A stretch of 58,732 bases of DNA from Parvularia atlantis (Eukaryota; Opisthokonta; Rotosphaerida): NCBI GenBank assembly GCA_943704415.1, contig CALSCO010001648.1:1-58732 (forward strand), given 5' to 3'. Numbering within the stretch: position 1 is the first letter of the stretch; the number at the start of each line of letters is the position of its first letter. Positions 1 through 58,732 of this stretch are shown here, in pieces. The position numbers and the translations under genes are program-made. The notes under the pieces are model-generated. The model searched no databases. It was not told where the DNA came from and saw nothing but the letters and a program-made list of their open reading frames with translations.

Positions 1-90
1 GGGGGGGGGCGTGACGCGCGCGCGCGGCAGAAAGCGCGATCACCGACCGAGGAGGAGGAGGACCACGCGGGGCTGACCGGGCGAAGGACG

Positions 91-1281
91 ATGCCACCAC
101 GGGGTGCGTGCGGCGCAGTGCGCGGCGCCGGGCACCGCCCGCGTGCTCAGCAGCGGCCGTGGCGCGGCAGGCGGCCACCGCGACGCCGAGGACACCGACA
201 GCGACGCCGACCAGGTCGTCGCCGACCAGGACGACGCGCTCGACAAGGCGCACGACCACGGCCGGACCGACGACGAGATGTCGTCGGACGGTGCGGCGCG
301 GCCCCGGGCGGCGTCGCGGGGTGCGGGGCACTGACGGGCGTGGCGCCGCACCGCAGGCGAGAGCGACGTCGACGCGAGCGAGACGCGGCGGCGCGAGGCG
401 CTCGAGCACATGGCGCGGATCGAGAAGGAGTTTGCGGAGCTCAAGGACCGGCTGTACCAGGAGAAGATCTCGGGCCTGACGAAGGAGATCGAGCAGGTCA
501 CGAACGGTGCGGGCGGCGCGCGGCGCGTCGTGGCGACGACGGGGCGGCGTAACGCGGCCGGCCCGCAGGCACCCACGCAGAGTTCCAAGAACAGCTCAAC
601 AGCCTCGAGCGCAAGAAGACCGAGAAGCTGCGCGTGGCGCAGGTGTGGCACGAGTACCAGCGCGTGTGCATCGACAACATCTACCGCGCCGAGTGCGAGC
701 ACGCTGAAAACGACCACATGGTGCTGCCGCTGCCGTGCCCTCTTCTCGCGTCGCTGACGCACTTGTGACTTCCAGACCGAGCGGCAGACCATGCGCGAGC
801 AGCTGCTGACGGGGCTGCAGGACAAGCTCAAGCGGCTCGAGGAGGAGCGCAGCTCGATGGAGATCACGTCGAGTGCGTCGCTGCCCTGCCCGGCGCGCCC
901 TCATTGCTGACGCGTCCATACAGCCGCGCGCGCCGAGGCCAACAACGACGCTGCCGCGCGCGCCCCGACCACGCGCAAGCAGCGGCGGCGGCAAATCGAC
1001 CAGGTGCGCGCGTGCGCGCGTGTGTGTGCTTTCCTCGTCTTTGTCGTGACGCGGGCGCGCGCAGATGGACCAGAAGATGCTCAAGCGGCGCGCGGTGGCC
1101 GGGCCGCAGGCGCTGCCGCCGCTGAAGGAGCACGAGATGATGGAGGACCTGCTGGCGATCCGCAAGGTGCGGGGCGGCCGCGTCGCCATCTGCCGTCGCT
1201 GACGTCGGCGTGGCCCGGCAGAGCATGCCGCAGCTGTCGCGCCGCGCGGCGCAGAAGAGCGCAGCCAGCCACGGCACATGA
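91..1281 (+). CDS. SDS3: Sds3/BRMS1-family histone-deacetylase complex subunit
   Basis: Spliced gene for a nuclear Sds3-like protein, a structural subunit of Sin3/Rpd3-type histone deacetylase corepressors. The exon near 410-505 gives an Sds3 core (EFAELKDRLYQEKISGLTKE), followed by a long helical exon (569-710, EFQEQLNSLERKKTEKLRVA) and a C-terminal exon ending LLAIRK. Reading frame holds over seven introns, most starting GTGCG and ending CAG. The N-terminus is acidic (EDTDSDADQVVADQDDALD). I chose the ATG at 91: it opens a 13-nt exon (MPPR+1 nt) whose donor GTGCGT at 104 splices to 171 in the right phase. The stop is TGA 1279-1281. Family assignment is from the Sds3 core; the start is less certain than the body. 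Confidence 0.8.
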
Positions 1282-1603
1282 TCGTCGTCGGCCGCGCGCG
1301 CTGTACCATAGAGAGGCCCTTTCCCTGCTCGCTTTCGCCCCCCTTCCCCCCTCCTTCTGCTCGCGCCGCGCCGCGCGGCTTCCCCCGCGTGCCCCTCGCG
1401 CCGTTTCCCTCCGTCTCTGTCGTTGTCACCCGCCCGTTGATCGCTCGTTCGCCCTCTTCCCCTCGTGCACGCGCCCGCGCCTCACCGTCATCCCCCCCCG
1501 CCGCGCCGCCAGCAGACCGCCAGAGTCGTCCGCAAGCCTCCAGCAGCAGAGGTGCGCGGAGCGGACGGGTGCAGCGGTAGTTAAGCCCCGCGCGCGCCGG
1601 CAG
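1282..1603. promoter_or_regulatory. Intergenic region, probable DMC1 promoter
   Basis: A 322-bp gap between two genes on the same strand. It holds a marked pyrimidine-rich stretch (about 1315-1440, runs of C and T on the + strand) just upstream of DMC1. I see no convincing TATA box, RNA gene or repeat. It presumably carries the Sds3 terminator and the DMC1 promoter; that is inference from position. Confidence 0.35.
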
Positions 1604-3296
1604 ATGGCTCCGATCCGCGCCGCCGTGGCCGAGGGCAGCGCGCACGTGCCCGACACGGACGAGCAGATGATGGAGATGGATGAGGAGGTGCGTGCTGGGC
1701 GGACGGCGCGGCGGCCAACGCGCTGAGACGCGCGGGGGGCGCGCGCGGCAGAGCTTCTACCAGGACATCGACGAGCTGCAGAAGCACGGCATCAACGTGG
1801 CAGACCTGACCAAGCTCAAGCAGGCCGGCGTGTGTACCGTCAAGGTGCGGCAGGCGGCTGGCAGCGGGCGGCACGGGCTCGCTGACGTGCGGCGATGGCA
1901 CGCACGGCACAGGGCGTGCAGATGTGCACGCGCAAGAGCCTGCTGCTGATCAAGGGCATCAGCGAGGCCAAGGCGCGCAGCGCGAACGGCCGTGCCTCCT
2001 TGTGCTGACAGCGCACGCTTTTGCAGGTCGACAAGATTAAGGAGGCCGCCGCCAAGCTCGTCGACTCGGGCTTCATCACCGCGATGGAGTTCTCGGTCAA
2101 GCGCGAGAAAGTCGTTCGCGTGACCACCGGCAGCGCCGAGCTCGACAAGCTACTGGGCGGTGCGTGCGGCGCGGTGTCGGCCGGTCCGGCGCGCTCACGG
2201 CACGCTCGGCGCAGGCGGCATTGAGACGCAGGCCATCACCGAGATCTTTGGCGAGTTCCGCACGGGCAAGACGCAGCTGGTGCGCGTATACCCTGCCCCA
2301 CGCGGCACGCGACTGACTGCGCCGTCCAGTGCCACACGCTCTGTGTCGCCGCGCAGCTGCCGATCAGCGCCGGCGGCGCCAACGGCAAGGTCGCGTTCAT
2401 CGACACGGAGGGTGAGCGCGCCCGCGGCCACCTCGTGGTGCATCGCGCCCTGACGGCCGGCGCAGGCACATTTCGCCCCGAGCGCCTGCGCCAGATCGCC
2501 GAGCGGTTCAACGTGGACGCGGAGGCGGTGCGGCGCCGCTGCGGCACAAAAAAAAAAAACGAGTAGCTCAGGCCTGCGCGGCGCAGGTGCTCGAGAACGT
2601 GATCTACAGCCGCGTGTACAACTCGGACGCGCAGGTGCGTGCCACGTGCCGCGTGTATATGTGTGTGTGTGTGTGTGTGTGCGCGCCCAGGTGCTGACGC
2701 CGCGGCCAGATGGACGCGCTGACGGTGCTCGCGGCCAAGTTCCACGAGGAGGGCGGCTCGTACCGCATGATCATCATCGACTCGATCATCGCGCTCTTCC
2801 GCGTCGACTACAGCGGCCGCGGCGAGCTCTCGGAGCGTCAGCAGAAGCTCAACTCGGTGCGCCGCGACGCGGGCGGACGACGCGGGCGGGCGCTGACGCT
2901 TCTGGCAGATGCTCTCGCGCCTGATCAAGCTCGCGGACGAGTACAACATTGCCGTCGTGATCACGAACCAGATGACAGCCGATCCGGCCGGTGGCATGAC
3001 GTTCGTGGCCGACCCGAAGAAGCCGGTGCGCGCGGCGTGAATGCGCAAGGGCTGGGCTGACGAACGCGAGCGAAGGTCGGCGGCAACATCCTCGCCCACG
3101 CGAGCACGACGCGGCTGTCGCTGCGCAAGGGCCGCGCGGGTGTGCTGCTGTGCGAGTACGTGGCGTGGCTGAGGCGCGCGTGCGTGTGCGGCCGCCAGAG
3201 CAGCGCATCTGCAAGATCTACGACTCGCCCAACCTGCCCGAGAGCGAGTGCGTGTTCCAGATCGGCGTGGGCGGCATCACCGACGCCAAGGACTGA
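1604..3296 (+). CDS. DMC1: Meiotic recombinase Dmc1 (RecA/RAD51 family)
   Basis: Strand-exchange ATPase that pairs homologous chromosomes in meiosis. Twelve exons read in one frame. The N-terminal helix-hairpin-helix part ([36 protein letters not shown]) is followed by the Walker A region [11 protein letters not shown] (about 2245-2279) and Walker B RMIIIDSI (about 2763-2786). Later blocks include [32 protein letters not shown] and [14 protein letters not shown]. These match Dmc1 rather than Rad51 at diagnostic places ([17 protein letters not shown]). Eight of eleven introns begin GTGCG; the third (1973-2026) begins GC. One intron (about 2635-2709) contains a (GT)n run. The length is that of a complete Dmc1. 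Its presence implies a sexual cycle. Confidence 0.95.
2657..2682 (+). repeat. (GT)n microsatellite inside a DMC1 intron
   Basis: A run of about eleven GT dinucleotides inside the intron that precedes the exon beginning [11 protein letters not shown]. It lies between the donor GTGCGTGCC and the branch-like sequence GCTGACGC. Confidence 0.85.
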
Positions 3297-3373
3297 AGCC
3301 GCGCGCGCGCGCGTGAGCGAGGCGCGTCTGTCTGTGTGTCTGTCTGCTGAGTCAGGGCGGGACGCGGGGTGCG

Positions 3374-6300
3374 ATGGCGGGCTGGGACGTCGACGTCGAC
3401 GTCGACCTGAGCGGCGACGAGGGCAGCGGCGACGAGGCGGTCGGCGCTGACGTGCGTCGTGTGCGCGGCGCCGTGTCACGCATCACCCTCACGGCCGCGC
3501 GCGCCGCAGACGCCGCCGCCGACGCGCGGCGCGCTGAGCGACAGCGTCGTGCTCGTGCCGTCCGTGGCGGCAGCAGCAGCAGCACCAGCGGCGGGCCACG
3601 GCGGCGACCCGTTCGAGATCGTCGACCACACGTCGGCCTCGCCCTGGGAGAGCTTTGTGACGTCGATCGAGGACCTGCTGCACCTGTGGCGGCTGCACGG
3701 CGACGACGACAGCGCCGGCGGTGGACACGGCGGTGCGCGGGGGTGCCGCCGCTGCTGCTGCCGCTGCCGCCGCTGCTGATGACGACGACGACGACGTTGG
3801 CGCCGCACAGAACGGCGCGCGCGCCCCGGTCACACCTTCGAGCTGCTCTCGTTCGCGGGCGCGTCTTACACGCTCGCGTACCACTGCCACGCTCCGCGCC
3901 CCGCCCCGCCGCACGACGAGCCCGCGCCGCCGCACGCGCACGCCGACGAGGTGCCGGCCGGGCTGGCGCGGCTGCTGGGCGCGCCGCGCGCCGACTTTGC
4001 CCACGGCGAGCACCTGGCACGCTGGTTCGGGCTGCACGAGCTGCTCGTGCTCGCGCCCGAGGCCGCCGACGCCGACGCCGACGCCACCGCCGCCGCGGAC
4101 GGGCGCCAGGCCGAGCTGCTGCTGTCGTCGCTGTGCATCGCCCTCGCCAACACGCGGTTCGCGCGCTCGGCCCGCGAGGCGCGCCTCACGACATGCGCGC
4201 GCCAGGTGCACTGTCCCCGCCTTCGTGCCCGTTGGTGGCGCGTGGCGTGAGCACTTCACCGGCTACGCCCTCGTCGACAACGTGCAGGTCCGCCTCGACA
4301 GCACCCTGCGCGACCAAGTCCCGCGCACACACGCGCACCTCGCCGGCCTGACCGAACTCTTCGGTGCGCGTGCGCGCCGCGTCACCCGCCCGCCCGCCCT
4401 GCGCACGGCTCACGCACCGCGGGCAGCGTCCAAGCTCAACTACAGCGCGTCCGTCCCGCGCAACTCGCTCGAGATCCGCTGCGCCGCGCGGCTCACGTTC
4501 AAGGTTACCGCGTCGTACGAGAACAACTGGCGGCAGGCCGTGTTCCGCCCGCCGGTGCGCGCGCGCGCGCGGTGTGCCCGGCCCGGCCCGGCGTGCGCTC
4601 AGACACGGCGATAGGGGGCCGACTACGTCTTCTGGGGCTCACGCTGGGACCCAATCGAGGATCTGCAGCTCGGCGCGGTCTGGCCGGACTTTGCCGAGTA
4701 CCAGATTGCCGACAACCAGGCCTCGACAGACCTCGAGGCGGCAAACGCGCCCGTCTGGACACTCACGTGCGCGCGCTCGCGCGGCTCTGCGTCGGCCTGA
4801 ACCAGGCACGCTCGACCCGCCAGGCGCAAGCTCGGCGAGCGCGTGTCGCACCCGATGTCCAACGTGCTCGACGTGCTCGTGGCCACCGCCGCGACCGCGC
4901 TCGACGCCAGTCTCGACTCGCAGCCCGGCTCGCCGCGGCCCGGTCGCGACGACCCCATGTTTGCGTCGACCACGGCGGCAGACGTCAACGAGACCGTGCG
5001 TGGCAATCGACTGCTGCGCCACGCCTGACATGCGTGTGCGCCAGGACGAGACGGCGCACTCTGGCTTCACGTGGGACAGCGCGGCCAAGGGCGGACTGCC
5101 GCCGGGCGAGCGCGACGACTTTGCGGGCGTGCGACCTGAGGCCGCCAGCAGAACGAGCAGCGGCGGCAATGGCGCGGCACGGGGGTGCGCGGCGACAGAC
5201 GAGTTGCGCAGGCACCGACAGCGCACGGCAGGGCGCGCATCGTGGGCATGATCGGCTCGACGCTCGGCACGGCACTCGGCCGCCAGTCGAGCGACGCGCT
5301 GCCAACCGAGGACGAGGTGCGCGGCGCGAGCTGACCGCTTATCGCGGCTGACCATTCTGGCCAGCTCGACGACCTGCGCACGCTGCTGTTTGCGCCGCGC
5401 GAGCCGGTTGTGCTGCGCGACTACTACCAGGACGTCGACCTGCGACTCGACCGCGCGTGTCCAAAGGGCTCGCTCACGTGGCAGATCGCCATCCAGGTCC
5501 TACTCTCGGCCGCCGACACGTCCGTGCAGGTGCGGTCTGCGCTGTGCGTGGTCGCACTGCCTGAGCTACGACGCACCCTGCAGCGGCTGGCGCTGATCTG
5601 GAACCGCATTGTGCACGAGATTCGGCAGCACTGGGAGAAGAGGTGCGCGGGGGCGTTTGTGTACGCATCGGGCCAGAGCTGACGACCTTGCGCAGCGTCC
5701 TGCTCGTGCGCATGGGCACGGATGCGCCGGACCACCGCGCGTGCCTGCTACACCAGAAGCTGCAGCTGTTCAACTACTGCGTCAAGCGCAAGCGTGCGTG
5801 CCCTGTCCCGCGCAAGACTGCCGCTGAGCGCGCACGCAGGTCAAGAGGAGCAGTACCACTTTCGCCAGTCCAAGAGCAGCCCGCGACGCACGCGCGGCGG
5901 CAAGTCGCCGCGGGCGTCGCGGGCCGTGAGCGAGGACGAAATGGACGGGGTGCAGAGCCCGGCGCTGTCGAGCGAGCCAGTCGAGACGGAGAATGAGCTG
6001 TTCGCTGCCGGGCAGACGGCAGACAGCAAGCTCAGCCGCGAGGGCGCCCTGCGGCCGCTGCAGGGCGTGTACTTGAAGAACCACCTGGACGAGCTGGTCT
6101 ACGAGCCGATGACGCAAGTGCACCCGACAGCGACGCTTGCGCGTGGGGTGGGCTGGGCTCACGCGTGCGCTGCAGGAGATTGGCTTCATGACGGAGGACA
6201 TGCTCCATGAACAGCAACAGCAGCTCACGGACATGGGCACGACGGCCGAGGCGACGCTCGCCCGCGCGCGGCTCCAGACCGTGTCGCTGCAGTCTGGTGC

Positions 6301-7286
6301 GTCGCCGCGACAAGGCGCGTCCCAGTGACTCACGGCCGCGCGCCCACGCAGACATGGAGGCGTTCAAGGCGGCCAACCCGGACGCCGAGCTGGAGGACTT
6401 TGTCCGGTGGCACTCGCCCAACGACTGGGTCGACGGCCGCATGAGCGCGCGCATGACCGAGCCGAACAACCTCTGGCAGACGACGTGGGCTGTGCGTGCT
6501 AGGCCGCAAGCCCGCGCATGAACCAGCGAGTGATGCCGCCTGCCGCAGAGCGCCGAGGCCGTGCCCGCGCACCGCCAGCGGCCGCTCTTCCGCTTCGAGC
6601 AGGAGGCGATGAAGGTGCTGCACTACCTCGAGAACATCAGCGTGGCCGAGCTGCTGCAGCAGTGCGTGCCGCCCGGGGGGAGCGGGTGAGCGCAGGCATG
6701 TGCGGCTGACGGGGCGCCGCAGGGTGCTGCCGACGGCGTTCCTGGTCGCGTGTGAGTCGCTCACGGTGCAGCGCGACCTGTTTGCGGCCTGTGAGCCGCT
6801 GCGCGACGGGATAGCCGCCGTGCACGCGCGCCTGCGCGCCGTCGACTGGGACGATGTCGGGCTGAGCCTGGGCGAGCTCAGCCGGGCCGTGCAGGCGATT
6901 CGGCGCATCGAGCTGCAGGCCGCGACGGCGCTGTCGCTCCTGAGCAAGGTGCGCGCGACCGCACGGACGGGCCAGTGCGCCCGCCTGACGCGCACGCTCT
7001 CGCACAGATCGGCCCCAGCCAGCGCGACCTCGTCTCGCGCACGCTGCTCGCGCGCGAGACCGAGCTGCTGAGCGACGCCGAGCGCAACGCGGTCGACGTG
7101 TACTTTATCGAGCGCGGCGGCCCGCAGATCTTCGCCGAGCCGGTCCAGCGCGAGTTTGTGCTGCGCGCGCTGTCGCCGCAGCCGTCGCCGGCCTCGCGCG
7201 TGCTGCTGCACCGGCTGTACGCGTGCATCACCGGCTACGGCATGCGGCTCGCCGAGGCGTACGCGCACGACACGCTCTTCTTCTGA
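3374..7286 (+). CDS. RAB3GAP1: Rab3 GTPase-activating protein catalytic subunit
   Basis: Catalytic subunit of the Rab3GAP heterodimer, which acts on Rab3 and Rab18 at vesicle/ER membranes. The family N-terminal block is clear (FEIVDHTSASPWESFVTSIE, about 3610-3670), as is the FELLSFAGASYTLAYHCHAP block. The conserved C-terminal GAP region is very strong: MEAFKAANPDAELEDFVRWH, then MSARM, then a block resembling the human AWETAKPIPARRQRRLF stretch (PAHRQRPLFRF), then KVLHYLENISVAELLQ. The last exon ends THDTLFF-like and stops at 7286. The first exon is acidic (DVDVDVDLSGDEGSGDE). At least ten short introns interrupt it. The region about 5020-5400 was hard to join exactly. Yeasts lack this gene, so it argues for a lineage that kept the ancestral set; the partner RAB3GAP2 is not in the window. 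Confidence 0.88.
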
Positions 7287-7323
7287 CGACTGTTTGTCTT
7301 GTCTGCCTCCTTGTACAACGGAG

Positions 7324-8266
7324 CTAAGCGCGGGTGGCGCTGCCGGCGCCGACGACGTGGATGTCAGCGCGCAGCGGGAGCAGCTCGATCGCCTGGACGG
7401 TCACGCTGTCGTCGGCGGGGCTGAACGTGCAGACGACGTCGACGCTGTCGAGCGCGAAGGTGAAGGGCTCGGCCGCCTCGCGGTCGGCCTGCTTGTGGCG
7501 GCGCCCGATGCTGCGCGGGTCGGAGCGGAGCACGTCGTTGACGGCGGCGACGAGCTCGGCGGACGAGTGAAAGAGGCGCAGGTGGCGCAGCTCGTCGAGG
7601 CGGCGCGCGGCCGCGGCGGCGTTGGGCGTCCAGCGCACGGTGAGCGGGCGCACGCGGTGGTTGAGCACCCAGCCGGCGACACGGCAGTCGGCGTCTGTAG
7701 GCGTATGCGCGTGGCGTCAGTGCGGCTGGGATGGGCCCGCGGCGGCGCACCGGGCGCGACCGAGTCCCACTGGGGGATGTAGGGCTTGACGTCAAGCACG
7801 GGCGTGCCGTGGATGAGGTCGACGGCGGCGAGATGCAGCGTTGCGCCGTCGACGCGGTCGAGGCGGCAGAGCGAGAGGCCGAGCGGGTTGGGGCGGTGGG
7901 GCGCGCGGGTCGAGAACACGCCGGTCTTCTCGCCGTCGCGCATAGGCGGCTGGATCTTGGCGCGGAGGCCGATGCCGCCCCCGTTGTCGTGGAAGAGGAA
8001 GAGCAGCCACACGTGCGAGTACTCGTCCAGCCCGGCCAGGTAGTGCTCCGAGTTGGCCCCGACGGCCACCGTCAGCCGCGCGCGCGCCGTGGCGCACACG
8101 AAGCCCTGGCGCGGCGTCCCGTTCTTGGTCAGGAAGACCGACTCGAGGTAGCTGCACGGCGCGTTTGTGGGTGAGCGGCAACGGGTGCAGACGGAAGGCG
8201 GCGCACCCGATCGGGGTGAAGAGCGTGCTGGACGGGCTGGACACGCGCTCGGGGCCGCTGCGCTGC

Positions 8267-8301
<35 letters not shown>

Positions 8302-8777
8302 ACCGCTGTCGTTCTCGTCCGCGTCGTCGTCCTTGCCGGCCGCGGCGCCCATGTTAAAGTCAAAGTGCGCCTTGCGCACGGCGCGCTGCACGGCTGAGTC
8401 GTCGACGCCGAGCTGCGCGGCGGCGCGGACGACGTCGAGCTGGCGCAGGTGCTGCCGCTGGAACGTGCGCAGCCTGCACCCCGGTCGCGGCCGTCAGCCG
8501 CGCGCGCGCACGTCCAGCAATCGGTGCTGCGCGCACATCGCGTTGAGCCGCGCCAGCTCGTTGCGCACGGCGCGCGCCTCGCCGTCCAGCTGCCGCAGCG
8601 CCGCGTGGGCCGTGGCGGCGTACGTCGCGGCGCGGCCGTAGACGAGATCGGCCTCGAGCGGCTCGCCCTCGTCGCTCGCGTCGCCGGCGGCATCGAGCGG
8701 CGGCGGCAGCGCGGCCCAGTCGACGCGGCCGTCGGGCAGCAGCGGCAGCACCGTCTGCGCGCCCGTCAGCAACAACC

Positions 8778-8810
<33 letters not shown>

Positions 8811-8991
8811 CCTGATCGCGACGCCGCACGAGGAACGCGTCCGCCCCGAACGTCGCGCGCACGTCGGCGGAACACGGCAGCCGCACGGCCGCGCCGATGC
8901 GCCCGGGTGCGACGGGCGTGGCGGGCGTGGCCTGGCCGGCGACGTGCGCGTGGCGGCGCGGCAGGTGCACGACCATCGTCTCACCCGACAT
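7324..8991 (-). CDS. TRMO: TRMO/TsaA-type tRNA (adenine-N6) methyltransferase with N-terminal extension
   Basis: The C-terminal half is a TrmO/TsaA SAM-dependent tRNA methyltransferase domain, expected to act on threonine-tRNA t6A37. Visible blocks are GYLESVFLTKNGTPRQGFVC, GLDEYSHVWLLFLFHDN, EKTGVFSTRAPHRPNPLGLS and DLIHGTPVLDVKPYIPQWDS, followed by a C-terminal domain ending DIHVVGAGSATRA. The join TPI|GYLES across the intron at about 8205 restores the family motif (human VGYLES). Upstream lies about 220 residues without known homology: a predicted coiled coil (AALRQLDGEARAVRNELARL) and an acidic, polyQ linker (GKDDDADENDSGE then ten Q). One intron in the extension (8755-8811) is mostly CTG repeats. 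I placed the start at the ATG 8991 (MSGETMVVHL). It converges on RAB3GAP1 with only 37 bp between the stops. Confidence 0.85.
8755..8811 (-). repeat. CTG repeat tract forming most of a 57-nt intron
   Basis: On the minus strand the stretch reads GTG, ten CTG triplets, CGG TTG TTG, then CTGACGGGCGCGCAG. It has a donor (GTGCTG), the usual branch motif CTGAC and a CAG acceptor, so I read it as an intron. It is 57 nt long with no stop, so retention would insert 19 residues, mostly leucine. Confidence 0.7.
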
Positions 8992-9206
8992 CTGCACGAA
9001 TGATGTGCGCGGGACGCTGCCAACACGTGTGCGATCGTCGCGGCGACGGGTGCGCGCGACGACTAACTCAGGCCCAGGCTGGGCACGCCCAGAGTGGTGC
9101 CGTCCCTTGGCCAGCCACGCTGCATGCGCTGTTGCCGGTCGCCGTCAGCGGTCTAGACGCGGCCTGGCCGGCAACGTGTGCGAGGCAGGTGCAACACGAT
9201 CGACAC

Positions 9207-12200
9207 TCACGACAACATCGAGGCAGCGACAAAGGCGACGAGCACCGCCGTCGACAGCAGCGTGAGCGGGTCGCGCCAGGGCGACGTGGCCGTGCTCGTC
9301 GCAGCGCTGTGCCGCGCCGTCGTCGCAATGTCTGCCGCGCGCCGTCAGCGCGAAGTCGCGAACGGAGGCGAGCAGGCGCACCCTGCTCGATCGCAGACAG
9401 CTGCTCCTGCAGCCGCACCACCTGCGCGTTGACGGCGTGTGCGCGCTCAACCAGCGCGCCGTACGACATCGGGGACGGCAGCAGCGCCGGCAGTGACGAC
9501 GACGTGGGCGCGCTGACGAGCACGGCCGACGACGACGCGTCGCTGATTGACTTGACGTCGTCCTCGTCCGCCGCGGTGTGCACGACCGGCGCCGGCGCCG
9601 GCACCTTGTCGTCGCGCACCTCGAGCCCGTTCACCACGAGCCGCTTGCGCTTGTCGCTGCCCGGCACGATGCGCAGCGACACCGTGCCGACGCCGCTCAC
9701 GGTCTCGTCTGGTCGCGAGCACGCCGTCAACAGGCGGGGACTCGCCGCAGCCCACACAGCGCACCCGTCAGCTCGAGCGTGCACGGCGGCAGCAGACGCG
9801 CGCGCACGCCCCGCGTCGGCGTCAGCGTCACGGCGATCGCGCCGGCAGGGTAGCGCTGGGGCGAAAAGCAGATGCGCGTGTGCTTCTGCGCGTTGCGCGG
9901 CGCGCTGACGTACTCGGCGCTGCGCGGGGAGCGTCGTTAGCTCATGGCGAGCGCGCAAACGGGCCGCGCACCGATACTCGTTGGACGACAGGTCAAACTG
10001 CGGCATGGCCGTGAACGTGCCCGCGAGCGACGCGACTTGCGGCGGCGCCCCGGAGCTGGCGACGCACCCGCTGTCAGCCCGCGCCAACACAACCGAATGA
10101 TTGATTTGCGCAAACAGACCTCACAAGCAGGTCGCGCACGTTGCCGACGCACTTGGGCACCTCCTTGGACGCGAGCTGCAGCAGTGAGCTTGGGATGGTC
10201 CCGTTCGGGTTCGTCTGCGAGACGTCTGGTCGCGGTCACGCGTCAGTCAGCCGTGCAAACGGCGGGCATGCAGCCACCGCGCTTACAGAGGACGCGCACA
10301 CGAGGCGCGCCGCTCGCGGTCTTGCCGAGCGACTTGATGTGCCACACGGCGCAGTCGGTTTGCGCGCGGGTGAAATTGGGGTCGACCTGGCGGGCGTCGT
10401 GTGAGCCACCGCGCCCGAACAGCAGCTGCAGCAGTGCAGCGCCGCGTACGGGGACTTTGCTGTCGACGACCGAACCCGCGAGGTAGTACAACGACTGGTC
10501 CTCGTTCTGGTGGATGGCCACGAGCGCGCACAAGTCGCGCGGCCCGGCCGGCCACTGCGGTGTCGTCCTCAGCCCCCGTCGCATGAGCAAGCGCTCGCAC
10601 GGCACACGCACGCGGCCCTTGAGCTTGGTGTGCACGAGCATGGCCGTGTCGCTCAGCGCCTCCTTGACCGTCGTGTGGTCGTACATCTCGTCCCAGCGCT
10701 TGCGCGCGGTGTCGTCGCGGATGGTCGCGAGGATCTGCGGTTGTCAGCCGGCCCGGGCGCGCCACCGGGATCACGCGCACCTCGAGCATGCTAAAGCCCT
10801 CGAGCGTCGTGTTGCCGGCGAGACGGCCCATTGGGTGGCCGGGGATCTGCGCGCGAGCGTGAGCGCAACAGCAGCAGCAGCGGCAGCCGGCCGGCCACGC
10901 ACATCCTTGCGCATCAGCAGCAGGTTGTCCTTCTTGCTCATGACCGACCAGCCCGTGGACGCGTCCGGCACGCCTGCGCGCGTGTCAGCTGCACCGGCCG
11001 CGCGCGCCGTGGCATTGTACCATCACGCCACTCGCCCAGATACTCGTGGCTGATCTTAATCAGCCGCTCGACGTCGGCCGCCCAGCGGTGCGGCTGCGCG
11101 CTCGCCGGCACGGAAGCCAGGTTCGGCACACCAAAGGGCAGCTCGCGTGGCGCCTCGTCGACCACGGTGGCGGCTTTGCTCGCGCTCGCGGCAGTTTCCG
11201 CCGGCGGCTCGGGCTGATCGACCGGCTGCTCCCCCGACGGCGCAGCGACGGCGGCAGGGGTGTCGAGCAGTGCGGCCGCGGCTGGGTTGACGTACGCGGT
11301 GATGGGCAGCTGGTGGCCGTTGACCTGGCGCGGCGTGTGAGCTGCAGACGCCTAAGGAGGCGAGCGCGCCACGCACGACCGCAACGGGCGCCGACGGGCT
11401 GGCGTGCGCGGGCGCGAGCTTGAAGCGCACGACGGTCCCGTCGGCGTTGCTACCCTGCGCGTGCACGGAACATGAGGCGGGCACGGCGGGCTTTGAGCGC
11501 GAGGCCACCTGCGGGTGCAGAATGAGGTGCAGCCCTTTGATGCCAAACTGGTCGGAGGACTGCGCCGTCGCCCTGCGCACCGAGTGAGCGCATCGATGCG
11601 CCCACGGCGGCCGCGCACTTGAGCACGGTGTCTGGCTGGATGGTCACGTCGAAGCCGCCCGGGTAGCGCATCGCCGCGAAGTACAGCTCAAGGTAGGGCG
11701 GGACGGCGCCCGTCTGCTCGGGCACGGCGAGGCGGTACGCAAACGTGTGCGTCGACGTGTCATGCACAAACACGGGCGGCTCCTAAGGCAAGTGCGCGTG
11801 TTGGCGCGTGGCGATCGCCCGCGCGCACGACGCACCACAGGTACACCCATCTTGCGCACGAAGAACGCGGGCGGGCCGAACGTCTCTGCGTAGCTGATGA
11901 TGCGGCCGACGACGAGCGGCGTCTGCTCGGCGAGCATCTGTGCGCGGGGCCGCGTCAGCTGGCCTGGGCCCACATCTGCTCGGGCGGCGCGCCTTGGTGA
12001 TCGACTCGGGCAGCCAGGCCTTGAGGTCGGCCTTGCTGATGTACGTGGCCTGCGGATGGCTTAGCGCGCGTGCGCCGGTGGCTGCCGCGAGCGAGCGGCG
12101 CACCTTGACGGCGGGGCGGCCCGACTCGTGCGTGATCGGCTGGAGGTGCCAGATAGACACGTCGACCTCCTGCGCGCGTGCGGGTGCGGGCGTCGGGTGG

Positions 12201-13256
12201 CGGCACGGGCGGCAGGCGGTCGGCGGGGGACGCACCATGCGCACGCGCGCGGGGTCGACGGGGATGTCGGGTGTGTCGACGGACGAGGCGACGTTGAGCA
12301 TCGAGCCGTCCGGGTAGAGCTTGACGATGGAGAGCGCGGCTGTGTCGCGCGCGGCGACGATGAGCTGGCGCGAGTGTGAGTGGCGCTGTGTCGACGAGCG
12401 GGCCAAGGGGGCGGCCGCGCGCACGAAGGACTTGGTGGCGACCCAGCTGAGGTTGGTGCTGGCGTCGAGGGCGCGGACGATGCGTCCCTGGTCGAAGAAC
12501 GAGTCCCATTTTGAGCGGGCGCCGAGGGTCATGGCGACCTCGAAGACGAACGCGGGCGGGAGGCCGACGGCGGTGGCCTCGCCTGTGATGTGCGCGGTTG
12601 GTGCGGTGCGCGTTGCACGGTGCATGGTTGAGGCGGTCGAGGTGCATTGTGGCGATGTCGCGAGCACGTCGAGGCAGGGAGCAGGCAGGGAGCAGGCAAC
12701 GAGCACAGGCAGCGAGCAGGCAGCGAGCACAGGCAGCGAGCACGTCCCATCGAGCAGGCAGCGAGCACGTCCCCATCGAGCAGGCAGCGAGCACGTCCCC
12801 ATCGAGCAGGCAGCGAGCAGGCAGCGAGCAACGGCGTCAGCCAGCGTCACGGCGACCACCGGCCGCCGCGCACCGCGGGTGAAGGGCAGGCCGCCGCCGC
12901 GCAGGTCCTTGCGTAGCACGCGCACGTCGCCGCTCTGTGTGCGCGCGCCGTCGGCCGCTCGCACGCCGTCCGCCCAACGCGCACCTGCTGCGCCAGCACC
13001 CAGCCGTCGCGCGCCGTCTCGGCCAGCAGCGCCTCGGCGCGGGCCACGTCGTCGCGCACCTTGGCGGCCCAGCCGTGCGCCGCGTCAGCCAGCGGCGGCT
13101 GCGGCGGCAGCGCGCGCGCCAGCAGCGCCGTCCCGGCTGCGCCCTGCGGCGGCACCCCGCGCCGCGCCGTCAGCAGCCGGCGGCCGTGCGGCGTCGGCGG
13201 CGCACGTGAAGCGGCAGCAGGAACGGCGGCGTCGCACGCAGCAGGTCCGCTGCCAT
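9207..13256 (-). CDS. Two-START-domain lipid-transfer protein with C-terminal membrane anchor
   Basis: A long spliced protein with two StAR-related lipid-transfer (START) domains. The first starts near 13030 (DGWVLAQQ, VRVLRKDLRGG) and continues through GARSKWDSFFDQGRIVRALD, LSIVKLYPDGSMLNVASSVD and DVSIWHLQPIT. The second lies at about 11060-10140: IKISHEYLGEWRDGT, GWSVMSKKDNLLLMRKDV, a wedge near WDEMYDHTTVKEALSDTA, and a typical START ending (NPNGTIPSSLLQLASKEVPK). Between them are about 250 residues with FGPPAFFVRKMG and IKGLHLILHPQVASRSKP. After START2 come a basic region (DKRKRLVVNGLEV), a coiled coil (AHAVNAQVVRLQEQLSAIEQ) and a C-terminal hydrophobic segment (LTLLSTAVLVAFVAASML) that stops at once, as in tail-anchored proteins. 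I infer sterol or phospholipid transfer at a membrane contact; the ligand is unknown. Confidence 0.8.
12583..12873 (-). repeat. Minisatellite-expanded intron of the START gene
   Basis: The intron between exons ending LPFTRG and beginning EATAVGLPP is about 291 bp, against the usual 50-70. Roughly 12673-12831 is a tandem array built from GAGCAGGCAGCGAGCA with a CGTCCCCATC spacer, so the longer unit is about 26-27 bp and repeats three times, with shorter units on either side. A CTGAC branch-like site sits on the donor side of the array, far from the acceptor at 12583-12585. Confidence 0.8.
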
Positions 13257-13260
13257 CAAG

Positions 13261-14778
13261 TCAACAAAACGTCTCACGGCACTGCGGCGGCACAAGCAGC
13301 GGCACGACCTCGGCGGCGGGCAGCTCGCGCACGTGCTGCTTGAACCCCTCGCCGCGGCACACGACGTACGCGTCGCAGTCCCTGTCACGCGGGTGAGCAG
13401 ATGCGCCGGGCGCAACAGCAGCCCGGCGAGCGCACCGCAGACGCGCCTTGACCCAGCTGTCGTCCGTCAGCTGCCGGCCGACGAGTGCGTCGCCGCCCTC
13501 GGCCGTGGGTGGCGCGAGCGCGTACTCGATCGCACGGCTGCCACCCGGGCGACGCGGTCAGCCGCACGCACACGGACGCGCAACGCACCCGTCCTTGAGC
13601 ACGCCGTGAACAATCGCGCCGCCGTCGCCCAGCGCCAGCACCTCGCTCACAGCCGCACCGCGGTTGTCCGGGCTGGCCATGTCCGAGTAGGACGTGTCGG
13701 CCGTGATCACACGCACCGCGCCCGTGCGGATCACGAGCGGGCAGTCGCCGTGCGGGACGTGCCCGCACAGGACACTGTGCACGCCGCTGCGCACCAGGTA
13801 CGCCGCCACTGCGGGCTTGACCGGCACGGCGTTGCCGTTGACCAGGTTGGTCGTGTAGACCACGCCGGCGCCGCCAAACCCGCCCGGCACGCCATAGTCC
13901 ATCAGCGCGTCGCCGCCGCGATCGCTGCCGCGCGCGGGGCCCCAGCGCGGCCGGGCCTCGTATGCGTCCAGTTGGCGCTGCACCCACACATTGAGCCCGT
14001 CGACCCATTCGTCCACGGTCTCGGCGGGGCCGTCGCGCTCGGGCACGCGGCCTATGTTGGCCTCGGTCACGGCGCCGTGCACAAACAGGTGCGGCCCGAG
14101 GCGCACGGCCAGCTGAGCGTGGCGGAGATACTGCAGCATGAACGAGTCCGGGTGGCCCGGGCGCACCGAGGCGCAGTAGCTCTCGAGCACGTCGGCGTCG
14201 GCGGCGTCGGCGGCGTCGGCGGCGCGGCAGAGGGCGAGCTCGCGGCGGCGCAGCTCAAAGGCGCCGTCGGCGCCCATGGTCTCGGCGAGCATCCAGAGCG
14301 CGCGCGTGATGGGCGTGAGCAGGTGCTCGGGCGCGATGCCCTTCTTGGCGGCGTATGCGGCCGGGGTCACGCGCTTGGCCGGCTCGACCCAGTACGGGTA
14401 CGCGGCGTCGTGGGCGACGTCGTGGGCGACGACGACGGCCGGATCGTCTAGCTCCGAGGCGAAGCGGAGCTTGTTGGCGTCGCGGTTGCCGATGAGGAGG
14501 AAGACGCGGTGCGGGTGGCGCTGCTTGAAGTCGACGAGGGCGCGGACGAGGCGGATGTCGCCGGGGCCCTTGTCGCACACGTCGCCGCCAAAGACGAAGA
14601 AGTCGTTGTTGTCGTTGTCGTTGTCGTTGTCGGCGCGGAAGGCGAGGCGGCGGTCGCGCGCGTTGTCGTCGACGTAGCGCACGACGCGCGACGCGGCCAC
14701 GAAGCGGTCGACGTAGTCGATGTTGCCCTCGGCGTCGGTGAGGTATGCGATGCGCGAGCGCGGGCCGAGGCGTGCCAT
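13261..14778 (-). CDS. Calcineurin-like metallophosphoesterase
   Basis: A long first exon (14778 to about 13590) gives most of the protein, and two small exons complete it. Metal-binding motifs of the calcineurin-like superfamily are all present: FVFGGDVCDKGPGD (GDxxD), FLLIGNRDANK (GNxD type) and CGHVPHGD (GHxxHG). The stretch YLTDAEGNIDYVDRFVAASR precedes them. A run DNDNDNDNND lies in the loop before the first motif. The C-terminal exons read IEYALAPPTAEGGDALVGRQ and RDCDAYVVCRGEGFKQ, ending RETFC. Joins at about 13603/13551 and 13444/13392 keep frame. No signal peptide or membrane segment is apparent. The substrate cannot be told from sequence. Its stop is only 4 nt from the start codon of the next gene on the same strand. 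Confidence 0.82.
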
Positions 14779-15004
14779 CGCGATGCGGAGGGTGCGGATC
14801 GTGTGGAGCGTGGCTTGAGGAGGGTGCGAGCGATGCGCGGTGTGCAGGCGGTGTGCAGCAGGTGCGGATCACCGCACACCGTGACAGAGCCTCTCTACCT
14901 GCAATTGCTACGTGCATCGTACACAGTTCAAGGTGACGCCATGTGGCGACTCGCCCCGACTCGCTCACTCGCGCGCGCGCCCCGCCCGCAGCAGCAGCAG
15001 CACC

Positions 15005-15016
15005 ATGGCAGACCCG

Positions 15017-15051
<35 letters not shown>

Positions 15052-15419
15052 CCCGCGGTTCAACCCAAACGCGGCCAACTTCAACCCAAACGTGCAGGCG
15101 TACGTGCCCTCGGGCGGCGTGTACGGTGCGCGCGTTTGCTGTGCCCCCGTGCCGCGCAGCCCGCTGCTCACGCGCGCACGCACGCACGCGCAGGCTACGC
15201 GCCGCCGCAGCAGGCGTGGCCGCAGGTGCAGCAGCCGTACTACGAGCAGCAGCAGCAGCACGACCCGCAGCAGACCTACGCCGGCTACTTCCCGCCCGGC
15301 CTCGGCGGCATCCCCTCGGCGGCGGCGTACGGCGCGCCGTACCCCCCGTACGCGGCGCCGGCGGGGCAGCCGCGCGCCGTGCAGCAGCCGTACTACCAGC
15401 AGCCGTTGCCGGCGCCAGT

Positions 15420-15464
<45 letters not shown>

Positions 15465-17941
15465 TGGCGTCATCAGCCTCGGCGCGCCCAACCAGAAGGC
15501 CGGCACCATCACCATCGGCGGCCCGGCCGTCAAGACGCCCGCGCTCGCCAAGCCCCCCGCCGCCGCCGCGACCGCCGCCAGCACCGCCGCCGGGGCAGCT
15601 GACCCCAAGAAGGCCGCGCCCGCCGCCGCGCCCGCCAAGGCCGCACATGCCGCCGCCGCCGCCGACAAGGACAAGGCGCCCGCCACGGCCGCAGCGCCCG
15701 CTGACAAGGACAAGGACAAAGACAAGGACGGCGCGGTGGGCGCGACCAACGCGGGCCTCGTCACGGGCATGCAGGCCGCCGCCCTTGCCGAGCCCGACGC
15801 CGCCGACGACGACGAGACCTACCCGGTCTCGCTCACGCAGGACAGCGGCAAGGAGCACCTCAACGTCATCTTCATGGGCCACGTCGGTGCGCGCGCGTGC
15901 TCTGGTCGCTCGCGGGTGCGCGGGACTGACCGTGCGCACGCGCGACGCAGACGCGGGCAAGTCGACCATCGGCGGCCACCTGCTGTGCGCGCAAACGCCG
16001 ACGTGACGCGCGCGCGGTTCCGACACATTCGCACGCGCGCCCAAACAGGTACCTCACGGGCATGGTCGACAAGCGCACGCTCGAGAAGTACGAGGCCGAC
16101 GCCAAGGCCGCCGGCATGGGCTCGTGGTACCTCTCGTGGGCGCTCGACGTCAACCCGGAGGAGCGTTCCAAGGTGCGCGCCGGTGTGTGCTGCGCGTGGC
16201 CCGCTCTGCTCACGCCGCGCGCTGCAGGGCAAGACGGTCGAGGTCGGCCGCGCCTGGTTTGAGACTGAGAAGAAGCGCTACACGCTGCTCGACGCCCCCG
16301 GCCACAAGTCGTACGTGCCCAACATGATTGGCGGTGCGGCGCAGGCCGACATGGGCATCCTGGTGCGTGCATGTGCGCACACGCGCGCGCGCGCGTGCCT
16401 TGACACCCCGCCGCAGGTCATCTCAGCCAAGAAGGGCGAGTTCGAGTCGGGCTTCGAGAAGAGCGGCCAGACGCGCGAGCATGTCATGCTCGCCAAGACG
16501 GCCGGCGTGCGCCGACTGATCGTCGTGATCAACAAGATGGACGAGGGCACGGTCAACTGGTCGCAGGAACGGTGCACGCGGCACGGCACGGCACGGCACG
16601 GCACGGCTGCTCACGCCAGCGCCGCGCGCGTGTGCAGTTACGACGAGATCGTCGGCAAGCTGACGCCGTTCATCAAGGCGTCCGGCTTCGGCTCCAAAGG
16701 TGCACTTCCTGCAGCCCGCGTGCCCGTGCTCAACGGCGCCCGCACAGACGTCAACTTCATGCCCGTCTCTGGCTACACAGGCGCCAACCTGAAGGAGCCT
16801 CTGACGAAGGAGGTCTGCTCGTGGTGGCCCGAGGGGTGCGTGGGTGCCCGTGTGTGCGACAACCCAGGCTGACGTACGCGACAGGCAACCCTCGCTGCTG
16901 CAGTACCTCGACAGCCTGCCCAAGATCGAGCGCCCGGTAGACCAGCCGCTGCGCCTGCCCGTGACGGAGAAGGTGCGGCGGCGCGTGCTGACCGCCGTAC
17001 GTGCGGGCGCTGACCCGCGCGCGGCGCTCGCAGTACCGCGACATGGGCACGATCGTGTCGGGCAAGATCGAGTCGGGCTACATCAAGCTCGGCCAGAAGC
17101 TGATGATTATGCCGAATCAGGTGCGTCGCTGCCACACCGTGCCGCGACAGTGCCTCACACGCATGCGCACGCGGCCTTGCCAGCACCGCTGTGAGGTCGC
17201 CAGCATCGCGATTGACGAGGATGAGGTCCAGATCGCCAAGAGCGGCGAGAACGTGCGCCTGCGCCTGAAGAACTGCGAGGAGGACGACCTGTCGGTCGGC
17301 TTCGTGCTGTGCCACCCCAAGGCGCCGGTCAAGATTGCGCGGGCGTTTGAGGCGCAGTTGGTGATCGTCGAGCACAAGAGCATCATCACGTCGGGCTTCC
17401 GCGCGGTGCTGCACATCCACACGGCCGTCGAGGAGGTCACGCTGCAGGTGCGTCCTGCCGTGCTTGCTCGCGTGTGCCCCTGAGATCTCGCCCCTGCCGC
17501 CGCACAGGCCCTCCTGTTCTCGATCGACAAGAAGACGGGCAAGCGCCTGAAGAAGCCGCCGGTCTTCGTGCGCCCGGGCGAGGTGTGCATCGCGCGGCTC
17601 GAGACCGACGGCGTCGTGTGCATGGAGACGTACGAGAACTACCCGCAGCTGGGGCGCTTCACGCTGCGCGATGAGGGTGCGCGTGTTGTGTGCGCGCGTG
17701 CAGGGCCGGGTGCTGACGGCTAGCGCGCGCGGGTGCGCCAGGCAAGACGGTGGCGATGGGCAAGGTGCTCAAGCTGATCCCGCTGAGCGACACCGAGGCG
17801 GCCAACCAGGCGGCATCGTCCGCTGCGACCGCCGCGGCCGTTGCGGCATCTGCGTCGTCTGCGTCCTCGTCGTCGTCGTCGGCGGCGGCTGCTGCGTCGG
17901 CGGCTGCTGCTGCGTTGGCGGCCGACGGCGACGATGAGTGA
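15005..17941 (+). CDS. SUP35: Translation termination factor eRF3 (Sup35/GSPT family GTPase)
   Basis: GTPase that works with eRF1 in translation termination. The N-terminus is Sup35-like: a Q10 run, a PAM2-like PABP-binding motif (NFNPNVQAYVP), Q/Y/P-rich segments, a second Q run of about 14, then an Ala/Lys linker with KDKDKDKDKD. The GTPase domain has GHVDAGKST (G1, split by an intron after GHV), DAPGHKS (G3) and NKMD (G4), plus YLTGMVDKRTLEKYE and the eRF3 signature WYLSWALDVN-like. Domains II and III follow (DMGTIVSGKIESGYIKLGQK, IVEHKSIITSGFRAVLHIHT, ENYPQLGRFTLRDEGKTVAM). After KVLKLIPLSDTE the protein has about 50 extra Ala/Ser residues ending ADGDDE, which is not typical of the family. 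Introns are short with GTGCG donors. Confidence 0.95.
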
Positions 17942-17984
17942 GCCACTGCGGTGTCGGTCTGAGGTCAATCGTCATCCATCCATC

Positions 17985-18015
17985 ATGGACGCGCTGCGAC
18001 GCCGCTTCCAGTGGC

Positions 18016-18050
<35 letters not shown>

Positions 18051-21000
18051 GTGGGCGGCAGCGGCGGCAGCAGCAGCAGCAGCAGCAGCAGCGTGAGCCA
18101 CGGCCGCAGCGCGTCGGTCGACCAGGCAGCGGCGCCGTTGTCCCCGCCGCTCGACGGGCCGCTCGAGGCGCCGTCGTCCAGCAGCCCAGGCGCGGTGCGG
18201 CGCAAGGCCTCGGCGCCGGCCACGACGGCTGCTGCTGCGGCGGCGGCGGCAACGGCTGCTGCTGCTGCGGCGGCGGCGGCGGACGAGGCGCTGGACGACG
18301 CGGATGACACGGCGACGGCGCCGCAGCCGGCCAAGGCGCCGCTGTGCGTCGTTTGTTGGTGGCGCGCGGTTGTGGCGCGCTCACACGCAGCGCCCCGCGC
18401 CACCCCGCGCGCAGCCCCGGCGGCACGGCCAGGCACAACTGGCTGCTCAAGGTCACGCGCGGCGTCGCGCGCAGCGGCAGCGGCGCGGGCGGCAGCAGCG
18501 GCGGCGCCAAGGTCGCCGGCGGCGGCACAAGCGCGATGGGCAGCGCGGGCGCGACGCGCGGCGCGGTACTGGGCACGGCCAACGGCAGCGGCGGCGGCGC
18601 AGCGGCCGAGCCCGCGATGGTGTTTGACGCCGACTACATCTTCTCGCCGCCCGACTCGCTCGACAACGTCGTGTTCTCGGAGAGCGAGAGCAACAAAGAC
18701 GGCATCCCGCTGCTCCGGTGCGCGCCCGCAGGCCTTACGCACACGCCGCACCGCGTGCTCACGCCACGCGGCACACGCGCGCACCCGTGCGGTAGCGGTG
18801 GCACCCTCGCCAAGCTCGTCGAGCGCCTCACGTTCGACAAGTACGTCGACACCAACTACCTCCAGCAGTTCCTCCTCACCTACCGCACATTCACGTCCCC
18901 GCGCGAGCTCTTGGCCCTGCTCGTCGAGCGCTACAACATGGCCGATCCCATCCGTGCCACCGACAAGCAGCTGGCTGCGTACAAGGCACGCGAGCGCGCT
19001 TGCTTCGTGCTCGCTCCCGCTGATCAGCGTCCCAACCGCGCAGACGATCAAGAAGGTTGTGCGCCTGCGCGTGTTCAACGTGCTCAAGACGTGGACTGAC
19101 AAGCACTACTACGACTTTGTCAGCGACCCGCGCCTGCTCGACGACCTTGAGCAGTTCCTCGAGCAGCTCGCGCAGACCGGCATGGCCAAGTCGGCCGAGT
19201 TCCTGCGCGACTTTCTCGCGCGCAAGCGGTGCGCCCGACTACACTTGTTGCCGGGACTGCGCTGACGGGAGGGGGGGGGGGGGGGGGCGGTAAACGCAGC
19301 GCCGAGATGGCCGAGGAGAGCAAGCGCGTGCCGCAGCGGCAGCAGCTACAGGCGGGCGTGCCGGCGCTGACCAAATCGGTCGAGCTGCTCAAGATCCAGC
19401 CGCTCGAGCTGGCCAAGCAGATGACGCTGATCGAGCAGGAGCTGTACCGGGCCATCACGCCGCGCGAGTTCAACAACCAGGTGCGCCGCGCCGGACACAG
19501 GCGGTGGGCCGCTCACGCGTGTGCGGGCATTGCGCAGGGGTGGAACAAGGGCACGCGCGAGCAGAAGATCAGCCGCTCGCCCAACGTGATCGCCCTGATC
19601 GAGCGCTTCAACGAGGTCTCCAACTGGGTCGCGACGACGCTGGTGTCCGAGAGCGACCTGGAGACGCGCCGCGACCTGCTCGTGTTCTTCGTTCACCTGG
19701 CCAACCACTGCAAGGACCTCAACAACTTCAACGGGATGATGGCAGGTGCGCCCGTGCGCGCCGAGCAGCCTAGAAAGGGCGATCGCTCACGGTCCGACGC
19801 AGTCATCTCGGGTGTGACAGCGACGTCGACGTATCGGCTCAAGAAGACGTGGGGTCTGCTCGACCGCAACACGAGCACGATCTTCAACGAGCTGCACGCG
19901 CTGCTCTCGCGCGACAACAACTTCAGGAACTACCGCGCCGCCCTGCGAGCGGTGCGTGCGAGCAAACTGTGGCGCGCACGGCTCGCTGACACCCCGCCGC
20001 AGGTCCAGCCGCCCGTGATCCCGTACCTAGGCATGTACTTGACCGACATGACGTTCATCGACCAGGGCAACTCGGACCTGCTGCCGGGCACGCAGGTGCG
20101 CCGCCGTGCTGCGGACGCGCGGCGCTCACGCTCGTGTGTGCCCGTAGCTGATCAACTTTTACAAGCGCCGGCTGATGTCGCACGTCATGCGCGAGATCCA
20201 GCAGTACCAGCAGCAGCCGTACGCGTTCGTGCGCAACGACGCCATTGTCGCCGCCGTGAGCAACCTCGAATGCAAGACCGAGGAGGAGTGCTACGCGCTG
20301 TCGCTCAAGATTGAGCCGCGCGAGGAGACCGCCGCGCCGAAGCAGCCCGTCGCGGAGAAGGCGCAGCATCGCGTCTCCGCTGTCGAGTGCGGGCAGGCTG
20401 ACAGGGCGCGCGCATACCGCAGGCCTTGCCACCTGGTGCCGATCCACTGGACGAGTTCCAGTTTGACTACGCGCCCGACTTTCCATTCCGCGAGGCCGAT
20501 AGCGCCGACAACGTCTCGTTCATGGTGCGCGGGCAGCGCGGGCTGAGGAGGCACGCTCACGGCCGCTCAGGACTTTGACGAGGTCCGCGACCGCTACTCG
20601 ATCCGCGCGGGCACGGTCGAGAAGCTCGTGGAGCGTCTGACCTACCACCGCTACCCCGACTCGGACTACATGTCGGCGTTCCTGTTGACCTACCGCTCGT
20701 TCATGACGCCGCGGCGGCTGCTGGCGCTGTTGCTCTGCCGCTTCAGCATGCCGCTGCCGGTCAACTGCCTGAGTGACGACGTGCAGCGGTGCGCCCCCAC
20801 ACACAGACGGCATGTGTGCAGCTCGTTGACGCACGCCGCGCGGTGATGCAGCTTCAAGGCACAGCGCCTGACACCCATCCGCCTGCGCGTGGCCAATGTG
20901 TTCAAGAACTGGATCGACAAGTACTTTTTCGACTTTGCCGAGGACCGGTCGCTCGTGGCCTCGTTCCTGTCGTTTGTCAAGATCGAGACGGGCGTGGAGC

Positions 21001-23609
21001 CGCCGCTGGACGTGGCCGTGGAGCAGGTGCGGCACTGGCCGGCTGGCATTGACGCAACTGACGCGCGTGCTGGGGTCACAGCTGCGCAACCTGTTCCGGC
21101 GCAAGCTGAAGGAGCAGCTAGACGACCAGCAGCAGCCGCCGCCGCCGCCGCAGCAGCAGCAGCAGCAGCAGGAGGTTGTCGAGGTGCGCTCGTGTCTGCT
21201 GGCCGTCGACTGCTCACCCGGTTCCGCCCGTGACGGCAGAGCGCGGTCGTGCCGACGGACGACGTCTCGATCACGTCCCACCAGCCGGCCGAGTTCTCGC
21301 AGCAGCTCGCGATGCTTCACAAGCGCATGTACCAGGCGCTGGACGTGGTTAAGCTGGTTGTGGTGTGTTTGCCCACGTCTGCCCGCGGTGGTGCGGCCGA
21401 GCTGAGACTGGATCGGCGTGCGCAGAGCAACGCAGAGCACCACGCGAGCCCACCCGTGCCGGGCGAGCTGCTCAGCGGTGTGACGACAATCCCGGCCGCG
21501 TCGGGCAAGGGCGAGATCCGCCTGAACCTGTTTTCGGCGGAGGTGCGTGCGCTCTTGTGGCGCATCGTGGCGCCGAGGAGCTGACGCGGGCGCAGCTTGT
21601 CGCGTTCCAGCAGCGCGTGGACGCGCTGACGCACTGGGTCGTGAGCACGATGCTCGGCTGCGTCGATGTGCGCGACCGGGTGGACGCCGCAACGTGCGCT
21701 GCCGGTTTGCTTGCGCGCGCGCGCGGGCGCGTGTGTCGAACCGCGTCGCGCGCACAGCCGTTTCATTGAGATGGCCGAGACGTCGCGCCAGCTGTGCGAC
21801 TTTGCGACGATGTTTGCAATCATCTACGGGCTGTCGTCGACGCCCGTCAAGGCGCTCAAGCGACTGTGGGCCGTATACCCATCCAAGCCGCACCTGACAC
21901 TGCTGAATGAGATGCAAAAGTGCGCCGCGTCGCGCGCCACGCGCGCTTGTGCGTGCGCAGGGCTGACTGACCGGTGCTCGGCGTGCCCAGACTCACGATG
22001 GTGCGCGAGGGCGGCGAGCTGTCGGCGGCGTTCCAGCAGCAGCTCAAGCGCGCGATGATCATGCCGACGGTGCTGTACCTGCGCCCGCACATGGAGAAAC
22101 TGCAGGATATCTGCAACGATCCGGACTTTACGGGCGGTGCGGGCCAGCGCGGCGGACGTGTGTACACAGCGGCTGACGCGTGGCGCGACGACAGACAACA
22201 AGCTGGTCAACTTTGACAAGCGCCGCCGCGTGGCGATCGTGCTGCAGGAGATCGCTGTGCACCAGAAGAAGACGTACGACTTTGTGCGTGCCGGGCGCTG
22301 CCGGGCTGCGGTGTCTGACGATGTTTAACGTTTTCTTGCACGCGCACGCGCAGAACGAGTCGCCCGCGCTGCAGCAGTTTATCCAGCAGCAGACGTCGCC
22401 CACGGCGCCACGCGAGACGATGGAGCGCCTGCTGTCGGAGGCGATGATGGTCAACGAGGGCGACGAGACGAGCAAGTTTGCGTCGGTGCGGCGGCAGGTC
22501 CCCCACACGCTCTCGATGCCGACGACTGCTATGTGGACGACCGGCCACGGCGGGCCGTACGAGATGGTCGGGACGAGCGTGGTGTCGCCGGTGAAGGACA
22601 AGGACATGCCGGCGCACCCGCCGCCGTCCGTCCCGGCGTCTGCGTCGGCAGCGCGCAGGTGCGGCACCCGGGAGACGGGCATGCAATGTGCTGATCACAC
22701 GCGCGCCCGTCAGCGACAGCGGCACGGCGTCGCCGCTGCACCGGTCGTCGTCGCACGGCTCGGTGCGTGCGCGTGCATGCCGCCGTACGCGGCTGTCTCA
22801 CGCTCGCGCGCGCACAGGAGATCAGCAGCGTGTCGGAGGAGGCGACGCGGGACATCGGCCTGCAGATCCTGCTGTCGGACCACGACTTTCGCCAGGCACG
22901 CCGCCGCTTTACGGTAGTCCATCCAGCCTGCTGACGAGGGCGCACGCGCTCGCAGGAGGTGCGCGCGGCGGCCGTGGAGGCGATCGTCGGCGGCATCGCG
23001 CGGACGCCGTTTGTGGATGTGCGCACGAGGGGGGGCCGCTGGCGTGCGGCACGCGGCTGACGGCAGCGCGCGGCGCGCGCAGACGGTCGGGCGGGTGTCG
23101 CTCGAGGACCACGTGGCGACGCTGCGCGAGGAGGTCGCGGACGAGTCGTCGCTGCTGCTCGTGCAGTGGAGCACGCTGAGCGTGGCGGAGCTCAACGCGT
23201 TCGTGGTGCCGTTCCTGCAGGAGCGCTTCGCCGGGGCCGCGGTCGAGCTTTGGTCGGGGGCGGACCCGGACGGCGCGGTCTACGGCTGGCCCGAGGACAA
23301 CGTGACACTGTGCGTGGTGACGCACGACGAGCGGCAGCTGCTTGGTGCGCCTGCGGGGAGGGCAGCCCGCGTCATGCGCTGCTGATGCTGGGATGTGCGA
23401 AACGTGCGGTCGCAGTCGACGTGCGCCCGACGCTGTCCGAGGCAGACCTGTCGATCCTGCTGCGCAAGTCACAGCTGTACGCGGGCGCGTCGGGGCGTCG
23501 GGGCGCGACGTGCGCGGCGATGGTGCCGCCGATGGCCGTGCCCGCGCGCGTGCGCGAGGTGGCGGCGCGCCTGGGCGTGGCGCTGCTGGGCCCGGCCGAC
23601 GGCAGATGA
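17985..23609 (+). CDS. Ras guanine-nucleotide exchange factor with two REM-GEF modules
   Basis: A large multi-exon protein. An Ala/Ser-rich N-terminus leads to a first RasGEF-N/REM (LAKLVERLTFDKYVDTNYLQ, about 18805) and a full Cdc25-type GEF domain: LAKQMTLIEQELYRAITPRE, FFVHLANHCKDLNNFNGMMA, NFRNYRAALRA, VIPYLGMYLTDMTFIDQGNS and LINFYKRRLMSHVMREIQQY. A linker (LDEFQFDYAPDFPFREADSA) joins a second REM (EKLVERLTYHRYPDSDYMSA, about 20613) and a second GEF-like domain (FSQQLAMLHKRMYQALDV, FATMFAIIYGLSSTPVKALK, NKLVNFDKRRRVAIVLQEI). The second copy lacks the NNFN and PYLGMYLTD motifs. A further ~350 residues without recognised domain end at 23609. The junction near 20370-20430 is the weakest: the acceptor at about 20433 is clear but the donor is not, so two separate genes cannot be excluded. 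No start codon lies at a good place for a second gene. Confidence 0.78.
19269..19287 (+). repeat. Poly-G run in a RasGEF intron
   Basis: A near-pure run of about 18 G follows a CTGAC branch site, directly before the acceptor AAACGCAG. It replaces the usual pyrimidine tract and could form a G-quadruplex in the nascent RNA. Confidence 0.8.
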
Positions 23610-23865
23610 GCGAAGAATATGAAGAATATGTAGTACGCTGGAGTTGTGCAGTTGTATGGGCTGGAAGGACACTGGCAGTTATGCGCTGCTGTCACGCTGT
23701 TGCCGTGGCTGCCGGCCACGCTGCGCCACGCGCCCAAAGCCCTCATTGCCGCGCTCTGACCGCACACACGCACGCGCGCACACACGCACGCACGCACACA
23801 CGCACCCCACTCACCCCACTCACGCACACGCGCAGACACCGGCCCGCCGTCGACGAGCGTGCGCC
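23610..23865 (+). promoter_or_regulatory. Intergenic spacer with CA-rich repeats before NSA2
   Basis: Between the RasGEF stop and the NSA2 start. The first part is lower in GC and includes GAAGAATATGAAGAATATG. About 23760-23845 is a run of CACACGCACGC-type and CACCCCACT repeats. No gene seen. Confidence 0.5.
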
Positions 23866-25235
23866 ATGGTGCGCGTGCTGCCTCCCCGCGGCGCGCCCGC
23901 GGCTGACGCCAGTGCGCGCGCGCAACCCGCAGCCGCAGAACGAGCACATCGAGGAGGCTGTGCGCCGGCACGGGCGGCGGCTGGACCACGAGGAGCGCGC
24001 GTGCGTCGGCGGCGGCGGGGCTGTTGTGGTCGTGGTCGGGGTGGACGTGGACGTGGACGTGGACGTGGACGAGGGCGAGGGCGCCCCGCGCGCGCGCTCA
24101 CGCGCCGCCACGCCGCCTCCAGCCGCAAGCGCGAGGCGCGCGAGGTGCACGAGCGGTCGTCGTACGCGCAGAAGGTGCACGGTCTCAAGGCCAAGCTGTA
24201 CCACAAGAAGCGCCACGCCGAGAAGGTCCAGATGAAGAAGACGTGCGCCGCCGCCGCGCCTCGCGCCTCTCCGGCTGAGCAGCCCGTCGCGGGGTCGTCG
24301 CGGCGCGCAGCATCAAGATGCACGAGGAACGCAACGCCAAGCAGAAGGACGACGAGGCCGTGCCCGACGGCGCCATCCCCGCGTACCTCATGGACCGCGA
24401 GGGCGAGGCCCGCGCCAAGGTGCTACTAAGCGCGCGCGCCCCCTCGCCCGTCGGCCGCTCACCGCGCCCGCGCCCCGCCCATCGCACGCGACCCGCAGGT
24501 GCTCAGCAACATGGTGAAGCAGAAGCGCAAGGAGAAGGCCGGCAAGTGGCAGGTGCCGCTGCCCCAGGTGCGCGGCGTGGCCGAGGAGGAGGTCTTCAAG
24601 GTGCTGCACTCGGGCAAGCGCAAGTGTACGCACGGCCGCGCAGCGTCACGCACGGAAACGCCACGCTCAACTCGCACGCGCGCACGCACCGCAGCCAAGT
24701 CGTGGAAGCGCATGGTCACGAAGGTCACCTACGTCGGCGAGGGCTTCACACGCAAGGCACGCGCGCCCGACGCGACCTCCCGTGCGCCGTGCTGACCGGC
24801 GCCTTTTGCTGCAACGCACAGCCGCCCAAGTTTGAGCGCTTTATCCGGCCGAGCGCCCTGCGGTTCAAGAAGGCCAACGTGACGCACCCGGAGCTCAAGA
24901 CGACGTGCGCGCCCGCCAGGGCCTGTGCCGCCCCCTTGTGGTGACGCAGATGCGCGCAGGTTCCAGCTGCCGATCATCGGCGTGAAGAAGAACCCCAACT
25001 CGCCCCTGTTCACGCAGCTGGGCGTGATCACCAAGGGCACGGTGATTGAGGTCAACGTGAGCGAGCTCGGCCTGGTTACGCAGAGCGGCAAAGTCGTGTG
25101 GGGTGCGTCGCGACCGGTCGGCGGGCGCTGCACACGCGGTGCTGACGCGCTGTGTGCGCGAGCCCAGGCAAGTACGCGCAGGTGACCAACAACCCCGAGA
25201 ACGACGGCGTGATCAACAGCGTACTCCTCGTGTGA
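23866..25235 (+). CDS. NSA2: Ribosome biogenesis protein NSA2 (large-subunit maturation)
   Basis: Nucleolar 60S-assembly factor, almost fully alignable to human NSA2 (TINP1). Read in order: [180 protein letters not shown] and [20 protein letters not shown] at the stop. Exon 1 is the start codon alone: ATG at 23866-23868 is followed at once by donor GTGCGC, and exon 2 starts with the codons for PQNE, the family N-terminus. The second intron (24001-24122) is long for this genome and holds GTGGAC repeats. Confidence 0.96.
24001..24122 (+). repeat. GTGGAC hexamer repeat in NSA2 intron 2
   Basis: The 122-bp intron contains a run of about five GTGGAC units (about 24039-24070) followed by GAGGGC units. 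The flanking donor GTGCGTC and acceptor CTCCAG join HEERA to RKREAR in frame. Confidence 0.75.
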
Positions 25236-25272
25236 TGACTGTACTCTGCGGCAATCCATTGCACTCTCGCGG

Positions 25273-27060
25273 CTACACATCCACGGCGTGCACGCTGTGC
25301 GCGCCCGGTTGCCGCGGTACCAGCTGCACGTCGAGCTCCGTCTCGAGCGCCTGCTGTGCCTTTGCGCATCTGTCGTCAGCACAAACAGCCGCCGCGGCCG
25401 CAGCGGCACACGCGCACCTTGTCCAGCTCGTCCGCACCGCGCGCGCTCTTGATCTGGTCAATCACCAGCCAGGCCGTCGCCGCTTGCTCCTCCAGCCGCT
25501 GCATTTTGGCCGCGTGCGCCGCTTGCATCTCAATCAGGTCGCCTTCAAACTTGGCCTAGCGTCGCGCGGGGTCAGTGCGAATGAGTGCCGTGCGAGCTGC
25601 GCACCTTGTGCTCGCGCAGGGCCTGCACCGTTTCTGCCGTCGACTGCGGCGTCAGCGACGACGGCGGCAGCACGTTCTGGTCTGTGGGCGCGTTAGGTGC
25701 CTGCCACGATGCAGCGCGCACGCGGCCGCACCGCACGGCAGCGGCAGCATCAGCTCGTCCATCATCTCCTGGTTGCGCTTGAACCGCGCCAGTGCCGCCT
25801 CCACGTCCGTGTAAAGGTCCGGCCCGCTGCTCTGCTCGGCGGCGGGGGTAGACGATACTGCGGGGCGAGCGGGCGTTGCGGCAGGCGTCGGGGCGGCGGG
25901 CGGGCGACGCGGCTGCGACAGCGCGGGTGAGCGAGGCGAGCCGTCTCACATGCGCTGCGCACCGTTCCCGGTGGTTGCGTGAGCGGCACGGCGCCCAACG
26001 GCACGCCCGGCGCGGCTGGCCGGTTGCGCGGCGACTGCGACGAGGCCGGCTGCCCAGCCGCGGCGGCGGGTCGCGGGACACGCGGGGCGTACGCTGCGGG
26101 GTGGCGGCACGCGCGCGTCAGGGCGCTTCATGAGTGAGCGGTGCGCTGCGCACAGCCGGAGAGAGCCATCTTGTCGATCCAGTTTGGTGTCGCCCCGAGC
26201 ATCGCCTGCTGCGCGGCCTGCATCTCCGGCGTGGCCGGGGTCTCGATCAGCTTGAGGTCATCTGCGACAGTGGCGGCGCGCTTCAGGTGCGGCCAGAGTG
26301 CGGCGGCTCGCTGCGTCGCGCGCGCACCCTGCGTGGACGCGTAGTACTGCAGTAGCGCGAGCCGCGGCCCGCGCGCGGGTGGGTGCAGTACAAACGTGCG
26401 CTTGGACACCTGCACGGGCCCGTTGAGGCCGTTGGCGTTGATCATGAGGTCCATCTGGCGCGACGTGGCGGCGGCGATGAGATCAGCGGGCGCCGCCTCG
26501 CCGGTGCGCCAGCCGGACGCGCCATGACGAGCGGCTGCACGGGCGTCTGGGCCGTGGCGGCTGCTGCGGCGGCGGCGGCGCTCTCGGCGAGGACGAAGCG
26601 CCAGGGGCGGGCCCAGTTGTGCGCCCATGAGTAGCCGTCGGGTGGAGAGCGCTCGAGGCCGGACGGCTGGACGATGACGAAGACCGAGCCGGCTGCGGCG
26701 CGTGTAAGGGAACGGGGCGACTGGGGGGGCGCACGCACGCGGCGGCTGGTGCAGCGCGGTCCAGTCGAGCGAGGCGGTGCCGGCCGCGACGAGGGCGTGT
26801 GCGACGCGCAGGGCGGCGTGGGCGGCGTCGAGGGCGAGGGGCGTGCGCGGCGGGCCGGGCGCGAGGAGGGCGGCGAGGGCGGCGGCGCCGTGGGCGTCGG
26901 GGGCGTCGTGCGGCGCGGGCGGGTGCAGGACGAGGTACTGCTGGAAGCGCCGCGGGTCGGTGTTGACGGACCACCACGCCGTCGCCGTCCCTGCGCCGCC
27001 TTGCGGGTGGGTCGACCCGCCGCTGCTGCTGCTGCTGCTGCTGCTGATGCTCGCGGCCAT
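25273..27060 (-). CDS. Probable Ssr4-like SWI/SNF and RSC complex subunit
   Basis: A multi-exon protein that I tentatively match to the fungal Ssr4 family of SWI/SNF-RSC subunits. The support is the N-terminal sequence LDWTALHQPPR joined across an intron to GSVFVIVQPSGLERSPPDGY and SWAHNWARPWRFVLAE, which resembles the Ssr4 pattern 'tyidqP.dG.illvfqP...pPDGYvW'. The downstream helix AALARFKRNQEMMDELMLPL also fits. Other parts: a Ser-rich N-terminus (MAASISSSS), an Ala-rich helical region, MDLMINANGLNGPVQVSKRT, TPNWIDKMALSG, a Pro/Ala/Arg-rich middle, and a C-terminal coiled coil (KFEGDLIEMQAAHAAKMQRL). The last exon ends GAHSVHAVDV. It starts 26 bp from the neugrin start codon on the other strand and ends 37 bp from the NSA2 stop. 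The gene is secure; the family name is moderate. Confidence 0.6.
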
Positions 27061-27086
27061 GTTTGTGTGACACACACTGCGCGGCC
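27061..27086. promoter_or_regulatory. Minimal bidirectional promoter between Ssr4-like and neugrin genes
   Basis: Only 26 bp separate the two divergent start codons. The strands share this segment and must have overlapping 5' UTRs, or the true start of one gene lies further in (for neugrin a second Met is at 27105). Confidence 0.5.
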
Positions 27087-28445
27087 ATGATGCGCCGCGT
27101 GGCGATGGCGTCGGCGGCGGCGGCGGGCTGGGCGGCCTCGCTGCGCACCGCTGCTGCGCGTCCCGCTGCTGCTGCGCGTCCCGCTGCTGCTGCTGCTGCT
27201 GCTGCTGCACAACCGAGCGTAACCACAACGCGACCGACAAAGCGACCGAGCGCAACCACCACACGACCGACAAAGCCACTGACAGCAAGCACCCCACAGC
27301 CGACAGGGTACCACCGCGCGCCCAAGCAGCACGCGCAGTGGCAGCCCAAGCGCAAGCTCGACCGCGAGCAGATGGAGCGCCTGCGCGCGATGCACGCCGA
27401 CGACCCGGCCGCCAACACCTTTGACAAGCTCGCCTCGCGCTTCGGCGTCAGCTTCGAGGCCGTGCGCCGCATCGTGCACAGCAACTACGACCCGGCCAAG
27501 CACGGCAGGAAGCGCGACGACCGCGGCAACGGCGATGGCGATGACGACGAACTCGACATGCTGGTCGGCCGGCCCGTTCGGCGTGCAGCGCCTGGCGGTC
27601 GTCGTTCAGCTGAGCGTGGTCAGCGCGACGAGCGTGGCGGTCGTGAGCGTGGTGATTATCGTCGTTCGGCTGAGCACGGCGAACGTGGGCGCTCTGCTGA
27701 GCGTGGCGAGCGTGGGCGTTTTGATGAGCGCGGGGAACGTGGTCGTTTGGCTGAGCGCGATGTACGTGGTCGTTCGGCTGAGCGCGGTGAACGTGGTCGT
27801 TCTGCTGCGCGTGGTGATCGTTTTGCTGAGCGAGGCGAGCGCGGGCGGCTTGATGAGCGCGGCGGGCGTGAGCGCTTTGATGAGCGTGACAGGCGTGCTC
27901 AGCGTGACAGGCGCAGCGAGCGCGGCCGGCCAACCGAGCGTGGGCGCTTTGATGAGCGGAGCGAGCGGGGCGAGCGGGGCGAGCGCACACGTCTCGATCA
28001 GTCGTCATCGCAGCCGCGCTTCGACCGGTCGTCATCGCAGCCGCGCTTCGACCGGTCGTCATCGCAGCCGCGCTTCAACCGGTCGTCATCGCAGCCGCGC
28101 TTCAACCGGTCGCCATCGCAACCGCGCTTCGACCGGTCGCAGCCGCGCTTCGAACGATCAGCACCGCCAGCTGAACGATCGGCACCGCCGGCAGAGCGCG
28201 TGAACAGCACCGTCACACCGACTCCAAAGCCCCCGGCTTCCGTCGTGTCTGCCGAGGACGCCGCACTCGGCGCACGCGATCGCCGCCGCGCACGCCGCGC
28301 CCACCTGCAGCAGCAGCCGCAGCGCGAGCAAGACGGAAAGACGGTGCCCTCGAGCCAGCGCTCGTTCCGGCATGCGAAAGAGATCCTGCCGGACGTGCTG
28401 CTGCCGAAGAAGGAGGAGGAGGAGGGCGCGGCACCGAGCAGCTGA
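27087..28445 (+). CDS. RRG9: Neugrin/Rrg9-family mitochondrial protein with repeat-rich C-terminus
   Basis: An uninterrupted 452-residue frame. The first ~65 residues are Ala/Arg/Thr-rich with no acidic residues, as in a mitochondrial presequence. The diagnostic neugrin/Rrg9 block follows: LDREQMERLRAMHADDP, TFDKLASRFGVSFEAVRRIV and HSNYDPAKHG, the helix-turn-helix-like core of a family needed for mitochondrial genome expression and respiratory growth. The C-terminal two thirds are low complexity: imperfect ERGERGRSAERGERGRFDER repeats (about 27600-27990), then five nearly identical 9-residue units of type RSSSQPRFD (about 27996-28140). The tail is helical and acidic-basic (RSFRHAKEILPDVLLPKKEE). 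It is much longer than Rrg9 homologues I know. It is one of the few intronless genes here. Confidence 0.8.
   Translation: MMRRVAMASAAAAGWAASLRTAAARPAAAARPAAAAAAAAAQPSVTTTRPTKRPSATTTRPTKPLTASTPQPTGYHRAPKQHAQWQPKRKLDREQMERLRAMHADDPAANTFDKLASRFGVSFEAVRRIVHSNYDPAKHGRKRDDRGNGDGDDDELDMLVGRPVRRAAPGGRRSAERGQRDERGGRERGDYRRSAEHGERGRSAERGERGRFDERGERGRLAERDVRGRSAERGERGRSAARGDRFAERGERGRLDERGGRERFDERDRRAQRDRRSERGRPTERGRFDERSERGERGERTRLDQSSSQPRFDRSSSQPRFDRSSSQPRFNRSSSQPRFNRSPSQPRFDRSQPRFERSAPPAERSAPPAERVNSTVTPTPKPPASVVSAEDAALGARDRRRARRAHLQQQPQREQDGKTVPSSQRSFRHAKEILPDVLLPKKEEEEGAAPSS
27995..28140 (+). repeat. 27-bp coding minisatellite in the neugrin gene
   Basis: Five tandem copies of a 27-bp unit beginning CGGTCGTCATCGCAGCCG, differing mainly in GAC versus AAC near the end. 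It encodes the RSSSQPRF(D/N) repeats. Confidence 0.85.
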
Positions 28446-28533
28446 GCCGCCAAAAGGGCAAAAGCAAGAGAGAACGATTTCTGCAATGTGTGTTCGCACG
28501 CGCACACTGGCACTCGCAATACAAACGACGGTC

Positions 28534-31500
28534 TCATTTGGCTGGATGGCTCTCCTGCGTGCGCCGCTGCTCGATCTTGGCCATCGCTGTGACGCTGTGT
28601 CAGCGGCCACCGCGCGCGCGTGCTCAGCGCACCCTCGATCGACGACAGCCAGTGCTGCAGCTCGACGCGGTTCTTGGACGCGAGGAAGTGCTCGGTGGCC
28701 TGCCGCACGAGCACCGTGTGCACCTTCTTGATCGGCGCGGCCGTCTTGTCGGCGGTGGCAATCGTCGTCTCCTCCTTCTTCTTGACCTGGGCGTGCACCG
28801 TGAACGAGAAGTAGAACCTGCGCCGGCGCGTCACGTCAGCACTGCGCCGGCGCACGCTGCAGGCGCACCAGGGGTCGTCGTTCGCATCGCCGCCTGCTTT
28901 CGGCTGCGGCCTCCACGCGACACCGTCGCCCACTTGCCGCACGCCGCCGTGGCTCAGCGTCATCTCGCCCACGGGCACGCGGCCCTTGTAGCTGCCGTCC
29001 TGCGCGCGGGCTGCGATGAGATGCCGTCCAAGCGCACGGTTGAGGAACGCACGCACCCCGACCGCCGTCACGTGGTTCTTCTGCTCCAGCATCCAGATCA
29101 GGAATCCGCCTTGCAGCTCAAAGTAGAAACGCCGCGCCTGGTCGCCGGTTGTCGCACCCGCGCTCGCGCCCGCCTCGTCCGCCACGTGAAGGTACAGGTA
29201 CCCCTGCATCTTGATCGCGCGGCTCTTGACTGCGAGCGGTGCTGCTGCTGGCGTGACCGCAGCGGGTGCCGCGGGTGGCGCAGCGGGTGCGGCGGCCGGT
29301 GTGCTGCGCAAAGCCCGTGTCAGTGGGCAAACGACCAACGCTGTCAAGCGCACCTCGTGATCGCGGACGCGGCAGCAGCAGGCGTGGCGGTCGCGGCCGC
29401 TTTGGTCGGCGGCGACACGGTCGTCGCGGGCACGGCCGCTGCAGCGCGGATGGCCAGCGCGGCAGCTGCGGCGCCCGGCGCCAGGTTGCTTGTCGTCATG
29501 GGCCGCAGCGGGTTCGCGATCGACTGCCGGTTGGTGTTCGCACCCGCCGGCACCAGGCGGCTGAGGCGCGACTCTTTGGCTGGCGCAGCCAGTCCTGCCA
29601 CGGCCGTCGACGGCACTAGTGTCGCGGCTGGTGCTGCCGCGGCTGCGGTCGGTGCCAATGCCAAACTTGCGCCGGTCGCAGCAGGTGCGGTCGCGGCTGC
29701 CGGCGCGGTGCTGGCCGCCTTGACGGGCGCGGGCCGGGTCGGCGGCGACGATGCTGCGGCGCCGTTGACGGCCTGCTGCTTGTCGCTCGACGCGGCAGCG
29801 GGCACGGCCACCGCAGTCGCGCTGCTCTTGCCCGTCGTGCTGACGGCTGCCTTGGCTGGCGCGCTGATGCCTGTTGCGCCGTTCGCGGGCTTTGGGCCCT
29901 CTGACCTCTTCCACGGCTCGGGTGCGGCCGGCACGTCGTCGGACCGCTTGCTCTCAGGCGACGCCGGTGCACCGGACAAGGGTGTGCAGTCTGACCGCTT
30001 GCGCTCGGGCGACGAGACGAGAGCCGGGCCTGATGAGCCGTCGGAGTGCTTGTGACCGTCGGACGGCGGAGGAGCCGCGCCGCCTGAAGCCTTGCGCGTG
30101 TCGACCGGCCCGGCGCTCGTCGCGATCGTCCCGTCTGAGCGCTTGCGCTCCGACATGTTGGGCGGCGGGCTAAAGCTGCTCGGCGCACGCGGGCCGGCAG
30201 GCACTGCGATCAATCGCGCCGACGCCGACCGCGCGCTCGTCGACAGCGGTGGCGCGGCACTGACTGGCGCGTGCCGGCCGGGGCCCGCCGCGCTGGCCGC
30301 TAATTCGAGAGGCGCAGATGCACTGGACGTCGTGGCGGCCAGCGCGTTATGAGACGACGCTCTCGCTTCCTCCTGTGCCCCCTCGAAAGCGCCCTCCTGC
30401 GGGCGCGAGCAGCGTCAGCGCACGCGCAAGCCGGGGCGCAGCACACATGCACACCTGGATGCCCAGCAGCGCGGCGGCCTTGCGCGCAATCAGCGGCGAG
30501 CTGGACGTCACCATCCGCACCAGCGGCGGCACTCCGGGCACTTCTCCCGACGTCTTGCGCCCGGTCGGCGGAGAGGAGGGCGTGCGCGCAGCGGCTGCGG
30601 CCCTGGCCCCCCGCTCCGCCGGTGTCTGCTGCGGTGTGGTCGATGGCACAGCGGACCGTTGCTCGTCGCCGGTCGATGACTGCTGGTCGATGTCCTGCGT
30701 GACCGGGCTTGCCACCCCGTTGATCTGCGCCGACGCCCGACCGCCGTGGCCGTTCTCGGCTGCGGCGTCGGTGCTGTCTTCGTGCTGGTCGGTCGGCATC
30801 GGCGCGTCTTGCCCCGTTGTCTGCTCAGGCTCCTCCGGCTCGGGCTTGGGCTGCCGCTCCTGCTCAGCCTCCTGCTCCTGCTCAGGCTCAAGCTCAGGCT
30901 CGTGCGACGGCTCAAGCACCGGCTGCGGCTCCGGCTCCGCCTCGGGCTCGATATCGTGCACGGGCTCCAGCTTGACGACGGCACTGGCATCCGCCACGGC
31001 AGCCGGCGGCACCTGCTCGGCTCCCGCGGCGGCGTCGTCGGCCTGCTGTTGCTCCAGCGCCGCTTCAATGGACGCGAGCTTAGCGCGGCTGCTCTCGATG
31101 GCGAGCGTTCGTGCTCGCAGCTCTGCCGCGCTCTGTGAGATCGCACGTGCGGGCGCTCATCGGCATGCGTGCCTTCCTCGTCGAAGAACGACCGCTCGTA
31201 CGCCGTGTAGTCGGGCACATGGCGCTTGTTGCTGCGCATGATCGCCTGTACAGCCACTTCAGCGTCTCTGCCGCGCGGCTGCGATCGATGGGCGCACCTG
31301 CACCCACTGCCGCATCGCGTCCGCCGAGCTGCACTGCAGCGTCTCTGCACGCGTCTGGTCGCCCGTGACGACGACAAAGGCGTGCGACGTCAGCGGCTCC
31401 GACAGCAGTTCGTTCTCGGCAGGCTGCGCGAGCGTGACAAGGCGCGTCAGGGCTGGCCAAACGAGTCACCGCCAGGCGCCAGCGCACCTCGACCACACAC

Positions 31501-32314
31501 AGGTGCACGGGCAGCTTGCTCGCGGACATGTCAACGTTGCCCTGCTTTTCCTGCGACGCGCCCGCCACGCGCCACAATGAGCCCCTTCCGTCGCACCCGC
31601 ACGAGCGCTCGCGCACCGTCAGGTAGTAGTGGATGAAGCCACCCTCGAGCACGCCGTAGACCGTCTTCCACACGGCCTCGTCGTCGGCCACCGTCAGCCG
31701 CTGCAGCCAGCCCTGCATCTTGACCGTGTGCCGCATCGCGCGCTGCATCTGCCGCGCGCGCGCGCAGCACGCGTGAGCCTGCCGCGGTGCTTTGACCTTC
31801 AGCGCGCACCGTCAGCGCGCCCTTGCCGTCCTCGCCGACCACCTGGTGCAGCCCGTGACTCAACGGCAGGCTCGGCGGCGCATGCGGCGCAGCGCTCTCG
31901 CCGGCTTGCTCAGGCGCGGTCTCGGCGTCGTCCGCGTGGGTCTCCCGCGCCGTCGCCACGCCCGCGACGCTGGGCGGTGCGGGCACAGGTCCGTTCGGCG
32001 CCACCAGGGCGCTCGCGCCGAGGCCGCCGCGCATCGGGATCACGCGCGGGATGCTCCCTGGCCCCGTACGCGCACGCACACAAGCAGTCAGCCGCGCGAC
32101 GTCCACACACGCGCGCTAAGGCGAACGCACGGCGCCGCATCGTTCTCTCGCTCGCGCTTTCGCTCGGGACGTCGGCAGCGTCCGCTGCGGGCACACCGGC
32201 GCTGCTCGTACGCTGCCGGCGCGTCGACGCGAGCAGGGCCGATGTCGCGAGCGGCGACGTGAGCACGCCCGTGGACGACCCGCTGACCACGCCCACGGCC
32301 ACGCCCGAGCGCAT
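28534..32314 (-). CDS. Tandem pleckstrin-homology (PH) domain protein
   Basis: A multi-exon gene with two PH-like domains separated by a long disordered linker. PH1 (about 31740-31300) reads VKMQGWLQRLTVADDEAVWK, TVYGVLEGGFIHYYLT, then KLPVHLCVVEVRWRLAVTRL and SHAFVVVTGDQTRAETLQC. PH2 (about 29210-28640) reads SRAIKMQGYLYLHVADEAGA, RRFYFELQGGFLIWMLEQ, KKKEETTIATADKTAAPIKK, HTVLVRQATEHFLASKNRVE and LQHWLSSIEGA. The linker includes an E/P-rich stretch (EPEAEPEPQPVLEPSHEPEL) and six copies of a KRSD-like motif (ERKRSDGT, HKHSDG, ERKRSDCT, ESKRSDD, WKRSEG). I use the first in-frame ATG available (32314). Coding-like sequence continues upstream (AFFKRLSSAPVL) without an ATG, so the true start may be in an unseen exon. 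Likely role: phosphoinositide-binding membrane adaptor, inferred from the PH domains. Confidence 0.72.
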
Positions 32315-33039
32315 CGTGCTGGACGACGAGCCCGCGCCGCCGCCGCCACCTGATGAGCCCAGCAGCACCGACAGCGAGCCGCTCGTGGCCGACGACGTCA
32401 GCCGAGACGAGTTGACGATCACCCGCCCGGAGCCGCCCTCGCTGCCACCGCCGCCGCCGCCGCCGCCGCTGTTTGTTATGCCAAACGAGGAAGGCGAGGC
32501 GGCACGCGATAGCGACTGCGGCGACGCGGTCGACGACGCCGGCGGCGTCAGCAGTGCGTCGCCAGCCGGTCCCGGCGCCGCCGCGGACGACGACAGGACC
32601 GGCGCCGACGACAGCCGCTTGAAGAAGGCCAGCGTGCGAGAGGACAGCGCGCAACAACAAAGTGGCCTATGTATATATGACACCTGATTGTTAAGGCGAA
32701 CGTGACCGCGCTCCACGCCGCAGTCGTCGGCGTGCGCGAGCCAGCCAGGCCCTCGCCGTACGGGTGAATTCGTGGAAAGTGTGACGCACAGCTCTGCGTC
32801 TCTTTGAGCGCCCTGCAATGTCGTCGTCGCCTTGCCGCACAGCAACTCCGCGTCGCCTGGTGCGGTGTGCAACGTGTGCGCCGTGGATCGGTGCTACAAA
32901 TTAGCGCTTCGCGCCCATCGCATGCACACCGCTGTCGCACGCCGAGGCCGCACGTGTGCCAGTCACGCGAAATGTTTTATTAACGACCGCGGCCTCGCTC
33001 ACGCGGACATGTAGCCACACTAGTGCTGCGCACCCTCCC
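32315..33039. promoter_or_regulatory. Upstream region of the PH gene with TATA-like element
   Basis: A 725-bp stretch. About 32315-32640 could be 5' UTR or unassigned N-terminal coding sequence of the PH gene (Ser/Gly-rich, open on the minus strand). A TATA-like CATATATACATA lies at about 32668-32680 on the minus strand, a rare motif in this GC-rich DNA, and would suit that gene. Beyond about 32690 base composition becomes less GC-rich and no gene is seen. Confidence 0.4.
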
Positions 33040-34240
33040 GCTAAGCAAGATTCGCCAAGCTGAGCAACATACTCAAGCAGCTCGACACGACGATCTTGGC
33101 GTTCGTCTGGTTTGGCAAGACGCGAGGTCTCGTGCGATGCGCGCGTGCTGTGATACCACCAGGTCAAGGCGGTCTTGGCATACCCGACTTGAGAGGCCAC
33201 ATCTGAGCAATCCAGCTAGACAACCTGCGCGGCCTGCTCGACGTGCACAACAGCAGCTGAAAGCGCTACGTCCTCGTTCACTTGCCGCGACCAAGTAGCC
33301 GACGCGCGGCTGCCTGCGAGCTCGTACCCGTCGGCACCGTGACAAACCGTCGTGAACACTGCCTTCGACTGCGCTGCAGCCAGCGACACCTGTCCAAAGT
33401 GCATCAGCAGCGCCTCTACTTCAACAAGAACATCCATGCCGACGGCCGTCTGGCAAAGCGCGGCGTCGCTCGCGTGTCCAACATGTCAAACCACGACGGC
33501 ACGCGAAGGAACACGCACCAGCTGCCAGCACGACCGCGCTGCGACCTCTACTCCAAGACGTTCGTGCGGCGATCCCGGCTGCATGGCTGGTGCCCGGCTG
33601 CTTCTACATGGACACCGAAGACGCTGCTCTCACGCCCCGACCGAGGTGCTCCGTGCCACGACAGTTCACCCCAACGGCGCCGTCGACCGGTGCACAACGC
33701 TAGACGCATCAACATCAACGTCCACACTACGGTCACCACGCGGGCTCCACTTACCTGTGGAAAGCGCACGTCGTGTGGCCGAGCACGCGTGTCGGCATTC
33801 TCGAAAGCGGCATGTAAGACATCGACTTCGTCCCAGCAGCTCGATCAAGGAGCCTGCACACAGCCGACTCCGCTGCCCAACTGCACCGTGCGCAGCTCTG
33901 CACCAATTCCCACGTCTTGCTTCCCACACAAAGACGCCGGCGCGGACGACCGCTGGCGTGTGCTGGTCTCGACACCGATCGACTGGTCGCGCTCGACGCC
34001 CGGGCATTCGCGCGTTCTTCTTCTGGCGCCTCGCGCATCTACCTTCAATGCACATTGGCAACAGCGTGCGCCGGTACATGCCCGAGGTGGTCACACGCTG
34101 CTCCGCGCCTGGCTGCAACGCGACCGAGACATGCCAGTACATGTACCTCTTCGCCGCCTGCCCAACATGGATCACGGTGACCTGGACAGACGGCCTCGGT
34201 GGTATCTTCATTACGCCGTGATGCACCTCGCTCGCACAAG
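33040..34240 (+). mobile_element. Decayed non-LTR retrotransposon (LINE) 3' part
   Basis: Remnant of a LINE ORF2. The end of the reverse-transcriptase region is recognisable: LKQLDTTILAFVWFGKTRGL then VIPPGQGGLGIPDLRGH, equivalent to the common LINE 'FiWkgk...GGLGlpdl' block, with a stop right after it and another about 20 codons on. Near 34000-34170, in another frame, is the typical C-terminal FFFWRLAH block plus a zinc-knuckle-like CSAPGCNATETCQYMYLFAA followed by CP. At least two stops and one frame change separate the parts, and the 5' RT core, endonuclease and ORF1 are absent. It is dead and 5'-truncated. I could not define target-site duplications or a poly-A tail. Confidence 0.65.
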
Positions 34241-34684
34241 GTCATCTGAGGAACCGTCGTCGTCAAGGCAATCGACACGCTGCGCTGTCTTGCTCGGCTC
34301 GTCTACACTCCCGCGGCGCTAAGCCCGGCCGTCGTTACCGTGATGGCCCGCCACGCCGTCACTCGCCAGCTCGAGACGCTGCTGTCAACGCGTTTCGCTT
34401 GCCGCCACACTGGGCCTACACAAAGCTCAAGCGGTACCTGTAAAAGGCGAGGGTTCTCGGGCACGGTGGAGCTCCGGGCGTTGGTTGCACTGTAATCTTG
34501 CCTCTGTTCCGTTCCACCTCTCAGGCCCATTGCATTCGTTTCAAACCCGCCGGTGAAGTTGAAGTTGCTGCAGCATGCACTTCTCATGACATCTCATGCC
34601 AACAACCACAATTCTGCGTTGTGCACTTGTGAATTCAACGTGCCGCAAACGCTGAAGCAGCGTGCGAAAATGCCATTGTGTAGT
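34241..34684. other. Gene-free, lower-GC spacer
   Basis: The 444 bp between the LINE remnant and the prominin-B stop codon. It contains no reading frame I recognise and may include further decayed element sequence. Confidence 0.4.
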
Positions 34685-37600
34685 TCATGCATGTGGCGAA
34701 AGCTCACGGTAGCGCGGTAGCACGCTTGAGTCGGATGCGGATGACGATGCTGCGCATGCTTCTTCGGTCTTTCCGTCTGAAAATCCCGGGTTGGACGGGC
34801 GTCGACAGATGGTGTCGGTGCTTGTGTACTGCGGCGGATGCGCGTTGTGGCTCCGATCAGCCGGCGTCACGTCAACAAGCTCGCAGTTGTGCTCGTCGTT
34901 CACATACTATTGAGCGTGAGCAGACGATTGCGCGCGAACCAGCGCACCTCAACGATGTCCACGGGGAACGCGTCCGGTCGGTCGGAGCAGATGTGCAAAA
35001 CGACAGCCGCCGCGGAAAGAAGCAGTGCCACGCCGGCGCAGCCGAGTGCCCACCACAGCTGGTCAACGGCCGATCTGCTATGTGCGGTCAGCTGATCGCA
35101 CAATCGAAACTGATGAGTCGACAGACACGTACTGCGTGGTGATGCAGATGTCGTTATGTGCAGTAGTATAGCTCGCGCCGAGGTCAGTGCAGCGGGCGGC
35201 GTCGAGGATTGCGTCGAGACCGTCGTCGACCATCCTGACAAGCTTGCGTGCGGCAGTCGGCGCGGTTGTGTCCACAAAAGTGCTTAGCAGGTCGTCTGCG
35301 GTCGTTGACAGCCCGTCCAGCTGCGCATCAACAGCGGCCTTCACGCATTGAAGCGACGCCTGTCAAAAGTGTGAGCCGAAGTTGCGACACGTGTGCACCG
35401 CGCACCGTCAAGTCTGCAGTCTCGTTCTGCAGGCTCTGCGCACTTGCTTGAACAGCTGTGAGCTTGCCGAGCGTGGCGGGCACGGCGCTGTCGATCATGG
35501 TGTTGTACATCGCGGCGATGCGAAGCATGCGCTGACGCAGGTGATCGCGTGACGGCTGCGTGTTGAGCGGCGGGATCGGCCTGTAGCGCATGCAGACCTG
35601 CAAATGCGAATGAATTGTGAGGTGGGCCTTGAGCAGCGGTAGGCACCTCGCACCGCGGGGAATGTCGGGATGTCTCGCAGGGCCTCCCCAAAAGGGCGCA
35701 GGTAGTTGTCGCTCGTGCGCTGGTAGGTGTCATTCATTCCGTCGAGCGTGTCCACCAACGTGCTGATGTTGAACGAGTCGAGCAGAACGACGTAGTCGGC
35801 AATGTCGAGCTGTTTGCGTGCATCGGCGAGACGAGCGTTGAGCGTTCCGTTGATGTCCAGCTGCTTGACGCGAGCAGCGACGTCGTCGTCGCGTAGTCCC
35901 GAGTGCAGCAGACGTCGCAGGCTGCCGATGTAGCTGTCCAGCGTTGGTCCGTCGCCAAATTCGAGAGACTGGATGCTGGCAGGCGGTTGCGTGCACAGTT
36001 TGACGACCTGGCGTTCAGCTCAATGAGCTGTGTGTAAACGGTGTGAGAAGTCGTGCACACCTCGTAGAACAGCGGCAGGGCCACAAGCACGGTCGGGTCG
36101 CTCTGCTGTGCGGTCGGTTGCAGCGAAGGCATGTGTTTCGTGCACGCACCTGGAGCGAGCGCGGGAGCACGGATGCGACAGTCTGCGTGTCGAGCAGTAT
36201 GCAGCCCTCGTCCACTGTAACGCTTGCCACAAAGTAGGCCGCACAGACAATCCACAGGCATGCAGCAAGGACCAGCACAGAAAGTGCAGCGCTGCAGGAC
36301 GGAACGTGAAGATGCGCAATAGGTGTACAAGTGCGCGCACCACGTTAGCAGCCTCGAGCGGTCCCAGACGGCGGTGGCGACCACGACGAGCGCCGAAGCA
36401 CCGACGACGGCTAACAGCACGAGCAGTGCGCTGCGTCTGTGAGTGCCGCAGTAAGGCTGACTGCAACGGCATTCGGGCAGAGCTCGGCACGCACAGTCCG
36501 TCATTGATAGTTCGGACGTAGTCGACGACGGCACCTGCGTGCAGACTTGATTGTGCTGTGGCCAGCTGTGCCGAGATGGGCCCAAGTGCCTGCCGATGTG
36601 CAACTCAGTGCGATGTCACGGTAAGCATCCAGCAAGCGAACCGCGTCGAGTGTCCGCTGGCCCTGTCTGCGGGCATCGTGGACGTACGCTTGCGCCTGGT
36701 TGAGCAATTCTGCGCACCGACGTGTGAGCTCAGCACAACAATAAGCGTAAATCGATCACACCGTGCACGGTCGCCGCTGCTTGCTCGGCTGCGGCATCGG
36801 CTCCACCGGCGAGGCGAGCAGCGGTGTCCCGCGCACTGGAAGAGACGTTCGTGGTGGCGAGGGTGCTGAGTATGGCGGTGAGGTTCGGCATGACGATCGG
36901 GTCGATCTGCTGGCGCGGGACGCGAGGCAGGCAGAAGGTCCGCAGTGCATAGTCTGCCGCACGGGTCGTGTGAGCGCAGCCGATGATCCAGACAGACGCA
37001 GCGCGCACAGTAGCCGCCCAACGGCGCCAGCTCAAAGAGACCGTCGTACGTGTCCTGCAGGTTGTTGAAGCTGTCGCGCAGCGCGTTCATTGAGACCGTC
37101 GCGTCGGTGATGGTCGCGTTCTGATTCGCGCACGCGGGTTTAGGCTGCTGGCTGCAACGCGAGGTGGTCGCGCACCAGGCTGAGCAGGGCGGCGTAGAGG
37201 CTGTTGACGTGCTGCTGGACGTGATCGGCCTCGCCGGTGATGTTGACCAGCACCGGGGTGAGCAGGGTCGCGACGAGGGCGCGCGGGACATCGGCGGCGC
37301 CGTCGGCGGTTGCAGCGATGGAGCTGTGCAGCTGCGCGCGTGTCGCAGTGACTGGAGTGAGAATGTCTCAACAGGGGTTGTGCGCTGACCTGCCCGGCGG
37401 TGTCGGCGAGCGTCTGTGCAAAGCGCGGCTGTACCTGCTGCGCGGTGTCGATGAGCGCGTCGAGCGAGGCCACGTCGTGCTGAACGGCGCTGTGCACGCG
37501 CTGGACGCTGACGATGCCGAGGGCGACGCCGACGCTGCACAATGGGCCGGTGAGTGCTGCTTGACGGGGCTGAGCGGGCGCGCAACGTACACGGCGAGTG

Positions 37601-37959
37601 CAGCTGCGGCGGCGATGAGCAGGCGCGCAGCGACGCGTGCCCTTCTGTTGCTGCCGCTGCCGACCGGGCGCGGGCGTCGACGCAGGCAGGACGCAACCAC
37701 AACGGCCGGCACGAACACGGCGAGGGCGGCCAGAGCAAGCACTGCGCAGCCGAGTGCGACGGCGATGACGCCCTGTGTGCCCGCGCGACGGCGAGTGAGC
37801 ACACGGCCGGATCGCTGTGCAGCCGCGGGAGCGCACGCGCTGAGCGTCGAGTGTGGCCGCGGCGTCGAGGGTGTCGCCGTCCGCGCCATAGACGACGGCG
37901 GGCTGCGTCGGGCGCGCGGCGCGGCGCAAGCCGGCGGCCATCGCGCCCCAGGCGTCCAT
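34685..37959 (-). CDS. Prominin-like pentaspan membrane protein, copy B
   Basis: A multi-exon prominin-type protein on the minus strand, head-to-head with copy A. Start is ATG 37959 (MDAWGAMAAG). Early membrane segments: VIAVALGCAVLALAALAVFV and AARLLIAAAAALAVYVA. A first large loop has helical segments (HSAVQHDVASLDALIDTAQQ; VSMNALRDSFNNLQDTYDGL; MPNLTAILSTLATTNVSSSA). Middle membrane segments LLVLLAVVGASALVVVATAV and LAACLWIVCAAYFVASVTV follow, then a second loop with the family-typical DYVVLLDSFNISTLVDTLDG. The last membrane segment is LWWALGCAGVALLLSAAAVV. The cytosolic tail contains HPPQY (PPxY type) and ends LPRYRELSPHA at TGA 34685-34687. The join near 37560 is uncertain. The 3' two thirds use noticeably more A/T-ending codons than copy A. 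Likely located in plasma-membrane protrusions by family analogy. Confidence 0.72.
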
Positions 37960-38115
37960 AGGCGCGGCGCGGGTGACGTGGCGAGTGCGGGGCGCGGCAT
38001 GACGGCGGCGAGGTGAGGCACGTGACCGCGGTAAGGGGCACTTCGCTTTGGTTCGTTGGAACCGGCCTCTTGCGCAGGCCCCCCTCTGCCCCCGCGCTAC
38101 GCACGCACACGCCCG
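37960..38115. promoter_or_regulatory. Bidirectional promoter of the prominin pair
   Basis: A 156-bp divergent spacer between the start codons of prominin copies B (-) and A (+). It contains CACGTGACCGCGG (an E-box-like CACGTG core) near the centre. Shared regulation of the two genes is inferred from this arrangement. Confidence 0.45.
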
Positions 38116-41100
38116 CGATGCACAGGATGCCGCGTCGCACCCGTGCTGTGCAGGCCGCGGCGTCGCTGGCCGCGCTGGTCGCGATCTTGGCCGTGGCCTT
38201 GCTCGGTGAGTGCACCCGCCCTCCCCGGTCCCTTCTGAGCCGCGCCTTGCGCCGCGCAGCACCCGCCTCCGCGGCCACGTACGACGTGCGCACGGCCGTG
38301 CCGTACAACTTCAGCGCAGCCGAGCAGGACCAGCTGTACCGCCTGGCCAACACCAGCGACAGCGGCGCACTGCAGCCGTGGGTCAACATGCCGCAGGGCG
38401 TGCGCACCGCGAGCACGCCGGACGTGCAGTACGTGTTCGACACGGTCTACGGCGGCTTCACCGGCAGCGGCGGCGACCTGCGCACGTTCGTGCTGGCCGT
38501 GCTCAACAGCATCGCCGTGCGCCGCCCGCGCACGCCGTTGCCGGGCCCGGCCGCGCGCGCTCACCCGCCCACGCGGCGCCACACAGGGCCTGATCACGAT
38601 CTTCATCCTGTGCATCATCTTCGCCATCCTCGCCTGCTGCACCTGCCCCTTCTTCTACTGGTGCCGCAGCTGCGGGTGCTGCGGCGGGGCGCGCCCCACC
38701 AAGCTCAGCCCGTACACCGACGCCGAGAAGCGCGACGCCGTCATCGTCCTTGTCGTCGGCCTCATCCTTGTCAGGTGCGCGATGCGCCGCCGGGCCGACC
38801 AGGCGGCGCTCACCGCCCGGCCCGCCGCGCGCCCCGCAGCGTCGGCGGCATCATCGGCATCTTCGCCAGCGTGCAGATGGCCAAGGGCATCGACGGCGTC
38901 CTGTTCTCGGTCGACCACACGATCAACGATGCGAAGAACCTGCCGATCCAGGTCGTCGGCTTGGCGTACGACCTCGTGGACCAGGTGCGCCCGCGCGCTG
39001 TTCGTCGCGCGTACTCACTGCGCTCGCAGCTGAACGACACCGTCACCGACATCGCCAACAACCTCAAGGACGCGCCAACGTCGTTCATCGTCGGGCAGAT
39101 CACGCCGTACGTGTTCAACCTGACCGCGCAGATCAGCGCGCTGCAGATTGTCTTTGACGACATCTACAACCAGCTCGACTTGCTGGCGCGCGCTCGCCCA
39201 CATTGAAGCGCACACAGCTCGCTGACAAGGCGCTGTACGCAGGACACGACGTCGCAGGATACGCTCGACACGATCACGCTGCTCAAGACGAACTTTGACG
39301 ACGTGCAGGCCCAGTACGCGGCGCTGCTAAACTACTACTCCTTTAACACGTTCTGTGCGTGGCTCCGCGCGTTGCGCTCGCTGCATGCATGGCGGCTGAG
39401 CGGTGTGCACTGCAACAGCGTATCGCATTGTGTGCCTGCCGCCCGTGCCGAACCGCAGCTTCGGCATTCCGACGTTCCCGGACGGCAAGTCGCTGCTGTC
39501 GTACGTGGACACGTTCAACCTGACGGCCGAGGCGATCAATATTGAGAACAACTACAACTCGTTCTCGGACAACGTGCTGGCGCAAATCGACGACACGATC
39601 GACGGTGCGCCGCGCCGGCGGGGACGCGCGCCGCCGTCGCTGCTCACCGCACCGCTCGCACGCAGACATCGTCGGCGAAGTCACCCCGAAGACGACAGAG
39701 TTCCTCGACCAGGCGGTGGACAGCGTCAACGGGGTGCGCCGCGCGTGCGCGGTGTGGCGCCGCTGACGGCTAAGACGCGCAGATCGCGGGCTCAATCAAT
39801 GGCATTCTCAACGACATCCAGGGCACCATCCGCACGTACAATGACCAGTACGTCGCCGTGGCCAACTACTGGCGGTGCGTGCGCGCGTGCGGCATAAAGA
39901 AAGGGCTGCCGCGTGCTGACGCCGGGCCGCCTCAGCAACGTCGGCATGTGCATCATCTTCTCGTTCGTGTGGATCGTGATGCTGCTGGCCATCTTCGGCA
40001 TCTCGATCAAGATCTCGTGCCTGGTGACCTTGTACGTGCCCCGCGCGCGCGTGTTGTCGCCGGCCGCACTCCCTGACCGTGGCGCGTGTGTGCCGCAGCG
40101 GCGCCGTCCTCGCTTTCACGCTCATGTGGATCCTGTGGTACTTTGCCGCGTTCCAGTACATCATCGCTGTGCCGATCGGCCTGGTCTGCAAGTCGATCGA
40201 CTCGCAGGCGATCACGCAGGTGATCCCGAGCCAGGTGCGTCGCGCTGTTTGTCCGTGCCGTCGGCTGTGCACTCACGCCGCGGCGACCGTCCTGGCAGCT
40301 CAACGTGTCGTTTGTGGACGACTACGTCCCGATCGCGTACGAGATCATCGACACGTGCACGCAGCCTGACGGCAACCTGGCCAACGTGACAATCATGGGC
40401 AGCTCGCTCATCGGCGTGATCCAGCCGCTGCGGGCCCAGTTTGACGACGCGATCAACCAGCTGAACCTCACCGGGTTGATCGAGAGCATTGACATCGCGG
40501 GCCAGATCGGCGACCTGGACGTCGCCGGCAAGTTCAACCTCACAGGCTACCAGGGCTACCTCGACAACATTGCCTCGGCCAACTACGACGAGCCCATCGG
40601 CCTGGTCAACCAGACGTACCTTGACGTGCAAGGCTGGCTGGTGGACTACGACGTTTTGAGCACGGTCCCCGAGCCCGTGCCCGACGTGCGTGAGCGAGTG
40701 CCGCCGGGCGACCACGTGGCGCACACTGATGCGTGCGCCGCTCGCGTGCAGTCGTGTCTGGAGTACAGCGGTGCCACGCCGACCGGCACCGACCTGAACG
40801 ACGTCAAGAACGACGCGCGCGCGCGCATCAACAGCGCCATAGCCGCGCTCAACACAGTCAGCACGGTCGACCTGCCCGCGCTGAGGGACAACATCAACCT
40901 GCTCGCCAGTCAGACCGCGACGCTGTCGACCAAGACAGCGGCATCGGCGGTGCGGCACGGGCGCGGCAGGCGCACATATGTGCGCGCCGACGCTGACATT
41001 GCAGCGCAGCCCGTCGTGTTCCAGCTGTCAGCCTTGGCCCTCAACGCGACGGCGATCGTCGTGGCCCAGTCGGACGCGTTCCTCAACAGCCTCGTGCAGA

Positions 41101-41574
41101 CCGTCGTGCCGGCGCAGATTGCGCTCGCGCGCACCTTTGTCAACAGCGCGATCGACCAGGTTATCGGGCTCGCCGACTGCTACTTTGTCGGCCAGGACTA
41201 CCTCGCGTTCAAGAACAGCATCTGCGTGCTCTTTGTGTGCGTGCGGCGCTGCGCGGCCTTGTGCGCGCCGCTCGCTCACGTCGGCGGCTGGCGGCAGGGG
41301 CGGCCTGGACGCAGTCTGGTGGGCATGTGGCTACGTCGCGACGCTGCTGATCATCGTCATCGTCGGCCTGACGCTCACGGCCAAGCGCATCATCCTCAGC
41401 GCGTACATCGACGACGGCCTGCAGGACGTGTCGTACGTTGACACGGAAATGGCGACCATCGGCGGCTCGTCGTCGGCGGCGCCGTACAGCGGGCAGCAGC
41501 CGCCGAGCTACAGCGAGCTTAACAGCCCGCCGAGCAAGACGACGGACGAGGCGATCGACAACCGCTACGCCTGA
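38116..41574 (+). CDS. Prominin-like pentaspan membrane protein, copy A
   Basis: A five-membrane-span protein of the prominin family, which marks and shapes plasma-membrane protrusions by binding sterols. The N-terminal signal sequence is VQAAASLAALVAILAVALL, then an ectodomain. TM1 is GLITIFILCIIFAILACC, followed by the Cys-rich motif typical of prominins (CTCPFFYWCRSCGCCGG). TM2 spans AVIVLVVGLILV to VGGIIGIFASV. A large loop carries N-glycosylation sites and FNLTAEAINIENNYNSFSDN. TM3 and TM4 are MCIIFSFVWIVMLLAIFGIS and LAFTLMWILWYFAAFQYIIA. The second loop has VTIMGSSLIGVIQPLRAQFD and FNLTGYQGYLDNI. TM5 is GYVATLLIIVIVGLTLTA. The tail has a PPxY motif (QQPPSYSELNSPP). The stop is at 41572-41574. 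Most introns have GTGCG donors. Confidence 0.85.
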
Positions 41575-41736
41575 ACGCGCTCAGCGGCGTCGCCCCGACG
41601 CACTGTTCATGGCCCCTCCCCGAAATTTTTTGAGGCGCCACACTGGCTCCTTTCCGCCAATCTTTTCTCTCACCCACTCACATCTCCTCAGTGCCTTTGC
41701 ACGCAAGCAGCTCAGCGTTCGCGAAACAGCTCTCCG

Positions 41737-43692
41737 TCACGCGGCCGGGGTGGGCGGCTTCTTGGCGCGCTTGCGTGCCTCGGCGACGCGATCGCGGCGC
41801 TCTCTGCTGCGCTTGGCCGCCGCGGCCGCCTGCGCGTCGTCGGGCGCGTCCAGACCGGCCGCCTGCGTGTCGCGCGCCTCAGGGTCACGGTGGCCGTCGC
41901 ATCGCGGCGATAGCGCCCGCACCCGACCCCCGTCCGCCGCGCCCTCATCGTCCTCGCCGTCGTCCTCGCCTGCGCCGCTTCCGCCGCCCGGCCGCCGGAC
42001 GAGCTTGCGCAACTCGCCGTACTTGAACAGGGGCGCGGCGTCGCGGTCGTCGGGGCTCTCTGGAGGCGCGCGCATATGCAGACGTGTTGGTCGGGTGTCG
42101 CGCTACTTACGGGCGACAACGCACCCAACAGCGACCCGATCGCGTTCACCCCCGCGTCCAGCCGGGCCTGCAGCTCGGGCTCCTCCTGCAGCAGCACCTG
42201 TGCTGCCGTGTCAGACGGCCCGCGGAAGGGCGAGTGCACGAAGCACCTCTGGCGCGCACGGCCCGTCCAGCGCCTTGGCCGGTGCGCTCAGCGTCTCGGC
42301 CAGGGGCGCGAGGCACGTCACCAGTCTGCACGGCGCATGCGTCAGCCGCTTTGCTGCGCGCCAGCCGCGGGGCACCGCACCTGGCCGCGGTGCGGTCGGT
42401 CGTCACCCAGAGACGGCCGTGCGAGTCAAATGCAATGTCGGTCGGGTGGCCGAGTGCGTCGGTCGCGTGCACGCCGAGCAGCTCAAGCGCGGCCGCGCCG
42501 CCGGGCGTCGCTGCGAGTCTGAAGAGGTAGATCTGCGGGTGCCTGCGCGAGCCTCTCAGAATTGTGCGGCTCGGCTTGGACGCGGCCCTGCTCACCGTTC
42601 CGCCGCGACAGCGACGAGGGTTGTGCCGCTGCCTTGCATCGCCGAAGCGATGCGCATGACGTCGAGCTCGGCGCTGTCGTCGTCGCTCGCCGCGTCAGCC
42701 TGCGCCGCGCGTGTGAGCCTCCGCCGTGGGCCACGACGTGTCGCACGCACCGCGGTCGGGCGCAGGCGCGTGAGGTCGACCGTCTGCAGCGCTGTGCAGG
42801 CCACGTAGTCCCACAGGATCACAAGGCCGTCGCCACCGCCCGAGACGAGCAGCCGGCTGGGTGCAATCGTGGGTGGGAAGTGCAGGCACGTCACAAACCT
42901 GCGCGGCTGCGTGAGCGTGCTCGCCGCGTGCCATGCCGTGCCGCGTGCGCAACTGCAGATGCCCGAGGCAGAAGCCCTCAATGACGAAGGCCTGGGGCAG
43001 CCGGCTCACACGGATCTTCTCGTCGCGGTCGGCGGTGAGGATGAGGGCGTCGTCCGGGCTGGTGATCTGAGCGCCGGGCGTGTGAGCTGTGTGCGCGGGC
43101 CGCGCACACACGCAGAGCGGTCGGCGGCGCACGACGTCGGTCACGAGCGAGAGGTGGCCCATGAGCAGCTGTGGAGTCATGGTGCGGTCGGCGACACTGA
43201 AGCTGCGTGTGCGTGGTCGTGTGCGATCAGGACAGAGGCGCACGGCGCGCGAGGCGACGAGGCGGCACACCTGAAGACGTCGCCAAACTTGTCGGCGGCG
43301 ACGAGGTGCGTGCTGCTGTGGGTGAACGCGAGGGACGAGACGCGCTTGTGGGCCGTGCTGCAGGGTGTGCGTGAGCGATGTGCACAGGCACAGAGGGCGA
43401 AGGGCGCAGATGCAGCGCGACCGGACGCAGCAACCCTCCCCGCGCTCGCCCCGCGATGCACGGCGCCCCGACTCGCAACGCACCCGGACGCGACGACGGC
43501 CCAGGTGAGCGTGCTCCAAACCGTCACGGCCTTGTCGTCGGCGGCCGCGGCCAGCAGTGCGCCGTCGCGGCTGACGCACGCGCTCAGGATCGGCCGCGCG
43601 GGCGCCCCGCCCACGGCCGCGACCACCGCGCCGGCGTCGGGCCGGGTGCTCGCGACGACCGCGCCGGTGCTGCGGGCATTGCGCGTTCGCAT
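41737..43692 (-). CDS. TRM82: tRNA (guanine-N7) methyltransferase non-catalytic WD40 subunit
   Basis: WD40 partner (Trm82/WDR4) of the Trm8/METTL1 enzyme that makes m7G46 in tRNA. Diagnostic blocks, in order: LSACVSRDGALLAAAADDKA (first blade), RVSSLAFTHSSTHLVAADKF, QLLMGHLSLVTDVV, DALILTADRDEKIRVSRLPQ followed by AFVIEGFCLGH (the family signature), and RLLVSGGGDGLVILWDYVA. C-terminal exons give LLGVHATDALGHPTDIAFDS, a helical part (EEPELQARLDAGVNAIGSLL) and a basic tail (RSRERRDRVAEARKRAKKPP). Start ATG 43692 (MRTRNARSTGAV); stop 41737-41739. It lies directly downstream of ELP3 on the same strand. Confidence 0.9.
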
Positions 43693-43903
43693 CGTCAGCG
43701 AGCGCTCTTACGCCGCCGCACGCCGCGGCCCGCGACGCACGCGATCGACACGACGTCCAGGTGGCGGCCGCGCACGAGCACCACGCGCGCGTCGTCCATC
43801 GGCGTCGTCGTCGTCGTCATCGTGGACAGCGGCAGCGGCAGCGGCAGCACCGTGCTCGCGGCGACGCGCTCGGCACTCGCCGCCATCGCGCCCAAAGTCT
43901 GGC

Positions 43904-43985
43904 ACCCAAAGCACACAGCGCTCACAGCGCTCACAGCCCAAAGCACACAGCGCTCACAGCGCTCACAGCCCAAAGCACACAGCGC

Positions 43986-43993
<8 letters not shown>
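43904..43993 (-). repeat. 32-bp minisatellite overlapping the ELP3 stop codon
   Basis: Two full units and one partial unit of a 32-bp repeat that, on the + strand, begins CCCAAAGCACACAGCGCTCA and continues CAGCGCTCACAG. The ELP3 stop (TCA on the + strand, 43986-43988) lies in the partial unit at the array edge. The other 43693-43903 sequence between TRM82 and ELP3 shows no gene. Confidence 0.85.
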
Positions 43994-46512
<2,519 letters not shown>

Positions 46513-46536
46513 CGCACAAGGCACGTTGCGTCAGCG

Positions 46537-47038
46537 CTACAAACTGCCCTCGCTCTGTACAGGCGCATCGGCCCCCGCCTCCACCAGCCGTACCCGCCGC
46601 GTCTCCTCCAGCGCGTGCAGCAGGCTGTCGCGCAGCGTGTCGGCCTGGTCCGAGAGGCGGTCGAGCAGCGCCGTGGCGTTGTCGAGCTGCTCGTTGAGCT
46701 GCGCAAACTCGGCGCCCTCCTCGGCGTCCAGCGCGCCGTCCTCGTCCTCCACCTCGTCGCCCTCGTCGCCCTCGTCGCCGTCCGCGTCCGCGTCCGCGTC
46801 CTCGTCGCCGTCCGCGTCCGCGTCGCCCGCGTCGTCGCCCGCCTCGGCGCCGAGCTCGCGCAGGCGCGCCAGCAGCGTCCGCGCCTCGTCCTCGAGCCGC
46901 TCGGTCTGGCCCTGCAGGTCGGCGGCCGTGTCGGCGTCGAGCGCGAAGAAGGCGTAGCGGTCGGTCTGCGGCGCGGGCGATGCGGCGCGCCGTCAGTCAG
47001 CGGCCGTCGACCGAACGAGTGAGGCGCACCTTCGACAT
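46537..47038 (-). CDS. Small acidic coiled-coil protein, unknown function
   Basis: A two-exon gene of about 145 codons. Exon 1 is only ATG TCG AAG (MSK); the intron (donor GTGCGC, branch CTGAC, acceptor GCCGCAG) joins TDRYAFFALDADTAADLQGQ. A predicted coiled coil (TERLEDEARTLLARLRELGA) is followed by a strongly acidic repeat region of GDADADGDEDADADADGDEG type. A second coiled coil (EFAQLNEQLDNATALLDRLS, ADTLRDSLLHALEETRRVRL) precedes the end VQSEGSL. Two helices around an acidic loop suggest a subunit of a small coiled-coil complex (BLOC/BORC, kinetochore or similar), but I do not recognise the family. It is divergent from HIBADH with 15 bp between start codons. Confidence 0.65.
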
Positions 47039-47053
47039 CACGCTCGAACTGTC
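47039..47053. promoter_or_regulatory. 15-bp divergent start-to-start spacer
   Basis: Only 15 bp separate the start codons of the acidic coiled-coil gene (-) and HIBADH (+). Either the 5' UTRs overlap the neighbour's coding sequence or one start is misplaced; both starts fit well (MSK splice; mitochondrial presequence). Confidence 0.5.
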
Positions 47054-48330
47054 ATGCTCCACGTGACGCGCACTGTGGGACGGCGCTTCCTCGCCTCGTC
47101 CGCCTCGTCCGCCTCGTCCGCGGCGGCGTTCGCCTCGACTGCGGCGTCGGTGCGCCCTTCTTGCAGCAGCCGCGCCGTCCGCAGGCCCACACGCACGCAC
47201 GCACGCGCGCAGATCGGCTTCATCGGCCTCGGCAACATGGGCGCCCACATGGCCCGCAACCTGCTCAAGGACGGCCACCGCCTCGCCGTCTACGACCTGA
47301 GCGCGGGCGCGGTGCAGCTGCTGCAGCGGGCCGGTGCGACCGCTGCCGGTGCGTCTGCGTGCGCACGCGCTGCCGTCGTGGCGCGCCTGATCTCTGCGCT
47401 TGCGGGCGCGCGCGCCGCAGAGTCGCCCAAGGCGCTCGCGGCCTCGGCGGACGTGGTCATAACCATGCTCCCCTCCTCGCCACACGTGCAGGACATCTAC
47501 GGCCACCTTATCCCCGCCGCCCGCGCCGGCGCCCTCCTCGTCGACTGCTCGACCATCGACCCGGCCGTCTCACGCGCGCTCGCCAAGCAAGCGGCCGACC
47601 GCGGGCTCGCCGCCGTCGACGCGCCTGTCTCGGGCGGCGTGGGCGGCGCCGAGGCCGGCACGCTCACGTTCATGGTCGGCGGGCCGGATGCGGCCTTCGA
47701 GCGCGCCAAGCCGGTGCTGCAGCGCATGGGCAAGAACATCGTGCACTGCGGCGCGAGCGGCAACGGCCAGGTGCGCACAGGGGACCGCGCCGCAGCAGGG
47801 CTTCGCACCCAATGCACACACACACACACACACACGCGCGCGCGCGCACCGTCCCAGGTCGCCAAGATCTGCAACAACATGCTCCTCGGCATCACCATGA
47901 TCGGCACGGCCGAGGCGATGAACCTGGGCGTGCGCATGGGCATGGACCCGAAGCAGCTCGCCGCGATCATCAACACGTCGTCCGGCCGCAACTGGTCGTG
48001 CGACACGTACAACCCCTGCCCGGGCGTGATGCCCAACGTGCCGGCCTCGCGCGGCTACACGGTGCGGGCGCGCGTGCGGGTTGGCCGCCCGCGGGCGGCA
48101 GCGTCTCACGCGCGCGGCCGCAGGGCGGCTTTGGCTCTGCGCTGATGTGCAAGGACCTTGGCCTGGCGAGCGCGGCCGCGAGCGGGTCGTCGTCGGCGGT
48201 GCACCTGGGCAAGCTCGCGCACGAGGTGTACGAGCGCATGCTCGCGGCGGGGTACGCCGGCAAGGACTTTTCGGCTGTGTACGAGTGGCTGAGCCAGCAC
48301 TCGGGCGGCGATGCGGCGAAGAAGGCGTGA
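47054..48330 (+). CDS. HIBADH: 3-hydroxyisobutyrate dehydrogenase, mitochondrial
   Basis: NAD-dependent enzyme of valine breakdown in mitochondria. A Ser/Ala/Arg presequence (MLHVTRTVGRRFLASSASSA) precedes the Rossmann motif IGFIGLGNMGAHMARNLL. Later family signatures: VVITMLPSSPHVQDIYG, VDAPVSGGVGGAEAGTLTFM, and KICNNMLLGITMIGTAEAMN with the catalytic lysine, then INTSSGRNWSCDTYNP, FGSALMCKDLGLASAAAS and DFSAVYEWLSQHSGGDAA. Four or five introns; one (about 47772-47857) holds a (CA)n run. Stop 48328-48330. Complete by length. Confidence 0.95.
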
Positions 48331-48431
48331 GCGCGTGTGCTGTGTGTGTGTGTGTATGTGTGTGTGTGTGTGCTGGGTCAACTGGGTGGGCGTCGATGGT
48401 CTTGCCCAGTTGCCACTTGCCACTCGCCGCG

Positions 48432-50331
48432 ATGGACCTCAACGACGCGCTCGACGACCTGTGCACGTACGCCGCGCAACCCCGCACCCCGCACGCGCCC
48501 GCTGCGCCTCACGCCGCTCCGCAGGCGGTTCCTCGTCAACCTGCCGGCGACGCAGCTGGCGTCGGTCGAGGCGGTGGGCACCGAGATCGAGTTTGCGCAC
48601 TGGTTGCGCGGCTGCTGGCTGTGCCGAGCGGTGCCGCTGACCCCACGGAACGCGCGCAGGTTCTACGAGGACCACCACCGCAAGGCCAACCCGCACCTGC
48701 CGCGCCTGCGCCTGGGCCACTTTTTCGAGTGCAGTGCGTGCCGTGCTCGTGCTCGTGTGCTCGTGGCTCGTGTGCTCGTGGCTCGTGTGCTCGTTCTCGT
48801 GTGCTTGTGCCTGTGCTCTTGGCTCGTTGTCGTGCGCACACCACTCGCTCGCACCACTCGCTCGCTCACACCATCCCCCACTCGCTCACACCACCCACTC
48901 GCTCACACCGCACGCACTCACCGCACACCGCACACTCAGTCCTGCCGCGCTGCCCCACGCTGCGCCACCTCGCCCCCAAAGCGCGCGAGCTGGCCACGGC
49001 CTACAACAGCTACAAGCAGACCATCCCGACCTACGGCGCCGCCCTGCTCTCGCCCGACCGCACCAAGGTCCTCCTCGTCACCGGCCACTCGAAGCAGTGG
49101 GTCTTCCCCGGCGGCAAGGTCAACCTGGGCGAGACCGAGGTCGAGTGCGCCGTGCGCGAGGTCCGCGAGGAGGTCGGCATCGACATTGACGGCCGCGTCC
49201 ACGAGGTGCGTGATGGCCGTCTGCCGTACCTGCTCGCCCTGGCCTCACGACACGCACGCCACGCACGCGCCGCGCACACCACGCCACACGCACCACAATC
49301 AACAGCACCTCTTCATCGACGTCAACGACGGACGCGACTCGACAAAGCCGCGCCGGCGCATCTTCATCGTGACCGACGTCAGCGTCGACACGGGCGTGAT
49401 CACGCTCACAATGGACGAGATCACCGTGCGCGCCGCCGCCCGCACCGCGCGCGCACACGACTGCTCAACCGGCACGCATCCGCACAGGACATCCAGTGGC
49501 ACTACATCGACAACCCGGCCGCGTTCAGCCACCCGACGTACGAGTATGTCGCGACGGCGCTGCAGTGCGTGCACCGGCCCCGCCGACACGCACGGCTCAC
49601 CGCACCGCGCAAACAGCGCGCTGTACAACTGGGTGCAGACGGGGCGCCTGCCGACGCCCATCCCGCTCCCGTCCAACGCCACGGCCCGGCACAAGCCGCT
49701 GCACGCCGCGCCCGCGCACAAGGACGCGCGCGTGATCAAGTTCCAGCCGGCGCAGGTCGTTGTCGAGGCCGCGCCCGGTGGAGCACCAGTCAGCAGCGCA
49801 TCGCCGCGCGCACCACGCACGCGCAACGTCGCATCCACCGGCGCGGCAACGCGGCGCAAGCAGCCCGAGCCCGCGCGCGAGCCACTCGCACCGCTCGACC
49901 CGGCGCCACCCAGGCAGACCCTGCCGCCCGCCGCCAGCACGGCGGTGAACGCCACGGTCGACAGCCTGCTGCAGGATATCAGCCGCGCGCAGGCCAAGCT
50001 GCAGGAGCTGCTGCTCGCGCCCACGCCTGCGCTCGCGCCGCCGCCGCGCCTCACAGTCTCCGTCTCGGGCTTCCCTGCCGCGATCACGGTCAAGCCGCTG
50101 GCGACCGTCGTCGCCTTCCCCGGGCCGGGTCGGGCGCGCACGCAGCCGTCGGGCGCACGGCCAGCACCACGCGCCTCCGGGCCGTCGCCGCAGCGCTCGC
50201 CGCAGCAGCCAGGGCGCCGTGGGGGCGATGCGGCGCCGACCCAACCGCAGCTGGTGCCGGGCGTGGGCGCTGCGGGGCCCCGGGCAGCGTCGGTGCGGAG
50301 CGGGCGGCGCGTGCCGGCACAACAGCAGTGA
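48432..50331 (+). CDS. DCP2: mRNA-decapping enzyme Dcp2 (Nudix hydrolase)
   Basis: Catalytic subunit of the cytoplasmic 5' cap-removal complex. The N-terminal regulatory domain (MDLNDALDDLC, RRFLVNLPATQLASVEAVGT, FAHWFYEDHHRKANPHLPRL) includes the Dcp1-contact box A. The Nudix domain has PTYGAALLSPDRTKVLLVTG, QWVFPGGKVNLGETEVECAV then REVREEVGIDIDG, matching GX5EX7REUXEEXGU with all catalytic glutamates. Box B follows (DIQWHYIDNPAAFSH). The C-terminal ~220 residues are Pro/Ala/Arg-rich and disordered, with a helical motif DSLLQDISRAQAKLQELLL that may act as a short binding motif. Intron 48734-48939 is repeat-filled and long. Start ATG 48432; stop 50329-50331. Confidence 0.94.
48734..48939 (+). 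repeat. Repeat-filled DCP2 intron
   Basis: A 206-bp intron joining HFFEC to ILPRCPTLRHLAP. Its first half is GTGCTCGTGGCTC-type repeats (about 48745-48810) and its second half CTCGCTCACACCAC-type repeats (about 48843-48920). Each repeat family contains many copies of this genome's own splice-like words (GTGCTCGTG near the donor, CTCAC branch-like words near the acceptor). Confidence 0.75.
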
Positions 50332-50556
50332 CTGGGACGCGGGCGCTTGTTGCTCCGGCTTGTTGAGCAATCAAGTTTAACACACAAGTACGTGTGCCCG
50401 GCCTCTTCGTACGGTACTTTGCGGAGCAGTAGAATTCAGGTACTCCTAACACATATGAAAAACAACTTGAAGCCAGGAAGCAAAGAGGCAAAAAGACAGC
50501 ACATGAACTCGGAAGAGAAATTGACGAAACAGAAAGCTGCGAACTGCCGCTGAGGT

Positions 50557-51127
50557 GTGCCGCTCGCTGCTCAAGAGGACAGTCCCGCTGGGCGTGGGCT
50601 ACTCCAGCCCGCTTTTCTTGCGCGCGACAACAAGCCTCGCGACGGCGTGTACTCGGACGTGTCACGTCGCCTAATGAGCAAGCACGGCAGCGCGGACGGA
50701 CGCGGCCGCCTCGGTCGCAACGAGCAGGGCCTGGGTGAGCCAATTAAGGTCGAGGCACTGCGAGGCCGTGCAGGCGTTGGTGCTTCAGGAGATGGCAAGG
50801 CACGCACCGTCGACTTCTTTGAGCGAACTCAACCAGCAAGCATTGGTGCGTGTACGCCTGCATGCACATCTCTGCTGACCGTGTTGGGCTGCAGAACTCA
50901 ACAAGCGCCGCCGCTCGTCGGAGGACGTGAGGCAGAACGGTCACGACGATGCGCTGGTGCCGAGTGACGCCAGCAACGCAGACAAGCTTGTAGCTTCGCC
51001 AACACCGCAAGACCCTCCGTTGAAGCGCGCACGTTTTGACGGTCTTAACTCAGGCATAGCCGCAGCTACCGTGCAGGCTGCAGATGTCCCGACAGAGGCC
51101 GAGAACGCGGCATCGAAGGCCGCCTAG
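50557..51127 (+). CDS. G-patch-like protein, 5' end unresolved
   Basis: The open frame from about 50557 carries a G-patch-like segment: YSDVSRRLMSKHG then GRLGRNEQGLGEPIKVEALR and GRAGVGA. This resembles the usual 'r.LMekmGWkeGqGLGk.eqGi.epIkv..r....GlG' pattern, but the conserved Gly-Trp is replaced (HGSADG). An intron at about 50847-50894 joins ASI to ELNKRRRSSEDVRQNGHDD, and the protein ends AENAASKAA at 51127. The first in-frame ATG is 50674, inside the domain. An acceptor CTCCAG at about 50606-50611 paired with GTGTGC at 50555 would make a normal 57-nt intron, but I cannot find a start for the exon before it. The gene and the 5' flank (50340-50560) are clearly lower in GC than the neighbours. 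A degenerating copy is possible. Confidence 0.5.
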
Positions 51128-51201
51128 TTCCGGTCAGCATCTGTGTCTTTCCGTCTACGTATGCATCCCCTGTGTTGTCATTTTCACCACCAGCAGAAGA
51201 G

Positions 51202-52779
51202 ATGGACCATTGCCTCGCGATCGCGGCCGCCGTGGCCTTGCGCGCGGCCGTGGTCGCCGTCCTGCCGCCGGCGTCGTCGCCGTGGTGGATCGCGCCCGAG
51301 ACGAGTGCGGTGGCAGCACGGGAGGCCGTGCATCTGGCGGGGCGCGGCGCGGCGGTGTACGCGGCGGGGCGGGCGGGCGCGTGGCATCAGGTGCGTCGTT
51401 GCCGTCCGTCGGCCGTCCCGTCCACTCGTCCTGCTGATCGCGCACCACACGCACGCAAGCCGCCCATCGTCCTCGTCGCGCTCGCCGCCGTCCCCGCGCC
51501 GCTCCACGTGCCGCTCGCGCTCGCCCTCGACCTGGCCGCGGCGCTGCTGCTGCGGCGCATCGCCGTCCGCGTGCACCGCGCCCTGCCACCCGCCGCCGTG
51601 CCGCCGCTGTCGCCCACGGGCGTCGCCGTGCTGCACCTGCTCAACCCGCTCGGCATCGCCGCCGCCGGCGCGTCGATGGCCCTGGCGCCGCTGCCGGCGG
51701 TCGCGCTGCTGGCGGCGCTGGCGCTCGGCCTGGACGGTGCGCCTTCGTGATCGATGCTGCTGGGCACACGCACACCGCTCAAGCCGCACACGCACCAGGA
51801 CAAGACACCCTCAGCGCAGCACACCTCGCCCTCGCCGCGCACCTCGCGCTCTACCCGGCCACGCTCCTCCCGCCCCTCGTCGCCCTCGTCGTCGCGCGCG
51901 CGCCGCCCGATCGCCGCCTCGCCCACGCCGCCCGCTACGTCGCCCTCGCCATTGCCGTCTTCGCCGCGCTGCTCGCCGCGTCGCGCACGCTTGCCGGCTC
52001 GTGGGACTTTGTCGACGCGACCTACGGCTTCCTGTGCGCCTGCCGGCCCGCCGTCGCCGTCGCGCGCCGCGCAACGTACTCACTCGTTCTCTCGCCCGCC
52101 AGCCTCGCCATGCCCGACCTTGCACCCAACATTGGCCTGTTCTGGTACTTCTTCATTGAGGTCTTCGCCGTCTTCCGCGGCTTCTTCCTCGCCGTGTTCC
52201 AGCTGCACGTGTTCCTCTACGCTCTGCCGGTCACCTGGGCGCTCAGGTGCGCACGCGGCCGCGCCGTCGCACGCGGGCGGTGCCCAACCCTCGCGCCGCG
52301 CCGTTGCAGCGACCAGCCGGTGCTCGCCGCCGCTGTGCTGCTCGGCGTCGTCGCGCTCTGCAAGCCCTACACCGGCGTGGCCGACTCGGTCCTCTTCTTC
52401 AGCCTCGTGGCCGTGCACTCGCAGACGTTCCGCTGTGCGTGCGCATGGACGGCATAGATGCTGCGGGCGCTCACTGCGCAGTCTGCAGACATGCGCTACA
52501 GCTTTGTCGTCGGCAACCTGCTGCTGTACGCGCTGCTGCTCGGCGCGGCCTTCTACCAGCTGTGGACGATCGAGGGTGCGCGCGCACGCCCCTTGCCCGC
52601 CCGCACCGCTCACGCACCGCGGGCCAGGCTCGGGCAACGTCAACTTCTTCTACGCCGCGACGCTACTGTACGGGTTTGCGCACGTCCTGGCCGTGGTCGA
52701 CCTGCTGTATGCGCACCTGCGGCTCAAATTTGGCCAGGCGCACCCGGAGCACGTCGGCAAGCGCTTGGTCATGAGCTAG
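51202..52779 (+). CDS. PIGU: GPI transamidase subunit PIG-U
   Basis: Multi-span ER membrane subunit of the GPI transamidase. The family signature is clear in two exons: SLAMPDLAPNIGLFWYFFIE (human PDLSPNIGLFWYFFAE) with VFAVFRGFFLAVFQLHVFLY, and SGNVNFFYAATLLYGFAHVL (human SANSNFFYAITL). Other membrane segments: LAIAAAVALRAAVVAVLPP, IVLVALAAVPAPLHVPLALA, VAVLHLLNPLGIAAAGASMA, VLAAAVLLGVVALCKPYTG and VVGNLLLYALLLGAAFYQLW. The protein is Ala/Leu-rich throughout, reflecting the base bias. Start ATG 51202 (MDHCLAIAAA); stop TAG 52777-52779. Confidence 0.92.
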
Positions 52780-52837
52780 CGATCTGCTTTCTGTCTCGCG
52801 CACTGCGCTGGCCACAGCACACTCTATAGCCTGCTCG

Positions 52838-55275
52838 TCAGACCAGGTCCGCGTAGGCGGGCCGCATGGCGTACATCCCGCTGAGTGCGCGCTGCGTGTC
52901 GATCGCGACCGAAAAGTCGTAGCTGCGCGTGCGCGCGACACGTCAGCCAGGCGTCGTGGCAGGCCAGCCTTGGGTCGCGCACGCACACTGGCCGCACGGT
53001 GTAGAGGATCGGGTGGGCCAGGTACGGCGGCAGCGCACCGGCGGGCGCCGACGCCGCGCCTGCCGTCTCGGCCTTGGCCGCCGGAGACGCCTTGCCGGCC
53101 GCGGCCTTGTCCTTGCCCTTGCCCTCCTTGGCCGGCTTGTCCTTGTCCTTGCTCTCCTTGCCCTTGGCGTCCTTGGCCGCGCCCTCCTTGGCTGAATGCG
53201 CAGAGCCGGTGAGCACGGTGCGTCGCCTGCCGTGCGCGCGCACCGTCCGTCGTCTTGGTCACGCCGCTGAGCGTCGACATGGCCTTGAGCTTGCCGTCGG
53301 GCACGGTGATGAGCACGAGCGACCCAGACGCGAGCAGGCTGTCGCAGATGTAGAAGCCGCGCCGCTCGAGCTGGATAAAGTCGCCCTTCTTGAGCGTTCC
53401 GAGGTTGTTGTCGACCACGACCTCGGTCTGCGCGCGGCGGTCAGGCCAGCTGCCGCACCCCGAGAGTACGCGCGCACCCTGAACTCGGTCTGCTCGTTGA
53501 GAAAGTCCTGGAAGTTGTCCTCGTCCTCAATCTTCTTCTTCGTGATCAGGAAGTCGTAGTCCATGAGCGTCGCCGGCAGCAGGTTGCCCTCCCTGCGCGC
53601 CCGCGCGCGTCATCGGCCCGCCCGGGCACACGGCCGGCCGCTGCGCACTTGGCCAGCCACGTAAGCTTCTTCTTCGTCTTTTTGAAGTCGCCCTCGAGGT
53701 GCAGCTCGCCCTCGACCGACACAACCTTGCCGCTCGTGTCGCGGTTGATCTTGCGCGCGATCGCGTTGCCCCAGTCCATCAGCGTGACCTGCGCGCGGCG
53801 CGGCTGAGTAGGGGACCGCAGGGCGCACAGCGAGCGCGCGCGTGCACCTCCTCATCCACCTCCAGCTCGTTCGCGTCGTCGCTGTCGATGAGCACGTTGC
53901 GCGAGAACCACGTCGTCTTGAGGCCGACGTCCGGGTTCTTCTTGTGCTTGGGCAGCTCGGACGAGTACGGCTTGTCCGGGCCGTTGACGAGCGTCCAGGG
54001 CACGCTGCGCGGCGGCGTCAGATGACAAACGCGCAAAGCGTGCACGCTGTACGCGCGTACGCCGCGGCGACGGCCGTGTGGCGCGGCGCGATCGGGTCGA
54101 GGGCCTTGCGGTTGAGCTGCGTCGTTGCCGTCAGACGCCCCTGCACCGCGACCAAACCGCGCCAGTCGCACCGCCCAGAACTTGTCCCACTCGAGGTTGA
54201 GCGCGTTCTTGGACGCGCCCTGCAGCAGGATGTACTCTTTGAGCGACTCGACCGTCATGCCTCTCCGTAGCACGCCTATGCGCGCACGTGTCAGCCGCGG
54301 GCGTGTGTGCGCCGCGGAGCGAGCGCACCGCGGATGGTCGGGAAGCGCGGGTCATCCCACCCGGTCACGCGCTTGTTGTCGACAAACCACGTCAGCTTGC
54401 GCTTGGACAGGAGCGTGTAGACAAAGTTGACGCGGCTGTAGTCCCAGATGTGGACCTTGCGCAGGTTGAGCGCGTCGATGAACCACTTGAACTGGTCGTT
54501 GCGGTCGTGGTACTCGTCCGTGCGCAGCGCGTGCGTCACGCCCTCGAGGCTGTCGACGACAGGGCAGGCAAAGTCGTACGTCGGGTACACCTTGAACTTG
54601 GTGCTGGCGGATCGCACGGCCGTCAGCCACAGCCCGCCGGAGTGCTGCGGTGCGCCCAACGCACCCGGTGCGCGCGTGCGGCACGTCGTTGCAGCGGTAC
54701 ATGACAGGGTCGCGCAGCGCCTTGTTCTTGGCGTCGACCGACATCTTGGCGCGCAAGCAGCACGTCTTGCCCTGCAGGGAGCGTGTGAGCGGCAGCGCGC
54801 AGCACTCACGCTGCCGCACGCACAAACTCGGTCCCGTCGATCATCTCCTGGAACCGGCGCGCGTTCTCCTCGACCGAGTTGTTGCGGTTCTTCGACTCGA
54901 CGCCGTCCATGCGCTGCGCGCGCATCTCCTCCTTGGGCGTGTCGTCGACGTAGGCCTTGCCCTCGCGCAAGAGCTTCCAGGCGAGCTCGAGCAGCTTGTC
55001 GAACCAGTCCGAGGTGTAGGTAATCTGGTCCGGCTTGATCTTGAGCATGGCGATGTCTTCGAGGATCGCGTGTTCGTACTCCTCCTGTGCATCGCCCGTG
55101 AGCGCCCAGACGGGCAGCAGCTCCGCCGCGCACCTTTTCCTTGGATGGGTTGGTGTCATCAAAGCGCACGATCAGCTGTGTGCACGCGCGGTAAGCAGAA
55201 ACACGCGAGCGGCGGGCGAGCGAGCGACGGCACCTTGCCCTCGTACGTGCGCGCAAAGTACTCGTTCAGCAGCGC

Positions 55276-55306
<31 letters not shown>

Positions 55307-56250
55307 GACGGCTCGGGCGGGAAGCGCGTGACGACCTTTGTCGGTGCGTGAGGCGTGCGGTCGGCGGGCGCCAGCGCGTCGCACACCTTGCCCTTCTCGG
55401 CGCCGACAAGGCCGATGTCGAACGAGCCCGACTCAGACTTCTTGCGTGCCTGCGCGGGGGCGCAGCGTGTCAGGGCAGGGCGATGCAGCACGGCGCACGC
55501 CGCGCACGCGCACCGCCTCTTTCTCGGCCGCGACGAGCGATGCGACCGTGCTCGCGGCCTCCTTGTAGCAATCGTGCGACTCGATGAAGCTGAGCCAGCG
55601 CATGACGTGCGCGTACTTGTCCTCGTTGCCGGCCGTCTGCGCGATCTTCTTGAAGATGGGCGAGCCTGCGGCGGCCGCGGGTTGGCCGTGTGCACGGAAG
55701 GGGGGAGGACAGCGCAATGGACGACGTGCCTCGCAGCGCGTCGGCGACGGCGAGGTCGGCCACGGTGAGCGCGTAGCCGACGATGTACGTGCGCATCTTG
55801 AGCCACTCGTTCAGCCGCGTGAGGCCGGCCGTGACCAGGGCAAAGTCGCCGCCGACAAAGGTCTTGATGGCGACGTCGATGGCCATGTGCTCGACCTGGG
55901 CGCGCCGCGCCTGAGTGGGCCCCCACACCCCGGCCGCGCGGCGCGCACGTACCAGGGACGCGCCCTGCGGGTCGGCCAGGCCCGCGCCGTCGAGGTGGTG
56001 CGCGGGCGCGAGGCGCGCGACGTGCAGCGCGGCGTCGTAGGCGCTCGTTGTGGGCACGACCGCGCCGTCTTTGCGGAACTCGATGCCGCCGCCGGCGCCC
56101 CAGGCGACGTGCACGCCGACGGTGGGCCGGACGGCGATCGATGTGGCGAGCGGCACTGCGGCGCGGCGTGCGCGGTGGTCGGCGACCGTGGGGCGGGGCA
56201 CGGCGCGCACCTGTTACGCCACGCGCAGACGGCGAGAGCACCAGCGCCAT
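52838..56250 (-). CDS. GUS1: Cytosolic glutamyl-tRNA synthetase (GluRS)
   Basis: Class I aminoacyl-tRNA synthetase of the eukaryotic/archaeal GluRS type. A GST-like N-terminal domain ([54 protein letters not shown]) precedes the catalytic core: [20 protein letters not shown] (HIGH motif), [21 protein letters not shown]-like [60 protein letters not shown] and [14 protein letters not shown] (KMSKS equivalent). The anticodon-binding beta-barrels follow ([40 protein letters not shown]-like). A Lys-rich insert ([20 protein letters not shown], about 53190-53080) sits near the end, before LYTVRPV and the last exon [20 protein letters not shown], ending AYADLV. Start ATG 56250 ([13 protein letters not shown]). 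It is not fused to ProRS as in animals. Confidence 0.93.
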
Positions 56251-56491
56251 GGCTCGGTGACAGCAGGCCAAACTGCGTGCGTCCCGCAAGCCGTCGAAGT
56301 CACGGCCGGTGACGTCAGCAGCGATCTTGCTCTTAAAGCGAGGTGCAGCGCGGCATTTTTCCTCGCAGACCGCGCCCCGACCTCTCGCCGCCGCCCGCCC
56401 AGCACCCTGCTTACGCGAGCCGCACGCAGCAGCACACGCAACAGCCCACGCAGCAGCCCACGCAGCAGCACGCACACACCAACCCGCCAAG

Positions 56492-57007
56492 ATGGTGCAC
56501 CAGGTGAGCCGCGCGCCGTTCGCACGCCCCTTCGCTGACACACGCCCCCGCGCCGCGGCCGCCTTGTCAGGTCACGTCGGACGCCGAGTTCAAGCAGGCC
56601 ATCGGCGCCTCGAAGCTGGTGCGTGCCGCGCGCCGCGCGCGCTTTTGTGCCGGGCCCGCAACGGCGCCGTGCGCCGCGCAGACCGTCGTTGACTTTCACG
56701 CGACGTGGTGTGGCCCGTGCAAGGTGATCTCGCCCTACGTCGACGAGCTCTCGACACAGTTTGGCGACGTCCAGTTCATCAAGGTCGACGTCGACGAGCT
56801 CGAGGTGCGCGCGCTGCCGCGGCCCGCGCGGGCGGGGTGCTTGTCAAGCAGGCTGTGTGGCTGACAAACCAACCGCAGAACGTCGCGGCCGAGTGCGGCA
56901 TCACGGCGATGCCCACGTTCCAGTTCTTCCGGAACGGCAAGAAGGTGTTTGAGTTCCGCGGCGCCAACAAGCAGGCGCTGCTCGAGGGCGTGCAGAAGCA
57001 CAAGTGA
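56492..57007 (+). CDS. TRX: Thioredoxin
   Basis: Small cytosolic thioredoxin of about 103 residues in four exons. Exon 1 is MVHQ only, then [36 protein letters not shown] with the WCGPC redox site, [20 protein letters not shown], and [20 protein letters not shown] with the cis-proline (MPTF), ending LLEGVQKHK. Introns have GTGAGC, GTGCGT and GTGCGC donors. Length and motifs are complete for the family. Confidence 0.95.
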
Positions 57008-57228
57008 GGCGCCGTCCCCGCCGTGCCGTGCCGCGCGCGGGCGCCGTCGCTGGCCGTGTGTCTCTCCGCGCGCACCTGCCGCCTCTTCTCCCCGTTCGTG
57101 TGTGTGTGACTTGCTGGGTCTCAGGTGCCAAAGCGGCCGCGTGTGCACGGGCGCAAAACCAGCCACGCGACGGTGATGCCGGCGAACCCTGTGCGCTGCA
57201 CTTTGCTGCACCCGGTCAGTCGTCGCCA

Positions 57229-58390
57229 ATGGCCCCGCCCGTCACCCGCTACGCCACGCGCCTCGCCGCCGCCGGCGTCGTCGTCACCCTCGCCGCCGGC
57301 GTCTGGGCCGCGCGTCGCCACGACCGCGCGCTGCGCACGAGCTACCCGACCGGCGACTTTGGCACGCCGCCGCCCGAACTGGTCAGTCTCGCCGCGCGCC
57401 TGTGCTCGCTGCGCCGTGCTGACACGCACACACGCGCGTCCTCCTCACCGGCGCGCAGACGACCTGGGAGCGCGCGCTCGTGCACCTGCTGCGCGCCCTG
57501 CCCAACCGCGCCATGTCGCGCGTGGCCGGCGCCGTGGCCGACATCGAGCTGCCGCGGGTGCTGCGCCACCCGGTGTACAGCGCGTGGATGCGCGTCGTCG
57601 GCGCCGACCGCGATGAGATGGCCGAGCCCGACCTGGCCAAGTACCGCACGCTGGGCGAGCTCTTCGTGCGCCGCCTGCGGGATGACGCACGCCCGATCGA
57701 CCCGGACCCGGACGTGCTCGTGCGTCGCGACTGCACGCCTGCACGCCACCGCGCGCGCGCGCGCGCGTAACTCACGCGCTGGCCGCGGCGCGCGCCAGGT
57801 GAGCCCCGTCGACGGGCAGATCGTCGCGTGCGGGCCCGTGCGCGCGCGCCACGTCGACCAGGTCAAGGGCGCGACGTACGACCTGCTCGCGTTCCTGGGC
57901 GAGCCGGACGCGGGCAGCACGGTGGCCGAGCTGCTGCAGGACGTGGTGGAGGACGCGCTCGAGGCCGACGCCGACGTCGCCGCGGCCGCGGCCACCGAGA
58001 GCGACGGCGGCCCGGCGCGGCTGTACTCGTGCGTGATCTACCTGTCGCCGCGCGACTACCACCGGTTCCACGCACCGACCGAGCTGACGATCGAGACCGT
58101 GCGGCACTTTTGCGGTGCGCGTGGTGCTAGCGAGTGCGTGCCCCATCCGGCCAAGCGCTGATGTGCGCCGTGTGGTGCGCGCAGCCGAGCTGCTGTCGGT
58201 GCACCCGGGCGTGACGCGGATGGTGCGCAACCTGTTTGTCTACAACGAGCGCTCGGTGCTGCTGGGGCGTTGGCAGCACGGCTTCTTCGCCTTTGCGGCG
58301 GTGGGCGCGACCAACGTGGGCTCGATCGTCCTGGCGGGGCCCCTGGCAACGGCGACTGAGGCGATCGAGACGGCGCCTGCCAAGCACGCG
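57229..58390 (+). CDS. PSD1: Phosphatidylserine decarboxylase, incomplete at window end
   Basis: Mitochondrial-type enzyme that makes phosphatidylethanolamine from phosphatidylserine. The N-terminus has a membrane segment ([20 protein letters not shown]). Core blocks: [90 protein letters not shown] and [17 protein letters not shown]. The last exon seen ends ETAPAKHA at 58390, where a GTGCGT donor follows. The C-terminal part with the self-cleaving GST motif (LGST in relatives) is not in the window. The N-terminus might include a further upstream exon, since an ATG at 57177 precedes a possible donor. Confidence 0.9.
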
Positions 58391-58732
58391 GTGCGTCGTC
58401 GGTTGCGATCACCTGTCTGATCGGTGGTGGGGTGGGGGACCTGGGCTTCGCGCTGTTTGTTTGCTTTTGACAAGCGTCTCGGGTTGCGGCGCCGGGGGGG
58501 GCAGTTGGGAGGCGCGCGGGGCTCGTGGTCCTATTGCATCAGTGCTCGCGCTGCTGCCGCCTGGCCTTTCTCGCTGCTCGCGGGCTGCTCGCGGGCTGTG
58601 CGCGCGGGTGACGCCGCTCGGTTGGGGCGCGGCGGCGGCGCGGCGTTGGGGCGGCGGGCGCGCGGCACGCAGCCGCATGGGAACGGTCGAAATGAGCCCG
58701 TTGCTAGGACGGGAAAAAACACGGCGCCCTCC
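58391..58732. other. G-rich window end, no exon recognised
   Basis: After the last PSD donor come 342 bp with several G runs (GGTGGTGGGGTGGGGG near 58422; GGGGGGGG near 58492). I find no match to the missing PSD C-terminus and no other gene. It is either a long intron, a broken gene end or contig-edge sequence. Confidence 0.35.

Follow-up and report, generated by a model that had tools for sequence, protein, structure and literature searches.

A shift of 5' splice sites to GTGCG without an evident compensating snRNA change in the GC-rich genome of Parvularia atlantis

RESULTS

Genes and introns of the window

The window, contig CALSCO010001648.1 of P. atlantis over its full 58,732 nucleotides, is about 70% GC, as are the other loci that we modeled. 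In a donor-free test, six proteins encoded in it were compared with solved homologues by spliced alignment, with an AG end required and the donor left unconstrained (Table 1). Of the 57 introns aligned in this way, 48 began with GT, 39 of them with GTGCG; 2 began with GC, including the homology-supported NSA2 donor aag/GCACGC, and 7 began with other letters, the four in glutamyl-tRNA synthetase all falling within weakly aligned stretches. By comparison, among all GT dinucleotides in the window, 9.2% on one strand and 10.2% on the other begin a GTGCG. A preliminary description of this DNA had counted GTGCG at 8 of 11 DMC1 introns, and the alignment returned the identical number.

TABLE 1 Introns and gene parts in the window (a slash marks the exon-intron junction)
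Feature	Position	Strand	Donor or introns	Basis or remark
DMC1 intron	1688..1751	+	gag/GTGCGT	homology-only spliced alignment, human-type DMC1
DMC1 intron	1845..1912	+	aag/GTGCGG	homology-only alignment
DMC1 GC-AG intron	1973..2026	+	aag/GCGCGC	homology-only alignment
DMC1 intron	2160..2214	+	gcg/GTGCGT	homology-only alignment
DMC1 intron	2280..2329	+	ctg/GTGCGC	homology-only alignment
DMC1 intron	2412..2465	+	agg/GTGAGC, more U1-like donor	homology-only alignment
DMC1 intron	2528..2586	+	gcg/GTGCGG	homology-only alignment
DMC1 intron	2635..2709	+	cag/GTGCGT	homology-only alignment
DMC1 intron	2857..2908	+	tcg/GTGCGC	homology-only alignment
DMC1 intron	3026..3075	+	ccg/GTGCGC	homology-only alignment
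DMC1 intron	3140..3198	+	cgg/GTGTGC	free alignment: donor 3 nt later
eRF3 (Sup35-type) gene part	15887..17741	+	11 introns, 9 GTGCG	homology
NSA2 gene part	23998..25167	+	7 introns: 3 GTGCG, 1 GC donor (24757)	homology
ELP3 gene part	44066..46315	-	14 introns, 11 GTGCG	homology
3-Hydroxyisobutyrate dehydrogenase gene part	47349..48123	+	3 introns, 3 GTGCG	homology
Glutamyl-tRNA synthetase gene part	53428..55386	-	11 introns, 5 GTGCG	homology

Most predicted introns begin with GTGCG

A self-trained gene HMM whose donor start was flat apart from GT placed GTGCG at 169 of 241 predicted donors in the window; for the first intron of 3-hydroxyisobutyrate dehydrogenase it chose a start at 47334, likewise GTGCG. 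With the same restriction to GT, 706 of 1,031 predicted introns in 258,732 bases started with GTGCG, and a version that permitted GC donors and included a branch-site term gave 833 of 1,232 in 318,732 bases, the extent to which gene models cover the 16,251,876 bases of the genome. No GTNNN word is more frequent in the window than GTGCG, and the gene finder might simply have seized upon it. We give this reading hardly any credence: flat, GTAAGT, GTATGT, and GTGAGT starts all led to the same donors, about 72% of them GTGCG (10 of 21 sequences, 148,732 bases), whereas the same sequences reversed without complementing yielded only 27 GTGCG among 566. Because the donor-free homology alignment also gives GTGCG, the artifact reading is in the main refuted. 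Thus, three concordant tests confirm, for introns predicted from the DNA, the earlier observation that most begin with GTGCG.

For the consensus and for analyses of intron GC, we used a high-confidence set of 606 of 1,180 introns from genes with 600 or more coding bases (length, 42 to 80; exons of 20 or more; CTNAC matched exactly; CAG end). Here, −1 was G in 73%, +2 was T in 90% and C in 9%, +3 was G in 90%, +4 was C in 89%, +5 was G in 93%, and +6 was C in 53% and T in 30%. The G-C-G at +3 to +5 that had been described, with a C at +4 unpaired by standard U1, is therefore correct. So are the branch sites and 3' ends: under the HMM with the branch-site term, CTGAC accounted for 404 and CTCAC for 291 of the 1,232 introns, and C preceded the final AG in 92%. 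With a GT or GC start, an AG end (imposed by the models), and an upstream branch-site motif, these appear to be U2-type introns.

GC-AG introns, a feature that the preliminary description overlooked, made up about 11.5% of the introns (142 of 1,232) when the HMM permitted GC donors over the 318,732 bases.

The pairing segments of U1, U2, U5, and U6 are normal

The preliminary description had raised the possibility of a compensatory change in nucleotides 3 to 11 of U1 or of an adapted U6. A covariance model and BLAST of the genome returned a single full U1 match, and its 5' end, AUACUUACCUGG, is canonical; a second, partial covariance match scored 13 bits, far under the cutoff, and neither the covariance search nor BLAST with the U1 gene found a variant U1. 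The U6 ACAGAGA was unaltered, and a pattern search with a 23-nt segment, allowing up to 3 mismatches, found no variant U6 copy. The U5 loop (CGCCUUUUACU) and the branch-pairing site of U2 (GUAGUA) are also normal, so that genes for U1, U2, U5, and U6 with normal pairing segments are all present, as expected of U2-type splicing.

Pairing of the spliceosome with GTGCG through a changed U1 or a changed U6 ACAGA box is therefore very unlikely. Outside that box, the U6 gene has one peculiarity, an insert of about 49 nt after ACAGAGAAGAUUA, and a U1 or U6 copy could be missing because the assembly seems incomplete (5.8S rRNA was unmatched). Against a compensatory change stand the canonical U1, the intact U6 box, and the gain at GC donors, described below, of +3A, the base that pairs with an unchanged U1.

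Donor positions covary as expected of U1 pairing

Covariation was measured in 587 of 1,111 introns chosen by a model without a donor matrix. A at +3 occurred at 18 of 37 GC donors versus 18 of 550 GT donors (odds ratio [OR], 28; P = 1e-14), and GC donors were also richer in −2A (OR, 6.8) and −1G (OR, 4.3). There was a trade-off between −1G and +6T (OR, 0.43; P = 2e-5). In the matrix-chosen set, the enrichment of +3A at GC donors persisted (OR, 24) despite the low matrix score of +3A, and U1 duplex energy separated matrix-chosen donors from other GT sites with an AUC of 0.78 to 0.80 (604 of the 606 introns, GT or GC). This covariation shows ordinary U1 pairing in operation.

The weight of +4 is not established by covariation, because donors without +4C showed no reliable compensation elsewhere in the matrix-free set. 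There, the association of +4C with −1G had an OR of 1.31 (P = 0.24) overall and 0.46 (P = 0.04) among +5G donors only. We set aside compensation for +4C by exon bases because it was significant in the matrix-chosen set but not robust in the matrix-free set. A division of donors into two classes, by exon strength versus strength at +3 to +7, was likewise dropped: the correlation was 0.03 and not significant in the matrix-free set, and the value of −0.11 (P = 0.008) came from the matrix-chosen introns, a biased set.

C at +4 exceeds what composition predicts

Of 478 GTGNG donors in the matrix-chosen set, 91% had C at +4, versus 39 to 56% in five sets of other GTGNG sites. The matrix-free set gave 395 of 432 GTGNG donors and the homology-only set 39 of 41 (P = 3e-8 against 0.563). 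In introns of 63%, 73%, and 82% GC, +4 was C in 86%, 92%, and 90%, respectively. Since C is so much more frequent at donors than elsewhere and barely tracks intron GC, +4C looks selected; weak trends with intron GC (P = 0.08) and GC3 (P = 0.05) leave some room for drift, which explains part of it.

Pure GC drift, with +4 hardly read and GTGCG a product of mutation bias, would suit the base composition of these loci and the fact that C is the commonest +4 base in four of the five other GTGNG sets (47 to 56%); GC-AG introns are also raised in some GC-rich algae (PMC3033335). As a full account we nevertheless consider it unlikely, given the homology-only count and the scant dependence on intron GC, and because G, equally favored by GC pressure, occurs at +4 in 0.8% of donors versus 4 to 22.5% elsewhere. 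The earlier suggestion that something besides drift must be involved thus holds.

Exons were compared with 60 synonymous shuffles. Within them, G/GTGCG was avoided (0.73 of expected; z = −4.2), as were G/GTGAG (0.65; z = −2.3) and G/GTACG (0.59; z = −2.6), both with small counts. GTGCG without a fixed preceding G was not avoided in exons (1.05), nor were the GC-type words G/GCGCG (1.15) and G/GCACG (0.97). Because G/GTGAG and G/GTACG are avoided about as much as G/GTGCG, +4A may still be read; with G/GTGAG equally marked and the GC words unmarked, exon avoidance fails to single out +4C.

Splicing factors and intron copies

METTL16 is present, keeps CNPPF, and has a U6 A43 methyltransferase as its best solved match. 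SNRNP27 is also present, with Met141 kept, so that the loss of METTL16 and SNRNP27 seen with +4 U was not found here. LUC7 homologues are present as two gene pieces, and the zinc finger of U1-C (match C317) lies well above its cutoff. C317 was taken in place of a first U1-C candidate, C156, which does not look like U1-C and is presumably WBP4-like.

A changed modification state of U6 A43, or a changed protein (Prp8, SNRNP27, U1-C, or LUC7), might read +4C directly. There are precedents in two reports: the +4 A/U preference of yeasts is associated with METTL16 and SNRNP27 while snRNA sequences are unchanged (PMC10581693), and modifications or U1 proteins have been invoked for GC-AG-rich algae (PMC3033335). 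The conserved features of METTL16, SNRNP27, and U1-C make such a change somewhat doubtful here.

Introner-like copying could also spread one donor sequence genome-wide, and Micromonas introners do carry AG/GYGCGT (PMC3879977). Pairs of similar introns numbered 279 versus 48 in shuffled sequence without a low-complexity filter and 175 versus 37 with it. However, five pairs that we inspected were simple repeats or low-complexity tracts, and only 270 of 1,125 introns had any similar partner; we judge copying highly improbable as the source of the consensus.

DISCUSSION

We consider it likely that these are ordinary U2-type introns in a genome of about 70% GC, in which the donor has moved to G/GYGCGY with the snRNAs constant and +4C probably favored by a later step. 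Canonical U1 would select donors through −1G, +1G, +2U, +3G (as a wobble), +5G, and, where present, +6U; +4 would be unpaired in the U1 helix, and loss at one position is offset at another, as the covariation shows. GC pressure may have directed the changes at +2, +3, and +6. Because C is kept above composition at +4, that base, or a pyrimidine, is probably preferred in a later step of splicing. The likeliest such step is the transfer of the donor to U6, in which +4 would face A43 of the ACAGA box.

More tentatively, and with somewhat less than even confidence, we propose an active, non-drift switch at +4 from A to C with U1, the U6 ACAGA box, METTL16, and SNRNP27 Met141 all kept. C would then join A and U as a third state of +4, read via a U6 A43-C contact, a protein, or a modification.

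The case is one of a donor shift without an evident compensating snRNA change, a type already known from some GC-rich algae. Introns of Ostreococcus lucimarinus outside chromosome 2 have the donor GTGCGTG and the branch site ACTGAC, and possible snRNA changes were already proposed as worth exploring (PLoS Genet 2008, PMC2483917); canonical introns of Micromonas have AG/GTGCGT and NCTGAC, and its IE-A1 introners have AG/GYGCGT with 53% GC donors (2013, PMC3879977). P. atlantis shares the atypical GTGCG-type donor and CTGAC branch site, with CTCAC also common and +6 C exceeding T. By these accounts, Ostreococcus is intron-poor with a very strong donor, whereas here short introns are dense, GC donors reach the level given above, and the snRNAs were read; many Micromonas introns are introner copies, of which there is no clear sign here, similar pairs exceeding shuffled ones but the five inspected being of low complexity.

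GC-AG introns make up 39.6% in Aureococcus, 22.2% in M. pusilla, and 7.7% in Chlorella sp., and the U1 5' end, AUACUUACCUG, is unchanged in Aureococcus and two Micromonas, according to a 2011 survey (PMC3033335). High genomic GC, many GC-AG introns, and a canonical U1 5' end thus recur in P. atlantis, for which the present analysis adds measurements of +4C and of covariation at GC donors. In the fungus Rhodotorula graminis (67% GC), too, +3 and +4 show a stronger consensus, and its extended donor consensus is ascribed to C-rich introns (2015, PMC4585186). Those introns are C-rich and G-poor, whereas C is 37.5% and G 35% in our 606 high-confidence introns, so C-richness alone cannot explain +4C here.

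In Saccharomycotina, the +4 preference switched from A to U with U1 and U6 sequences constant, in association with loss of METTL16 and SNRNP27 (Parker et al. 2023, PMC10581693). P. atlantis likewise appears to have changed its +4 preference with both RNAs constant, but to C and with both genes retained. Their retention speaks against our proposed explanation, in that the yeast losses accompany the move from +4A.

The usual explanation of a donor consensus is base pairing with U1 and U6. In this genome, rich in short introns, the donor pairs poorly with both RNAs at +4 and often at +6, and both look unchanged. This removes the simplest co-evolution story, in agreement with the GC-rich algae, and adds a case in which the known correlates of +4 identity fail to predict the base used. 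Such genomes will be misread by gene finders that expect GTRAGT, or GT alone; in DMC1, our own GT-only gene model missed the exon adjoining the GC donor.

GTGCG donors predominate in self-trained and homology-based gene models

We self-trained a gene-structure HMM that started from codon-position composition only and accepted any GT donor and any AG acceptor. GTGCG donors opened 169 of the 241 introns in the window and 706 of 1031 across 258,732 bases. In a subset of 148,732 of these bases, starting the model from GTAAGT, GTATGT or GTGAGT led to the same donors, and the reversed sequence, used as a control, gave GTGCG in 27/566. When +2 was left free, it became T (0.87) or C (0.12), with A and G at 0.006-0.007. 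With a branch-site term added and 318,732 bases covered (the window and sampled loci L011-L036), 1232 introns were modelled, 833 with GTGCG donors and 142 (~11.5%) with GC donors (GC-AG introns). Branch sites were CTGAC in 404 and CTCAC in 291, C preceded the final AG in 92%, and the median intron length was 57, in line with the CTGAC or CTCAC branch and CAG end of the preliminary description. Short introns with such branch sites look fungal.

As a check independent of the HMM, six window genes were compared with solved homologues by a spliced alignment that required AG at the intron end and left the donor unconstrained. The resulting 57 introns comprised 39 with GTGCG, 9 with other GT donors, 2 with GC and 7 at other letters, bearing out the claim that most introns start with GTGCG. 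In DMC1, the alignment reproduced the earlier count of 8 GTGCG donors among 11 introns, the remaining three being a GTGAGC, a GCGCGC and a donor that fell 3 nt away from a GTGTGC. The GTGCG-donor observation appears real and is well supported from sequence.

Composition gives roughly half of the C at +4

At other GTGNG sites of these sequences, C occupied N in 56% of intron-interior (254), 39% of intron-antisense (665) and 53% of coding (1020) sites, and in 47% (236) and 56% (287) of two intergenic sets. Donors chosen with a donor matrix (478) had C at +4 in 91%, with G down to 0.8%; those found without a matrix had C 395, T 29, A 4 and G 4; and the homology set had C in 39/41 (p 3e-8 versus 0.563). 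The frequency of +4C was 86%, 92% and 90% in introns of 63%, 73% and 82% GC. Given this excess over other GTGNG sites and its near-flat course with intron GC, composition therefore gives roughly half of +4C, and something maintains the remainder. Several observations count against such maintenance. Three words were avoided in exons to a similar degree, G|GTGCG at 0.73, G|GTGAG at 0.65 and G|GTACG at 0.59, and exons avoid neither GTGCG as such (1.05) nor words of the GC type (1.15 for G|GCGCG). Donors lacking C at +4 were not robustly compensated, and +4C shows a weak trend with GC.

snRNA pairing segments are retained in the assembled sequence

The assembly (G000; 16,251,876 bases, 616 contigs) looks incomplete, and our snRNA searches score best candidates only. 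They gave a single U1 gene (88.1 bits) with the 5' start AUACUUACCUGG; a second match was partial and, at 13 bits, far under the cut-off, and BLAST with the U1 gene against the assembly found no further copies. The single U6 gene retains GAUACAGAGAAGAUU, with no variant in the assembly at up to 3 mismatches over a 23-nt segment, while U2 retains GUGUAGUA and U5 CGCCUUUUACU. With these segments kept, the compensatory U1 or U6 change previously proposed was not found, and snRNA compensation is, judging from the genes recovered, absent from the assembled part. This negative for U1 and U6 in the assembly searched is the most useful outcome.

The U6 gene carries an insert of ~49 nt directly after ACAGAGAAGAUUA. 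Removing it so as to restore GCAUGG would require a GT start but a TT end, not AG; GTTGC repeats lie on both sides, and a stretch within it resembles a pol III B box. The U6 segment preceding the insert had no other occurrence within 3 mismatches in the assembly. U2 reads GGCUUUGAUCAAG versus the Rfam consensus GGCuaaGAUCAAG, a difference of two U for two A adjoining the U6-pairing stretch. No 5.8S rRNA match was found in the assembly at E up to 1 (best 39 of 404 candidates scored), so rDNA seems absent from it.

U1 pairing still operates on the donors

Among 587 high-confidence introns found without any donor matrix, +3A occurred in 18/37 GC donors versus 18/550 GT donors (OR 28, p 1e-14); its share of high-confidence GC-AG introns was ~40-49%. 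GC donors were also richer than GT donors in -2A (OR 6.8) and -1G (OR 4.3), and -1G traded off against +6T (OR 0.43, p 2e-5). Because the covarying positions are those that pair with canonical U1, U1 pairing is still operating. Out of 9 Watson-Crick pairs with U1, matrix-chosen donors could form 4.7 on average and other GT sites 3.4. U1 energy alone separated the two with an AUC of 0.78-0.80, and the donor matrix at +3 to +6 reached 0.95 when compared with GT in exons and 0.88 with GT in introns, all upper figures, as a donor matrix had itself selected this donor set.

Donor-proximal proteins and known systems

A METTL16-family gene has the CNPPF motif, its best solved match being the U6 A43 methyltransferase (168 bits). 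SNRNP27 aligned with the solved 27-kDa protein (60.7 bits), keeping methionine at 141, counted along the alignment. The 39-residue finger of U1-C, joined by hand from pieces, scored 50.7 bits, and LUC7 pieces lie on two contigs. The U1-C gene is apparently split by a GTGCGT intron and a GC-donor intron (aag|GCGCGC).

In yeasts, METTL16 or SNRNP27 loss is associated with +4U while U1 and U6 pairing segments are invariant (PMC10581693). That precedent agrees with the unchanged snRNAs here but does not predict +4C with both proteins kept. Published work describes GTGCGTG donors in Ostreococcus, where snRNA changes were raised as a question (PMC2483917); AG|GTGCGT and AG|GYGCGT in Micromonas (PMC3879977); GC-AG introns at 39.6% in Aureococcus and 22.2% in M. 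pusilla, with U1 AUACUUACCUG, a situation termed an enigma (PMC3033335); and, in the GC-rich Rhodotorula graminis, a consensus that is strengthened at +3/+4 (PMC4585186). The present case belongs with these and is mostly known in kind. Our searches of open-licence PMC literature turned up no case in which a preference for +4C had been measured while both METTL16 and SNRNP27 were retained.

The window and sampled loci have ~70% GC, and the window encodes DMC1, eRF3, NSA2, ELP3, glutamyl-tRNA synthetase, PIG-U and others. It also encodes a membrane protein of the prominin family, whose first 275 residues match Pfam PF05478 at 1.7e-10, and includes ~3 kb without a gene model, overlapping the lowest-GC stretch (60% GC).

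Positions of features in the window (contig C397), in sampled loci (L) and in assembly contigs (C)
Feature	Window or locus	Assembly	Strand
U1 gene		G000:C477:706-869	minus
U6 gene	L003:1501-1662	G000:C142:8820-8981	
U2	L004:1154-1341	G000:C10	
U5		G000:C53	
U1-C gene	L038	G000:C317:4601-4900	minus
Prominin-family gene	window 38127-41574		+
No gene model	window 32141-35283		
Lowest-GC stretch	window 34001-36000
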